40,394 bases of DNA from an uncultured Elusimicrobia bacterium. GTDB lineage: Bacteria > Elusimicrobiota > Elusimicrobia > Elusimicrobiales > Elusimicrobiaceae. The position numbers and the translations under genes were made by a program. The DNA lies in contig CAMZGO010000014.1 in NCBI GenBank assembly GCA_947306425.1, positions 1 through 40,394 on the forward strand. Reading direction: 5' to 3'. Under the pieces are notes generated by a model. The model made no database searches. It had not been told where the DNA came from and worked only from the letters and a program-made list of their open reading frames with translations. Positions 1 to 40,394 of this stretch are shown piece by piece. The stretch's first letter is position 1; each line of letters begins with the position of its first letter.

Positions 1-79
1 GAAGAGTGCAAGGGTAAAAGGTCCTATTTGATTATAGGCTAAAGGGCCTAGATGAGATATAAAAAATGAAATTTTACAA

Positions 80-107
80 TAAAAAACCCCCGCAAAAAGC
101 GGGGGCA
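80..107 (-). terminator. Rho-independent terminator of the first pilin gene
   Basis: A 7-bp GC stem (87-93 with 99-105) closes an A5 loop. Read on the minus strand it is followed by a T-rich run. It lies about 25 bases after the stop of the minus-strand pilin gene, so it is the natural end of that transcript. Confidence 0.85.
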
Positions 108-129
108 AATACTGCGATATTATACACTA

Positions 130-573
130 CTAGCAAGTAGGTGTTTGGAATTGCCCTAAAGAAGAGCAAATTTGCGTACCATTGGTTTCACCGCAACCTA
201 TTTTACCGCTTTCATATTCTTTTTGCATGGTATAGATATACTTACCACCTGATCTTGTGGCGGTTACACATTTATCACCTATTGCAATAGTAAAGTTCTT
301 GGTACCAAACTGTGTAGAAGCAGCAGCAACAGGATTACCAGAATTATCGGTAAAGTCTAAATCAAGCCCACCGAAATTTGCGGAGTAGCCGTCATTGACT
401 AAATAATATCTCTGTTGGGCACCAACGATGGAACCAAACAATGACAATGCTTCTGAAGCTTTTGATTTTTCAACAGCTTTGAAGTATTGCGGTAAGGCAA
501 TTGCTGCCAATATGCCGATTATCAAAACGACAACCAGCAATTCAATGAGGGTAAAACCCTTATTATTTTTCAT
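130..573 (-). CDS. Type IV pilin-like / pseudopilin protein (pilin 1)
   Basis: A 147-residue prepilin-like protein. It has a short basic leader (MKNNKG) cut by prepilin peptidase between G6 and F7, then the hydrophobic N-terminal helix [17 protein letters not shown] with Glu at mature position 5, which is needed for methylation and assembly. The globular part has four cysteines, the last at the C-terminus, probably forming disulfides. I chose the ATG at 573 over the upstream one at 603 because AAGGAG sits just before it and the leader then has the usual length. The gene stands alone with its own promoter and terminator, and no pilus assembly genes are nearby. Whether it forms a pilus, a type II secretion pseudopilus or another filament cannot be told. 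Confidence 0.9.
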
Positions 574-607
574 AGTTTTCTCCTTTGTCCCTTTTGGGTA
601 CACTTAA

Positions 608-636
608 AGTTTAGTATAAATTTTGAAGGTTGTCAA
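608..636 (-). promoter_or_regulatory. Putative sigma70-type promoter for pilin 1
   Basis: On the minus strand a perfect TTGACA (631-636) is followed after 17 bases by TAAACT (608-613). This gives a short leader before the AAGGAG and ATG of pilin 1. A small hairpin (about 650-672, GGTCCTATA with TATAGGCCC) lies just upstream. Confidence 0.5.
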
Positions 637-702
637 TATCTTTTTAAGGTCCTATATTTTATAGGCCCTGATTTTATAATATTTTTCCTACTCATAACAA
701 AA

Positions 703-1103
703 AAATATCGGCGATATTAATAGTTTTGGCCTAATGGTCAAAAATGTTGCTAATACCGTATCAAAAATGATGGAATGTTATTTTTTTGCTTTCTCTTTTA
801 TTTTCGCCACCCATTTTTTACGGTCTTTATCTATGTAAAAAATGGGCGGGAGAAAGCCGAGCAAATTTTATTTGCGAGGCAAGAGGGGGGTACCTTATTA
901 GTAAACTTCAGAGACGTAAAATGTATTAATGGGCAACCCCCACCCCTAACCCCTCCGCCCTTTCTTATTTTTGCTAAGGCAAAAATAAAACGGCAAAGGG
1001 GGAGGAAAATAAAAGAGCAACAATTTTAAGGAAAAGATACTTAATCAGCAACATTTTTGACCATTAGACCATAGTTTTTAAAAAATATCAATTCGCCGAT
1101 ATT
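703..1103. mobile_element. MITE-like palindromic element without a transposase
   Basis: The two ends (703-762 and 1036-1103) are imperfect inverted copies of each other of about 60 bases. They include a perfect 21-bp match (731-751 against 1047-1067). The interior of about 270 bases holds nested hairpins: 805-821 with 835-850, a small one at 861-875, and the GC-rich palindrome at 935-1005. The open reading frame across it looks like low-complexity translation of the hairpins, with no recognisable domain. The layout is that of a non-autonomous element or a very long structured transcript. I could not find a clear target duplication. It fills most of the 558-base gap between pilin 1 and argS. 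Confidence 0.6.
935..1005. repeat. GC-rich palindromic (REP-like) repeat, copy 1
   Basis: A CCCCCACCCCTAACCCCTCC-type arm is followed by a hairpin whose loop-proximal arms are TTATTTTTGC and GCAAAAATAA, closing with AAAGGGGGAGG. The same C-rich arm and G-rich return recur at 17217-17332 and 18611-18660, so this is a dispersed repeat family. This copy lies inside the larger MITE-like palindrome. Confidence 0.6.
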
Positions 1104-1131
1104 CTAAATAACAGAAGTGTATTTGTGCTAC

Positions 1132-2721
1132 TTACATTTCTTCAGGAGAAGAAACACCAATTAACTCCAGACCTTTAAAGATACGTTCTTTAACCAAAGC
1201 ACAAGTAAATAAACGGGAGGAGGTTAATTCCTTATTACCTTCGTCAAGCACACGGCAACTATCATAAAACGAATGGAATAAACCGGCAAGTTCTGTCAAA
1301 TAAGTAGTTAGATGATGGGGGCTTAAATCGCGGACACAATTTTCAAGCACCGGCTTGAACCAAAGCATTTTACTTAGTAAGGCACGTTCTGCAGGGGCTA
1401 AATTATCGGTGCTTACTGTAGCGGCAATATTTAAACCTTTTTCCTGCGCAGTTCTAAAAATTGAACATATACGAGCATGCACGTATTGAACATAGAAGAC
1501 AGGGTTTTCATTAGTTTTCTTTTTTGCAATATTTATATCAAAATTAAGATGGGCATTAGGTGTACGGCTTGCAAAAAAGAAACGGCAGGCATCGCGGCCA
1601 ACATCATCCATAAGTTCCCTTAAAGTAATAAAAGTTCCGGCACGTTTTGACATTTTTACTTTTTCGCCGTTTTCAATCAAATGCACAAGCTGGTGGATAA
1701 TGGCTGTAAAACTCCCTTCACTTTTGCCAAGCGTTTTAACAGCCGCTTTCATACGCGGAACATACCCGTGATGGTCCGCACCCAATATATCAATCAGATG
1801 TGTATAACCGCGGTCATATTTATTTTTATGGTAGGCAATATCCGCCAAATAATAAGTGGGACGCCCATCAGAACGAACCAAAACGCGGTCTTTATCGTCC
1901 TCTTCCTCGGTAGTACCGAACCAGACGGCTCCGTCTTTTTCATATACTTCCCCGGTATTTTTAAGGAAGTCCAATGTTTTATCTAAAGCATGTTCCTGAT
2001 GTAATTCACTTTCCCTAAACCAACGGGTAAATTCTACGCCGAAATCCTGCATATCTTTTTGCTGGGTTTTTATTAATTCTTCCATAGCAAAACGCCCATA
2101 TTCACTTTTAGGTAATCCTTGAGGAATTTTTTTTGCAAGATCTACCAGATATAAACCATGATAACCGTTTTCCGGCGGTTCTTTGCCTTCTGCGCGTGCT
2201 TGTAAAGACTGCCCTAAAAGTTCTGCTTGATTGCCGGCATCATTTACATAATATTCGGCATCACAAGCAATACCAAGCGCACGGAAGATTTTAACCAGAC
2301 TATCCCCCAAACTTGCCCCGCGACCGCTTGCAACATGCAAAGGCCCCGTTGGATTAGCAGACACAAATTCTATTAAAAATTTTTCCTTCGGCAAAACACC
2401 TTCTTTATCCCTGTCTTTTAAGCGGCGGTCCCTGGAAACCTCAACCAAAAAACTATCGTTTAAAATAATATTTATGAAACCCGGCGGCAAAAATGAGGCA
2501 GAAGAAATTTCCTCAAAGCCTTGTAAAATTTCACACACCTGCCCGGCAATTTCAAGAGGATTTTTACGCATTATTTTGGCTGCACTCAAAGCCCAAGACA
2601 ACGAAATATCTGCCTTGACATGGCTGGGGGCAGGGGTAAAGATAACTTCCGGCAAAGAGGAAAAATCTTTGAAGTGATTTGTTAAGGTTGTTTGAATTTT
2701 ATTTTTTAGAGTGTTCAACAT
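1132..2721 (-). CDS. argS: Arginyl-tRNA synthetase
   Basis: A 529-residue class I aminoacyl-tRNA synthetase charging tRNA-Arg. The N-terminal tRNA-recognition domain is followed by the catalytic core with SANPTGPLHVASGRG around residue 125, the KMSK loop (KVKMSKRAGTF) near residue 355, and a DALR-type anticodon-binding helical C-terminus. The HIGH signature reads HVAS where HVGH or HVGN is more usual in ArgRS. Length is slightly below the common 550-580. The start abuts the stop of rsfS, and its ribosome-binding site lies inside the end of rsfS, so the two are probably cotranscribed and coupled. Confidence 0.95.
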   Translation of the reverse strand: MLNTLKNKIQTTLTNHFKDFSSLPEVIFTPAPSHVKADISLSWALSAAKIMRKNPLEIAGQVCEILQGFEEISSASFLPPGFINIILNDSFLVEVSRDRRLKDRDKEGVLPKEKFLIEFVSANPTGPLHVASGRGASLGDSLVKIFRALGIACDAEYYVNDAGNQAELLGQSLQARAEGKEPPENGYHGLYLVDLAKKIPQGLPKSEYGRFAMEELIKTQQKDMQDFGVEFTRWFRESELHQEHALDKTLDFLKNTGEVYEKDGAVWFGTTEEEDDKDRVLVRSDGRPTYYLADIAYHKNKYDRGYTHLIDILGADHHGYVPRMKAAVKTLGKSEGSFTAIIHQLVHLIENGEKVKMSKRAGTFITLRELMDDVGRDACRFFFASRTPNAHLNFDINIAKKKTNENPVFYVQYVHARICSIFRTAQEKGLNIAATVSTDNLAPAERALLSKMLWFKPVLENCVRDLSPHHLTTYLTELAGLFHSFYDSCRVLDEGNKELTSSRLFTCALVKERIFKGLELIGVSSPEEM

Positions 2722-3279
2722 TTATTTAGCACCTTTTTTAACAGTTTTTTTAGCAGATTTTTTGGCTGTTTTTTTAGCCGCTTTTTTAGCTGTTTTCTTG
2801 ACGGCTTTTGTTGTTGATTTTTTAACAGTTTTTTTAGCAGATTTTTTGACCGTTTTCTTAACTGTTTTTTGGGTAATTTTTTTTACTGCTTTCTTGACGG
2901 TTTTCTTGGCTGTTTTTTTAGTGTATAAAACCGTAGGTAAAATTATAAGATTTGCATAATCAAACACTTTGTCTAAAGCATAATAGGCACGGGCATCTTC
3001 GGTCATTAAATGGAGAATTAAACCGCCGTAATCGCTGACACGCCAAATTTGACTGCCGGAACCATCGCGGTTTAATTTAAAAAATCCTTTTTCTTTTAAT
3101 TTAATGGAGACCTCCTCCTCAAGTGCATTTAAATGCGGGGCTGAAGTAGCAGTTGCCACTATAACATAATCACACAATGAAGATTTGCCCCCCAAATCAT
3201 ATAGGGCGACATTTTCACCTTTTTTATCTTCCAAAATTTGTGCCGCTTTTATGGCAATATTTTTTAATTGTTTGTTCAT
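2722..3279 (-). CDS. rsfS: Ribosome silencing factor RsfS with a long lysine-rich C-terminal tail
   Basis: Residues 1-118 form a standard RsfS/Iojap (DUF143) domain, which binds uL14 on the large subunit and blocks subunit joining. CDYVIVATATSAPHL and DYGGLILHLMTEDARAYY are typical of it. Residues 121-185 are unusual: a 65-residue run built of KKTVKK / KKAAKK / KKSAKK blocks, resembling histone H1 tails. Normal RsfS ends near residue 110-120. The gene has a GGAGG ribosome-binding site, and its position between the nadD/LytR-type genes and argS is the common genomic setting of rsfS. The tail may bind rRNA or DNA; that is inference. Confidence 0.9.
   Translation of the reverse strand: MNKQLKNIAIKAAQILEDKKGENVALYDLGGKSSLCDYVIVATATSAPHLNALEEEVSIKLKEKGFFKLNRDGSGSQIWRVSDYGGLILHLMTEDARAYYALDKVFDYANLIILPTVLYTKKTAKKTVKKAVKKITQKTVKKTVKKSAKKTVKKSTTKAVKKTAKKAAKKTAKKSAKKTVKKGAK
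2725..2919 (-). repeat. Lysine-codon repeat encoding the RsfS tail
   Basis: About 195 bases of degenerate tandem repeats encode K-K-x-x units. The AAA AAA-rich coding strand makes the tract prone to slippage and length change. The plus-strand reading frame over it is a phenylalanine/valine-rich shadow, not a gene. Confidence 0.7.
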
Positions 3280-3309
3280 AAGAAATCCTCCGTCTAAAAA
3301 ATTGTATCA

Positions 3310-4224
3310 TTATTTAACGGGTTTTGGCAATTTAAAATCCTCACCCAAATAAATTTTTGCTTCACTTATGGCATTTTTATCTTCTAAATAATAAATTTCT
3401 TTATTTTCAAGCCCCAAGTGTTTGCTTAAATCTTTTAAAACCTCTAAACGTTTGGTGGTGGCAATAATTTTGGTTTTATTTCTGCGCTCCGGTGCTGTTG
3501 TGTAATTAATGACGTCAACTTTAAAAATACCTTCATTATTTAAGGTACGCAAATAACGTGTTACTTCCGCAGCAAGACCGTTATAATCCGAGGCATTAAA
3601 AACTTCTACTACTAAAACTTCATCCTCCTCTTGTTTTTTATTTGAAAGTATTATGGCCTGTTCCTGCGGCGGTTCTGTTTTTTGCTTTACTTTTATTTTT
3701 TGTTTCTTGGTTTTTTGTGTTTCCCTGACGGTAAAATCCACACCACGCAAATTGGGCAACTCAAAACTAATTAAGATAAAATCGCCCACACTTATAAAAG
3801 TTCTTTTTGTAAGGCGCATTTTAATATAAGTATATAAATAATCCAAAACTTGGTACGGCTTCCGTTGCCAAGAAGATAAATTCGCTTTAAAATTATCCCA
3901 AAATACTTGGCGGTTTTTGGTAAGCGGAATAAAGATATAGGGTGTAGTATCAATTTTTAAACGCTTTGTCAGTTTTTCTAAAGGGAGATTACTTTCTTCA
4001 TTGGTTAAATTAGTGATAACGCCCTTTTTAAGCATAGGATTATAAGATATAAGCATAGCAGGTTTTGTTAATACCAAAAAATTTAAAGCAGTATCTTGGC
4101 GCTGCCGAAGCACAGGTACGAGTGAACTTGTAAAATAACTCATCGCACCCCAAACAACTACGGCTATTGCAAATGATATAAACAAGCGCAAAATTATTTG
4201 TTCTTTAAAAGAGTTTCGTTCCAT
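3310..4224 (-). CDS. Membrane protein with a C-terminal LytR_C domain
   Basis: A 304-residue protein. One membrane helix lies near the N-terminus (about residues 10-35), followed by an extracytoplasmic region, a charged linker (KTKKQKIKVKQKTEPPQEQ) and a C-terminal LytR_C-like domain starting near VLVVEVFNASDYNGLAAEV. The catalytic LCP domain of LytR-CpsA-Psr proteins is absent. I take ATG 4224 (MERNSFKEQ) as start; an upstream ATG at 4251 would add nine residues. Either start overlaps the end of the nadD-yqeK gene, so expression is probably coupled. A cell-wall or septum-related role is plausible, but the substrate is unknown. Confidence 0.65.
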   Translation of the reverse strand: MERNSFKEQIILRLFISFAIAVVVWGAMSYFTSSLVPVLRQRQDTALNFLVLTKPAMLISYNPMLKKGVITNLTNEESNLPLEKLTKRLKIDTTPYIFIPLTKNRQVFWDNFKANLSSWQRKPYQVLDYLYTYIKMRLTKRTFISVGDFILISFELPNLRGVDFTVRETQKTKKQKIKVKQKTEPPQEQAIILSNKKQEEDEVLVVEVFNASDYNGLAAEVTRYLRTLNNEGIFKVDVINYTTAPERRNKTKIIATTKRLEVLKDLSKHLGLENKEIYYLEDKNAISEAKIYLGEDFKLPKPVK

Positions 4225-5324
4225 AATTTTATTCCATCCGGCGCCAGCCATTTATTTGTGGTAACGGTGTAAATAAGTTTGACTTTTTCAGCAGCAAGCA
4301 AACCCTCATCTAAAGATTTTTTTAAAGCAGATTTTATTAACTTTATATCCTGCGGTCTTCTGCCTTTGGCGCACATATCGGCAATCATTAAAATTTTATC
4401 TAAAACTGTCATATCTTTCCCCCCAAGGGTATGGCGGGAAACGGCTTGTAGTATCTCTTTACTTTTTACTCCGAACTTTACTTTCGCTAAGTGAGCTGAT
4501 ATAGGTGCATGCAACAAAGCCGGTGCATAATTGCAAAGTTCTTTTACGCCTTTAATTTTGAGTTTATGTTCTTTTACATAAGCAATCATTTGCTCTTTAG
4601 TTAAGGATTTGCCGGCATCATGTAAAAGGCCGGAAAGCGTGGCATTATTAACATCTTCCCCATAAATTTTTGCTAAGGAAGCAGCCTCTTTCGCTACCGC
4701 CAAGGTATGATTATACCGCGGTGCTTTTAAATACTTTTTAAGCCAACTATGAATGTCTAAGCCATATAGAGCATTTCTATCTATTATTTCTGATAATTCC
4801 GGCAGCATATTCTTTGGTGTTTTACCGTTTAACATAATTTGTAAACGCAAAGCAGTTGAGGATATTTTTGGTAAAAAACCTTTCAAAATACGGGCTCTAA
4901 ACTCCGGTTTTACTTGTTTAAACCCCTGCCTTAGACCGATAACAAAAGTGGCATTTTTAAAATTATATTCGGCATTTTTCCATTTTGTTACGTCAGCGGC
5001 ACAATCGGTACCTACTAAAATAAAAAGTTCTGCTTTTGGGTGTTTTTGCTTTACATACTTTAAAGTTTCATAAGTATAAACTTTGCGGTGTTTTTTATAT
5101 TCAAAATCATCAAAAATTATTTTTTTATGCAAATGAGTAAAAACTTGTTTTGCCATTTCTTTGCGCAAACTATAGGGTGTTTGGCTCTTTTCTTTGTACG
5201 GGGAATTATAGGACACAAAAACATAACACAAATCCGGCTTAATTTCCTTTAATGCCGAAGAAAATAATTTTTGATGTCCTTGATGAACGGGGTCAAAAGT
5301 ACCGCCGTAAATTAATATCTTCAT
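4194..5324 (-). CDS. nadD: Bifunctional NadD-YqeK: nicotinate-nucleotide adenylyltransferase fused to an HD phosphohydrolase
   Basis: Residues 1-185 are NadD, forming deamido-NAD from NaMN and ATP. They carry GGTFDPVHQGH at 7-17 and the ISSTALR signature at 154-160. Residues 190-376 are a YqeK-like HD domain with H205, LLHDAGK at 233-239 and further conserved histidines (H272, H278, H298). YqeK-type proteins hydrolyse diadenosine tetraphosphate symmetrically. In many bacteria these are adjacent genes; here they form one chain. The start codon overlaps the upstream stop as ATGA. Confidence 0.9.
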   Translation of the reverse strand: MKILIYGGTFDPVHQGHQKLFSSALKEIKPDLCYVFVSYNSPYKEKSQTPYSLRKEMAKQVFTHLHKKIIFDDFEYKKHRKVYTYETLKYVKQKHPKAELFILVGTDCAADVTKWKNAEYNFKNATFVIGLRQGFKQVKPEFRARILKGFLPKISSTALRLQIMLNGKTPKNMLPELSEIIDRNALYGLDIHSWLKKYLKAPRYNHTLAVAKEAASLAKIYGEDVNNATLSGLLHDAGKSLTKEQMIAYVKEHKLKIKGVKELCNYAPALLHAPISAHLAKVKFGVKSKEILQAVSRHTLGGKDMTVLDKILMIADMCAKGRRPQDIKLIKSALKKSLDEGLLAAEKVKLIYTVTTNKWLAPDGIKLWNETLLKNK

Positions 5325-6358
5325 TTCTCTTTCCCTTCTTTTTCCCTTAAAAATAAAGTAAACATTAAGGCAGATAATAAGACAAATAAGTAAATTAAAA
5401 ATGTTGAAAGTAAGTTACTTTCCGTTACTGTAAATGCCAAAATATCTAGAATTATACCTGTTAAAATTGTATAAAAAAGTATCTGTTTTTTTGTAAAGCC
5501 GCGACGTTGTAAACGTAAAGCGAAATGATCCGGACTGCCTTGAAGCGGAGAAATCCCCTTCAATAACCGCACAACCGACACATAAGCCGTATCAAACAAA
5601 GGTACTGCTAATATCAGAAGCGGGGAGAAAACAGCCAAAGGATTTTTTGCCGAATAATCCACGCCAAGCGCTAAGGCAGCAAGCAAAAACCCCAGCATTG
5701 TGCTTCCGCTATCACCTAAAAAACTTTTTATTTTAAACAGACCGTGATTATAAGGCCAAAAGGATAAAGCAACACCTATAATTGACGCCGCTAAAAAATT
5801 TACATAAATATTTTCTGACGGCAAAGATATAAATAAAAATGCAAGCCCCGCAAATAATGCTTGGGAAACAGCCAGCCCGTCTTGAATATCCAGTAAATTA
5901 AAAGCATTTGTCAAACCGCAAACCCAGAGAACTGTCAAAATAGTGCCCCATGGTTCAGGAAGAAATTGTATTTTCACATTAAAGCAAATCAGACATCCCG
6001 CCGCCAATGCTTGCACAACAAGACGGATTAGGGCGCTTAGTCCTTTTGGCTTTTTGATATCGTCTATTAAACCCAAAATAAATATAATAACAGTACCAAG
6101 GAAAATACCCCTTAAATTACGCAGGGTACCTGTAGGGAAATTAGTTGTAAAACGAATAACGGTTAAACTGCCTAAAAAACCTATTAGGGCAGATAAACCG
6201 CCCACTAAAGGAACTATGCCTGTATGATTTTTTAAAGCGGTCGGCGAATCCTTTAAATATTTACCAAGTGTTTTACAAAAAAACGGTGTCAACGCAAAAG
6301 TAATCGCAAAAGATAACACAAAGGCCCGCAAAAAAGAAATAAAATTTCCATGGTCCAT
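5321..6358 (-). CDS. MraY/WecA-family undecaprenyl-phosphate sugar-1-phosphate transferase
   Basis: A 345-residue polytopic membrane enzyme of the glycosyltransferase-4 family. It moves a UDP-linked amino sugar phosphate onto a polyprenyl phosphate to start a cell-surface glycan. Visible signatures are DDIKKPKG (the DD pair), NAFNLLDIQDGLA, and GDSGSTMLGF, plus the SPDHFALRL loop. It resembles WecA/TagO more than MraY. I prefer ATG 6358 (MDHGNF); the longer frame would begin with TTG at 6406 inside the divergent gene. No good ribosome-binding site precedes 6358, so the start is uncertain. First gene of the run to argS. Confidence 0.85.
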   Translation of the reverse strand: MDHGNFISFLRAFVLSFAITFALTPFFCKTLGKYLKDSPTALKNHTGIVPLVGGLSALIGFLGSLTVIRFTTNFPTGTLRNLRGIFLGTVIIFILGLIDDIKKPKGLSALIRLVVQALAAGCLICFNVKIQFLPEPWGTILTVLWVCGLTNAFNLLDIQDGLAVSQALFAGLAFLFISLPSENIYVNFLAASIIGVALSFWPYNHGLFKIKSFLGDSGSTMLGFLLAALALGVDYSAKNPLAVFSPLLILAVPLFDTAYVSVVRLLKGISPLQGSPDHFALRLQRRGFTKKQILFYTILTGIILDILAFTVTESNLLSTFLIYLFVLLSALMFTLFLREKEGKEK

Positions 6359-6393
6359 AATAATATGATATAAAATATAGAGAGGTTTATGAA

Positions 6394-6951
6394 ATGAAAT
6401 TTTCAAATGTTATTATTTTAGCTTTATGTTTTTGCGCTTGCACCAATAGTACTAATATCAAAAAATCCGCCGAAATACCTGCGAGAGCAGTTCCTGTTTT
6501 TATGGCCGGCACAGAAAACCGTACAGCATTAAAAACCGCCCTTGAAGCAAAAGGGAAAAACTATAATTTTTTATTGCTCGCAAACAAAAAAAAAGATTTT
6601 ATTAATTTTAAATTGATAGGGGATTTCGCCGCCGTTTTGGCATCCGTTAATTTACGCGGAGGCGATTTTGAGTATGAAACCATTTCCCCCCTTTTATCAG
6701 ACATAAAAGCAAAGCAAGTATTTGAGGAAATTTTGCTTGCGTTATTTACTTTCGGCGAGTATGGAGATTTAAAGTATAAGTATTATTTTAATACCGGCGA
6801 AATTGTACCTTATAAATTAAAACAAAAAAGCCAGCTTTTAGATAAAATATTTTTGTTTGAAGATTATAAGGGTACCGTTCCCCAAAAAATAACTGTTAAA
6901 ACCAAGTTTGATATAGTTAAAATTGATTTTGAACTTTTAGCCTACGATTAA
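6394..6951 (+). CDS. Putative small lipoprotein of unknown function
   Basis: 185 residues. A short hydrophobic signal (VIILALCFCAC) ends in a lipobox-like site with Cys16 preceded by Ala, followed by a polar region. This suggests lipid anchoring, although Cys and Phe at -2 and -3 are not the best lipobox residues. The rest is alpha/beta-like and unknown to me. GAGAGG lies about ten bases before the ATG. It is divergent from the MraY/WecA-like gene with only 35 bases between, so the promoters overlap, and it precedes the TerC gene by 19 bases. Confidence 0.6.
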   Translation: MKFSNVIILALCFCACTNSTNIKKSAEIPARAVPVFMAGTENRTALKTALEAKGKNYNFLLLANKKKDFINFKLIGDFAAVLASVNLRGGDFEYETISPLLSDIKAKQVFEEILLALFTFGEYGDLKYKYYFNTGEIVPYKLKQKSQLLDKIFLFEDYKGTVPQKITVKTKFDIVKIDFELLAYD

Positions 6952-6970
6952 AACTTTATATAATATATTT

Positions 6971-7894
6971 ATGCATCATTTATCACTTTGGATTTTGTTT
7001 TGGGTTATCGTAATCCTAGCACTAGGACTTGACCTTTTTATTTTAAACAAACATCACGGGCATGTCTCAATTAAAGACTCTTCCGTTATGGTTGCAGCCT
7101 GGGTAACTTTGGCATTTGGCTTTGGGGGCATTATTTGGATGGCTTCCGGCGCTCAAAGCGCTTTGGAATATCTTACCGGATATGTAATAGAATATTCGCT
7201 TTCAATAGACAATATGTTTGTTTTTATTATGATTTTCAGTTATTTTTCAGTACCGAAAGATCATCAGCCTAAAGTTTTGCTTTGGGGTATTTTGGGGGCC
7301 GTAGTGATGCGCTTTATTTTTATATTTATCGGAGTACAACTTATAACGCGCTTTACTTTTATGATTTACATTTTCGGTTTAATTTTGATTTATACTGCCG
7401 GCAAAATGTTAATCGGTAAAGAAGAAAAGATTGACCCTGCCGGAAACCCTCTTTTAAGGATGCTTAAAATGATAGTACCTATAGACCCCTCAATCAAGAA
7501 CGGGAATTTCTTTTGCAGAAAAAACGGAAAGATTTGTGCAACTACTTTGTTTGCGACAGTTATTGTTATAGAGGCATCTGATTTGGTCTTTGCCGTTGAT
7601 TCAATACCGGCGGTACTAGCAGTAACACAAGATACTTTTATAGTATACACTTCAAATATTTTTGCAATTATAGGGCTTAGGTCGCTTTACTTTTTACTCT
7701 CGGGTATGGCAGGCAAATTTGAGTACTTAAAATACGGCATAGCCGCAGTATTAGCCTTTGTAGGTACAAAAATGTTAGTATCACATTTTTACCATTTTCC
7801 TACCGTGCTTTCTCTTATTATTATTGTTTTGATTTTGGGTATAGCCGTGTTTGCATCTGTCTTTAGAAATAAACAGACCTTGAAAAATATTTAA
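6971..7894 (+). CDS. TerC/Alx-family integral membrane protein
   Basis: A 307-residue, roughly nine-helix membrane protein. It has the TerC family signatures EYSLSIDNMFVFIMIFSYF (about residues 75-95) and VIEASDLVFAVDSIPAVLA (about 198-216), each with conserved acidic residues in the membrane. Alx/TerC proteins are linked to manganese efflux and to metalation of exported proteins. No yybP-ykoY-type leader can be present, because only 19 bases separate it from the upstream gene. The last four bases overlap the end of the convergent gene. No clear ribosome-binding site is visible. Confidence 0.9.
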   Translation: MHHLSLWILFWVIVILALGLDLFILNKHHGHVSIKDSSVMVAAWVTLAFGFGGIIWMASGAQSALEYLTGYVIEYSLSIDNMFVFIMIFSYFSVPKDHQPKVLLWGILGAVVMRFIFIFIGVQLITRFTFMIYIFGLILIYTAGKMLIGKEEKIDPAGNPLLRMLKMIVPIDPSIKNGNFFCRKNGKICATTLFATVIVIEASDLVFAVDSIPAVLAVTQDTFIVYTSNIFAIIGLRSLYFLLSGMAGKFEYLKYGIAAVLAFVGTKMLVSHFYHFPTVLSLIIIVLILGIAVFASVFRNKQTLKNI

Positions 7895-9567
7895 AATATA
7901 AAATTGTCTCTTGGTTCTAAATGAACATTTTGATCTATTGCTTTAAATAAATCCTCTTGGGCTTGGGCACAGGAAGAACGACTGTCGCAACCCCTAAATG
8001 TTTTGGATACATATACATTTTGCCATTTAACATTCCTTCTGCATATTGTCAAATTCTCAATATCAAACCATTCTGTTCCACCTTTTACTTTAAGTGCTTC
8101 CAAGGAATCACAATCGTCATTATTTCCATCTCTTACATAATCCATATTGCATGTTGCTGCATACGTTCTTCCTGCTTGTTCTAAATCTTTGCATTTTGAC
8201 TTTATTGTGTCTATTGTATCATTCCAAAGTTTCCTTAAATCGTCAGTTTTTTTACCCCAACACACTTCTCCTATTCCCAAATCCATACATCTCTTACAAG
8301 AACCGGGGGCGCCCTTTTCAGCGACATTTTCTAAATTATTTACTTTTTCACCACGGGAAATTGCCTTTAACTTTTCTTTTTCATTTGCGTATTGTGTTCT
8401 TAAATTTCTCGTAGCGGCCTCATATTCCTTTCGGCCCTGCTCACACTTTGCCATATTATCTTGCACCGTACGCATAATTGTTATGGGGGCAATACCTTCA
8501 TCAACAGTAGGAACGGTGTCCATCGTTTGGCTGGGCGCTACAAGAACTTTGTCTTGTTGTTCTTCCCCGTGAAATGCAATTTCAGATAAATGTTTTGCAG
8601 ATTCCCTATATTTCCTGCCGACGGCGGCATGGCTATAAAAATAACTGTTAAAAGCATCTTGCCCGGAAGTTCCAAAAAAATCAAATAATTCCCCTTTTGG
8701 CAATTCATCAGCGACATAATACCCTAAAACCTCACGACCGCCAAAAGAACGTAAAGAGCCAAAAGTCTTTGCGAATGCACTAGCCCCTATTAATTTGGAA
8801 ACAGAACTTTCCGTCTTATCTACTTTAAAAGGTGAACCGGAAAAAACGGGTTTGACAATACGGCTGTTATTTAAATCAATGGTTCTGCTTTGAGCTTGAG
8901 AGGTCGTATCATAAACAGAACTTACAAAATCCGGTAAAGCCTCTTTTGAAACAATTTGTTCTTTATCTTGCTTATCATAACTGCTGCGGGCTTGACGGCG
9001 GGTACCGCGGCCTTTATTTACGGCTGATTTTCCTGCATCAGCACCATAGTAGGAACCATCCTCAAATCCCTGACTAGAAGAAAGATAATCACCTGACGGC
9101 AAAGCCCTGACACCCTTTAATTCACCGGAAATTTCAGGTGTATCGGCTTCTTTACCGTCTTGATAAATGCCGGCTATTTCCGAGGGTCTGCGGCGGGTTT
9201 TTTCGTATTCATTATAATACATTTCCCGTGCATTTAAAAGGCGCTCGGTTTGCGGTTCAAATATTGAAGAAAGAAACATTTGCGGTTCATTTACAATCTC
9301 TTGCTTTTTAAAGGTTTCTTGCATATTTTTTGTTTCTACACCTACAGAACTTAAAGCCAAATCAAGTAAAGTAAGTTTCCTTGCTACAGAAGCAGATAAA
9401 CCGAATTTTGATGCAATATTGCTCAATAACGGTACATAAGAAACAGGCACAGCAATAGTAATAAACATCGCCAAAATAAGCAATAATACAAGCCCTAAAT
9501 ATAATTTCTTCTGGCTTTGTTGCTTTGTTTTTACCGGTTTAATTTCTTTCTTGTTTTTATGTATCAT
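7891..9567 (-). CDS. Unrecognised membrane-anchored protein with a cysteine-rich C-terminal third
   Basis: 558 residues; I do not recognise the family. A basic N-terminus is followed by one membrane helix (about 22-46), which predicts an extracytoplasmic body. The middle (about 85-370) is polar, with arginine-rich and aromatic patches and no cysteine. From residue 375 on there are ten cysteines, including CKRC and DCD, interleaved with a predicted helical stretch (EYEAATRNLRTQYANEKEKLKAI). The even number and export topology suggest five disulfides. GAGG precedes the ATG by six bases. Last gene of the six-gene run that starts at 15176. Confidence 0.6.
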   Translation of the reverse strand: MIHKNKKEIKPVKTKQQSQKKLYLGLVLLLILAMFITIAVPVSYVPLLSNIASKFGLSASVARKLTLLDLALSSVGVETKNMQETFKKQEIVNEPQMFLSSIFEPQTERLLNAREMYYNEYEKTRRRPSEIAGIYQDGKEADTPEISGELKGVRALPSGDYLSSSQGFEDGSYYGADAGKSAVNKGRGTRRQARSSYDKQDKEQIVSKEALPDFVSSVYDTTSQAQSRTIDLNNSRIVKPVFSGSPFKVDKTESSVSKLIGASAFAKTFGSLRSFGGREVLGYYVADELPKGELFDFFGTSGQDAFNSYFYSHAAVGRKYRESAKHLSEIAFHGEEQQDKVLVAPSQTMDTVPTVDEGIAPITIMRTVQDNMAKCEQGRKEYEAATRNLRTQYANEKEKLKAISRGEKVNNLENVAEKGAPGSCKRCMDLGIGEVCWGKKTDDLRKLWNDTIDTIKSKCKDLEQAGRTYAATCNMDYVRDGNNDDCDSLEALKVKGGTEWFDIENLTICRRNVKWQNVYVSKTFRGCDSRSSCAQAQEDLFKAIDQNVHLEPRDNFIF

Positions 9568-9664
9568 ATAAACCTCTATTTTACACTACCAACCTCTTAG
9601 TAAACACCCCTTTGTTACTCCTTGACATCTACCTAATTTTGCTTAACATCAAAATCAAGGCGAT

Positions 9665-10357
9665 TTAATTTGACGAAGATGTTTGCAAAGTCTTTCTCTC
9701 TGTTTTAAATGTTTGCAATTTCATTTTTGCTGCATTTGCTTTTGCCGCTTTTTGCGCTTTAATTCTTTCTAGCTCTCTTGCTTTTTGAAGCGCAGCGGCA
9801 CGTTCTTGTTCTTGTTTTTGCTTTTCTTGTCTCAAACGTTCTTGTTCCGCTTGTGCCTTGGCTTTAGCTTCAGCTTCGGCTTTAAGGCGGGCTTCTTCTG
9901 CTTGGACTTCCTTTAACTTTGCATTATAAGCCGCTACTTCAGCACTATAATCAAAGGCCTGTGTTTTTTCTTGCTCTGCAAGTTGTTTTTCCCGTTGGGT
10001 AACAATTTCCTGTTCGGCAAGTTTTGCATTTAAAAGGTCATTTTTTTGCTTTGGTTTTGATACTCCGTCAATACCTAATTGTCTTAAACGTCTTTGCTGG
10101 GCAAGTTCACGCTGCCTTTTCGCCTCTTGTCTGTAATATTCCTGTATTTCAGGTGCTTGCAAGGCCTTTTCATAATTTGCTTTTATTTGCCGTTTAGTTG
10201 AAATGTTATCTTGAATAATAAGAAATATCATCACTAAAAAGGCAACAAAAATTACAATTGCCAAAGCAATACTTACAAAAGCCCCAAATTTGGAAGGCGC
10301 TTTTTTAGCACCTTCCAAATTTTCTTGTTGTTTATTGGTTTCATTTAAATTTTGCAT
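9665..10357 (-). CDS. Single-span membrane protein with a long coiled coil
   Basis: 230 residues. One membrane helix at about 24-48 is followed by an almost continuous coiled coil rich in Glu, Lys, Gln, Arg and Ala up to the C-terminus. The composition resembles the middle domain of TolA, but there is no recognisable TolA C-terminal domain. AGGGG lies just upstream of the ATG. It has the same plan as the smaller protein at 12005-12436, so the locus encodes two bitopic coiled-coil partners. A bridging or spacer role between membrane and envelope is inference. Confidence 0.6.
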   Translation of the reverse strand: MQNLNETNKQQENLEGAKKAPSKFGAFVSIALAIVIFVAFLVMIFLIIQDNISTKRQIKANYEKALQAPEIQEYYRQEAKRQRELAQQRRLRQLGIDGVSKPKQKNDLLNAKLAEQEIVTQREKQLAEQEKTQAFDYSAEVAAYNAKLKEVQAEEARLKAEAEAKAKAQAEQERLRQEKQKQEQERAAALQKARELERIKAQKAAKANAAKMKLQTFKTERKTLQTSSSN

Positions 10358-10385
10358 AATGTGCCCCTATTCAAAGAATCAAATT

Positions 10386-11957
10386 TTAATGAGGTATTAA
10401 TATGCTCTTTAAAAAGTCAGTCCCATACTTCTTTAAATTAGAAACAAATTTTATAACATCCTTTGCAAAACCAACAATCTTTGTCCAATTAATGAAACAC
10501 AGTCCTAATACACCTTGTAAAGTTCCATACGTCCACCAAGCATTTGAAACCTTATGGTCAAAATCTATTCCTTGGTTTACAAGCGTAAGGTCTTTCATGT
10601 GCGATATTATACCCAATATTGACTTACTATGATCACCAAAGCCGTAAAGCATGCCGTACATATATGCTTCAGCTCCAGCAGCAACTGCAGCTGCTGCTGC
10701 CCAAAGCCATGCGGTATAAGGTCCACCGGCATAAGCCAACTGCACCAAAACACACAAAGCAACCGCAAGAACCATCGTACCTACTATTAAATCTTTAAAT
10801 CTATTAAGCAATTGTTTTTCAGATTCAGCAAGGTCCTCTTGTTGTTTCTGAATCTCACTAATGACCTCAGGAAGAGCGACGCTTAAAGCATGCGGAAGGC
10901 TTGAATTTGAACTTGCATCCATTAATTGGTTTGCAACCGTTGCTATACTTGCGCCCGATTCTATCGTAGAACCAATACTTTCCGGATTACTGCCGTCAAA
11001 TGCCGCCGCCGCCAATTGCTTTGCTCCGGCTTCCGCTTTTGATGCTATTGCTTTACCGGAATATATTGCCGCCATTTGCAAGTCCCCAGCTGCACCACGG
11101 CTATTACCGCCCTTACCATTGTCTATTTTACCGCCGGCACGGGCTACATTATATCCGCCCATCGCTCCGCTTCGCCCAAACTTAAAAGAATCTCCATCCG
11201 CTTGTTTTGCTTGTTCCGGTGTGTTGTTTTGAGGTAAGGCCCTTGTATTGCTATCTTGTGAAGAACCCCCAAATGAAACACTGCTTGAAGAACTGCCGCT
11301 TCCGCTGCCGCTGCCCCAAGAACTTGCACCGCTTGTTGAAGGAGATAATTTGTTTATCGTTGTTTGTCTTACCTGCCCTGCACTTCTTTGTCCTTTGTTA
11401 CCTTTTGTACTTTTTGACTTACCGGCCCTGCCTTGTGTACCGTCCGTACCTTGCTCATCTCCGCCGGCACCGTAAGCACCGCCTTGCATATAGCCTTGCG
11501 CACTATAAGGCACACCATTTGCATCTACTCCGCCTTGTGCATACATAGGGTTTGACGGGTCATAATTCCCGCCCTGTACATACTGCCCGCCTTGATATGA
11601 GGAATCATATACAAAACCTTCATCACTCCTCATACCTTCTGCATAGGCGCCGTCGGAACTTATTGCTTCGTCTTCATATCCTTCTTCGCTTTTGCCTTGC
11701 ATAAAACGCGCTGTATTACTGTCCTGCTGGGCATACATCTGCCTTTCAAGCGCAGCACGGCTTACAGAACTTCCAAAAAAGGCATTTGAATCACTATAAG
11801 TGCTATCTCCAAATTTTGATAAGGCTGCTTCATTTGCAGCTTTTTGGCTTCCGCCGCTGAAATTATTAATAACACCCATACCTACGAACAGGGTTATTAC
11901 TACTAAAACCGCACCGGCAATTTGTTTAGAGCCAATTTTAGCTAATATATTTTTCAT
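10386..11957 (-). CDS. Unrecognised envelope protein with Gly/Ser-rich module and C-terminal membrane helices (paralogue of 12446-14047)
   Basis: 523 residues. N-terminal membrane helix at 13-31; a tyrosine/glycine/glutamine-rich low-complexity region at about 95-190 with repeated QGG units; a serine-rich linker at 205-235; then the shared module ALPQN (240-244), DSFKFGR (256-262), GGYNVA (267-272), GKGG (281-284), SGKA (300-303), AAFDG (318-322) and GSTI (329-332). A helical stretch (363-390) and three to four membrane helices (about 388-500) follow. A perfect AGGAGG precedes the ATG. Clearly related to the protein at 12446-14047. Function unknown. Confidence 0.6.
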   Translation of the reverse strand: MKNILAKIGSKQIAGAVLVVITLFVGMGVINNFSGGSQKAANEAALSKFGDSTYSDSNAFFGSSVSRAALERQMYAQQDSNTARFMQGKSEEGYEDEAISSDGAYAEGMRSDEGFVYDSSYQGGQYVQGGNYDPSNPMYAQGGVDANGVPYSAQGYMQGGAYGAGGDEQGTDGTQGRAGKSKSTKGNKGQRSAGQVRQTTINKLSPSTSGASSWGSGSGSGSSSSSVSFGGSSQDSNTRALPQNNTPEQAKQADGDSFKFGRSGAMGGYNVARAGGKIDNGKGGNSRGAAGDLQMAAIYSGKAIASKAEAGAKQLAAAAFDGSNPESIGSTIESGASIATVANQLMDASSNSSLPHALSVALPEVISEIQKQQEDLAESEKQLLNRFKDLIVGTMVLAVALCVLVQLAYAGGPYTAWLWAAAAAVAAGAEAYMYGMLYGFGDHSKSILGIISHMKDLTLVNQGIDFDHKVSNAWWTYGTLQGVLGLCFINWTKIVGFAKDVIKFVSNLKKYGTDFLKSILIPH

Positions 11958-12004
11958 AATTCCTCCTATAAATCTTAAATCTTTACTTCTAAAAAACCGC
12001 TACT

Positions 12005-12436
12005 TTATTTTTTTACCGGCCTGCCCGTTTTAGCCGCTTTATAGTTTACTCCTGCTTTGCCTGCAGCATTTGCCTGGGACCGGCGGGCAATTTCCAATTT
12101 CTGCCTATAATCCATTCCGTTTTGAATTTCTGCAATTTTGTTGACTTCTTTATCGCGATTTTTTGCTTCCATACTTGCACGAAATTCCTCTTCTTCCCGT
12201 TGTTGCTTAAGACGCTGTACTTCCAACTCTTTTTCATGCAAGGCCTTTCTTTCCTTTATTTGGACCGCCATACGTTTTGCCCTTTCGCCCTCAATAAAAT
12301 CATGGCTTGCTTTAGAAATATGCCTGTTTGCCATAACTTGAAAGACCAAAATAAGCAAGGTAATTATACATAAAATCAATGAAAAATAATCTTGCTTTTT
12401 TACATTTTCTTTGAAGATAATCTTTCTATTTTCCAT
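12005..12436 (-). CDS. Small bitopic membrane protein with coiled coil
   Basis: 143 residues. Membrane helix at about 17-36, then a charged coiled coil (about 45-120, rich in Glu, Lys, Arg) and a short basic tail ending RPVKK. Only nine bases separate it from the upstream gene, and its ribosome-binding site (AAGGT) is modest. It has the same design as the protein at 9665-10357. No family recognised. The shape recalls bitopic scaffold subunits such as PilO or GspM, but no sequence motif supports that identity. Confidence 0.6.
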   Translation of the reverse strand: MENRKIIFKENVKKQDYFSLILCIITLLILVFQVMANRHISKASHDFIEGERAKRMAVQIKERKALHEKELEVQRLKQQREEEEFRASMEAKNRDKEVNKIAEIQNGMDYRQKLEIARRSQANAAGKAGVNYKAAKTGRPVKK

Positions 12437-12445
12437 AGTTATACC

Positions 12446-14047
12446 TTATTTTTTAGCTTCATCAACTATCTTAGAGGTAATTTCTCCCTCTATGTTTGAC
12501 ACATCAAAGCCCACTACGTCGCTTGCTGCACCTAATGCATTGGTTTCTGCGGTGCTTATTAATTTATCTTGAACTTTTTCCATAAACTTACCTTTAAATA
12601 GATTCCATTCTTTCATACCGCCGTACCAAGCAAGAGCCAAGCCGCCCGTCATCAAAGTAAACATACTGTAATATAACCAGCTGTTATTTGCCTGCCCGTC
12701 TTCCGCACGCAAATTCATTAATTCAGATAAAGTTTTATGGATATTCATACCGTCCCCGTCATAATCCATAGCCCAAATGGAATATAATGCTGCTGCGGTT
12801 ATTGCAGCGGCACCGATATAAGCATAAACGTTCTTTGTCTTAACAAGGGACATTATTGCTACCATAGCGGCAAGTGTCGCCAAAAAAGCTTTTATCAAGT
12901 GGTTAGTTACTGCACCTTGTAAACGCTTTTTCTTTGTAGCATGGTCCTCCCAATCCTCTTTTAGGTTTTTTAAGCCGGAACTAAGCCCTTTGGAATGATC
13001 AAGCCCAAGGCCTATTCCGCCGGCATCAACAACATTTTCCCCGTCTATTGTAGAACCGGTAACAATGTTACCGTCAAATGCTGCATTTGCTGATGCTACA
13101 CCTGCTTCCAAATTTTTGCCGCCGGCAATTTGCATAGTTGCCTTACCTGACCGCCTGTAGGCGATATTTAACTGTGCTTTTGCATCACCGCCCCTGCCGC
13201 CTTTACCGGTATCAACAGCACCTCCGGCAGCTGCAACATTATAACCGCCGACACTACCCCCGCGCCCAAACTTAAAAGAATCGGAAGATGCTTTTCCTGT
13301 AACCTGATTTTGAGGCAAGGCTTTTGAACCGTTGTCTTTTGAAGAACGGCCGGAACCTACATTGGAAGAACTACCGGCACCCGAAATGTTAGCTGAACTT
13401 CCGCTTGAAGCAGAACCGCCAAACATACCTCCTCTCATACTACCCGAACCGGAAAATTCATTAATAGTTGTTTTTGTTGTGTTTCTGTTTGGCCTGTTTT
13501 TTGCTCTTGATTTCTTATTTGCAAGTACTTCATCATCACCGTTTCCATCAACACCGCCGCCTAAACTTTCAAAGGAACTTCTCATACCGTTTTGTGATGC
13601 AATCATTGCCGTATTTTTGGGACTCGCCGCTTTGGCCGCTTCTGCTTTTTGAGTGTCAAAATAAGAACGGGCGGCATCAAAACCCTCTTGCTCTTTAAGC
13701 ATACGGTTTTGTATTGCACTTTGGCTTGTAAAACCGCCTTCGCTTGACGGCAATATACCGCCGGAATAACTGCCGAAGTTATTTATACTATCTTCGTCTT
13801 GAAAATTCAAAATATTGTTTTCAAAGGAATTGATACTTAAATTCATCCCTTCACCTGCAAAAATAGCACGTTTAGCCGGGTTATATGCCGGGGAATTGTT
13901 ATAGGCACTATATACACTGTAAATTACAAATACGGCAAATACACCTATGCTCAAACCGCGCACAGTATTACCGAACATAACACCGCCTTTTTTATCAGCG
14001 GAATTTTTGTTCCTTATATTTTCAATCATTTTACTTATTATTTTCAT
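12446..14047 (-). CDS. Unrecognised envelope protein with Gly/Ser-rich module and C-terminal membrane helices (paralogue of 10386-11957)
   Basis: 533 residues. Membrane helix at about 31-48; polar N-domain; basic patch (KKSRAKNRPNRNTTKTTIN, 178-196); Gly/Ser-rich linker (199-237); then KALPQN (242-247), DSFKFGR (256-262), GGYNVA (267-272), DTGKGG (279-284), SGKA (300-303), AAFDG (322-326) and GSTI (331-334). Three membrane helices follow (about 385-403, 407-426, 458-476). A DYDGDG loop near 428-433 looks like a calcium-loop motif. DSFKFGR and GGYNVA fall at identical residue numbers in the paralogue at 10386-11957. AGGAG precedes the ATG. Confidence 0.6.
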   Translation of the reverse strand: MKIISKMIENIRNKNSADKKGGVMFGNTVRGLSIGVFAVFVIYSVYSAYNNSPAYNPAKRAIFAGEGMNLSINSFENNILNFQDEDSINNFGSYSGGILPSSEGGFTSQSAIQNRMLKEQEGFDAARSYFDTQKAEAAKAASPKNTAMIASQNGMRSSFESLGGGVDGNGDDEVLANKKSRAKNRPNRNTTKTTINEFSGSGSMRGGMFGGSASSGSSANISGAGSSSNVGSGRSSKDNGSKALPQNQVTGKASSDSFKFGRGGSVGGYNVAAAGGAVDTGKGGRGGDAKAQLNIAYRRSGKATMQIAGGKNLEAGVASANAAFDGNIVTGSTIDGENVVDAGGIGLGLDHSKGLSSGLKNLKEDWEDHATKKKRLQGAVTNHLIKAFLATLAAMVAIMSLVKTKNVYAYIGAAAITAAALYSIWAMDYDGDGMNIHKTLSELMNLRAEDGQANNSWLYYSMFTLMTGGLALAWYGGMKEWNLFKGKFMEKVQDKLISTAETNALGAASDVVGFDVSNIEGEITSKIVDEAKK

Positions 14048-14057
14048 AATCTATCTC

Positions 14058-15176
14058 CTAAAAACAAGTCTTTATATCACCGGGATGTTCTTTCATACAT
14101 TCTTTTCTAGCCTTATTCTCTTTCCATCCGCCTTTAGCACCCCATTTCACATAATCAAACCCTAAACTTAGCCCCTGTGAAAGGAGTTTTGCACCCATGC
14201 ATTTCCAACTAAATTCACCATTAGTATCTATACAGTTTTCATTTATATTGTATGTTTTTTGGTTCTTATCTTTGTCCTTATCCTTGTTATTGTTATTTGC
14301 GTTTTTGACATCATCACCAAGGTCACGTTTTAATTGGTCCTGCAAGTCCTCGTTTAATCCAGTAGGGAGTTCATCAAGCCCTGCTTCCTCTTTATCTTTT
14401 TCAAGTTCCGTAGCGGTTTTAGCATCTTGGAAGGCATCAATGGCGGACTGTGCAGCAGTATCTAAATCTGAGGCATTACCGGCTTTTAATGATTCCACAC
14501 TTGCCTGGTAAAAACCAGTATTTTTACCCATATTTTTTGCAAAGGCGACATCTTTTGCCGTTGCCGCATGATTTGAAGGCATCTCTTTGCTTTTTATATT
14601 TTTACCCTCATCACGCCAAATAGTACCAGTAACACTTGTTGAAGCACTACCCGTACCCACTCGGCCGCTGCTACTTGATAATTTATTTTGATTCGTTGTC
14701 GGTCTATTAGAATTATACTGTACTCTTTTTTTACTAAGTTGTGCGGCACGCTCCCTGCGTTCCTCTCTAATTTGCTTTTTCTGCTCTGCCTTCTCTTTAC
14801 TTAAAGCAATTGCTTTATACTCTGGGTCCGGAGGAGGAGGCACACCTTCAGCTTCATCTTTGGCTTTGCGATCCTCACGTTCTTCAGAGGAAAACAAAGA
14901 ACCCAAAAGGTCTTTATTAGAAATATTATCATACTCAGGGTTTTCACTCAAAAAATTATTTAACTCGGCATCTGTACCAAAAGGCATAGAGGCAAGGTCT
15001 TGCATTCTTGAGGAAGCAAATTTACTATAATCGGGTTTATCTTCAGCGCCTATATTAGATATCACACTTACTAAGGTCAATGTAACCACCAAACCGCAAC
15101 CAACCCAAGTATAAAGTTGTTTTTTATTTTCACCCTGGTCCCTCTTTTGACCACTGTTCCTAATTATTATTGACAT
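14058..15176 (-). CDS. Unrecognised membrane-anchored protein, first gene of the envelope locus
   Basis: 372 residues from ATG 15176, chosen because a strong AGGGGAGAG site precedes it; the longer frame from 15254 lacks one. Membrane helix at about 21-42; polar N-domain; four consecutive prolines near 113-116; a charged helix (about 125-150); then RPTTNQNKLSSSSGR, which resembles the TTIN..S segment of the two larger paralogues, a KEMPSN that aligns with their ALPQN, and an AIDAFQDAK like their AAFDG. An Asn/Lys/Asp run precedes a C-terminal part with four cysteines (CIDTNG, KCMG, KECMK, TCF). No family recognised. Confidence 0.6.
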   Translation of the reverse strand: MSIIIRNSGQKRDQGENKKQLYTWVGCGLVVTLTLVSVISNIGAEDKPDYSKFASSRMQDLASMPFGTDAELNNFLSENPEYDNISNKDLLGSLFSSEEREDRKAKDEAEGVPPPPDPEYKAIALSKEKAEQKKQIREERRERAAQLSKKRVQYNSNRPTTNQNKLSSSSGRVGTGSASTSVTGTIWRDEGKNIKSKEMPSNHAATAKDVAFAKNMGKNTGFYQASVESLKAGNASDLDTAAQSAIDAFQDAKTATELEKDKEEAGLDELPTGLNEDLQDQLKRDLGDDVKNANNNNKDKDKDKNQKTYNINENCIDTNGEFSWKCMGAKLLSQGLSLGFDYVKWGAKGGWKENKARKECMKEHPGDIKTCF

Positions 15177-15286
15177 AACTCTCCCCTCTATTAATTTATA
15201 TAGACAAAAAACTGTGCTCTTGCTGACCCACCCCCACATTGCCGGGATGCTCAAACATAGAGCGTAACTACATATTACTTGTTAAT

Positions 15287-15315
15287 AGTATAAACGTTTT
15301 TTTCTGATTTGTCAA
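15287..15315 (-). promoter_or_regulatory. Strong sigma70-type promoter of the six-gene envelope locus
   Basis: On the minus strand TTGACA (15310-15315) is followed after exactly 17 bases by TATACT (15287-15292). Transcription would start near 15280, leaving a leader of about 105 bases before ATG 15176. No other convincing promoter was seen between the six genes, so they look like one transcript. Confidence 0.75.
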
Positions 15316-15382
15316 GAACCCGCATATAAACCCCATTAATATGCGTTTCAAAAATTGTACAATATATTTTGTGGGCAGGTAT

Positions 15383-15826
15383 ATGAAAAAAATTTTCGCG
15401 CCAATAAAACCCGTTTACGATTTTTCTATGTCTATCATAGATAGAACGGCACAAAGTTTAGGTTTAAGCAAATATTTCGCACGCTTTTTAGTAAGCGGGG
15501 CAGTAAATACGGCCTTCGGTTATTCGGTTTTTGCGTTTTTTGTTTTTATAGGTTGCGGGGATTTTACGGCCCCGCTTTTTGCCACAATTTCCGGCGTAAT
15601 TTTTAATTTTAACACTATCGGCGGTATGGTTTTTGGAGATAGGTCCAAAAAATTATTTTGGCGCTTTTGCTTAGTGTACGGTATTGTTTATATATTTCAA
15701 GTGGCAGGGCTTAAATTTTTTGCTGTATGCGGCATAGAAAACCGCTATATTTCCGGTTTTATTTTAATTTTCCCCGGGGCAATTTTATCTTATTTTTTAA
15801 ACAAAAAGTTAGTTTTCAAAAGATAA
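15383..15826 (+). CDS. GtrA-like small membrane protein
   Basis: 147 residues with four membrane helices. The family features are RFLVSGAVNTAFGYSVFAF near the N-terminus and the C-terminal SYFLNKKLVFKR. GtrA-like proteins are thought to flip polyprenyl-linked sugars for cell-surface glycan modification. I chose ATG 15383 (MKKIFAPIKP), preceded by GGCAGG, over an earlier ATG at 15341. It stands between the envelope locus and a convergent MATE gene. No dedicated glycosyltransferase is adjacent, although the WecA-like and LicD/TagD genes in this window are possible partners. Confidence 0.8.
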   Translation: MKKIFAPIKPVYDFSMSIIDRTAQSLGLSKYFARFLVSGAVNTAFGYSVFAFFVFIGCGDFTAPLFATISGVIFNFNTIGGMVFGDRSKKLFWRFCLVYGIVYIFQVAGLKFFAVCGIENRYISGFILIFPGAILSYFLNKKLVFKR

Positions 15827-15827
15827 T

Positions 15828-17204
15828 TTATTTTGTTATGTCAATCGTGCGCCACTTGCCGCCCCAAAAACGCAACATCATCCATACGCCTGTGCCAATG
15901 CCGTAAATGCACATCCAAGTCCACAAAGCAATAATTCCGCCTCCAAAAACTTGAACAATAAAATAACTGCCAAGCATTAAGTAGGAGGCACAAATTATCA
16001 TTAATTTCATTTGGAATTTTGTGTCACCTGCCCCACGCAGGCCGTCTCCAAAAGTTAAATAAACCGTATCCCCTAAGGTAAAAATAAATAAGAAAGGCAG
16101 CAAAAGTATTGCATTTGCATATATGGCTTGCGTTTGTGCGCTATGTGCACCAATAAATGCGCCAAGTATAGTTTCCGGAAAAGTAAAAAAGCAAAAAAAT
16201 AAAACCGCTTCGTATATCAAGGAAAGTTTAAAAACATTGTACAGGGCCTTGACACCTGTATCTATTTTGTTCACACCGCGGTATTGCGCCATCAAAATTT
16301 GGCCGGCAATAGTCAACCCCATTAAAGGGAAGAATTCCAAAGTCTGGAGTGTCATAATAATATTACTCGCCGCAAGTGAAATAGTATCAATATTACCGAC
16401 AAACAAAACAAAAATCGTAAAAGAAATAACGTCCATAAACATACCAAAACCGTTAGGAACGCCAAAACGTAAAAGCCTAATTAGTGCCGGTTTATTAAAC
16501 CCAAAAAGTTTACCAAGGCGGAATTTTTTATTTAACTTTGGCCTAAAAAGTAAACAAAGGAAAAAGCAAGTAACGCAAAAACCGCTTATTACCGTTGAAT
16601 AAGCCGCGCCCGAAATTCCCATTTTAGGAAAGCCAAGTTTCCCAAAAATCATAATATAAGACAAAAGGACATTTATAATATTCCCGCCGATATTTGCAAG
16701 CATAGTTATCAGTGTTCTGCCTTGCCCGGTAAAAAAACTTGCAAGTGCATTATTAATAACAGTAAGCCCTCCGAATAAAGTAAGAACTGTAAAATAAGTA
16801 AGTTCCAAGGCTTTAACATTAGTCGCGTGATTTGTCTGCATTATAAAAAACCTGCCAAGCGGCGTAAGCAAGATTATTGCAAGCCAAGAAATTACACCAA
16901 GCAAAACCCCTTGCCATAAAGCGACACTTAATCGCGCATACTTTTTTTGCCCGAAATAATTTGCCACAAATACCGACGTATAACCGCAAGAACCCATAAA
17001 AAATGAAATTATCGTAAAAGATAAAAGCCCCGCCGGAACACAAGCCGCTAAAGCTTCGGATGAGTACCATGAAAGAAACATTCTATCGGTAAACTGCATT
17101 AGACTTTGAGATGAATTTGTAATAATCAAAGGTAATGCAATAGTTAAGATTAACCGGTAAGATGCCTCTTTACTTTTTTTGATTTTACTGAATAATTTCT
17201 TCAT
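15828..17204 (-). CDS. MATE-family efflux transporter
   Basis: 458 residues with about twelve membrane helices in two halves, typical of Na+- or H+-driven multidrug and toxic compound extrusion proteins. The first helix region reads LILTIALPLIITNSSQSLMQFTDRMFLSW, cut here only by description; FTGQGRT and FGDGLRGAGDTK mark the family repeats. The substrate cannot be told. The start lies 13 bases after the GC-rich palindrome at 17217-17332, with no strong ribosome-binding site. It converges with the GtrA gene, with one base between stops. Confidence 0.9.
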   Translation of the reverse strand: MKKLFSKIKKSKEASYRLILTIALPLIITNSSQSLMQFTDRMFLSWYSSEALAACVPAGLLSFTIISFFMGSCGYTSVFVANYFGQKKYARLSVALWQGVLLGVISWLAIILLTPLGRFFIMQTNHATNVKALELTYFTVLTLFGGLTVINNALASFFTGQGRTLITMLANIGGNIINVLLSYIMIFGKLGFPKMGISGAAYSTVISGFCVTCFFLCLLFRPKLNKKFRLGKLFGFNKPALIRLLRFGVPNGFGMFMDVISFTIFVLFVGNIDTISLAASNIIMTLQTLEFFPLMGLTIAGQILMAQYRGVNKIDTGVKALYNVFKLSLIYEAVLFFCFFTFPETILGAFIGAHSAQTQAIYANAILLLPFLFIFTLGDTVYLTFGDGLRGAGDTKFQMKLMIICASYLMLGSYFIVQVFGGGIIALWTWMCIYGIGTGVWMMLRFWGGKWRTIDITK

Positions 17205-17216
17205 TTTACTTTTTAC

Positions 17217-17332
17217 AACCCCACCCCCAGCCCCTCCACCTTTCGTAAACGAAAGGGGCGGGGAGTAAAAGGAATATTCCTATAATTCCTCTCCCCTTTG
17301 CTTGCAAAGGTGGAGAGGTTAGGTGTGGGGTT
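17217..17332. repeat. GC-rich palindromic (REP-like) repeat, copy 2 (double hairpin)
   Basis: The outer arms (AACCCCACCCCCAGCCCC and its return GGTTAGGTGTGGGGTT) are complementary. Each half also folds alone: CCACCTTTCG/CGAAAGGGG, and CCTCTCCCCTTTGC/GCAAAGGTGGAGAGG. The centre holds the palindrome AGGAATATTCCT. It could be a cruciform or a transcript-protecting structure between the MATE and cold-shock genes. Confidence 0.75.
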
Positions 17333-17343
17333 ATATATTAAGA

Positions 17344-17380
17344 ATAAAAAAACCTGCGGCTAATAATAGACGCAGGTTAG
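17344..17380 (-). terminator. Rho-independent terminator of the cold-shock gene
   Basis: An 8-bp stem (AACCTGCG 17351-17358 with CGCAGGTT 17371-17378) is followed on the minus strand by seven T residues. It lies just downstream of the cold-shock protein stop. Confidence 0.9.
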
Positions 17381-17394
17381 AACTCAAAAAACAA

Positions 17395-17598
17395 TTATTT
17401 CTTTGAGACCTTTACGGCTTTTGGGCCTTTTTCTGATTCAACGATATCAAAGGTAACTTCTTGCCCTTCGGCTAAAGTTTTGAAACCATCGCCTTGAATT
17501 TCTTGATAGTGGACAAAAAGATCTTTTGATCCATCATCCGGGGTAATGAAACCATAACCCTTTTGGTCGTTAAACCATTTTACTTTTCCGTTTGCCAT
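17395..17598 (-). CDS. csp: Cold-shock domain protein (CspA family)
   Basis: A 67-residue single cold-shock domain that binds single-stranded RNA/DNA. RNP1 is KGYGFI and RNP2 is DLFVHY; the N-terminal KVKWFN and C-terminal GPKAVKVSK are typical. Monocistronic: promoter just upstream, terminator just downstream. AAGGAAG lies about 13 bases from the ATG, a little far. The short leader contains two hairpins, which could make translation temperature-sensitive, as in other csp mRNAs. Confidence 0.95.
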
Positions 17599-17624
17599 TA
17601 CTAATTACTTCCTTTTGTTAATGT

Positions 17625-17668
17625 TGGTCTCAGTGAGACTATTGAGGAATATCCTCAAATATATTATA
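17625..17668 (-). promoter_or_regulatory. Extended -10 promoter and two leader hairpins of csp
   Basis: On the minus strand TGTTATAAT (extended -10; core 17663-17668) would start transcription near 17656. The leader then forms TTGAGGA/TCCTCAA (about 17643-17658) and GTCTC/GAGAC (about 17627-17640) before the ribosome-binding site. A clear -35 is lacking, as expected for an extended -10 promoter. Confidence 0.5.
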
Positions 17669-17707
17669 ACATATTTTATTAGAAATTTTACAAGGAAATT
17701 TAATTTA

Positions 17708-18280
17708 TTATTTTTTGGTGTTATGATGTGTAGTGTATCCACTCTCGCTACCATAAGGAGTAGTTATTCCGCTTAATCCAATTCCATAATTATATATACT
17801 GAAGTCAGCACATATTCTTTCTGCTCTTGCATTATCGGCTTTTGCACGGCAATCTCTATAAGAACTCACGGAATAATTATCTAAAAATAACCTGTGAGTA
17901 TAACCGAAAGAATAGTCAATATTCCCACAAAAAATATCACCGTAAGTAAATGAAGGACGTGGTGCTGTTAAACAACAGTAATAATCGCTAAATACGACAC
18001 AACTTGAATATTTTTTGGGATAAGTTACTTCATTCCCTTCTGAAAAATCTATATCAAGTTGTTTGATATCACTGGGATAATCGTTAGTTGTCAAATGATA
18101 TCTAGTGTAAGCACCAGCAATTTCTTTTGCTGTAGATTGTAATTTCGCAAACTTTGTTTTATCAACAGCTAGCTGATATTGAGGTAAAGCAATTGCTGCC
18201 AAAATACCTATTATTAAAACAACAACTAACATTTCCAATAAAGTGAAACCATTTTTATACAATTTTTGTATTTTACACAT
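17708..18280 (-). CDS. Type IV pilin-like / pseudopilin protein (pilin 2)
   Basis: 190 residues. Leader MCKIQKLYKNG, cleavage between G11 and F12, then [16 protein letters not shown] with Glu at mature position 5. The globular part has several cysteines, among them paired CC and SCVV, and is rich in tyrosine. GAGAGG precedes the ATG. The C-terminal half is unlike that of the other four pilins in this window, while the first 35 mature residues are nearly the same. The gene is preceded by a highly structured stretch (18332-18486) that would be its leader if transcription starts beyond it. No terminator was seen. Confidence 0.9.
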   Translation of the reverse strand: MCKIQKLYKNGFTLLEMLVVVLIIGILAAIALPQYQLAVDKTKFAKLQSTAKEIAGAYTRYHLTTNDYPSDIKQLDIDFSEGNEVTYPKKYSSCVVFSDYYCCLTAPRPSFTYGDIFCGNIDYSFGYTHRLFLDNYSVSSYRDCRAKADNARAERICADFSIYNYGIGLSGITTPYGSESGYTTHHNTKK

Positions 18281-18331
18281 ATTTTAACCTCTCTAATTTT
18301 TTGTTTTAGGGGAAGCAATACGTGTAAAAAT

Positions 18332-18486
18332 GCGGCGTGTTGCCTGAGCCATTCCATTAACCCGTGCAACAACCGCCGCCGGTGCATGCAAAAACATGCA
18401 CATAAGCAACGATTGTTTGCGGCATGGAATGTGCCTTGCGGTAAACCCGCCTAGCGTGAGGCATGGTGCCTCCCCGTCAAACAATC
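18332..18486 (-). ncRNA. Highly structured element upstream of pilin 2 (candidate leader RNA or interspersed structured repeat)
   Basis: A perfect 9-bp stem (18411-18419 with 18478-18486) encloses three hairpins (18421-18435, 18438-18450, and GAGGCA/TGCCTC at 18458-18472), making a four-way junction. Next to it are GTGCATG/CATGCAC (18382-18401) and a 12-bp bulged stem GCGGCG+TGTTGC (18332-18343 with 18366-18379). The loop of the last stem (CATTCCAT, 18350-18357) is complementary to the loop of another hairpin (ATGGAATG, 18424-18431), so a kissing pair is possible. Strand is uncertain; minus is chosen because pilin 2 follows. A repeat or mobile element is the main alternative. Confidence 0.5.
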
Positions 18487-18610
18487 TGATACCTTATGTA
18501 TCTAGTTTAATTTTACATTATTTTTAAAAATTGTGCTTATATAATTTTTGTAAAGTTATTTTTCCGTAGGAAAACAAAAAAGTATCAAGTATAATTTTAT
18601 TTCTTTTTAT

Positions 18611-18660
18611 TCCCCTCCCCTTTCATTGTCAGAAAGGCGGAGGGGTAAAGGGGTGGGGTT
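18611..18660. repeat. GC-rich palindromic (REP-like) repeat, copy 3
   Basis: A short copy: CCCCTCCCCTTTC, a loop, GAAAGGCGGAGGGG, then AAAGGGGTGGGGTT. It matches the arms of the repeats at 935-1005 and 17217-17332. It is flanked by a near-direct repeat, CCGTAGGAAAACAAAAAA (about 18562) and CCGTCGGAAAACAAAAAA (about 18679), which may mark insertion or duplication. The rest of 18490-18700 shows no gene. Confidence 0.6.
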
Positions 18661-18699
18661 ATTAAGGTATCATTATTGCCGTCGGAAAACAAAAAACAG

Positions 18700-18728
18700 T
18701 TGCAAGTTGACTCTAATTTTCGTATAAT
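18700..18728 (+). promoter_or_regulatory. Promoter of the tRNA-Cys/Gly/Thr-tuf run
   Basis: TTGCAA (18700-18705) is followed after 17 bases by a perfect TATAAT (18723-18728). It is placed 16 bases before tRNA-Cys. No further promoter is obvious before tuf, so the tRNAs and tuf may share this transcript. Confidence 0.7.
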
Positions 18729-18744
18729 TTTATAAAGTAAGTTT

Positions 18745-18816
18745 GGCGCGATGGCCAAGTGGTAAGGCGGCAGTCTGCAAAACTGCTATTCGGGAGTTCG
18801 ATTCTCCCTCGCGCCT
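18745..18816 (+). tRNA. tRNA-Cys (anticodon GCA)
   Basis: A complete cloverleaf. The acceptor GGCGCGA pairs with TCGCGCC, with the U73 discriminator expected for cysteine. The anticodon loop CTGCAAA sits on a GCAGT/ACTGC stem, and the T-arm contains GTTCGATTC. No CCA is encoded. Confidence 0.95.
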
Positions 18817-18850
18817 AATGCTCTTTAAAATAAACCCTTTTGTACGCCTT

Positions 18851-18921
18851 GCGGGCGTAGTTCAATGGCAGAACCTCAGTTTTCCAAACTGATGACGAGG
18901 GTTCGATTCCCTTCGCCCGCT
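18851..18921 (+). tRNA. tRNA-Gly (anticodon TCC)
   Basis: The acceptor GCGGGCG pairs with CGCCCGC. The anticodon stem TCAGT/ACTGA carries the loop TTTCCAA. The T-arm has GTTCGATTC. No CCA is encoded. Confidence 0.95.
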
Positions 18922-18946
18922 TTAGCGTAAGCGCAGGGTTAAATTT

Positions 18947-19019
18947 GCTGGGATAGCTCAGTTGGTAGAGCATCTCCATGGTAAGGAGAAGGTCGTGGGT
19001 TCAAATCCCATTCCCAGCT
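18947..19019 (+). tRNA. tRNA-Thr (anticodon GGT)
   Basis: The acceptor GCTGGGA pairs with TCCCAGC. The anticodon stem TCTCC/GGAGA carries the loop ATGGTAA. The T-arm has GTTCAAATC. No CCA is encoded. A tRNA-Thr just before tuf is a common bacterial arrangement. Confidence 0.95.
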
Positions 19020-19061
19020 TTTACTTTTTAAAAAACAAAAAAACACAGGAGAAATTATATT

Positions 19062-20249
19062 ATGGCAAAGGAGAAGTTCTCAAGAAGCAAACCACACGTT
19101 AACGTTGGAACAATCGGCCACGTTGACCATGGTAAGACGACCTTAACCGCAGCTATGACGAAAGTATTAGCCAGCGAAGGTAAAAGTAAAGAAATGGCAT
19201 ACAGCGATATTGCGAAAGGCGGTGTAGTACGCGACGCAAGCAAAATCGTAACAGTAGCCGTATCACACGTTGAATACGAATCAGACAACAGGCATTATGC
19301 ACACATTGACTGTCCGGGCCACGCTGATTATATTAAGAACATGATTACCGGTGCTGCACAAATGGACGGTGCAATCTTGGTAGTATCAGCAGTAGATGGT
19401 GCGATGCCACAAACCAAAGAACACGTATTGTTAGCAAAACAAGTTAACGTTCCGAAGTTGGTAGTATTTTTAAACAAAGTAGATTTAGTAGAAGATAAAG
19501 ACATGTTGGACTTAGTAGAAGAAGAAGTCCGCGATTTACTCGTAAAATATGGCTTTGATAAAGAAACCCCGATTATCCGCGGCAGTGCATTAAAAGCAAT
19601 TGAAGGTGATACATCTGAACTTGGTATCCCTGCAATTAAGAACTTACTTAATGCATTAGATACCTGGATACCTGAACCGAAACGCGAAACTGATAAACCT
19701 TTCTTGATGGCAGTAGAAGACGTATTTTCAATTACAGGTCGCGGAACAGTAGCAACCGGAAGAATTGAAAGAGGTAAGGTAAAAGTCGGTGATGCGTTGG
19801 AAATCATTGGTTTTAGGGACACATTAAATACTGTTGCGACAGGTATTGAAATGTTCCGCAAATTATTGGATGAAGGTTTAGCAGGCGATAACGTAGGTAT
19901 TTTACTCCGCGGTATTGATAAGAATCAAGTAGAACGCGGACAAGTACTTGCAGCCCCGAAAACCATCACCCCGCATAAGAAATTTACAGGCCAAGTTTAC
20001 ATCTTGAAGAAAGATGAAGGCGGGCGCCATACACCTTTAACACCGGGTTATAAACCGCAGTTTTATTTCAGAACAACCGATGTAACCGGTGAATTACAAT
20101 TCAAAGGTGACATGATTATGCCGGGCGACAATGCCGAGATTGAAGTTACATTGATTACCCCGATTGCAATGGAAGAAGGCGTAAGATTTGCAATCCGCGA
20201 AGGTGGTCATACGGTAGGTGCAGGTGTTGTTACCAAAATTATTGAGTAA
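19062..20249 (+). CDS. tuf: Elongation factor Tu
   Basis: A 395-residue translational GTPase delivering aminoacyl-tRNA to the ribosome. Visible: P-loop GHVDHGKT (about 19-26), DCPGH, NKVD, the SAL motif (GSALKA), GRGTVATGR in domain 2, and GGRHTP and [12 protein letters not shown] in domains 2/3. The switch I region is unusual: in place of the near-universal ARGITI it reads [20 protein letters not shown], about two residues longer, although one Thr stays at the usual distance before [16 protein letters not shown] replaces the usual DGPMPQTREH. AGGAGA lies upstream of the ATG. The tRNA-Thr-tuf order is classical; secE/nusG do not follow. Confidence 0.97.
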
Positions 20250-20270
20250 GTAGTTTTCAATAAAATAAAG

Positions 20271-20308
20271 TCCCCACAAGCTTAATTGTTTGTGGGGATT
20301 TTTATTTT
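20271..20308 (+). terminator. Rho-independent terminator after tuf
   Basis: CCCCACAA (20272-20279) pairs with TTGTGGGG (20290-20297) and is followed by T5-A-T4. It sits between convergent genes, so it probably also ends the TagD-like transcript on the other strand. Confidence 0.9.
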
Positions 20309-20314
20309 GACGAA

Positions 20315-20713
20315 TTATAATAACTTCTTTATGAGAGAACTTGCTATATCGGGTGTTCTTTTTAATCTAATTACTTCTTTATTATGTTCATAACACCATT
20401 GTGCAACATCATTAAAACGTTTTGCTGTTTGATCTTCCCCTAATGCCAGAATATCAAACTCTATATCTTTTAACACATTTATATTTAAATCTTTATAAAT
20501 AATTACTTTATCAACAATGCTAAGTGCTTTTACTAATTCTATTCTTTCTTCCGTTGAATATAAAACTTTTGCATCCGGTTTATATTTTAAAATATAATCT
20601 CCGTCTTGAACTGCAACTATCAAAAAATTTCCATATTGTTTTGCTTGCTTAAATAGCCTTAAATGCCCTAAATGAAAATAATCATATACTCCAAAAGTAA
20701 TTACTCTTTTCAT
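20315..20713 (-). CDS. Glycerol-3-phosphate cytidylyltransferase-like protein (TagD type)
   Basis: 132 residues, the size of TagD/GCT enzymes, which join CTP with glycerol-3-phosphate or a related phospho-alcohol. It has GVYDYFHLGHLRLF near the N-terminus (the HxGH site) and, at the C-terminus, RTPDIASSLIK in place of the usual RTxGISTT signature. It follows the LicD-like gene by seven bases, so the pair probably makes and transfers a CDP-activated phospho-alcohol onto a surface glycan. Phosphocholine, phosphoglycerol or a polyol phosphate are all possible. Confidence 0.85.
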   Translation of the reverse strand: MKRVITFGVYDYFHLGHLRLFKQAKQYGNFLIVAVQDGDYILKYKPDAKVLYSTEERIELVKALSIVDKVIIYKDLNINVLKDIEFDILALGEDQTAKRFNDVAQWCYEHNKEVIRLKRTPDIASSLIKKLL

Positions 20714-20720
20714 AAATATA

Positions 20721-21638
20721 TTATTTAAAATTTGAAATTTTTTCTTTATAATATGGTTGAAAATTTAATATAAAGTGGCGCCGCCTTTTTGATTCCGGTG
20801 GTAATTGCATATAATCTTCTCCATAGGTTATTTTACAATACAAATCTGGCATATTTGGTAAATTCACAAGGTTATTGTTAAAAAACCCCTTTTTAGTCGG
20901 TAGAAATATTTTTACAGGATAAACCTTATTATAGCAAGAGCCTGTATAATCAGTCATTAATTTACTTGGTTTGCCTTGCATTAATTTATCAGCCCAATTA
21001 GCCCAAATTCCATGTGGAATAATAGAGGCAATTTTTCCAAGGAATTGCCTAACTCTAAAAACTATGTACATTTTCTTGTTTTGTTTCATAAATTTTATCA
21101 GTTGTTTATTACTATTATTTGCATAGAAAACAGAAACAGCAATTTTACATAAGAAATTACAACAATATGCTTTTAATGCTCGGAGAAAAGCATTATCAGG
21201 TACATAATCAAGAGGGGTAATATCAACATATATGCCACGAGGAAATTTTGAATTGACATCTGTAATTTCCATAAATAAAGTATCCTTTCTATAAATCTTT
21301 GTAAAATTATTTTTCGTTTCTTTACAGGTATTGGGGGCTGTGTAAACGTATTTGTTACCTAATTCTTTTTCAAATATATTAAGAAATTTTTTTAAATCTT
21401 CTCTTGGCATTAACAAATCTAAATCATCATCCCAAGGAATAAACCCTTTATGACGAACAGATCCCAAACAAGAGCCATAACCCAACATATAACATAAATT
21501 ATATTTTTTACAAACAGATTCTATGTCTATAAGCATTTCAGTAAGAATCGTCCTCAATTGTTCAATTTCAATTTCTGATAATTGATATAAGATATTACCT
21601 TTTTTGGCTAAAATATTCATATCTGCTACTGTTCCCAT
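20721..21638 (-). CDS. LicD-family phosphotransferase
   Basis: 305 residues from ATG 21638, which has AAGGAG directly upstream; the longer frame from 21704 would run into the structured leader. The LicD nucleotidyltransferase-fold core is LGYGSCLGSVRHKGFIPWDDDLDLLMPRED, of which the GS and DDDLD residues form the active site. LicD proteins attach phosphocholine or similar groups to teichoic acids, LPS or glycoproteins. It is cotranscribed with the TagD-like gene. Its transcript begins with the structured RNA at 21672-21921, so expression may be controlled there. Confidence 0.85.
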   Translation of the reverse strand: MGTVADMNILAKKGNILYQLSEIEIEQLRTILTEMLIDIESVCKKYNLCYMLGYGSCLGSVRHKGFIPWDDDLDLLMPREDLKKFLNIFEKELGNKYVYTAPNTCKETKNNFTKIYRKDTLFMEITDVNSKFPRGIYVDITPLDYVPDNAFLRALKAYCCNFLCKIAVSVFYANNSNKQLIKFMKQNKKMYIVFRVRQFLGKIASIIPHGIWANWADKLMQGKPSKLMTDYTGSCYNKVYPVKIFLPTKKGFFNNNLVNLPNMPDLYCKITYGEDYMQLPPESKRRRHFILNFQPYYKEKISNFK

Positions 21639-21671
21639 TTTTGTCTCCTTACTGTTTGTTGGAAAACCAAA

Positions 21672-21921
21672 TAAAAACGGCTGGGATACTCGAGCCAGTT
21701 CCAATGTCTCAAGCCATCACAGCCGTAGTTCACCGCTAAAAACGATAAACATTAAACACAAAACAAAGGGATTATAAGTTCCTTCATTTTGTGTCTTTTT
21801 CGGCTGTTTTTGGATTGGAACTGGACTCCTATTTCTAAGAATACATCCGTTATTACGGTTACCAAAAACAGATTGAATTATTTTAGGGTTTTTAACCCTA
21901 CATTAATAATAAAACTCCTTT
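21672..21921 (-). ncRNA. Structured leader RNA upstream of licD (family member 1, with long pseudoknot)
   Basis: Order on the minus strand: AAGGAG and ATG-TAG at the 5' end (21915-21920; 21898-21903); hairpin AGGGTT/AACCCT; stem P1 of 10 bp (21862-21871 with 21804-21813) enclosing small hairpins; pseudoknot strand 21814-21824; P2 ACACAAAA/TTTTGTGT (21756-21763 with 21787-21794); P3 of 8 bp (21728-21735 with 21743-21750); P4 ACGGCTG/CAGCCGT (21677-21683 with 21720-21726). The P4 loop (21695-21705) is perfectly complementary over 11 bases to 21814-21824. The same plan recurs at 37952-38209 with compensatory changes. It ends about 20 bases before the licD ribosome-binding site. Confidence 0.7.
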
Positions 21922-21926
21922 TAAAT

Positions 21927-21955
21927 ATAATAACAATTTTTAAATACTTTGTAAA
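21927..21955 (-). promoter_or_regulatory. Promoter of the licD leader RNA
   Basis: TTTACA (21950-21955) and TATTAT (21927-21932) on the minus strand are separated by 17 bases. The expected start near 21920 coincides with the AAGGAG that opens the conserved RNA. Confidence 0.65.
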
Positions 21956-21969
21956 TAATAGCTAAAATT

Positions 21970-22617
21970 TTAATATTCTTTTACGCGGTAGGAATCTTTT
22001 AATTTGCGTATCGTCATTTTATAAACTTCGGAGATTAAGTTCTTTAAATACTTTTCTGTTTCTTTTGGATGTTTAATATATGCTTCGCACATAAACCATG
22101 CTTGGGCCATTTGGGAATAATAATGCTTAGGTTTTATTTTTAAAACAGCTGCCAAAACTTTTTTAAAATAGGGACTGTTTATATAGTAAGCACGGGACAA
22201 ATTAAATGCGGTTCTTTGTTTAAATTCCCTTTTGCTTTTTAAATTTTTTAATACAAGCGGCAAAAATATTTCTTGATGTTTTTTTAGTATTTTTAAATCA
22301 GCACAAAAGGCATCACAAACACTCCAATTTGAAATTTCCGGAATAAAATTTTCTACCAAAATTTTAGCTTCTTCAGGAGATATTTGTTTGCAAACGCGCG
22401 CAATTAAAATACCTTTTAAAAAATATTCTTCAAAATATTTTGCCTTATAATTTTTACAATAATTTTGTGCTTCTTCAAACGTAAATGTTTTTGCGTAAGC
22501 CCTTATTTTCGGAACTCTAACACCCAAAATATAATTTACCCCAGGTAAAAGCCCTGAGGTAAATTTTTGATATTTTTCATCGGCAAGTTTTTTAAAATCT
22601 TGCAATATATTGTGCAT
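21970..22617 (-). CDS. AlkD-like DNA alkylation repair protein
   Basis: 215 residues of ALK-type HEAT repeats. Family features are GVRVPKIRAYAKTF near residue 33, EEYFLKGILIARV, the NWSVCDAFCADL segment (about 110) and the basic stretch around SKREFKQRTAFNL. AlkD enzymes remove positively charged alkylated bases from DNA without flipping them. The stop lies in an AT-rich gap after the licD leader; the start is three bases from the preceding stop of the beta-barrel gene, suggesting cotranscription. Confidence 0.85.
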   Translation of the reverse strand: MHNILQDFKKLADEKYQKFTSGLLPGVNYILGVRVPKIRAYAKTFTFEEAQNYCKNYKAKYFEEYFLKGILIARVCKQISPEEAKILVENFIPEISNWSVCDAFCADLKILKKHQEIFLPLVLKNLKSKREFKQRTAFNLSRAYYINSPYFKKVLAAVLKIKPKHYYSQMAQAWFMCEAYIKHPKETEKYLKNLISEVYKMTIRKLKDSYRVKEY

Positions 22618-22620
22618 ATT

Positions 22621-23508
22621 TTATTCAACGACAACGGGCTGGGCTTCTTTAAACAATTTGCTAAATGAGAATGAAACCCCGACATAAACATTTTGCCCTC
22701 TGGGCCCAACATATTTACCTTGTGCCGTAAAATAATTTATAAAAGGCGCAACTGAAAAATTTTTCCACACCAATACTTCCATACGTGCATCAAGTTCCAA
22801 AGAATAATCAAGGTCCGTTTTTTGTTTTATGCTCTCGTGCAAATAATCGCGCCAAATACCTTTAAACACCGCTTTTACTCCTTCACGAACAGGAACATTC
22901 ACCTCAAACCCTGCAGCCCAACCGAATTTAGAAGAATGTTGCGGGTAAGTAAAATCTTCTTCAAACAAGCCGGACACATAGAGTAACTTCAAATACTCAC
23001 CTTCAAATAATTTTGCACCGCCCTCACCACGCAAAACTTTCTTTAAGGGGGCATCACCGGTACTATTAAATTCCGTTTCATAAGCAGCTAAAAGATATGG
23101 GCCGGCTTCAAAACCGCCTAAAAAATTCTCAATATTCCACAAACGTAAAGTGTAAGCGGTATCTACAATAATTCTGTCTACAGATTCCGTAGTCATTTTT
23201 GTGCCGTCCGTTTGTTTAATAGTACTTTTCCCATACTCAGCAAGTAAACCGTTGGACCACAAATAACGGCGGGCAAAATAATCGGCCTTAAAATTTAAAG
23301 CGCCTTGCAAAGTGGTTTGACTGTCTGCCGTCAGTCGTGCATCGGCAAAGTCTTCGTAATCTTTGGCATGATTTACACTGGTTGATGTTACATTTAACCC
23401 AAGGCGCTCAAGGTCAAGCTGCCAGCCGCGGCGTGTATTTTCTTTTGCAAAAGAGTTTGCACTTAAACACAATAAAACGGCAAGCAAAATGGTTTTTGTT
23501 ATTTTCAT
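22621..23508 (-). CDS. Predicted outer-membrane beta-barrel protein
   Basis: 295 residues. Sec signal peptide (MKITKTILLAVLLCLSANSFA, cleaved after Ala21), then alternating aromatic/polar beta strands throughout, such as LDYSLELDARMEVLVW and NVYVGVSFSFSKLF. The composition and length fit a 12-stranded-type barrel of the DUF481/DUF3187-like kind; the exact family was not identified. The C-terminal extension after the last strand (KEAQPVVVE) is atypical, because barrels usually end in Phe. AGGAG precedes the ATG. Role unknown. Confidence 0.65.
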   Translation of the reverse strand: MKITKTILLAVLLCLSANSFAKENTRRGWQLDLERLGLNVTSTSVNHAKDYEDFADARLTADSQTTLQGALNFKADYFARRYLWSNGLLAEYGKSTIKQTDGTKMTTESVDRIIVDTAYTLRLWNIENFLGGFEAGPYLLAAYETEFNSTGDAPLKKVLRGEGGAKLFEGEYLKLLYVSGLFEEDFTYPQHSSKFGWAAGFEVNVPVREGVKAVFKGIWRDYLHESIKQKTDLDYSLELDARMEVLVWKNFSVAPFINYFTAQGKYVGPRGQNVYVGVSFSFSKLFKEAQPVVVE

Positions 23509-23612
23509 AATATCTCCTAAACTATTTATTTATCTTCTACATTTTATAATAAAATAACCGCGGTGTAAAATTTTATGTTATAATAAATTATACTGTTATA
23601 AAGGGGTATAAA

Positions 23613-24602
23613 ATGCTTAACTTTAATGGAATTGTAGATACTAACTTCTCTCTAATGGAATCAATAAATATTTACAGGAATATGGCGATAGAACTGTTTG
23701 TTCCGATTTTCAAAACGGCAATAATTTCTGTTATTTTTATATTTTTCGGGCAGGCAGTTTTGGCTTTATTGCCGAATAGTAATGTCAATAATATTTGTTT
23801 TTGGGTTTGGACTTGGTTTGTTTTTTCCATAGCAATAGCCTCGTTTTTTAAAACATCGGAAGATATTGTTTTAAATAAAACTGCCCAGATTTATGCTAAT
23901 ATTTCACATACACTAATGGTAGCCGTAAAATTATTTACTGTTACTGCTATTATTGCATTGGTTTTGGCCTTACTGGTACTACCTGCATTTTATATTAAAA
24001 ACCCATTATTTTCTCTACCCTATAAAGCCCTTGTAACAATATTTATTATTGCTGCTTTGCCATTTATTTATTTTGCCCCTTTAGCAGTTGCGTTAAGAGA
24101 AGCAAATATTATAAACAGTTTCACTTTCAGTTATTATATGACCTTAGAAAGATGGGGATTGGTTACAAAATCAATTTTAACCCAAATTATATTTGTGGCA
24201 ATAATTGCCTTCTTGGTTTACTTTGTGGTATCTTTATTATTCTTCCCAAACAGCCCTGATTTTTTTGACTTTATCTTTACAAATGCACCTGCACTCAGCG
24301 AGCAAGCACGCAACCTTTATGTACGCTTTGTATTATGGGAGGCAATACAAATTTTTATTTTTACTTTGATTAGTGCAGTATTCGTTGGGGCAAATACTGT
24401 TTTATTCCTATTTTTAGAGGGGTCAATACATAAAATAACAAAAAATGATAAAAGGAAGAAAAATGATAAACGAGATTCAAAAAGTAACAAAGATGTTAAA
24501 TATATCAATATATTAAAAAGCAGTAAAACTGTTGTTATTGACCCTAACCATGAAGAAGAGTATTTTAAAGAAAATAAGAATAAAAAACATCATAAAAAAT
24601 AA
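23613..24602 (+). CDS. Polytopic membrane protein of unknown function with basic C-terminal tail
   Basis: 329 residues with about six membrane helices up to residue 270. A strongly charged cytoplasmic tail of about 55 residues follows, rich in Lys, Asn, Asp and ending KNKKHHKK. No motif is recognised. The spacing of helices and a LALREANIINSFTFSYYMTLERWG loop resemble DUF-type integral membrane proteins with a conserved glycine/proline-rich half. AAGGGG lies before the ATG. It is divergent from the beta-barrel gene and followed after 41 bases by another unknown gene. Confidence 0.55.
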   Translation: MLNFNGIVDTNFSLMESINIYRNMAIELFVPIFKTAIISVIFIFFGQAVLALLPNSNVNNICFWVWTWFVFSIAIASFFKTSEDIVLNKTAQIYANISHTLMVAVKLFTVTAIIALVLALLVLPAFYIKNPLFSLPYKALVTIFIIAALPFIYFAPLAVALREANIINSFTFSYYMTLERWGLVTKSILTQIIFVAIIAFLVYFVVSLLFFPNSPDFFDFIFTNAPALSEQARNLYVRFVLWEAIQIFIFTLISAVFVGANTVLFLFLEGSIHKITKNDKRKKNDKRDSKSNKDVKYINILKSSKTVVIDPNHEEEYFKENKNKKHHKK

Positions 24603-24643
24603 CTTTATTGAGCAGTAATTGATTAATCATTAACGGTGATTTT

Positions 24644-25072
24644 ATGACCTTTTTTTTAACAGATGCAGAAAAAATCCAATTATCCTTGTTTAAATTAATT
24701 GCTAAAAAAACATCCTGTTGTTTACAAGAGGATAATTATACTAAACAAGATATTTCAAACACCGAATGCCAGTGTATTTTATTGTTTATCAGGAAACTTT
24801 GCCAAGTGTATAAGGATTTAAAAAATAATTCCAAACAAACGGAAGAAATTAAAAAAGCGATAATTTCCCACTTCAAAATAATATATCATACAGAGATACA
24901 AAAAACAATAAAAGAAGAAATAAAGAAATTTATTGAATCACCAACTCCGAAACAATGTGATAGAATAATTTCAGCAATTTATGATTTAGATATTGAAGAC
25001 TTTTCCGTATATATTATTTCTTCTTTAATTACGCATATCAACCGCGGGAATCCAAAACGAACCGTTGAATAA
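24644..25072 (+). CDS. Hypothetical helical protein
   Basis: 142 residues, soluble and mostly helical, with cysteines at CC (about 25-26), CQC (about 43-45) and LCQ. No family recognised. ACGGTGA precedes the ATG as a weak ribosome-binding site. It probably belongs to the transcript of the membrane protein upstream and converges with the SirB1-like gene, 10 bases apart. Confidence 0.45.
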   Translation: MTFFLTDAEKIQLSLFKLIAKKTSCCLQEDNYTKQDISNTECQCILLFIRKLCQVYKDLKNNSKQTEEIKKAIISHFKIIYHTEIQKTIKEEIKKFIESPTPKQCDRIISAIYDLDIEDFSVYIISSLITHINRGNPKRTVE

Positions 25073-25082
25073 TACTGCTAAC

Positions 25083-25697
25083 CTACAGGCACTGTTCAAT
25101 TATATTTTGAACAGTTTGTTTTTTGTCAGAGCGATTTTGTTTTCCGTACAAATATATCAAATTGGAAAGTAAATGCCTAATGATTTGTTTTGTACTTAAA
25201 ATTTGCAAATTATTAGTTATGTCACTGTTTAAGGTAAAAATACCTTTTTTGCTGATTTCAATAAAAATACTGGGGAAATTATATTCCTTTCTAAAACAAA
25301 CTATCGGCTGCCCCTTATATAAGGTCAAAAAGGCAGGTGTATTAAAATTTTGTGCAAGTAATAAATACAAAACACCCATAAATAAAGTGGTTGTTTTGCG
25401 GGTTCTGATAACTTGTTTTAAGGATAATTGGTTTTCATTTGACAAATTTGTTATTTCAAATCCCAATTTATCAAATAGAACCATACGGAAAATTTCTGCC
25501 TTTTCCTCGGTAGTAGATTCTTCCTGCAAATAAGGTGATATTTCTCCGCAAAGTAAATTAAAAACAAAGTCCATCTCCCCCCTTTTTAAAGAAGGGTTTA
25601 GAAACATCTCAAGCAAAGTAATCCCTTTTGAAAGAGAAGGAGTATATAAGGAAAAATAATCCTTAAATAAACATTGTAATTTGTTTTCCTGCGTCAT
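25083..25697 (-). CDS. Uncharacterised protein, possibly SirB1/transglutaminase-like
   Basis: 204 residues. The middle reads RTRKTTTLFMGVLYLLLAQNFNTPAFL followed by KGQPIVCFRKE. This recalls the N-terminal SirB1 domain pattern (N-P-x-x-L-x-x-LY-x-x-LA followed by a GHF-like turn), but the catalytic-type residues are not clearly present. Its ATG overlaps the era stop as ATGA, so it is translated right after era. If the SirB1 link is right, it may be a degenerate transglutaminase fold. Confidence in that assignment is low. Confidence 0.5.
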   Translation of the reverse strand: MTQENKLQCLFKDYFSLYTPSLSKGITLLEMFLNPSLKRGEMDFVFNLLCGEISPYLQEESTTEEKAEIFRMVLFDKLGFEITNLSNENQLSLKQVIRTRKTTTLFMGVLYLLLAQNFNTPAFLTLYKGQPIVCFRKEYNFPSIFIEISKKGIFTLNSDITNNLQILSTKQIIRHLLSNLIYLYGKQNRSDKKQTVQNIIEQCL

Positions 25698-26605
25698 TCA
25701 ATAAAACCAAATCTTCTTAGGTATTTATCATCGTTACGCCAAGAAGGACTAACTTGAACTTGAAGTTCCAGACGGTATTTCTGGCCTAAAAATGCACAAA
25801 TTCTTTCTTGTGCGGAAGTACGGAGTTTTGCAATAGCCGCACCGCCTTTACCGATAATTATGGGCTTTTGGCCTTCCCTTTCTACGTGTATTATGGCGCG
25901 AATATAATTCTTATCGCCTAGGTCTTCTGTAAATTTTTCAATTTCCACAGTGGTGGAATAAGGTATTTCCTGATTATATTGCAAAAATATTTGCTCTCGT
26001 ATAAATTCAGCGATATAAAACCTTTCCCAACGGTCCGTAAGCTGTCCCTTAGGGAAATAGGGGGGATTAAAAGGAATATAATTTACCACTTCCCTTTCAA
26101 GTTCCTGCACACCCTTATTCTGTTTTGCGCTGACCATAAAAATCTTGCTTATTTGCAATTCTTTTAATAGGGTATTTGCAATTTTACTTAAAGTGTCTTT
26201 ATCTTGAACCAAATCAATTTTATTTATTACCAAAAACAATGGGCAATTAAGTTCTTTTAGTTTAATTATCAAAGGTGCATGTTTTGCAAGTGCTTGGGTT
26301 GCATCATAAACAAATATTACTAAATCGGCATCTTGCGTTATGGCTTGGTTTAAAGAGTTTAGCATAATTTCCTGCAATTTATACTCAGCATGCAGAAAAC
26401 CGGGAGTATCCACAAAAACAATTTGATAGTTTTCCCCCTCGCAAATGGCCAATATATTTTGGCGGGTTGTTTGCGGTTTATGAGTTACGGGTGATAAATC
26501 CACCCCCGCGAATTTATTTAGTAAAGTTGATTTTCCGGCATTGGCCAAACCGGCCATTACGGCAAAACCGCTTTTGAAATTTGGGTATTTGGAAAATATG
26601 TCCAT
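25694..26605 (-). CDS. era: GTPase Era
   Basis: A 303-residue ribosome-assembly GTPase that binds the 3' end of 16S rRNA. G1 AGLANAGKST (about 18-27), G3 DTPGF, G4 NKID and G5 SAK are present; the C-terminal KH domain has IIGKGGAAIAKLRTSAQ near residue 250-267. Full length for the family. Translationally coupled to the following SirB1-like gene by a four-base overlap, and divergent from the NfeD gene. Confidence 0.97.
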   Translation of the reverse strand: MDIFSKYPNFKSGFAVMAGLANAGKSTLLNKFAGVDLSPVTHKPQTTRQNILAICEGENYQIVFVDTPGFLHAEYKLQEIMLNSLNQAITQDADLVIFVYDATQALAKHAPLIIKLKELNCPLFLVINKIDLVQDKDTLSKIANTLLKELQISKIFMVSAKQNKGVQELEREVVNYIPFNPPYFPKGQLTDRWERFYIAEFIREQIFLQYNQEIPYSTTVEIEKFTEDLGDKNYIRAIIHVEREGQKPIIIGKGGAAIAKLRTSAQERICAFLGQKYRLELQVQVSPSWRNDDKYLRRFGFIE

Positions 26606-26668
26606 AATTAATTTTACAATTTTATTTCCTTTTATGCTAAAATATATTTGAATTTAAAAGGAGGATGT

Positions 26669-27091
26669 ATGTCTTACGTAATTTGGCTCGTTATAGGTTT
26701 TTTGTTACTTATTGGGGAAATTTTTACTCTGGATTTCTCTCTAAGCTGCATTGGCCTTGCTTTTATGTCCGCAGGGCTTATAGCCTGGCTTGGGTTTAAC
26801 ATATATTGGCAGCTTATCACAGTATGTGTAATATTGATAGTTTTATTCTTTACATTGCGCCCCTTTATCTTAAAGCATATTGCAAGAAAACAAGAATATA
26901 AAAGCAATATTGATGCCTTAGTCGGTACCAAACACAATTTTTATTCTCTTAAAGAGGATAAAAAACATGCCCTCATTAAAATTGATGGTGATGTGTGGGA
27001 AGCAGAAAGTACAGTCCCCCTCGCAGAAGGTAAAATCGTTAAAATAGTAAAAATTGAAGGCAGTACTTTAATAATTAAACAGGAGGATTAG
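26669..27091 (+). CDS. NfeD-like membrane protein
   Basis: 140 residues from ATG 26669, which has a perfect AAGGAGG upstream. Two to three membrane helices are followed by a C-terminal OB-fold domain (LVGTKHNFYS to the end), the short NfeD1b arrangement. NfeD proteins act with stomatin-like partners in membrane-domain organisation. The SPFH gene follows after three bases, its ribosome-binding site lying in the end of this one. Confidence 0.9.
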   Translation: MSYVIWLVIGFLLLIGEIFTLDFSLSCIGLAFMSAGLIAWLGFNIYWQLITVCVILIVLFFTLRPFILKHIARKQEYKSNIDALVGTKHNFYSLKEDKKHALIKIDGDVWEAESTVPLAEGKIVKIVKIEGSTLIIKQED

Positions 27092-27094
27092 TTT

Positions 27095-28069
27095 ATGGGT
27101 CTTATAGCAGTACTAGTTGTAGCAGTTGTATTTTTCATAATTATGGCTTTTGCCGGTTTTACGCAAGTGCAACAAGCGCAAGTTATGATTGTTGAGCGTT
27201 TGGGCAGTTATTACACGACCTTACACTCCGGGTTACATTATATAATTCCAATAATTGATAAACCACGTCATATAGAATGGAAATTTACCCGTGAAATTTA
27301 TGGAAAAAACGCTTCTTATATAGGCATGATTGACAGAATTGATTTGCGCGAAACAGTTTATGATTTCCCAAGCCAAGATGTTATTACACGCGATAACGTC
27401 AATATCAAAATCAATGCTTTGATTTATTTCCAAATTACCGATCCGTTAAGGGCGACCTATGAAGTTGCTTCTTTGCCGACAGCTATTGAGAAATTAACGC
27501 AAACAACCTTAAGGAACGTTATAGGTGAACTTACTTTGGACCAAACATTGACTTCTCGTGATACAATTAACTCAAAACTCCGCACAATTTTGGATGCCGC
27601 ATCAAATAAATGGGGTGTTAAAGTTAACCGCGTTGAGTTGCAAGATATTACACCGCCTCCATCAATCCGCGAAGCTATGGAAAAAGAAAAGAAAGCCGAA
27701 CAGGAAAGACGTGCTATTATCTTGGAATCAGAAGGTGAAAAACGCTCAAAAATCTTGCGCGCCGAGGGTGAAAAGGAAGCCCAAATCAATAAAGCGGAAG
27801 GTGAAAAACGCGCCCGCATCTTGGAAGCTGAAGGTTTTGCAGAAGCAAAAATCCGCGTAGCAGAAGCTGAAAAGCAAGCAGTTAAAATTGTTGCTGAAGC
27901 GGTTTCCCAATACTCAAACCCGGCCAATTATGTAATCTCAATTAAATATATTGAAGCTTTACAAAAAATGGTTGAAGGTAAAGATAATAAGTTAGTTTAT
28001 ATGCCTTATGAAGCCACCGGTATTTTAGGTGCAGTAGGTGCAGTAAAAGAACTTATTACAAAAAAATAA
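27095..28069 (+). CDS. Stomatin/SPFH-family protein (QmcA-like)
   Basis: 324 residues. One N-terminal membrane helix (about 3-22), an SPFH domain (FTQVQQAQVMIVERLGSYY onward), then a long helical region with repeated EGE/AEGEK units (about 205-265), typical of stomatin-type oligomers. AGGAGG before the ATG. Pairing with NfeD is the usual operon. It probably forms large membrane cages or microdomains that restrain membrane proteases or other clients. Confidence 0.92.
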   Translation: MGLIAVLVVAVVFFIIMAFAGFTQVQQAQVMIVERLGSYYTTLHSGLHYIIPIIDKPRHIEWKFTREIYGKNASYIGMIDRIDLRETVYDFPSQDVITRDNVNIKINALIYFQITDPLRATYEVASLPTAIEKLTQTTLRNVIGELTLDQTLTSRDTINSKLRTILDAASNKWGVKVNRVELQDITPPPSIREAMEKEKKAEQERRAIILESEGEKRSKILRAEGEKEAQINKAEGEKRARILEAEGFAEAKIRVAEAEKQAVKIVAEAVSQYSNPANYVISIKYIEALQKMVEGKDNKLVYMPYEATGILGAVGAVKELITKK

Positions 28070-28086
28070 ATAACTTAATATTTATA

Positions 28087-28120
28087 AAAACCCTGATGAT
28101 TTTTCATCAGGGTTTTTTAA
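28087..28120. terminator. Bidirectional rho-independent terminator
   Basis: AAAACCCTGATGA pairs with TCATCAGGGTTTT around a TTTT loop, with T runs on both strands. It ends the nfeD-stomatin transcript and the convergent TPR lipoprotein transcript. Confidence 0.9.
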
Positions 28121-28162
28121 ATTAAGATAATAACGGATAAGCCTGTTTGTTTAAAACTTTAA

Positions 28163-28807
28163 TTATTTAGCAGGAGCAATAGCCCCGCTGCCTACGGCAG
28201 AAGATGAAGTATCTGCAGTGCCGAGTTTTAAAATTTTTGCCAGGGCATAATCACGCTCGGCTTCTTCCGTTTGACCGAGTTGTTCGCAACATTTTGCACG
28301 CATTAAATAAGCCTCGGGCGTAGTATGATATTCCAAAGAAATTGTGTACACCTCTTTTGCTTTTTTGAAATCACCCGTAATGTACAAGAGCCCTGCCATA
28401 GAATTTAAAGCAGAAACATTAGACGGGTTCAAACGTATGGCCTCAAATAAATTATCATAAGCCTCTTGATATCTGCCCAAATTGGCAAGCACTGCCCCTT
28501 TGGCCGATAAGGTAGAAGAATCATGTTTATCATATTCCAAAGCATAATTAAAATCTTTCAATGCTTCTTCATAATTACCCAAAGTAAAATACAAGGCACC
28601 GCGGTTTTTATATGCTTCTAAATTATATGGGTTTGCCTCTATTGCTTTATTTAAATACTTTTCCGCTTTTGCATATTCGGCTGTTTTAAGATACATTTCC
28701 CCACGTGCGGCATAATCGCGGGACCTAAAATGCACATTAACACAACCTGCTAAAAAAATGAAGCAAAAAAAGAAAAATATTCTACGGTTTTTTAATATGG
28801 TTTTCAT
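28163..28807 (-). CDS. TPR-repeat lipoprotein
   Basis: 214 residues from ATG 28807, which has GGGGGA upstream; the longer frame has no such site. Signal sequence with lipobox FLAGC (Cys about 22), then about four tetratricopeptide repeats (AEKYLNKAIEANPYN, ALKDFNYALEYD, AYDNLFEAIRLNPSN, AKEVYTISLEY). The layout recalls PilF/PilW, the pilotin for type IV pilus secretins, but also BamD-unrelated scaffold lipoproteins. With five pilins nearby a pilotin-like role is possible, not shown. It overlaps the end of the upstream nucleotidyltransferase gene by 26 bases. Confidence 0.75.
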   Translation of the reverse strand: MKTILKNRRIFFFFCFIFLAGCVNVHFRSRDYAARGEMYLKTAEYAKAEKYLNKAIEANPYNLEAYKNRGALYFTLGNYEEALKDFNYALEYDKHDSSTLSAKGAVLANLGRYQEAYDNLFEAIRLNPSNVSALNSMAGLLYITGDFKKAKEVYTISLEYHTTPEAYLMRAKCCEQLGQTEEAERDYALAKILKLGTADTSSSAVGSGAIAPAK

Positions 28808-30332
28808 TATTTTCCCCCAAAGCGCGAAGTTCTTTTTTATGTTCTGTAAGGTAAGCAAGGGCTTCCTCCCTATTTGTAAATTTACCCTCCACTTGTTCTT
28901 CCGCTAAATATTCCAAAATTATACCTATTATCCTGCCGCTTGGCAACTTTAGGTTACGCATAATATCTTTACCGTCAATCAATTTTTGTGGTAAAATAAT
29001 TTTCTGTCTTTCAGTAAAGTATTTATTAAATAGTAAATTAAGCATTTGGAGATGGCGCAAAGTCTTACCTTCCGCACCAAGTGTTTTGCCTTCTTCAATT
29101 GTCATAACATCGTCTTGTGTTTTTGGGAGCATAGCCCTCAAACTTTCCATAGAGACATAACTTGTATAATCCGCCCAACAGAGGAACAACAAAGGTATCC
29201 CAGCCGGCCCAAGTTCTTTAAAGAATCTGTATACCCCCCTATTTGTAACAATCTCATTACTTGCAAGATTACTCGGGCGTAAGTGGGAGGCAATCATCTT
29301 ACAAATCAATTTACGTTCCAAAGAAGAATACCGTAAATCTTTCAAAAAATATTCAGCACGTCGCGCACCTTGCTGTTCATGATAAAAAAAGCGCAAGCGC
29401 CCGTCTTTCATCTTGGCTGTTTCGGGCTTAGCTATATCGTGCAAAAACGCTGCCATTTTATAAAGGGCATGGTCCTGACAAAAGGGTTCCAATTCCTTCG
29501 CAAAAGCCGGTATGCAAATTTTTAAGTTATTAAGTAAGAATTCTATGCGTTCAACTACAAGAAGTGTATGTTTCCATACTCCGCCTTCACCGTAATAACA
29601 TTCCGCACAAGTCTTTTGGTCTGCAAGTTTAGGCAGCAACTTTTTAAATAAACCCAAACTCTCCATAACGCGTAAATATTCGGCTGTACTATTAGCACGA
29701 AAAAGACGCTTTAATTCTTCTTGTATACGTTCCCCTGAAGGTTTATTTGCTTTGCTTGAATTTGCTTTAATAAGTTCTAAAGTTTCCGCTTCAATTTTAA
29801 AACCGCGCTCGGCAGCAATTCTGAAAGCACGGAATAATCTTAAAGGGTCTTCTTCAAAAATATGAGGGTTATTTGCAATAATCTTTTTGTTTTCTATTGC
29901 TTGGCGCCCATTATGTAAATCAATCAAGTGTTTATCATCAAAAGAAGAAATTAAAATTCTGACAGCATCATTTTCTTTTTTCAATTTTACAGACGGTTCA
30001 CTTGAAGTAGGCAAGGCAAGAGCATTAATGGTAAAATCCCTGCGGGGTAAATCAAGAAAAATATCATTACCTTCTAAAGCGGATAGATCAATTTGGAAAC
30101 CCTCTTTTGTAGTTAAACGCCAAACACAAAAATCCGGGTCCATTTCAAAAGCAGCGGCATTTAGGGCATTTGCTAATTTCTTTGCTGTTGTTTTAACTTC
30201 GGCACGCGGTAAGGCTAAATCAATATCGGCAGAATACTTTCCCAAAATACCATCAAGCAAACAACCACCAACATAATAGGCATTTTTTGCTTCCTTGGCA
30301 AGCAATTTGGAAATGTCTTTCCCTTTTAGCAT
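28782..30332 (-). CDS. CCA tRNA nucleotidyltransferase / poly(A) polymerase family protein with HD domain
   Basis: 516 residues. The N-terminal class II nucleotidyltransferase head has GGCLLDGILGKYSADIDLAL, then RRDFTINALALP. An RNA-binding helical part follows, with an HD domain (AAFLHDIAKPETAK) near residue 292 and a C-terminal helical region. The usual GGxVRD reads GGCLLD, losing the Arg of the signature. All four tRNA genes in this window lack CCA, so a CCA-adding enzyme is required in this organism. It could be CCA-adding, A-adding or poly(A) polymerase. Confidence 0.85.
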   Translation of the reverse strand: MLKGKDISKLLAKEAKNAYYVGGCLLDGILGKYSADIDLALPRAEVKTTAKKLANALNAAAFEMDPDFCVWRLTTKEGFQIDLSALEGNDIFLDLPRRDFTINALALPTSSEPSVKLKKENDAVRILISSFDDKHLIDLHNGRQAIENKKIIANNPHIFEEDPLRLFRAFRIAAERGFKIEAETLELIKANSSKANKPSGERIQEELKRLFRANSTAEYLRVMESLGLFKKLLPKLADQKTCAECYYGEGGVWKHTLLVVERIEFLLNNLKICIPAFAKELEPFCQDHALYKMAAFLHDIAKPETAKMKDGRLRFFYHEQQGARRAEYFLKDLRYSSLERKLICKMIASHLRPSNLASNEIVTNRGVYRFFKELGPAGIPLLFLCWADYTSYVSMESLRAMLPKTQDDVMTIEEGKTLGAEGKTLRHLQMLNLLFNKYFTERQKIILPQKLIDGKDIMRNLKLPSGRIIGIILEYLAEEQVEGKFTNREEALAYLTEHKKELRALGENNENHIKKP

Positions 30333-30335
30333 GAT

Positions 30336-31979
30336 TTACGCTTTTACGGCGGCCTCTTTAGCAGCTTTTTCAGCGGCTTTGGCGGCCTCTTCCTCTTTGA
30401 ATTTCAAAATGGCTTCTTTGCGAAGTTCACGTTTCAAAATTTTGCGCATGGAATTTTTAGGCAATTCTTTTTTAAATTCTATATCACGCGGACGTTTGTA
30501 ATTATCAAGATTAGTTTTTAAATATTTTCTAAAGTCAGACTCATTAAACTCTATTCCGCGTTTTTTAACGGCATAAAGTTTTATAAATTCCCCTCCATGC
30601 CCGTCCGGTACTCCGATAACTGCACATTCTTCAATACCGGGGTATTCCATTATAGTATGTTCTACCTGCGCGGAAAACACTTTTAAACCCTTGATAATAA
30701 TCATATCTTTTAAGCGGTCTTTAATTACTATAAAACCCTCATTATCAATCAACCCGACATCGCCGGATTTAAACCAACCGTCTTTATCAAAAGCATCTGC
30801 CGTAGCCTGAGGGTTTAAGTGATATCCCTTAAAAACATTATCCCCTTTTATAACTATTTCGCCTTCCACATTTCTAGGAAGCTCATTACCTTCTTCATCA
30901 ATAATACGCACTTTAACGTAAGGCAAGTTTATGCCTACGGTGCCATGTTTCCTGTTTTGTTCCGTATTAACACTGACAATAGGGCTTGTTTCTGTTAAGC
31001 CATATCCTTCCAAGATTGGTATATCAAGTTGTTTTTCAAAATGTTCCTTGGTTTCCTTGCTCAGCGGGGCTGCACCGGAAATACAAAAACGTACTTTCCT
31101 AAAAGCCCAATATTGCAAATAAATACGCTTCAAACCTTTTGCTTCTTTTGACAAAACACTGTAAATTTGCGGTATTGCCGTCATAACGGTAATGCGCTCA
31201 CGCCCCATTAAATTGAGCCAGGCTGCTGCAGGGGTAATATTGCCTACTACAACTGTTTTCATCCCAACTGTCAGGGGAATAATAACATTAACCGTCCATG
31301 CCAAAGTATGAAACATCGGTAAAATACAAAGCATGGAATCTTCTTCGGAAATCTTAAAAGAAAGTACCGCCGCTATCACATTTGACATTATATTTTTATG
31401 GGACAACATCACCCCTTTCGGCAAACCGGTGGTACCTGAAGTATAAAGCAACATGGCAGTATCTTCAATACTAGGGTGACAGTTTAAAGTTTCGGAATTA
31501 AATTTACTGTTTTTAACTTCTTCCCAAAATAATTTGATACTCCCGTCCGTTACCATTGAGGCGGCACTTGAAGAAATTTCGTCAGTAGTAAAGATATATT
31601 TTACATTAGGTAAATCTTTTTTAATTGCGGCATAATGGCGCAAAAATTCTGCCTGGGTAACTACTGCCTTTGCACCGCTGTTTGTAAGCATATATTTAAG
31701 CTCTTCCGGTTTTGAAACCATAAAATTTATCGGCAAACTAATGGCACCGATTTTATAAAGAGCATAGTTTGTTATAATCGTCTCAACGGAATTACGATGG
31801 GCGACAGCAACATGATCCCCTTTCCTGATACCGTAGGCCCAAAGCATATCTGAAGCACGGTCTATAGTCATCAATAATTCGTGGAAAGACCAAGTCTTTC
31901 CGTTAAACACAACGGCCGGGGCTTCCGGTCTGCGGTAGGCGCTGGCAGTCAGCGCTGTGTATAAATCAGTCATCTGCAT
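30336..31979 (-). CDS. AMP-forming acyl-CoA synthetase (long-chain fatty acid-CoA ligase type)
   Basis: 547 residues from ATG 31979; a longer frame starts with TTG at 31997. ANL-superfamily motifs: YTSGTTGLPKGVMLSHKN (about 195-212), GYGLTETSP, GWFKSGDVG and the catalytic C-terminal Lys region KNSMRKILKRELR. It activates a carboxylic acid through acyl-AMP to acyl-CoA. The last 25 residues form an Ala/Glu/Lys helix (EEEAAKAAEKAAKEAAVKA) beyond the usual end of the family. Start near a TAAAATAT box without a ribosome-binding site; possibly leaderless. Confidence 0.88.
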   Translation of the reverse strand: MQMTDLYTALTASAYRRPEAPAVVFNGKTWSFHELLMTIDRASDMLWAYGIRKGDHVAVAHRNSVETIITNYALYKIGAISLPINFMVSKPEELKYMLTNSGAKAVVTQAEFLRHYAAIKKDLPNVKYIFTTDEISSSAASMVTDGSIKLFWEEVKNSKFNSETLNCHPSIEDTAMLLYTSGTTGLPKGVMLSHKNIMSNVIAAVLSFKISEEDSMLCILPMFHTLAWTVNVIIPLTVGMKTVVVGNITPAAAWLNLMGRERITVMTAIPQIYSVLSKEAKGLKRIYLQYWAFRKVRFCISGAAPLSKETKEHFEKQLDIPILEGYGLTETSPIVSVNTEQNRKHGTVGINLPYVKVRIIDEEGNELPRNVEGEIVIKGDNVFKGYHLNPQATADAFDKDGWFKSGDVGLIDNEGFIVIKDRLKDMIIIKGLKVFSAQVEHTIMEYPGIEECAVIGVPDGHGGEFIKLYAVKKRGIEFNESDFRKYLKTNLDNYKRPRDIEFKKELPKNSMRKILKRELRKEAILKFKEEEAAKAAEKAAKEAAVKA

Positions 31980-32141
31980 ACTTTTATATTTTAGCAATTA
32001 TGAAGTTGTGTTTCAAATAATAGACATTCTTATTTGACATTCTGGGTCTTAACGTAGTTTTCAAATTTACGGAACGCACTTGCAAAGCATAGATATTATT
32101 ATTTACTGCCTTTACATGTGTTTATTTTTACGATGATGTAC

Positions 32142-32172
32142 TTGACTTGTTTTTTTTTTTTTTTTGTATAAT
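32142..32172 (+). promoter_or_regulatory. Pilin 3 promoter with a T16 tract in the spacer
   Basis: TTGACT (32142-32147) and TATAAT (32167-32172) are separated by 19 bases, of which 32150-32165 are sixteen consecutive T. Loss of two T would give the ideal 17-base spacer. The layout is that of slipped-strand phase-variable promoters. Confidence 0.6.
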
Positions 32173-32223
32173 TTCAGTGTAAAGATATTTAAAAGCACTA
32201 TATAAGTTAAATCAGGAGAGTTT

Positions 32224-32769
32224 ATGAAGAAAATAAAAATATGTATTCAAGGTTTTACTTTAATTGAACTGTTGGTGGTTGTTTTAATTATTGGTATACT
32301 TGCCGGTATTGCTTTGCCCCAATATAAACAAGCAGTAGACAGAACTGAATTTGCCCGACTTCAAGCGCAAGCAAAAAGTTTAGTTGATGCTTATTCCCGT
32401 TATTACCTGTCCGGAAATAAATTTGCAAATAGTGGCACTGAATATTTTGACTATATGGACGTTGATTTCCCTTACGAAAAGCAAAAGGGCGGCTACGGTT
32501 ACAGATGCCGTATTAACGCCGATAATTATTGTTGTATATCGCCTTTATATTCAGATTCTGTATATTGTGCTAAAACAAATTATAGGTTTGGTATATGGAT
32601 ACACTCTATTACTACTACTCCCAAAACTTGGTGTGTAGCTAAACAAGATGACCCCAGGGCACTTAAACTATGTGAAAAATTATGGGATAGAAATAAAAAT
32701 TGGCAAGGTACCGGCTTTTTAACACCAGACGGCATATCTGCTGCAACACATAAGCAATATCCTATATAA
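32224..32769 (+). CDS. Type IV pilin-like / pseudopilin protein (pilin 3)
   Basis: 181 residues. Leader MKKIKICIQG, cleavage between G10 and F11, then [16 protein letters not shown] and Glu at mature position 5. The variable globular part has cysteines at CRIN, CC, CAK, CVA and CEK. AGGAGAG precedes the ATG. The gene is single, on the opposite strand from the other four pilins, and driven by the T16-spacer promoter described above. Its C-terminal half differs from the others, but a shared theme with pilins 2 and 4 is CC/YC and W/Y-rich surface loops. No terminator seen after it. Confidence 0.9.
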   Translation: MKKIKICIQGFTLIELLVVVLIIGILAGIALPQYKQAVDRTEFARLQAQAKSLVDAYSRYYLSGNKFANSGTEYFDYMDVDFPYEKQKGGYGYRCRINADNYCCISPLYSDSVYCAKTNYRFGIWIHSITTTPKTWCVAKQDDPRALKLCEKLWDRNKNWQGTGFLTPDGISAATHKQYPI

Positions 32770-32908
32770 GTTGAAACATAAACTTTTTAAAAAATCCGAT
32801 AGAAGCAGTAAGGGAGTATGGAAGAAATATATTATCCTCTTTATTTTAGCAAGAAAATGCACATTGAATTACAAAATTCATAACATTAACTATTACAACA
32901 AAAGCCTA

Positions 32909-32937
32909 TTGAAATTACAGCCTTAAATTTGTAATAT
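32909..32937 (+). promoter_or_regulatory. Promoter of the serC-serA-DUF1015 run
   Basis: TTGAAA (32909-32914) and TAATAT (32932-32937) are 17 bases apart. A leader of about 25 bases with GAGAGGTG follows before serC. Confidence 0.55.
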
Positions 32938-32969
32938 AACTGTATAGAATTTAAAAGAGAGGTGAAAAT

Positions 32970-34136
32970 ATGGCAGTTACTTTTAAAAAAGAGGATCTCC
33001 CTACATCGACTTTTGCCTGCGGGCCTTCTCAAGGACACCCGCAAATACGTAAAACCCCTGTTTGTGATATGATGTTTGAAAGAAGCCACCGTGCCGGCGA
33101 CATATCAACAAAAGGCTTATATCACGAAGCAACCGAAAATTTAAAAAAATTACTAAATTTACCTGCCGATTATACCATTATTTTCTTTCTTGGAGGTGCA
33201 ACACCGGCTTTGGATTCAGTTGCATGGAACTTAACAAAAAAATCAATTTCCGGTTTAAGTTTCGGTGCTTTTTCAAAAATGTGGTGTAAGAAAATCGCCT
33301 CCTGTCTTGAAGATGATGTAAAAAAAGATTTCAAAGAACCGGCAGAGGGCGAATTTTTCCCTAAAGAAAAGCCCGATTTTAATGCAAGTTTAGTGGTAAT
33401 GACACCTAATGAAACCTCCGTAGGCGTACAAATACCGGATGAATATTTAAAAGAAGCGTGGGCAAAAAAGGGGCCTGATACTTTAATTGCATGGGATTGT
33501 ACCTCCTGTGCAGGCGGCCGCGCTTTACCTGAAAATTGTTTTGATGTCATGGTGTTTTCCATGCAAAAATGTTTTGGCGTGGGAGGCGGTTCAAGTGTAA
33601 TGATTTTAAGCCCAAAAGCCGTAGCGCGTGTTGAAGAAGTTAAAAAAATAAGGCGTGTTCCGTATAGTTTAGATTTAACGGAAACCATAAAAAAAGCACA
33701 AGAAAAATTCCAAACACTAAATACGCCCTCTACCATAAATATTTGGATGTTTAACGAGGCATGTAAATGGATGCTTTCACGCGGCGGTATTAAAGCAATG
33801 GACGCACTTTGCAAAACACATGCAAATTATATTTTGGATTTTGCAGCAAAAACAGACTACTTAAAACCATTGGTTGATAAAGCGGAAAACCGCTCATACA
33901 CCACCGTTACTTTGGCTATTACTGATGATAAAATCGTTGATGCCGATATTTCCGCCGCTTTAAAAGCAACGGGTATGCCAAATTTACAAGACGGCATTAA
34001 AAAATATTCTTCCGTTAAGCAGAATTCTTTAAGAATTGCCTGCTTCCCGTTCGTTGATATTGACGGCGTGGAACAGTACCAGAAACTTTTTAATGCAGTG
34101 GATAAAATCGTAAAAGATTTAAGGAGTGCAAAATGA
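32970..34136 (+). CDS. serC: Phosphoserine aminotransferase
   Basis: A 388-residue PLP enzyme converting 3-phosphohydroxypyruvate and glutamate to phosphoserine and 2-oxoglutarate. FACGPSQGHPQIR near the N-terminus, ERSHRAGD (substrate binding), and SMQKCFG with the PLP-binding Lys (about residue 195). The length and the ACGPSQGHP start fit the Methanosarcina-type branch of SerC rather than the E. coli type. GAGAGGTG precedes the ATG. Its stop overlaps the serA start as ATGA. Confidence 0.92.
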   Translation: MAVTFKKEDLPTSTFACGPSQGHPQIRKTPVCDMMFERSHRAGDISTKGLYHEATENLKKLLNLPADYTIIFFLGGATPALDSVAWNLTKKSISGLSFGAFSKMWCKKIASCLEDDVKKDFKEPAEGEFFPKEKPDFNASLVVMTPNETSVGVQIPDEYLKEAWAKKGPDTLIAWDCTSCAGGRALPENCFDVMVFSMQKCFGVGGGSSVMILSPKAVARVEEVKKIRRVPYSLDLTETIKKAQEKFQTLNTPSTINIWMFNEACKWMLSRGGIKAMDALCKTHANYILDFAAKTDYLKPLVDKAENRSYTTVTLAITDDKIVDADISAALKATGMPNLQDGIKKYSSVKQNSLRIACFPFVDIDGVEQYQKLFNAVDKIVKDLRSAK

Positions 34137-35083
34137 AGATTTTGATTGCAGATAAATTCCCCCAGCATTGGCAGGATGTTTTGGCGCAAAATAATGAAGT
34201 AACTTTTGCACCGAAACTTGACGAAAACACTTTACCAGCCGAAATTAAAGATAATGAAATTTTAATAGTCAGAAGTACAAAAGTTACACCTGCGGTTATA
34301 GATGCGGGTTCTGCTTTAAAACTTATTATCCGCGCAGGGGCCGGCTATGATACTATTGACACCGCTTATGCAGCCAAAAAAGGGATTGCCGTATGTAATT
34401 GCCCGGGTACAAATTCACTCGCGGTTGCGGAACTTGCCATGGCCCTAATGCTTGCGCTTGACAGGCGCATTTATAATAATGTACGTGATTTACGCGACGG
34501 TAAATGGAATAAAACAGAATATTCCAAAGCACGCGGTATCTTTGGCAGGAAACTTGGAATTTTAGGATTTGGCAATATCGGCAAAGCCGTTGCAAAGCGT
34601 GCAGATTCCTTCGGACTTGAAATTTATGTTTATGACCCTTATGCCAAAGATGAAACTTTAGAACAATTTAAGGCAAAGCGTATACAAGATATCTATGAAC
34701 TTGCAAAAACCGTTGATATTATAACTGTTCATTTGCCTTCTACCGAGGAAACAAAGGGCCTTTTCAATAAAAAATTCTTTGATAACATGAAAGAAGGTGC
34801 CTATTTTATAAATACGGCACGCGGTAATTTAGTAAATACTAAAGATTTGGTGGAAATATTAAAAACCGGTAAAATAAGGGCAGCAATGGATGTTTATGAA
34901 AATGAGCCGAAAGCCGCCGATACCGTTTTTGATAAAACAATTTTTGAAGGCCTTGAAAATTTTTACGGTACACATCATATCGGTGCTTCTACCGACCAAG
35001 CACAAGATGCCGTTGCCGAAATGGCGGTGCAAATCGTCAATGAATATAACAAAGACAAGACCTTTTTACACAAGGTAAATTAG
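34133..35083 (+). CDS. serA: D-3-phosphoglycerate dehydrogenase (short form)
   Basis: A 316-residue NAD-dependent 2-hydroxyacid dehydrogenase for the first step of serine synthesis. Rossmann motif GFGNIGKAVAKR (about 143-154), catalytic Arg (NTARGNLV) and Glu (DVYENEP), and the active-site His in GTHHIGASTDQA. There is no ACT regulatory domain, so it is the short form. It starts four bases before the serC stop. Identity as PGDH rather than another hydroxyacid dehydrogenase rests largely on the serC neighbour. Confidence 0.88.
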   Translation: MKILIADKFPQHWQDVLAQNNEVTFAPKLDENTLPAEIKDNEILIVRSTKVTPAVIDAGSALKLIIRAGAGYDTIDTAYAAKKGIAVCNCPGTNSLAVAELAMALMLALDRRIYNNVRDLRDGKWNKTEYSKARGIFGRKLGILGFGNIGKAVAKRADSFGLEIYVYDPYAKDETLEQFKAKRIQDIYELAKTVDIITVHLPSTEETKGLFNKKFFDNMKEGAYFINTARGNLVNTKDLVEILKTGKIRAAMDVYENEPKAADTVFDKTIFEGLENFYGTHHIGASTDQAQDAVAEMAVQIVNEYNKDKTFLHKVN

Positions 35084-35090
35084 GTGATTT

Positions 35091-36323
35091 ATGGCAATAA
35101 TTAAACCTTTCAAAGCATATCGCCCCGCTAAAAATGCGGAAAAAATTGCCTGCCCGCCTTACGACGTAATTTCAAGTAAAGAAGCCCGTAAAATGGCGGA
35201 AGGTAATCCCGTTTCCTTTTTACATATTGACAAGCCGGAAATTGATTTACCTGAGGAAACAGACCTTTATGATAGTTCCGTTTATGCCAAAGGGCGTGAA
35301 AATTTAGATAAATTCATCGCACAAGGTATTTTGAAAGAAGAAGAAAAACCGTGCTTTTATGTTTACGCACAAACAATGAACGGACGCACGCAGTACGGCC
35401 TTGTTGCCGCGACATCAACAGAAGAATATGATAAAGGACTTATAAGAAAACATGAATTAACCCGCAAAGATAAAGAAGAAGACCGTACACGTCATATTCA
35501 AACCTTAGAAGCAACAACAGGCCCTGTATTTTTAACTTATCCCGATAATACACAAATAAACACACTTGTAGCAGAAATTTGTAAAGCAAAGCCGGTTTAT
35601 AACTTTACTACCGAAGATAATATTACACATCAGATATGGATTGTTTCGGAAGAAAATACTATAAAAGTACTTGAGGAAGAATTTAAAAATATTCCGCTTT
35701 TATATGTCGCAGATGGGCATCATAGGTCTGCCTCCGCGTCAAACAATGCACGCCAAAAACGTGCAAAGAATCCTAATCATACAGGTATGGAAAGTTATAA
35801 TTATTTCTTATCTGTAATATTCCCGGCAAGCCATTTGTATATTATGGCTTATAACCGTTTAGTTAAAGATTTGAACGGTTTAAGCGAAGAACAATTCTTT
35901 AATGCACTAAAACAAAATTTTGAAATTGAAAAGACGTCTTTGCAAGTTCCGCCGGCACGTCATAAATTTTGTATGTACATTGACAAAAGTTGGTATCTTC
36001 TTACAACGAAACCGTCTGCGATTGATGAAAACAATGCTGTGGAAAGTTTAGATGTTTCTATCTTACAAAATAAAGTTCTTGCACCTTTACTTGCCATTGA
36101 GGACCCGCGCACCGATAAACGTATTAATTTTGTAGGCGGTATACGCGGTACAAAGGAACTTATGAACAAGGTGGACAGCGGTAAATATAAAATAGCATTT
36201 TCAATGTACCCGACAAGTATTGAAGAACTAATTAAAGTAGCAGATAAAAACTTGATAATGCCCCCGAAATCCACTTGGTTTGAACCGAAACTCAGAAGCG
36301 GTTTGCTTATTTATAAATATTGA
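35091..36323 (+). CDS. DUF1015 family protein
   Basis: 410 residues. Family signatures are KPFKAYRPA..ACPPYDVISS at the start, LIRKHELTRKDKEEDR (about 122-137) and YVADGHHRSASA (about 205-216). The biochemical function of the family is not settled. It is often seen beside serA and serC, and here no serB is present, so a role at the phosphoserine/serine step is a reasonable guess. It starts seven bases after serA, with a terminator directly behind it. Confidence 0.88.
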   Translation: MAIIKPFKAYRPAKNAEKIACPPYDVISSKEARKMAEGNPVSFLHIDKPEIDLPEETDLYDSSVYAKGRENLDKFIAQGILKEEEKPCFYVYAQTMNGRTQYGLVAATSTEEYDKGLIRKHELTRKDKEEDRTRHIQTLEATTGPVFLTYPDNTQINTLVAEICKAKPVYNFTTEDNITHQIWIVSEENTIKVLEEEFKNIPLLYVADGHHRSASASNNARQKRAKNPNHTGMESYNYFLSVIFPASHLYIMAYNRLVKDLNGLSEEQFFNALKQNFEIEKTSLQVPPARHKFCMYIDKSWYLLTTKPSAIDENNAVESLDVSILQNKVLAPLLAIEDPRTDKRINFVGGIRGTKELMNKVDSGKYKIAFSMYPTSIEELIKVADKNLIMPPKSTWFEPKLRSGLLIYKY

Positions 36324-36326
36324 TTT

Positions 36327-36355
36327 AAAACCCCATATAAGTATGGGGTTTTAAA
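36327..36355. terminator. Rho-independent terminator after the serine operon
   Basis: AAAACCCCA and TGGGGTTTT form a 9-bp stem around an 8-base loop, with T-rich ends on both strands. It also faces the minus-strand tRNA-Met transcript. Confidence 0.85.
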
Positions 36356-36383
36356 ATCTATACCAAAGATATTTTCTCAAGGT

Positions 36384-36450
36384 AAAGTATAACGGGTTAA
36401 CTAGCCCGCAGGGCGGATATATCGGAAGCTAAAGAAAAAACAAAAATTAA
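36384..36450. other. Small GC hairpin region before tRNA-Met, of unknown role
   Basis: A short stretch with hairpins GGG/CCC and GCCC/GGGC, then ATCGGAAGC. The following AATTAACCGAAAAGACAAAG resembles the flank of the 140-bp repeats (AATTTACCGAAAAGACGAAG at about 40030). It may be a decayed single copy of that repeat. No gene is seen in 36356-36476. Confidence 0.3.
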
Positions 36451-36476
36451 CCGAAAAGACAAAGACAAAAAAAATT

Positions 36477-36549
36477 GTCACCGAGTGGAATTGAACCACT
36501 GACCTGGCGCTTATGAAACGCCCGCTCTAACCATCTGAGCTACGGTGAC
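36477..36549 (-). tRNA. tRNA-Met (anticodon CAT; elongator Met or tRNA-Ile2)
   Basis: On the minus strand the acceptor GTCACCG pairs with CGGTGAC. The anticodon stem GGCGT/GCGCC carries the loop TTCATAA, and the T-arm has GTTCAATTC. A paired first base excludes an initiator tRNA. CAT could be elongator Met or lysidine-modified Ile2; sequence alone does not decide. No CCA. A T-rich run follows. Confidence 0.9.
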
Positions 36550-36646
36550 TTAAATCTTACCTTTATATTATAGCAAAATTTTTACAATCTTTCAAAATTT
36601 TTGTTAAGGCTTAAAAACATTAATACTAATATCAATAACAATTTAT

Positions 36647-36676
36647 TTGACAATATGCTTTAAAAAATTTTATCAT
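36647..36676 (+). promoter_or_regulatory. Promoter of the nitroreductase gene
   Basis: TTGACA (36647-36652) and TATCAT (36671-36676) are separated by 18 bases. A perfect 7-bp inverted repeat lies just downstream. Confidence 0.5.
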
Positions 36677-36683
36677 TATCAAT

Positions 36684-36701
36684 ATAACCAATAATGGTTA
36701 T
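36684..36701 (+). promoter_or_regulatory. Operator-like inverted repeat before the nitroreductase gene
   Basis: ATAACCA-ATAA-TGGTTAT is a perfect 18-base dyad between the -10 box and the ribosome-binding site, where a repressor would block transcription. The cognate regulator is not in this window. Confidence 0.5.
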
Positions 36702-36717
36702 GTCAGGGGGATAAATT

Positions 36718-37311
36718 ATGAACTTTACTGAAATTATAAAAAAGCGCCGTTCTTGTTACAACTTAGGACCGCTGTCCGTAGAAAAACAAAAGCAAATACC
36801 GGCAATTTTAAAAGAATGTATCCTTGCAGCACCAACGCCGTTTAACAGCCAAAGCGCACGCGTGATTTTGCTTGAAAATAAAAATCATAAACAATTTTGG
36901 AATATCGTTTTGGAAACTTTAAGGCAAAGGGTTCAACCCGAAAATTTTGCATCGGTACAAGAAAAAATTACTGCATTCGCCGCAAGCAGCGGAACAATTT
37001 TATATTTTGAAGATACGGTTATAACCAGAAATTTGGAAAAGCAATACCCGGCTTATGCTGTCAATTTCCCGATATGGGCTGCCCAGGCAAACGGTATGCT
37101 TCAATTTTCAATTTGGTGCTCCTTAGCCGAACAGAATATAGGGGCAAGTTTGCAACACTATAATCCGATAATTGATGAAAAAGTACATAAAACTTTCAAG
37201 ATACCTGCCACCTGGCGTTTAATTGCACAAATGCCCTTTGGGGAAATTTTAAGCGCACCGCAAGATAAAACTTTTGAACCGATTGAAAAGCGCTTAAAAA
37301 TTTTTAATTAA
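36718..37311 (+). CDS. Nitroreductase family protein (Frm2/Hbn1-like)
   Basis: 197 residues. An FMN-dependent oxidoreductase fold, with KKRRSCYNLGPLS at the N-terminus, APTPFNSQSARVILL (FMN-binding region, about 38-52), and the central IWAAQANGMLQFSIWCSLAEQNIGASLQHYNP. These match the small nitroreductases related to Frm2/Hbn1, induced by stress or lipids in yeast and bacteria. A strong GGGGG ribosome-binding site precedes the ATG. It has its own promoter and an operator-like dyad. Confidence 0.85.
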   Translation: MNFTEIIKKRRSCYNLGPLSVEKQKQIPAILKECILAAPTPFNSQSARVILLENKNHKQFWNIVLETLRQRVQPENFASVQEKITAFAASSGTILYFEDTVITRNLEKQYPAYAVNFPIWAAQANGMLQFSIWCSLAEQNIGASLQHYNPIIDEKVHKTFKIPATWRLIAQMPFGEILSAPQDKTFEPIEKRLKIFN

Positions 37312-37337
37312 AAAAATTTTGCATATTAAGCCAATTT

Positions 37338-37883
37338 TTAATTTAGGTAATATTCGCCCCAAGCTTCTTCATCACCGTTTATTAATTTTCCACCAAGTGC
37401 TTTACAAACTCTGTGTCCTTTATTACCACTGGCATAGCAAATTATTTTATTACGATATTCATCGCTAGGATCATCTGATTGATACATAGTAATACGAAAG
37501 TAATTATTATTATCTATATCTCTATCACAATATACATAGCCTGTATCTTCTTCATTTGCCATACAATACCAATAATCATTCCAACATTCGCGCCCGATTT
37601 CATCACATTCCCAATCACTCGGCCAAGAAACACCTACATCATCTGCAGTGGGAATATCACACCACACTTCAGAATGTATCACTTTACAATAACTGCCGTG
37701 AATAAGTTTCCATTCAGCCAATGCATCATACCATCTTCTCATTAAGGGTAAAATACTTGCAACTTTTGCTTTTGTTAACGCCATTTTATATTGCGGTAAG
37801 GCAATACCGGCAAGTATGCCAATAATTAAAACAACTACTAATAATTCAATTAAAGTAAAACCTTTTTTGTAACTTTTAAACAT
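37338..37883 (-). CDS. Type IV pilin-like / pseudopilin protein (pilin 4)
   Basis: 181 residues. Leader MFKSYKKG, cleavage between G8 and F9, then [16 protein letters not shown] with Glu at mature position 5. The globular part is rich in Trp, Asp and Cys (YCK, WCD, ECD, ECW, YCMA, YCD, ICY, VCK), about eight cysteines, more than in the others. The net charge is acidic. AAGGAG precedes the ATG. It is preceded by a mini-ORF (37914-37928) and by the structured RNA 37952-38209, which make up its leader. Confidence 0.9.
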   Translation of the reverse strand: MFKSYKKGFTLIELLVVVLIIGILAGIALPQYKMALTKAKVASILPLMRRWYDALAEWKLIHGSYCKVIHSEVWCDIPTADDVGVSWPSDWECDEIGRECWNDYWYCMANEEDTGYVYCDRDIDNNNYFRITMYQSDDPSDEYRNKIICYASGNKGHRVCKALGGKLINGDEEAWGEYYLN

Positions 37884-37913
37884 TTTCGTTCTCCTTAAAT
37901 TTAATTTGTACTG

Positions 37914-37928
37914 CTATTTATGCTTCAT
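37914..37928 (-). CDS. Possible four-codon leader ORF upstream of pilin 4
   Basis: A perfect AGGAGG (37934-37939) lies five bases before ATG AAG CAT AAA TAG, encoding only M-K-H-K. The pilin 4 ribosome-binding site follows shortly. The strong site on so short an ORF suggests a role in ribosome loading or leader control, but chance cannot be excluded. Confidence 0.35.
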   Translation of the reverse strand: MKHK

Positions 37929-37951
37929 CTGCACCTCCTAATTTAATAAAT

Positions 37952-38209
37952 TAAAAACGGCTGTCATACTATGGATTGCAAGAAACATAGTAAAACAGCC
38001 GTAATTTGCCGTTCGTGAGAACGGCAAATATTAAGTACAAAACATACGGTTAATTAGTCCATCTATTTTGTACTTTATAACGACTGTTTTCTAGGTCTTG
38101 CAATCATTTCGCTTTTGCGAAATTTAACCTTTTCAGGTTCCCTAAAAAACAGATTAAATTTTTTTAAGCCAAATATTTTTTGCGGCTTACATAAAAATAA
38201 AACTCCTTT
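37952..38209 (-). ncRNA. Structured leader RNA upstream of pilin 4 (family member 2, with long pseudoknot)
   Basis: Order on the minus strand: AAGGAG (38203-38208) and ATG-TAA (38187-38192); hairpin AAGCC/GGCTT; P1 of 12 bp (38141-38152 with 38084-38095, one G-U) enclosing AACCT/AGGTT and ATTTCGC/GCGAAAT hairpins; pseudoknot strand 38096-38105; P2 of 10 bp (38033-38042 with 38066-38075); P3 of 11 bp (38004-38014 with 38019-38029); P4 ACGGCTGT/ACAGCCGT (37957-37964 with 37995-38002) and inner ACTATG/CATAGT. The P4 loop GATTGCAAGA (37974-37983) pairs perfectly with 38096-38105. Same plan as 21672-21921. Confidence 0.7.
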
Positions 38210-38245
38210 TTACAAGTATATCATTTTAAAAAAAAGATTTTCATC

Positions 38246-38692
38246 CTACTTCCCACTCAAATAATTTTCTAAGATTTCTGCCGCCATGGCAACCAGCTCC
38301 GCACAGGGGCGTTTTTTGTAATATTCGCCGGTGCGTTGCTCAGGTTTCAAAGGCAAATTGTTTTTATCAAGGCCCAAAAGTTCGCGGCAAATAATGCTGC
38401 CGTTTTGTTTTTTAAATTCCGCGCAAATTTCTTGCACCGCTAAATAATGTTTTTGTTTGGAAGCAAAATCTTTTGCAGTACTATAACCGCGCTTTAAACC
38501 AAGTGCCATACACATACCGCTGACAGCACCGCAAACTTCACGCTGTGCGCCAAGACCGCCGCCGAAAGAGGAAGCAATTTTAAGGGCAGTTTCTTCGCTT
38601 AAACCTTCATCTTTAGCGAAAGCCAAAAACACGGCTTGCGCGCAATTATAACCTTGTAAAAAATAATTTTTTGCTATTTCTGATTTTGTCAT
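38246..38692 (-). CDS. C_GCAxxG_C_C family redox-type protein
   Basis: 148 residues. Cysteine pattern: YNCAQAV near residue 16, REVCGAVSGMCMALG (about 52-66), ICRELLG and RPCAELV. This conserved four-to-five cysteine helical family is predicted to bind metal or act in redox chemistry; its real substrate is unknown. It lies upstream of the structured RNA of pilin 4 on the same strand and is divergent from the Bax-inhibitor-like gene. Confidence 0.85.
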   Translation of the reverse strand: MTKSEIAKNYFLQGYNCAQAVFLAFAKDEGLSEETALKIASSFGGGLGAQREVCGAVSGMCMALGLKRGYSTAKDFASKQKHYLAVQEICAEFKKQNGSIICRELLGLDKNNLPLKPEQRTGEYYKKRPCAELVAMAAEILENYLSGK

Positions 38693-38765
38693 AAATAAAT
38701 TTTACAATTTATAGTATAAATTTGCTATTATTTTATTACTCGGCACATCGAGAAAAGGGGGATAT

Positions 38766-39410
38766 ATGTTTCAAACTTTACTTGCAAAAACATTTATAAT
38801 TTTGGCTTGTTCTTTAACGGCGGCTTGGTTCGCTTGTTTATTTGCCGCGAGCATGTACAATAATGCTTTACAGATGCAAGATTATCAAGCCGTCAAGCGC
38901 TACACAACTTGGGCACTGGTAATAAATATCGGTGCATTTTTACTGCTAATGTTCGTTAGGGCGGCTTTCCCGCTAAATATGCTTTTTATGGCTCTTTTTA
39001 CTGCAAGCAGCGGTTTCAGTTTAGGTGTTTACTTCGCTGCTTATAAGGATACTGCCCAAAAAGCACTTGCTTTAACTGTTTTAACGACATTTTTGACAGG
39101 CTTAATTGCTATGTTTTCCGGTCTTGATTTTGCTTGGATGGGAACATTTTTATTCATAGGTCTTATAGTTATTGTTATTTTTTCCATTATCAGGATTTTT
39201 GCCCGTATAAGAGGGCAACGCTTTATGGCAGGGCTCGGTGTTCTAATTTTTACCGGATATTTGCTTTTTGATTTTAACCGCCTTGCTAAACTTAAAGAAG
39301 CAGCCGCCGCAAATAATTGGGAAACGGCATTAAACTTTGCCATAAATATTTATCTTGATATTATTAACCTGTTTATAAGTTTAATGAATTTGATGTCGTC
39401 TAATAATTAA
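38766..39410 (+). CDS. Bax inhibitor-1 / YccA-family membrane protein
   Basis: 214 residues with seven membrane helices. The C-terminal signatures GYLLFDFNRLAKL and NFAINIYLDIINLFISLMNL match the BI-1/YccA/YbhL family, whose members are pH-dependent calcium leak channels or FtsH modulators. The first two helices are less typical. AAAGGGGG precedes the ATG. Confidence 0.85.
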   Translation: MFQTLLAKTFIILACSLTAAWFACLFAASMYNNALQMQDYQAVKRYTTWALVINIGAFLLLMFVRAAFPLNMLFMALFTASSGFSLGVYFAAYKDTAQKALALTVLTTFLTGLIAMFSGLDFAWMGTFLFIGLIVIVIFSIIRIFARIRGQRFMAGLGVLIFTGYLLFDFNRLAKLKEAAAANNWETALNFAINIYLDIINLFISLMNLMSSNN

Positions 39411-39457
39411 TTGGTACATTCTGGAACTTTAGTTTTTTGCCGTCAAAAATATTATTG

Positions 39458-39928
39458 CTAGATTTCACAGTTTTTCCATGTACCGTCAGTACGTAATGTC
39501 GTTGCATTACAAACATGCTTACACAATGCTTGCGCTCTTTCATTTGTTTTGTTTGCAAGGCACAATCGGGTTCCTGTTTCGTAATACGCAATGAACAAAA
39601 TTCCCTTCAAATAAGATTCACCGTAAAAATATAATCGATTGTGATCATTTAAATCAACAGTGGCACCATTCAGGGACATAAAACGTCCGGAAGGGGTATT
39701 TCCTTTAAAGGTTACATCAATATCCTTCCAATTATCGGCATAAGTACCGTTGATAAGATAATATCTTTGTTGTGCTTGTTTAACACTATTGGCCAAAGTA
39801 ACTAATTGTGTCATTTTTGATTTATCAACCGCAAGCTTATACTGCGGTAAAGCAATCGCAGCAAGTATACCAATAATTAAAACGACTACCAATAATTCAA
39901 TTAAAGTAAAACCTTTTTTATTTGTCAT
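39458..39928 (-). CDS. Type IV pilin-like / pseudopilin protein (pilin 5)
   Basis: 156 residues from ATG 39928, preceded by AGGAGC; a longer frame from 39952 would make the leader too long. Leader MTNKKG, cleavage between G6 and F7, [16 protein letters not shown], Glu at mature position 5. The globular part resembles pilin 1 (QQRYYLINGTYADNWKDIDVTFKG against [22 protein letters not shown]), so these two are closest. Cysteines near the C-terminus (LCLA, LCKHVCN, NCEI). Its promoter contains a T15 tract. Confidence 0.9.
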   Translation of the reverse strand: MTNKKGFTLIELLVVVLIIGILAAIALPQYKLAVDKSKMTQLVTLANSVKQAQQRYYLINGTYADNWKDIDVTFKGNTPSGRFMSLNGATVDLNDHNRLYFYGESYLKGILFIAYYETGTRLCLANKTNERAQALCKHVCNATTLRTDGTWKNCEI

Positions 39929-39967
39929 AATATTGCTCCTAAAATTTTTCATATTTGTTATAAAAAT

Positions 39968-39995
39968 ATTTTATAAAAAAAAAAAAAAATGTCAA
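39968..39995 (-). promoter_or_regulatory. Pilin 5 promoter with a T15 tract in the spacer
   Basis: On the minus strand TTGACA (39990-39995) is separated by 16 bases from TAAAAT (39968-39973); fifteen of those sixteen bases are consecutive T (39975-39989). An alternative -10, TATAAA, overlaps the end of the tract. Length change in the tract would alter promoter strength. Confidence 0.55.
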
Positions 39996-40040
39996 GTAAA
40001 ATGTTTAGAATTAAACAGAAAACATCAGAAATTTACCGAA

Positions 40041-40394
40041 AAGACGAAGCAAATACCCCCTCAATAATTAAAGTTTTGCAAGTATTTTGCATTTATAGTA
40101 GGCGCTCCGTAGTGAGGTATACCTAGAGTGGCCGGCAGGCCCGTGTATCCGAACGAAGGAGCAACACCCTATAAATGTAAAAGACGAAGCAAATACCCCC
40201 TCAATAATTAAAGTTTTGCAAGTATTTTGCATTTATAGTAGGCGCTCCGTAGTGAGGTATACCTAGAGTGGCCGGCAGGCCCGTGTATCCGAACGAAGGA
40301 GCAACACCCTATAAATGTAAAAGACGAAGCAAATACCCCCTCAATAATTAAAGTTTTGCAAGTATTTTGCATTTATAGTAGGCGCTCCGTAGTG
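40041..40394. repeat. 140-bp tandem repeat with a long hairpin in each unit (runs off the window)
   Basis: Identical units start at 40041, 40181 and 40321 (the third cut at 40394). In each, CATTTATAG (40090-40098) pairs with CTATAAATG (40169-40177), and nested inside are GCTCC/GGAGC, a bulged GGTATAC/GTATCC and GGCC/GGCC around GGCA. The remaining 50 bases or so are AT-rich apart from an ACCCCCTC motif. Identity between units means recent amplification or strong selection, or an assembly edge. No coding potential. It may be a multicopy structured RNA or a recombination-type site. Confidence 0.85.

What the first reader, a model, noticed from the sequence alone, without database searches (positions are those of the whole stretch)
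7891..15315. Six-gene envelope locus of unrecognised proteins behind one promoter
Six consecutive minus-strand genes with short gaps follow one strong promoter (TTGACA-17-TATACT). All have an N-terminal membrane helix. Three are large with Gly/Ser-rich modules, two are small bitopic coiled-coil proteins, and the last has a ten-cysteine exported domain. The mix of anchors, coiled-coil spacers, polytopic C-termini and a disulfide-rich end piece looks like a trans-envelope or surface complex. None matches a secretion or pilus family I know.
Basis: partly seen in the sequence, partly recalled or inferred. Interest (0 to 1): 0.78.

Follow-up and report, generated by a model that had tools for sequence, protein, structure and literature searches.

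The report
Relocated Tad-pilus envelope module, RNA-led
In gut and rumen Elusimicrobiota, six adjacent genes for unrecognised membrane-anchored proteins turn out to be a conserved accessory part of the Tad pilus gene cluster that has moved elsewhere in this genome, and they are preceded by a conserved promoter and a structured leader RNA that matches no described RNA family.

Summary
In detail: six minus-strand genes (A-F, 7891-15176) behind TTGACA-17-TATACT, each with an N-terminal membrane helix, none with an accepted family match. In close relatives the same genes (A-[A']-D-E-F, then a 1,100-1,390-aa Cys-rich protein, a TPR protein and ksgA) sit directly downstream, same strand, of a complete Tad/Flp pilus cluster. 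In 46 of 58 sister-genus genomes holding both, gene A is within 25 kb of tadZA. In this genome the Tad core, the A-F operon and the Cys-rich gene lie on three contigs. B and C are a duplicate of the D-E pair.

Between promoter and gene A lies a 63-nt hairpin RNA with strong covariation (98% of cells paired; score 0.567 against 0.235 shuffled, 0/500) and no Rfam match. A search of 341 genomes found 90 sites in 82 genomes: 82 just upstream of gene A, three upstream of the Cys-rich gene where it stands alone.

Most likely role: an inner-membrane-anchored periplasmic scaffold for a Tad machine whose secretin has little room for the usual N-domains. The Tad link is well supported; the scaffold role is inferred.

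The parts
15287..15315 (-). Promoter TTGACA-17-TATACT
   Evidence: 11/12 match; TTGACA with a 17-nt spacer and TAnACT at all 36 distinct leader sites examined
15205..15267 (-). Structured leader RNA (model R1): long hairpin with invariant UG..UGA / UCA.CA core, variable apical stem, then a U-tract
   Evidence: 19-sequence alignment, 17 pairs, 9 with compensatory changes; covariation 0.567 vs 0.235 shuffled, 0/500; 39 sites, same result; leader fold z = -3.89; no Rfam family
14058..15176 (-). Gene A (372 aa): N-in bitopic, charged helical region, Gly/Ser linker, conserved helical box, Cys near the C-end
   Evidence: relatives in 99 of 341 phylum genomes
12446..14047 (-). Gene B (533 aa): paralogue of D; absent from some relatives
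12005..12436 (-). Gene C (143 aa): small bitopic helical protein, paralogue of E (part of the duplicated D-E pair)
   Evidence: the protein at this position in L011 matches E at 40% over 159 aa, E = 4e-29; L012 lacks B and C
10386..11957 (-). Gene D (523 aa): N-terminal helix, Gly/Ser-rich linker, GRxGxMGGxN...AAFDG box, hydrophobic helices near the C-end
9665..10357 (-). Gene E (230 aa): bitopic, TolA-like charged helical tail
7891..9567 (-). Gene F (558 aa): N-terminal helix, FGG...AFHG box shared with D, Cys-rich C-terminal domain (361-558)
   Evidence: profile-profile to D, probability 95%, E = 3.6e-8; C-terminal part modelled with pLDDT mostly 70-97

Best explanation
The six genes are the distal, accessory module of the Elusimicrobiaceae Tad (type IVc) pilus gene cluster, found away from the pilus core in this lineage. 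SHOWN: conserved gene order directly behind a full Tad cluster in relatives; one conserved promoter plus one covarying leader RNA in front of the first gene. INFERRED from topology: A, B, D and F are anchored in the inner membrane by their N-terminal helix and reach into the periplasm through flexible Gly/Ser linkers; B and D return to the membrane at the C-end; C and E are helical spacers; F and the separately encoded Cys-rich giant are disulfide-stabilised periplasmic parts. They would assemble, through the box shared by D and F among other contacts, into a scaffold that links the inner-membrane Tad platform to the outer-membrane secretin, which here is 246 aa and almost only the pore domain, with little room for the N-domains that usually reach into the periplasm. 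The leader RNA would set the amount of this module by transcription attenuation or by hiding the ribosome site (its U-tract can pair with the purine-rich ribosome site in the predicted window fold). Likelihoods: Tad association 0.85; periplasmic scaffold 0.45; regulatory leader RNA 0.85.
For: Own genome encodes a complete Tad system on contig C3 (L055): CpaB over cut-off (TIGR03177 1.8e-36), Secretin 1e-42, TadA-family ATPase 3e-98 fused to a ParA/TadZ-like domain, two T2SSF proteins, TadE, and two Flp-type prepilins GQATVEY/GQNTIEY. In G001, G008, G012 and G017 the Tad core, TadG-like, TadE-like, A, A', D, E follow on one strand, with F, giant, TPR and ksgA behind where the contig continues; same module order in sister genus g6 (G028, G027, G131, G039), and TadE-like-A-D-F in a fourth genus (L106). 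A lies within 25 kb of tadZA in 46 of 58 g6 genomes holding both, median 14 kb. In G000 the Tad cluster stops after TadG/TadE, the giant is on C18, A-F in the window. Leader RNA: 82 of 90 genome-wide sites are 22-181 nt upstream of A; three more are upstream of the giant in Elusimicrobium-like genomes where it stands alone. The Tad cluster also carries a DsbA-like protein (weak PF01323 match), fitting Cys-rich partners. The Caulobacter Tad secretin has an N3 and a VirB9-like domain below the pore (PMC13170226); here Pfam Secretin covers residues 85-246 of 246.
Against: No experiment. No sequence or confident structure links any of the six to a known Tad part; AlphaFold failed for D (pLDDT 31) and modelled only the C-terminal part of F, without a clear PDB match. 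In several genomes the module is far from the Tad core, so function together is inferred from shared ancestry of the cluster. Two Elusimicrobiaceae genera (g3, g5) have tadZA but no detectable A. In family f2 an A/D-like cluster stands away from the Tad core, so linkage is not universal. Small secretins also occur in genomes where the module was not detected by profile, so 'compensating for a short secretin' is only an idea.
Confidence: 0.6

Rival explanations
1. The module is cargo or tip of the Tad pilus rather than a scaffold: the Cys-rich F and the giant are displayed or delivered at the pilus tip, as the Kil Tip complexes of Myxococcus are, and the other proteins assemble them.
For: Genes lie right behind TadG/TadE-like genes; F and giant are large, variable and Cys-rich. 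Kil Tips are encoded in separate, paralogous clusters and are adaptable (PMC12075869).
Against: None of the six has a prepilin-peptidase motif before its helix, while the Kil tip pilins do; B and D have hydrophobic helices near the C-end; the giant keeps a strongly conserved N-terminal 60 residues, which looks like an anchor that stays in the membrane.
Confidence: 0.2
2. An independent envelope complex (for example a surface or adhesion organelle of its own) that merely neighbours the Tad cluster in many genomes.
For: It is separable: standalone in the window lineage, in Elusimicrobium-like genomes, and, as an A/D-like cluster, in family f2. It has its own promoter and leader RNA.
Against: Adjacency on one strand, in the same order, over several genera; nearly all Elusimicrobiaceae with A also have tadZA; the Tad cluster supplies a DsbA-like protein.
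Confidence: 0.15
3. The 63-nt element is not a leader RNA but a transcription terminator of the upstream gene or a DNA operator (inverted repeat bound by a regulator).
For: Hairpin followed by a U-tract (6-10 T in the next 14 nt); the outer part reads as an inverted repeat.
Against: In the window the upstream gene (15341-15826) is divergent, so there is nothing on this strand to terminate. The element lies 15-34 nt downstream of the -10 box at all 36 sites. The apical stem covaries freely in sequence, which a protein dimer reading DNA bases would not require.
Confidence: 0.12

Closest known systems
Tad / Flp (type IVc) pilus system
   Same: The module lies directly behind a canonical Tad cluster in relatives, and the own genome has a complete Tad core (CpaB, secretin, TadZ-TadA, TadB, TadC, TadE, TPR, Flp).
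   Different: None of the six proteins is a described Tad component; in the window they are unlinked from the core; the secretin is very short and TadZ and TadA are fused.
Kil Tip complexes of Myxococcus (KilL/KilM/KilN)
   Same: Lineage-specific, duplicable gene sets tied to a Tad pilus.
   Different: Kil Tip proteins are TadE/F/G-like minor pilins with prepilin-peptidase sites; the six here lack that motif.
TolA / TonB-like periplasmic spacers
   Same: C and E: one N-terminal helix plus a charged helical tail.
   Different: Resemblance looks compositional; E is below the TolA cut-off.
Rfam cis-regulatory leader families
   Same: Small structured 5' leader between promoter and operon.
   Different: No Rfam 15 family matches on this strand, even at E up to 5; found almost only before this module's genes in one bacterial family (one weak hit outside).

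Membership tests
Tad (type IVc) pilus machinery: are A-F members? | Homology to a described Tad component (TadZ, A, B, C, D, E, F, G, RcpA, B, C, Flp) | tested here: not met
   No accepted match of A-F in Pfam, NCBIfam or PHROGs
Tad pilus machinery: are A-F members? | Encoded with the Tad core | tested here: met
   Contiguous in genera g1 (part) and g6, with a TadE-like gene in g4; not contiguous in the window's own genome
Tad pilus machinery | Own genome encodes a complete Tad core | tested here: met
   L055: TadE, CpaB, Secretin, TadA-type ATPase, two T2SSF, TPR, two Flp prepilins
Tad minor pilins / Kil Tip complexes | Prepilin-peptidase motif (G/A-x4-E) just before the N-terminal helix | tested here: not met
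   Absent in all six; present in TadE-like and Flp genes of the same genome
Tad minor pilins / Kil Tip complexes | Pilin-like fold | tested here: inconclusive
   F: only the C-terminal part is confident, no clear match; D model unusable
TolA | NCBIfam TolA equivalog cut-off | tested here: not met
   E scores 32.7 against a cut-off of 59.45
Anti-phage defence / phage structural module | Match in PADLOC or PHROGs, or presence in phage or plasmid records | tested here: not met
   B; F
Known structured RNA family | Rfam gathering score | tested here: not met
Structured RNA (as a class) | Compensatory base changes beyond chance | tested here: met
Riboswitch | Specific ligand and a ligand-dependent switch | not testable with these tools
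   Needs in-line probing and a ligand screen

The most novel reading that the evidence does not exclude
A previously undescribed trans-envelope sub-complex, built of at least five new protein families including a >1,000-residue disulfide-rich giant, replaces the periplasmic domains of the secretin in the Elusimicrobiota Tad machine, and its output is set by a new class of cis-regulatory RNA that is used for this module only and recurs on the giant's gene where that gene stands alone.
Probability: 0.3. Interest if true: 0.82.

Novelty: new variant of a known kind. Interest (0 to 1): 0.66.

Why it matters
Tad pili are widespread adhesion, sensing and predation machines, yet accessory parts outside the model organisms are mostly unannotated. 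This gives the Tad system of a whole bacterial family a candidate set of missing envelope parts, shows that annotation by profile misses them, and offers a sharp handle: a covarying leader RNA that marks the module's genes in most genomes. The RNA can be tested in a laboratory strain with a simple reporter, and the module in a cultured relative such as Elusimicrobium minutum.

Tried and rejected
Profile searches of all six proteins in four libraries gave nothing accepted. PDB sequence searches with families F and A gave only chance-level matches. The F model gave only helical-bundle matches, best Z 6.7, i.e. no conclusion. An OmpA-like C-terminus of the giant was suspected by eye; Pfam OmpA reaches only 0.0039 at best and matches 3 of 14 members, so left open. 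Sharing of the D/F box by the giant was tested and not supported; for A the profile match to D is weak (E = 0.0014, probability 17%), so only D and F are claimed to share it. TolA membership of E rejected (below cut-off). The Rfam 'uup' match at E = 4.4 is on the other strand and rejected. Phage, plasmid and defence origins rejected. A shared promoter in front of D, F or TadG was looked for and not found; giant genes often have a TTGACA promoter of their own.
Full report
WHAT IS THERE. The window is contig C14 of a 1.44-Mb, 99%-complete genome. Its relatives are rumen and gut Elusimicrobiaceae MAGs. The six minus-strand genes exist as described, with gaps of 9-97 nt and an 11/12 promoter at 15315-15287. 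The conserved start of the first gene is the ATG at 15176, not the mechanical TTG at 15254. I call the genes A (first) to F (last). All have one hydrophobic helix near the N-terminus; none carries a prepilin motif; F has ten cysteines. Pfam, NCBIfam, PADLOC and PHROGs give nothing accepted.

PARALOGY. B and D are paralogues. The protein at the position of C in a relative matches E (40% over 159 aa, E = 4e-29), and another relative (L012) has only A-D-E-F. The six-gene operon is therefore best read as a four-gene module with a duplicated D-E pair. D and F share an ~88-column box (GRxGxMGGxN...YS...AAFDG; hhalign probability 95%, E = 3.6e-8). A similar motif in A is visible by eye but only weakly supported.

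SYNTENY. Within the genus there are three arrangements. (i) G001, G008, G012, G017: the Tad cluster, TadG-like, TadE-like, then A, A', D, E (and F, giant, TPR, ksgA where the contig continues), all on one strand over about 31 kb in G001. (ii) G006, G007, G014: A-D-E-F-giant-TPR-ksgA away from the Tad core; in G007 the Tad cluster ends with TadG and TadE and is followed by unrelated genes. (iii) G000 (the window), G002, G004, G011: A-F (without B and C in G002) between terC and gtrA/MATE genes; in G000, G002 and G011 the giant lies alone elsewhere. In sister genus g6 the contiguous order recurs (G028, G027, G131, G039). Of 58 g6 genomes with both families, A and tadZA are on one contig in 47 and within 25 kb in 46, median 14 kb (computed from the places printed). 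A fourth genus has TadE-like-A-D-F (L106). In the single-contig Elusimicrobium-like genome G018 the parts are in four places: Tad, A-D-small protein, F-TPR-ksgA, and the giant. In family f2 an A/D-like cluster stands apart (L101, L102), and in a more distant family proteins of A-like and D-like architecture follow TadG (L110; the A-like match is weak, E = 3e-6 in a small target set).

THE TAD SYSTEM OF THIS GENOME. L055 carries TadE (1.6e-7), RcpC/CpaB (1.8e-36, over cut-off), Secretin (1e-42), a 735-aa fusion of a ParA-type domain and a TadA-family ATPase (3e-98), two T2SSF proteins, a TPR protein, a DsbA-like protein (named from the weak PF01323 match of its homologue in L034), histidine kinases and response regulators, and TadG-like and TadE-like genes, plus two short Flp prepilins. 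Tad systems in Elusimicrobia have been noted before (PMC6668835). I found no description of this module in the papers searchable here; most subscription papers are not held.

THE LEADER RNA. Aligning upstream regions showed a block far more conserved than the proteins. Nineteen sites align over 69 columns; RNAalifold gives 17 pairs, nine with changes on both sides. Pair counts: 98.1% of cells paired; 62 cells with double changes against 20.2 shuffled; covariation score 0.567 against 0.235 +/- 0.023, none of 500 shuffles as high, and at most 0.173 when the helix is slid. A wider set of 39 sites, fitted to the model and so leaning towards it, gives the same picture. The 107-nt window leader folds at z = -3.89. 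The element sits 15-34 nt downstream of a TATACT or TAnACT box, and TTGACA with a 17-nt spacer is present at all 36 distinct sites. A covariance-model search of 341 genomes found 90 sites in 82 genomes, practically all Elusimicrobiaceae. 82 sites lie 22-181 nt upstream of an A-family match on the same strand; three are upstream of the giant in the g2 genomes; of the other five, two are at contig ends, one lies 726 nt from A, and two are weak. No Rfam family matches on this strand. A terminator for an upstream gene is excluded in the window, because the upstream gene is divergent.

MECHANISM. Shown: gene order, promoter and RNA conservation, topology pattern. Inferred: co-assembly and scaffold function. 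The argument for a scaffold is threefold: anchors with long flexible periplasmic parts; Cys-rich partners together with a DsbA-like protein in the pilus cluster; and a 246-aa secretin in which the pore domain takes residues 85-246, whereas CpaC of Caulobacter has N3 and VirB9-like domains below the pore (PMC13170226). The rival of a tip or cargo complex as in Kil (PMC12075869) is less likely because prepilin motifs are absent. Structure prediction did not help: the D model failed; the C-terminal 200 residues of F are largely confident and mostly helical, with no clear relative in the PDB.

LIMITS. Most genomes are MAGs, so contig breaks hide some adjacency; the g6 and g1 counts are lower bounds for linkage. 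Gene calls in relatives are mechanical ORFs with a simple hydropathy scan. Profiles of D are too divergent to detect most g6 members, which were recognised by position and architecture. The input rule of the structure tool allowed only nine sequences for F and two for D.

Noticed in passing
L044:3722-7555 (own genome, contig C18); L033:3961-7821 and others: A 1,100-1,390-aa protein with 20-42 cysteines and a strongly conserved N-terminal 60 residues (MPNKDSFTFSDK...); gene next to F in contiguous loci, alone in this genome. No accepted family match.
   Followed up: partly
L055:2755-3495: Very short Tad secretin (246 aa) that is almost only the pore domain; similar lengths (246-258 aa) in other Elusimicrobiota families (L108, L109).
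   Followed up: partly
L055:3485-5692: TadZ-like and TadA-like ATPases fused in one protein; a match at E <= 1e-60 is found in 273 of 341 phylum genomes.
   Followed up: partly
window 130-603, 17708-18280, 32224-32769, 37338-37883, 39458-39952: Several single, scattered type IV pilin-like genes with N-terminal methylation-type helices (two confirmed by PF07963), unlinked to assembly genes; similar lone pilin genes recur in relatives.
   Followed up: no
L101 and L102 (family f2): Standalone cluster of one A-like, three D-like and one long protein, away from the Tad core: the module may be older than its Tad linkage.
   Followed up: partly
between promoter and R1, e.g. just 5' of L033:14272 on the minus strand: A second small hairpin of variable sequence (such as GGTAC..GTACC, GGCGT..ACGCC, GCAC..GTGC) near the expected 5' end of the leader in relatives; not tested statistically.
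   Followed up: no
L055:73-1035: A PorV/PorQ-family protein (NCBIfam 6e-22, below cut-off) heads the Tad cluster in this and related genomes.
   Followed up: no

Follow-up and report, generated by a model that had tools for sequence, protein, structure and literature searches.

Leader RNAs in the window and across the phylum

The window, a stretch of 40,394 nt from an uncultured Elusimicrobia bacterium (contig CAMZGO010000014.1), carries two minus-strand elements that belong to a large family of leader RNAs of about 200 nt, apparently without a published description. Sequence comparison and folding establish the family, its helices, an alternative pairing, a terminator, a linkage to genes and palindromic loops, and we judge it probable, at roughly two chances in three, that the members are cis-acting transcription-attenuation leaders.

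Both window elements lie on the minus strand where the original prediction placed them, with order and spacing in common (Table 1), and the reading of them as leader RNAs of conserved architecture is supported. Folding z-scores of their 150-nt stretches are -6.3 and -7.8, with none of 200 shuffles as stable. The genes downstream match PF04991 and PF07963 (N_methyl), in line with the predicted licD and pilin. The stem lengths first proposed (P2 8 and 10 bp, P3 8 and 11 bp) need revision: P2 folds as about 16 bp in the licD copy and 12+4 bp in the pilin copy, and P3 has 10 and 11 bp.

Table 1. Features of the two window copies (positions in the window).
Feature	Position	Strand	Remark
licD-leader RNA, whole element	21672..21921	-	core 21672-21871, 161.4 bits with R1
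licD copy AAGGAG, Shine-Dalgarno-like	21915..21920	-	few bases past -10-like TATTAT, 21927-21932, by eye
licD copy P0 hairpin	21884..21900	-	overlapped by ATG-TAG 21898-21903, not family-wide
licD copy P1 5' strand (anti-antiterminator)	21862..21871	-	R1 match
licD copy P1a hairpin	21847..21858	-	R1 match; limits by eye
licD copy P1b hairpin, weak in this copy	21826..21843	-	R1 match; limits by eye
licD copy hypervariable long-range helix, 5' strand (pseudoknot strand of the original prediction)	21814..21824	-	
licD copy P1 3' strand / antiterminator 5' strand (CCAAAAACAGCCG)	21801..21813	-	
licD copy P2 hairpin	21755..21795	-	palindromic apical loop TTATAA 21772-21777, predicted kissing-dimer loop
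licD copy P3 hairpin	21728..21750	-	
licD copy P4 intrinsic terminator, then U-run	21677..21726	-	loop holds long-range helix 3' strand, 21695-21705
Downstream gene, LicD family	20721..21638	-	PF04991, 7.7e-42; ATG 33 nt past the element
pilin-leader RNA, whole element	37952..38209	-	core 37952-38152, 138 bits with R1
pilin copy AAGGAG	38203..38208	-	few bases past -10-like TATACT, 38215-38220, by eye
pilin copy P0 hairpin	38165..38189	-	overlapped by ATG-TAA 38187-38192
pilin copy P1 5' strand	38141..38152	-	R1 match
pilin copy P1a hairpin	38126..38140	-	limits by eye
pilin copy P1b hairpin	38106..38123	-	limits by eye
pilin copy hypervariable long-range helix, 5' strand	38096..38105	-	
pilin copy P1 3' strand / antiterminator 5' strand (CCTAGAAAACAGTCG)	38081..38095	-	
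pilin copy P2 hairpin	38033..38075	-	palindromic apical loop TAATTA 38051-38056
pilin copy P3 hairpin	38004..38029	-	
pilin copy P4 intrinsic terminator, then U-run	37957..38002	-	loop strand of long-range helix 37974-37983
Downstream gene, prepilin-like (N_methyl)	37338..37883	-	PF07963, 2.3e-09; ATG 68 nt past the element

Using a covariance model with 19 seed copies (R1), we found 50 places in the 1.44-Mb source genome, which remained from 73 matches once 20 shadows on the opposite strand and 3 separate weak hits (E 0.026-0.83) had been set aside. With at most 41 or 20 candidates scored per genome, 39 of 119 Elusimicrobiota genomes matched the model, and some relatives carry 1-3 copies among those candidates. 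The search of related genomes thus returned further copies with preserved pairing, and what had been described as a two-member family is far larger. To our knowledge, about 50 copies per 1.44-Mb genome would be among the highest densities of any cis-regulatory RNA family. Alignment A2 leaves out two of the first 21 copies (one without P2, one divergent), and the Python counts omit 10 shadow rows from alignment A3, a single cut fragment as well as identical rows from alignment A4, and five cut fragments from alignment A5. Because orthologues and paralogues are included, counts among the 189 copies are not of independent events. A scan of the whole window and 20 further copy-bearing loci against Rfam 15 gave no match for the family at or above the curated threshold, the only matches being tRNA and 5S rRNA; permissive scans of both window copies gave only matches far below threshold. 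This agrees with the earlier failure to recognise a known riboswitch class, and the family was not found in the literature searched.

The high and variable copy number, together with loci whose alike flanks can hold an altogether different element, might point to a DNA-level repeat, mobile or recombining, with hairpins that act in copying or exchange and not in RNA folding. We find this hardly credible, as the promoter-terminator-gene order is strand-specific, G.U pairs are tolerated in P1b, P2 and P3, and most copies have diverged far too much for recent transposition. Viral contigs (searched with one pattern) and phage and plasmid records (one query copy, blastn) gave no match, and spread by phage or plasmid was likewise rejected.

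Promoter, terminator and alternative pairing

P4, predicted as a stem with a loop, is an intrinsic terminator, a hairpin with U's after it; the original prediction included neither a terminator/antiterminator switch nor the palindrome in the P2 loop. The P4 core is 100% paired in alignment A4, and a U-run of 3 or more is present in 177/189 copies. An exact TATAAT or TATACT lies upstream of 115 of 187 copies, compared with 37 after shuffling. A same-strand gene start was found in 157/189 copies at a median of 43 nt, within 60 nt in 107 and within 120 nt in 137 of the 189. The intrinsic terminator thus sits between promoter and gene, as in an attenuator, and the short distance from terminator to start suggests little room for another promoter. 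Pilin-like genes follow at least 92 of the 189 copies, and surface-related genes, as first suggested for the two window copies, are indeed frequent downstream.

Other forms of attenuation were considered. AAGGAG with an ATG-stop is indeed present in both window copies but does not hold as a family feature: of 134 copies, 27 have a Shine-Dalgarno plus ATG-stop (18 among the 50 of the source genome) and 15 have another short ATG frame with a Shine-Dalgarno. No conserved short ORF with a ribosome site, as in a leader-peptide attenuator, was found across the 134 copies, and the start-stop upstream frame was rejected as a family-wide sensor. The P1a loop UGNRGAA, which we liken to lambda boxB, occurs in 72/189 copies but in only 2/50 in the source genome, so we do not regard it as a protein site of general use. 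A NusG paralogue as antiterminator was also rejected, the genome having a single NusG gene and no paralogue.

The pairing predicted for the P4 loop with the strand beside P1 is exact in both window copies, CCAGTTCCAAT (21814-21824) pairing with ATTGGAACTGG (21695-21705) in the licD copy and GATTGCAAGA (38096-38105) with TCTTGCAATC (37974-37983) in the pilin copy. This 10-bp helix forms at 8 bp or more in 182/189 copies, counted by the longest run at any place in the two stretches with G.U permitted, which in a few copies lies off the expected register; its length is exactly 10 in 97/189 (the main class). In 134 copies, G.U allowed, the cognate strand and loop pair over a mean of 10.0 bp versus 6.0 bp for non-cognate combinations, and Watson-Crick runs of at least 7 occur in 129/134 cognate cases versus 1.8% of combinations across copies. 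Among 85 distinct aligned copies, 95.9% of cells are paired versus 76.8% when shuffled, and both sides have changed in 58 of 67 pairs; in the long-range helix, which is absent from the covariance model, all 10 pairs have changed on both sides. The helix is also found in 20/20 copies of a later-fetched set. Selection for orthogonality of this hypervariable helix lacks clear support from non-cognate Watson-Crick runs of 7 or more, found in 2/2070 cases within the genome versus 16/6118 in comparisons with other genomes; likely orthologues inflate the second figure, where 7 runs reach 8 or more.

Compensatory evolution of this contact, as originally claimed, therefore stands, with 10/10 pairs doubly changed; the certainty that it is a tertiary pseudoknot does not, because the helix is also nested in the antiterminator fold and covariation alone cannot separate the two. 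A true pseudoknot role is possible, since an antiterminator only would need neither a length of 10 bp nor conserved linkers in the loop nor so few G.U pairs. The same traits would suit a pseudoknotted riboswitch, in which a permanent tertiary contact joins the P4 loop to the strand stacked on P1, and the fold is stabilised by a small ligand bound at the P1/P1a/P1b junction: the main class has 10 bp, the helix abuts P1 without a linker, the P4 loop linkers are conserved in the consensus, and G.U makes up 10 of 761 paired cells versus 144/1214 in P2 and 60/549 in P1b (hand tally). We nevertheless consider it rather unlikely. The best conserved letters are those of the switch strands, and the consensus shows no junction that is clearly invariant. 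Some 50 copies ahead of diverse genes, with 1-3 among the candidates scored in some relatives, are in our judgement unusual for a metabolite switch, and the long-range helix is also part of the alternative fold.

Attenuation is suggested by that fold. The P1 3' strand can pair either with the P1 5' strand or with the P4 5' strand, and in the latter case the long-range helix tops the nested antiterminator. Leaving out 10 of the 189 copies without an 8-bp Watson-Crick helix, the minimum-energy fold of transcripts ending after the P4 loop has the long-range helix and antiterminator in 177/179. In full-length transcripts P1 is formed in 160/179 and P4 in 160/179, and the terminator state is lower by a median of 5.3 kcal/mol (the antiterminator in 21/179), in energies that ignore pseudoknots and kinetics. 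The later-fetched set gave the antiterminator fold of the truncated transcript in 19/20.

In alignment A4 the antiterminator helix is 98% paired over 7 bp. Of 11 copies in which P4 has CTAT in place of CTGT, 10 carry the matching change in the P1 3' strand (Fisher 3e-10), and P4 CTAT accompanies each of the 4 P1 5' strands reading CTAT (6e-6). The p-values of this three-strand covariation are optimistic because copies are related and three of these four look like close paralogues; in eleven copies the P1 3' strand has changed but P4 has not. For the A4 antiterminator the paired fraction is hardly above shuffles (90.4 versus 90.0%), the score being reached by 15/500 shuffles, and the two outer pairs are only 63% paired. 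With the 10 shadow rows still included, 85.6% of A3 antiterminator cells pair, with 10 both-side-changed cells versus 4.0 shuffled, but the 3 pairs changed on both sides are no more than shuffles yield (2.6; 258/500). A mutually exclusive antiterminator is thus predicted with modest covariation support, thin because most changes are one-sided G.U.

As an attenuator, the leader would begin near its own promoter and fold P1 (with P1a and P1b inside), P2 and P3, with the intrinsic terminator P4 at its 3' end just before the gene. The P1 3' strand would be the swing strand. In the off state it would pair with the P1 5' strand, so that P1 is formed and the terminator is free to form. In the on state, as soon as the 5' half of P4 has been transcribed, it would pair with the P4 5' strand, and the hypervariable helix would extend this pairing to give one long nested antiterminator hairpin, about 20-25 bp in length, that encloses P2 and P3. 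The 10-bp helix would act as a toehold beside P1 and may persist as a true pseudoknot after P1 and P4 re-form. We infer that such switching occurs in the cell and that the signal is something stabilising or opening P1; pseudoknot and terminator may coexist. If so, the poorly studied Elusimicrobiota would have an RNA regulon that spans the genome and governs pilins along with further surface or accessory genes.

The palindromic P2 loop

A self-complementary hexamer is present in the P2 loop of 120/185 copies versus 20 expected (other loops 1 to 7). It occurs in 31 of 53 distinct P2 loops, self-complementarity being retained through compensatory substitutions. The later set has it in 17/20, where R1 itself holds the P2 loop letters of 19 seeds. 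An intramolecular partner is unsupported as a cause, the palindrome being seen elsewhere in the RNA in 21/120 versus 21.3 expected. So is a 2-bp extension with a 2-nt loop: among 121 hexamers with the outer two pairs matching, 100 also have a self-complementary middle, and all but one of the remaining 21 are overlaps beside a full palindrome (loop list, read by eye).

Such a loop predicts RNA-RNA dimers. Two leader RNAs would probably kiss through their P2 apical loops, and we infer that leaders dimerise; this is a simple prediction of leader-leader dimers in bacteria. A bolder and quite unlikely extension is that leaders are self-recognising genome-wide, like pairing with like through the P2 loop. 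The 10-bp helix, which differs between almost all copies and could in principle form between molecules by strand swap, would then be the address keeping some 50 parallel leaders apart, and a terminated leader would act back in trans on the gene it came from. Pilins and other surface proteins would thereby be controlled gene by gene through RNA only.

Palindromic P2 loops in 120/185 copies, with the palindrome recurring within one RNA no more often than expected, would also fit a free-standing, self-assembling structured RNA like OLE, ROOL or GOLLD, with its own promoter-like site and terminator and with downstream genes as passengers through leaky termination. The same-strand gene start within 120 nt in 137/189 copies, the pilin-like genes after at least 92 and the alternative antiterminator pairing make this very unlikely.

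Comparison with known systems

Intrinsic-terminator attenuators comprise classical antiterminator/terminator leaders and riboswitch expression platforms. Read as attenuators, our leaders are alike in that the P1 3' strand is common to anti-antiterminator and antiterminator and the terminator lies just before the gene. Unlike those systems, they carry a hypervariable 10-bp helix at the top of the antiterminator, the P2 loop is palindromic, and about 50 copies are scattered in one genome, roughly half of them before pilin-like genes.

The 9-nt P2 loops have a 2+6+1 layout, which we take to be that of the HIV-1 dimerisation site as well. As that site is described in PMC7357161, the apical loop with its central 6-nt palindrome is alike, and some copies have a GACG tetraloop in place of the palindrome, as in MoMuLV/MoMuSV. 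Unlike the HIV-1 site, the family is a bacterial leader RNA with several differing, mostly A+U-rich palindromes and a dimer predicted from sequence. OLE, ROOL and GOLLD are bacterial structured RNAs with documented kissing-loop homo-oligomers, as set out in PMC12286853; they are larger and ornate, whereas this family is an approximately 200-nt leader adjoining genes, without an Rfam match.

Family size and distribution

The leader-RNA family is real and large, and apparently so far undescribed. On re-reading of the sequence, both window elements lay where the original prediction had placed them, with fold z-scores of -6.3 and -7.8 (150 nt of each copy) and, as claimed, exact complementarity between the P4 loop and the strand adjoining P1. 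The family had been thought to have two members. A DNA search with one copy against its own genome (1,437,240 bases, 21 contigs) gave 52 matches, mostly partial; 19 of the 21 copies read out from them formed alignment A2, from which covariance model R1 was built, with the structure annotation taken from one copy. R1 returned 73 matches in this genome. Of these, 20 were shadows on the opposite strand and 3 were weak matches standing apart (E from 0.026 to 0.83); without them 50 places remained, with E from 2.8e-43 to 9.5e-6. Since 48 of these 50 carry a long-range helix of at least 8 bp, the family is about 50-strong in one genome, not two.

Running such a model against related genomes, the check proposed at the outset, yielded further homologues with the pairing kept. 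R1 matched 29 of 60 relatives (own genome counted), all within two genera of the same family, with 1 to at least 41 matches per genome. In a sample of 119 genomes of the phylum, scanned with stricter filters than the 60 relatives, 39 had matches: 31 from the same family and 8 from a second family, f9 (one with a single weak match only), and no match fell outside these two families. A pattern scan of a genome contig collection found 96 stretches, 80 of which were taken as loci; 70 carried a record title with Elusimicrobi- or Avelusimicrobium, another 3 were titled 'uncultured bacterium', and 7 bore the names of other groups. R1 confirmed 73 of the 80 (79 matches) and none of the latter seven. 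The same single pattern found no match in viral contigs, nor did blastn with one copy as query in phage and plasmid records. No known riboswitch class had been recognised originally, and none emerged from Rfam: tRNA and 5S rRNA were the only matches, both for the window and for 20 further loci, and permissive scans of both window copies gave matches far below threshold. Among the papers listed by literature searches that covered few subscription journals and no preprints, none gave an account of such an RNA in Elusimicrobi- organisms.

The long-range helix and the proposed terminator/antiterminator switch

The long-range helix, which joins the strand before the P1 3' half to the P4 loop, is not contained in R1. 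A run of at least 8 bp (G.U allowed) was present in 130 of 134 non-redundant copies (mean 10.0), whereas non-cognate strand/loop combinations averaged 6.0 and reached 8 in 13%; Watson-Crick runs of at least 7 occurred in 129/134 cognate versus 1.8% of non-cognate combinations. Once a third batch was added, 182 of 189 copies reached 8 bp. The proposed compensatory evolution of this contact is borne out by alignment A4 (85 distinct rows), in which both partners have changed in 10 of 10 pairs, with 93.4% of cells paired. By hand tally of A4, G.U is rare in this helix (10/761 paired cells); the tallies elsewhere are 144/1214 in P2, 60/549 in P1b, 19/485 in P1a and 36/594 in P3. The seven copies below 8 bp are L091, L105, L063, L159 (7 bp), L176, L202 (7 bp) and L226, of which L063, L176 and L226 all come from one fragmented assembly. 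In L063 and L176 strand and loop are mismatched and each copy adjoins a second one; these may be recombinants or assembly chimeras. Comparison within and between genomes gave no clear sign of selection for distinct long-range helices within a genome.

P4 is a terminator, and the best reading of the leader RNA is a transcription attenuator with a bistable antiterminator/terminator. Two strands can pair with the P1 3' strand (CCAAAAACAGYCG), namely the P1 5' strand (CTGTTTTTGG) and the P4 5' strand (CGGCTGTT...TTTGG); pairing with the latter, the antiterminator helix, would exclude P1 and P4. In predicted folds of transcripts cut after the P4 loop, 177 of 179 copies formed the long-range helix plus antiterminator; in those of full-length transcripts P1 was present in 160/179, P4 likewise in 160/179, and the nested long-range helix in 19. 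The full-length terminator state was lower by a median of 5.3 kcal/mol and the antiterminator lower in 21/179, by energies that ignore pseudoknots and kinetics. Within the antiterminator fold, the helix first described as a pseudoknot is a nested continuation; together with the terminator it may also exist as a pseudoknot.

In A4 the antiterminator helix shows 98% pairing across 7 bp and 63% in two outer pairs; in alignment A3 it shows 85.6% across 9 pairs. P4 has CTAT instead of CTGT in 11 copies, with the matching T in the P1 3' strand in 10, and the four copies with CTAT in the P1 5' strand all have it in P4 likewise. The P1 3' strand changed without P4 in eleven copies, the reverse occurred in one, and most other variation is one-sided. 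The paired fraction in A4 was 90.4% versus 90.0% in shuffles; in A3, pairs changed on both sides showed no excess (3 versus 2.6), and cells changed on both sides numbered 10 versus 4.0, a value reached by 2/500 shuffles. Given the one-sided variation and the shuffle-level measures, support is weaker than for the other helices.

Twenty further copies, 7 of them from f9, were fetched once these ideas had formed. All 20 had a Watson-Crick long-range helix of at least 9 (non-cognate runs of at least 7 in 7/380), 17 a palindromic P2 hexamer and 20 a tetramer, and 19 the helix-plus-antiterminator fold of cut transcripts, L278 being without antiterminator pairs. Because this set was located with R1, whose letters include the P2 loops and switch strands, and L270, L283 and L284 have 10-mers already present in earlier copies, the long-range helix is the one feature that it tests fairly independently. 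L270 (f9) and L073 (own genus) share an identical long-range 10-mer (CTATCGAAGT) across two distant families of the phylum, through either transfer or coincidence.

Downstream genes and local variation

By a motif rule that misses some pilins (e.g. after L228), 92 of 189 copies lie upstream of a prepilin-like gene. By reading, 51 precede other genes (signal-peptide and lipoproteins, glycosyltransferases, LicD, nuclease-like); 8 precede a TPR-like family and 6 a zinc-ribbon protein, 7 lie at contig ends, and 25 have no start by rule, yet some of these, such as L037, L053 and L203, clearly do precede a gene, with a frameshift or lacking the ribosome site that was expected. Pfam, applied to the two window genes only, gave LicD and N_methyl, as predicted. 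The own genome has 108 prepilin N-terminal motif (N_methyl) matches in 1.44 Mb, a very large pilin-like repertoire, and 26 of its 50 copies lie upstream of a pilin (motif rule), so about three quarters of its pilin-like genes have no leader. In several copies (L035, L041, L048) a G+C-rich stretch (CTCCCCGCCCCTTT...) separates terminator and pilin gene; it looks like another repeat family.

Coordinates of leader-RNA features and neighbouring motifs
Feature	Sequence	Position	Strand	Remark
Leader RNA, licD copy	window	21672-21921	-	
Leader RNA, pilin copy	window	37952-38209	-	
ATG-stop	window	21898-21903	-	at base of hairpin P0, after a Shine-Dalgarno
ATG-stop	window	38187-38192	-	at base of hairpin P0, after a Shine-Dalgarno
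Prepilin N-terminal motif	window	37797-37874	-	example among 108 N_methyl matches
Prepilin N-terminal motif	window	39848-39928	-	example among 108 N_methyl matches
Mismatched copy	L063	1501-1708		
Mismatched copy	L176	1995-2204		

Fourteen copy pairs have alike proteins on both flanks, two being neighbouring copies on one contig; of the remaining 12 pairs, 4 share the 10-mer and 8 have entirely different ones. Seven of these 8 were aligned; the extent to which their further stems differ varies from pair to pair, with 45 to 69% identity when the flanks are included. In L193/L213, L191/L221, L048/L145 and L095/L172, for example, the element seems to have been exchanged in place by another copy, with orthology judged by blastp of flanking frames only. 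AAGGAG with ATG-stop, a minimal reading frame, is present in both window copies, as noted originally, but in only 27/134 overall, being commoner in the own genome (18/50) than in relatives (9/84). The P1a loop UGNRGAA, which resembles the lambda boxB loop, occurs in 72/189 copies, but only 2/50 in the own genome.

The palindromic P2 loop

A 6-nt Watson-Crick palindrome is present in 120 of 185 P2 loops, versus 20 expected from shuffled loop letters (maximum 31, 200 runs), and in 31 of 53 distinct loop strings; cores include TAATTA, TTATAA, TCATGA, TTGCAA, TTCGAA and TCTAGA. A 4-nt palindrome is found in 169/185 (74 expected). Other loops have the 6-nt palindrome in 1/187 (P1a), 2/178 (P1b) and 7/189 (P3). 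A second copy of the palindrome in the same RNA shows no excess (21/120 versus 21.3 expected), which argues for an intermolecular contact as the natural reading of these loop sequences; the leader RNAs are predicted to dimerise. Against such a contact, most hexamers are A+U-rich, so that weak kissing is expected, and the palindrome counts are inflated by shared ancestry of the copies. In L038, L045, L047 and L052, P2 is of a subtype that combines a loop-E-like motif, read by eye as AGUA opposite GAA, with a tetraloop that is GACG-type or similar. Two of these copies, L038 and L052, lie upstream of TPR-like genes, and L047 lies upstream of a pilin.

Among 71 9-nt P2 loops, the hexamer starts at position 3 in 61 (the script's first match), 7 more have ATTAAT overlapping TAATTA, and 3 have no hexamer. 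The HIV-1 loop is laid out as 2+6+1, and the 9-nt loops share this layout. PMC7357161 describes the HIV-1 palindromic kissing loop with flanking purines, and kissing by GACG tetraloops in MoMuLV/MoMuSV, a tetraloop that some leader copies likewise carry.
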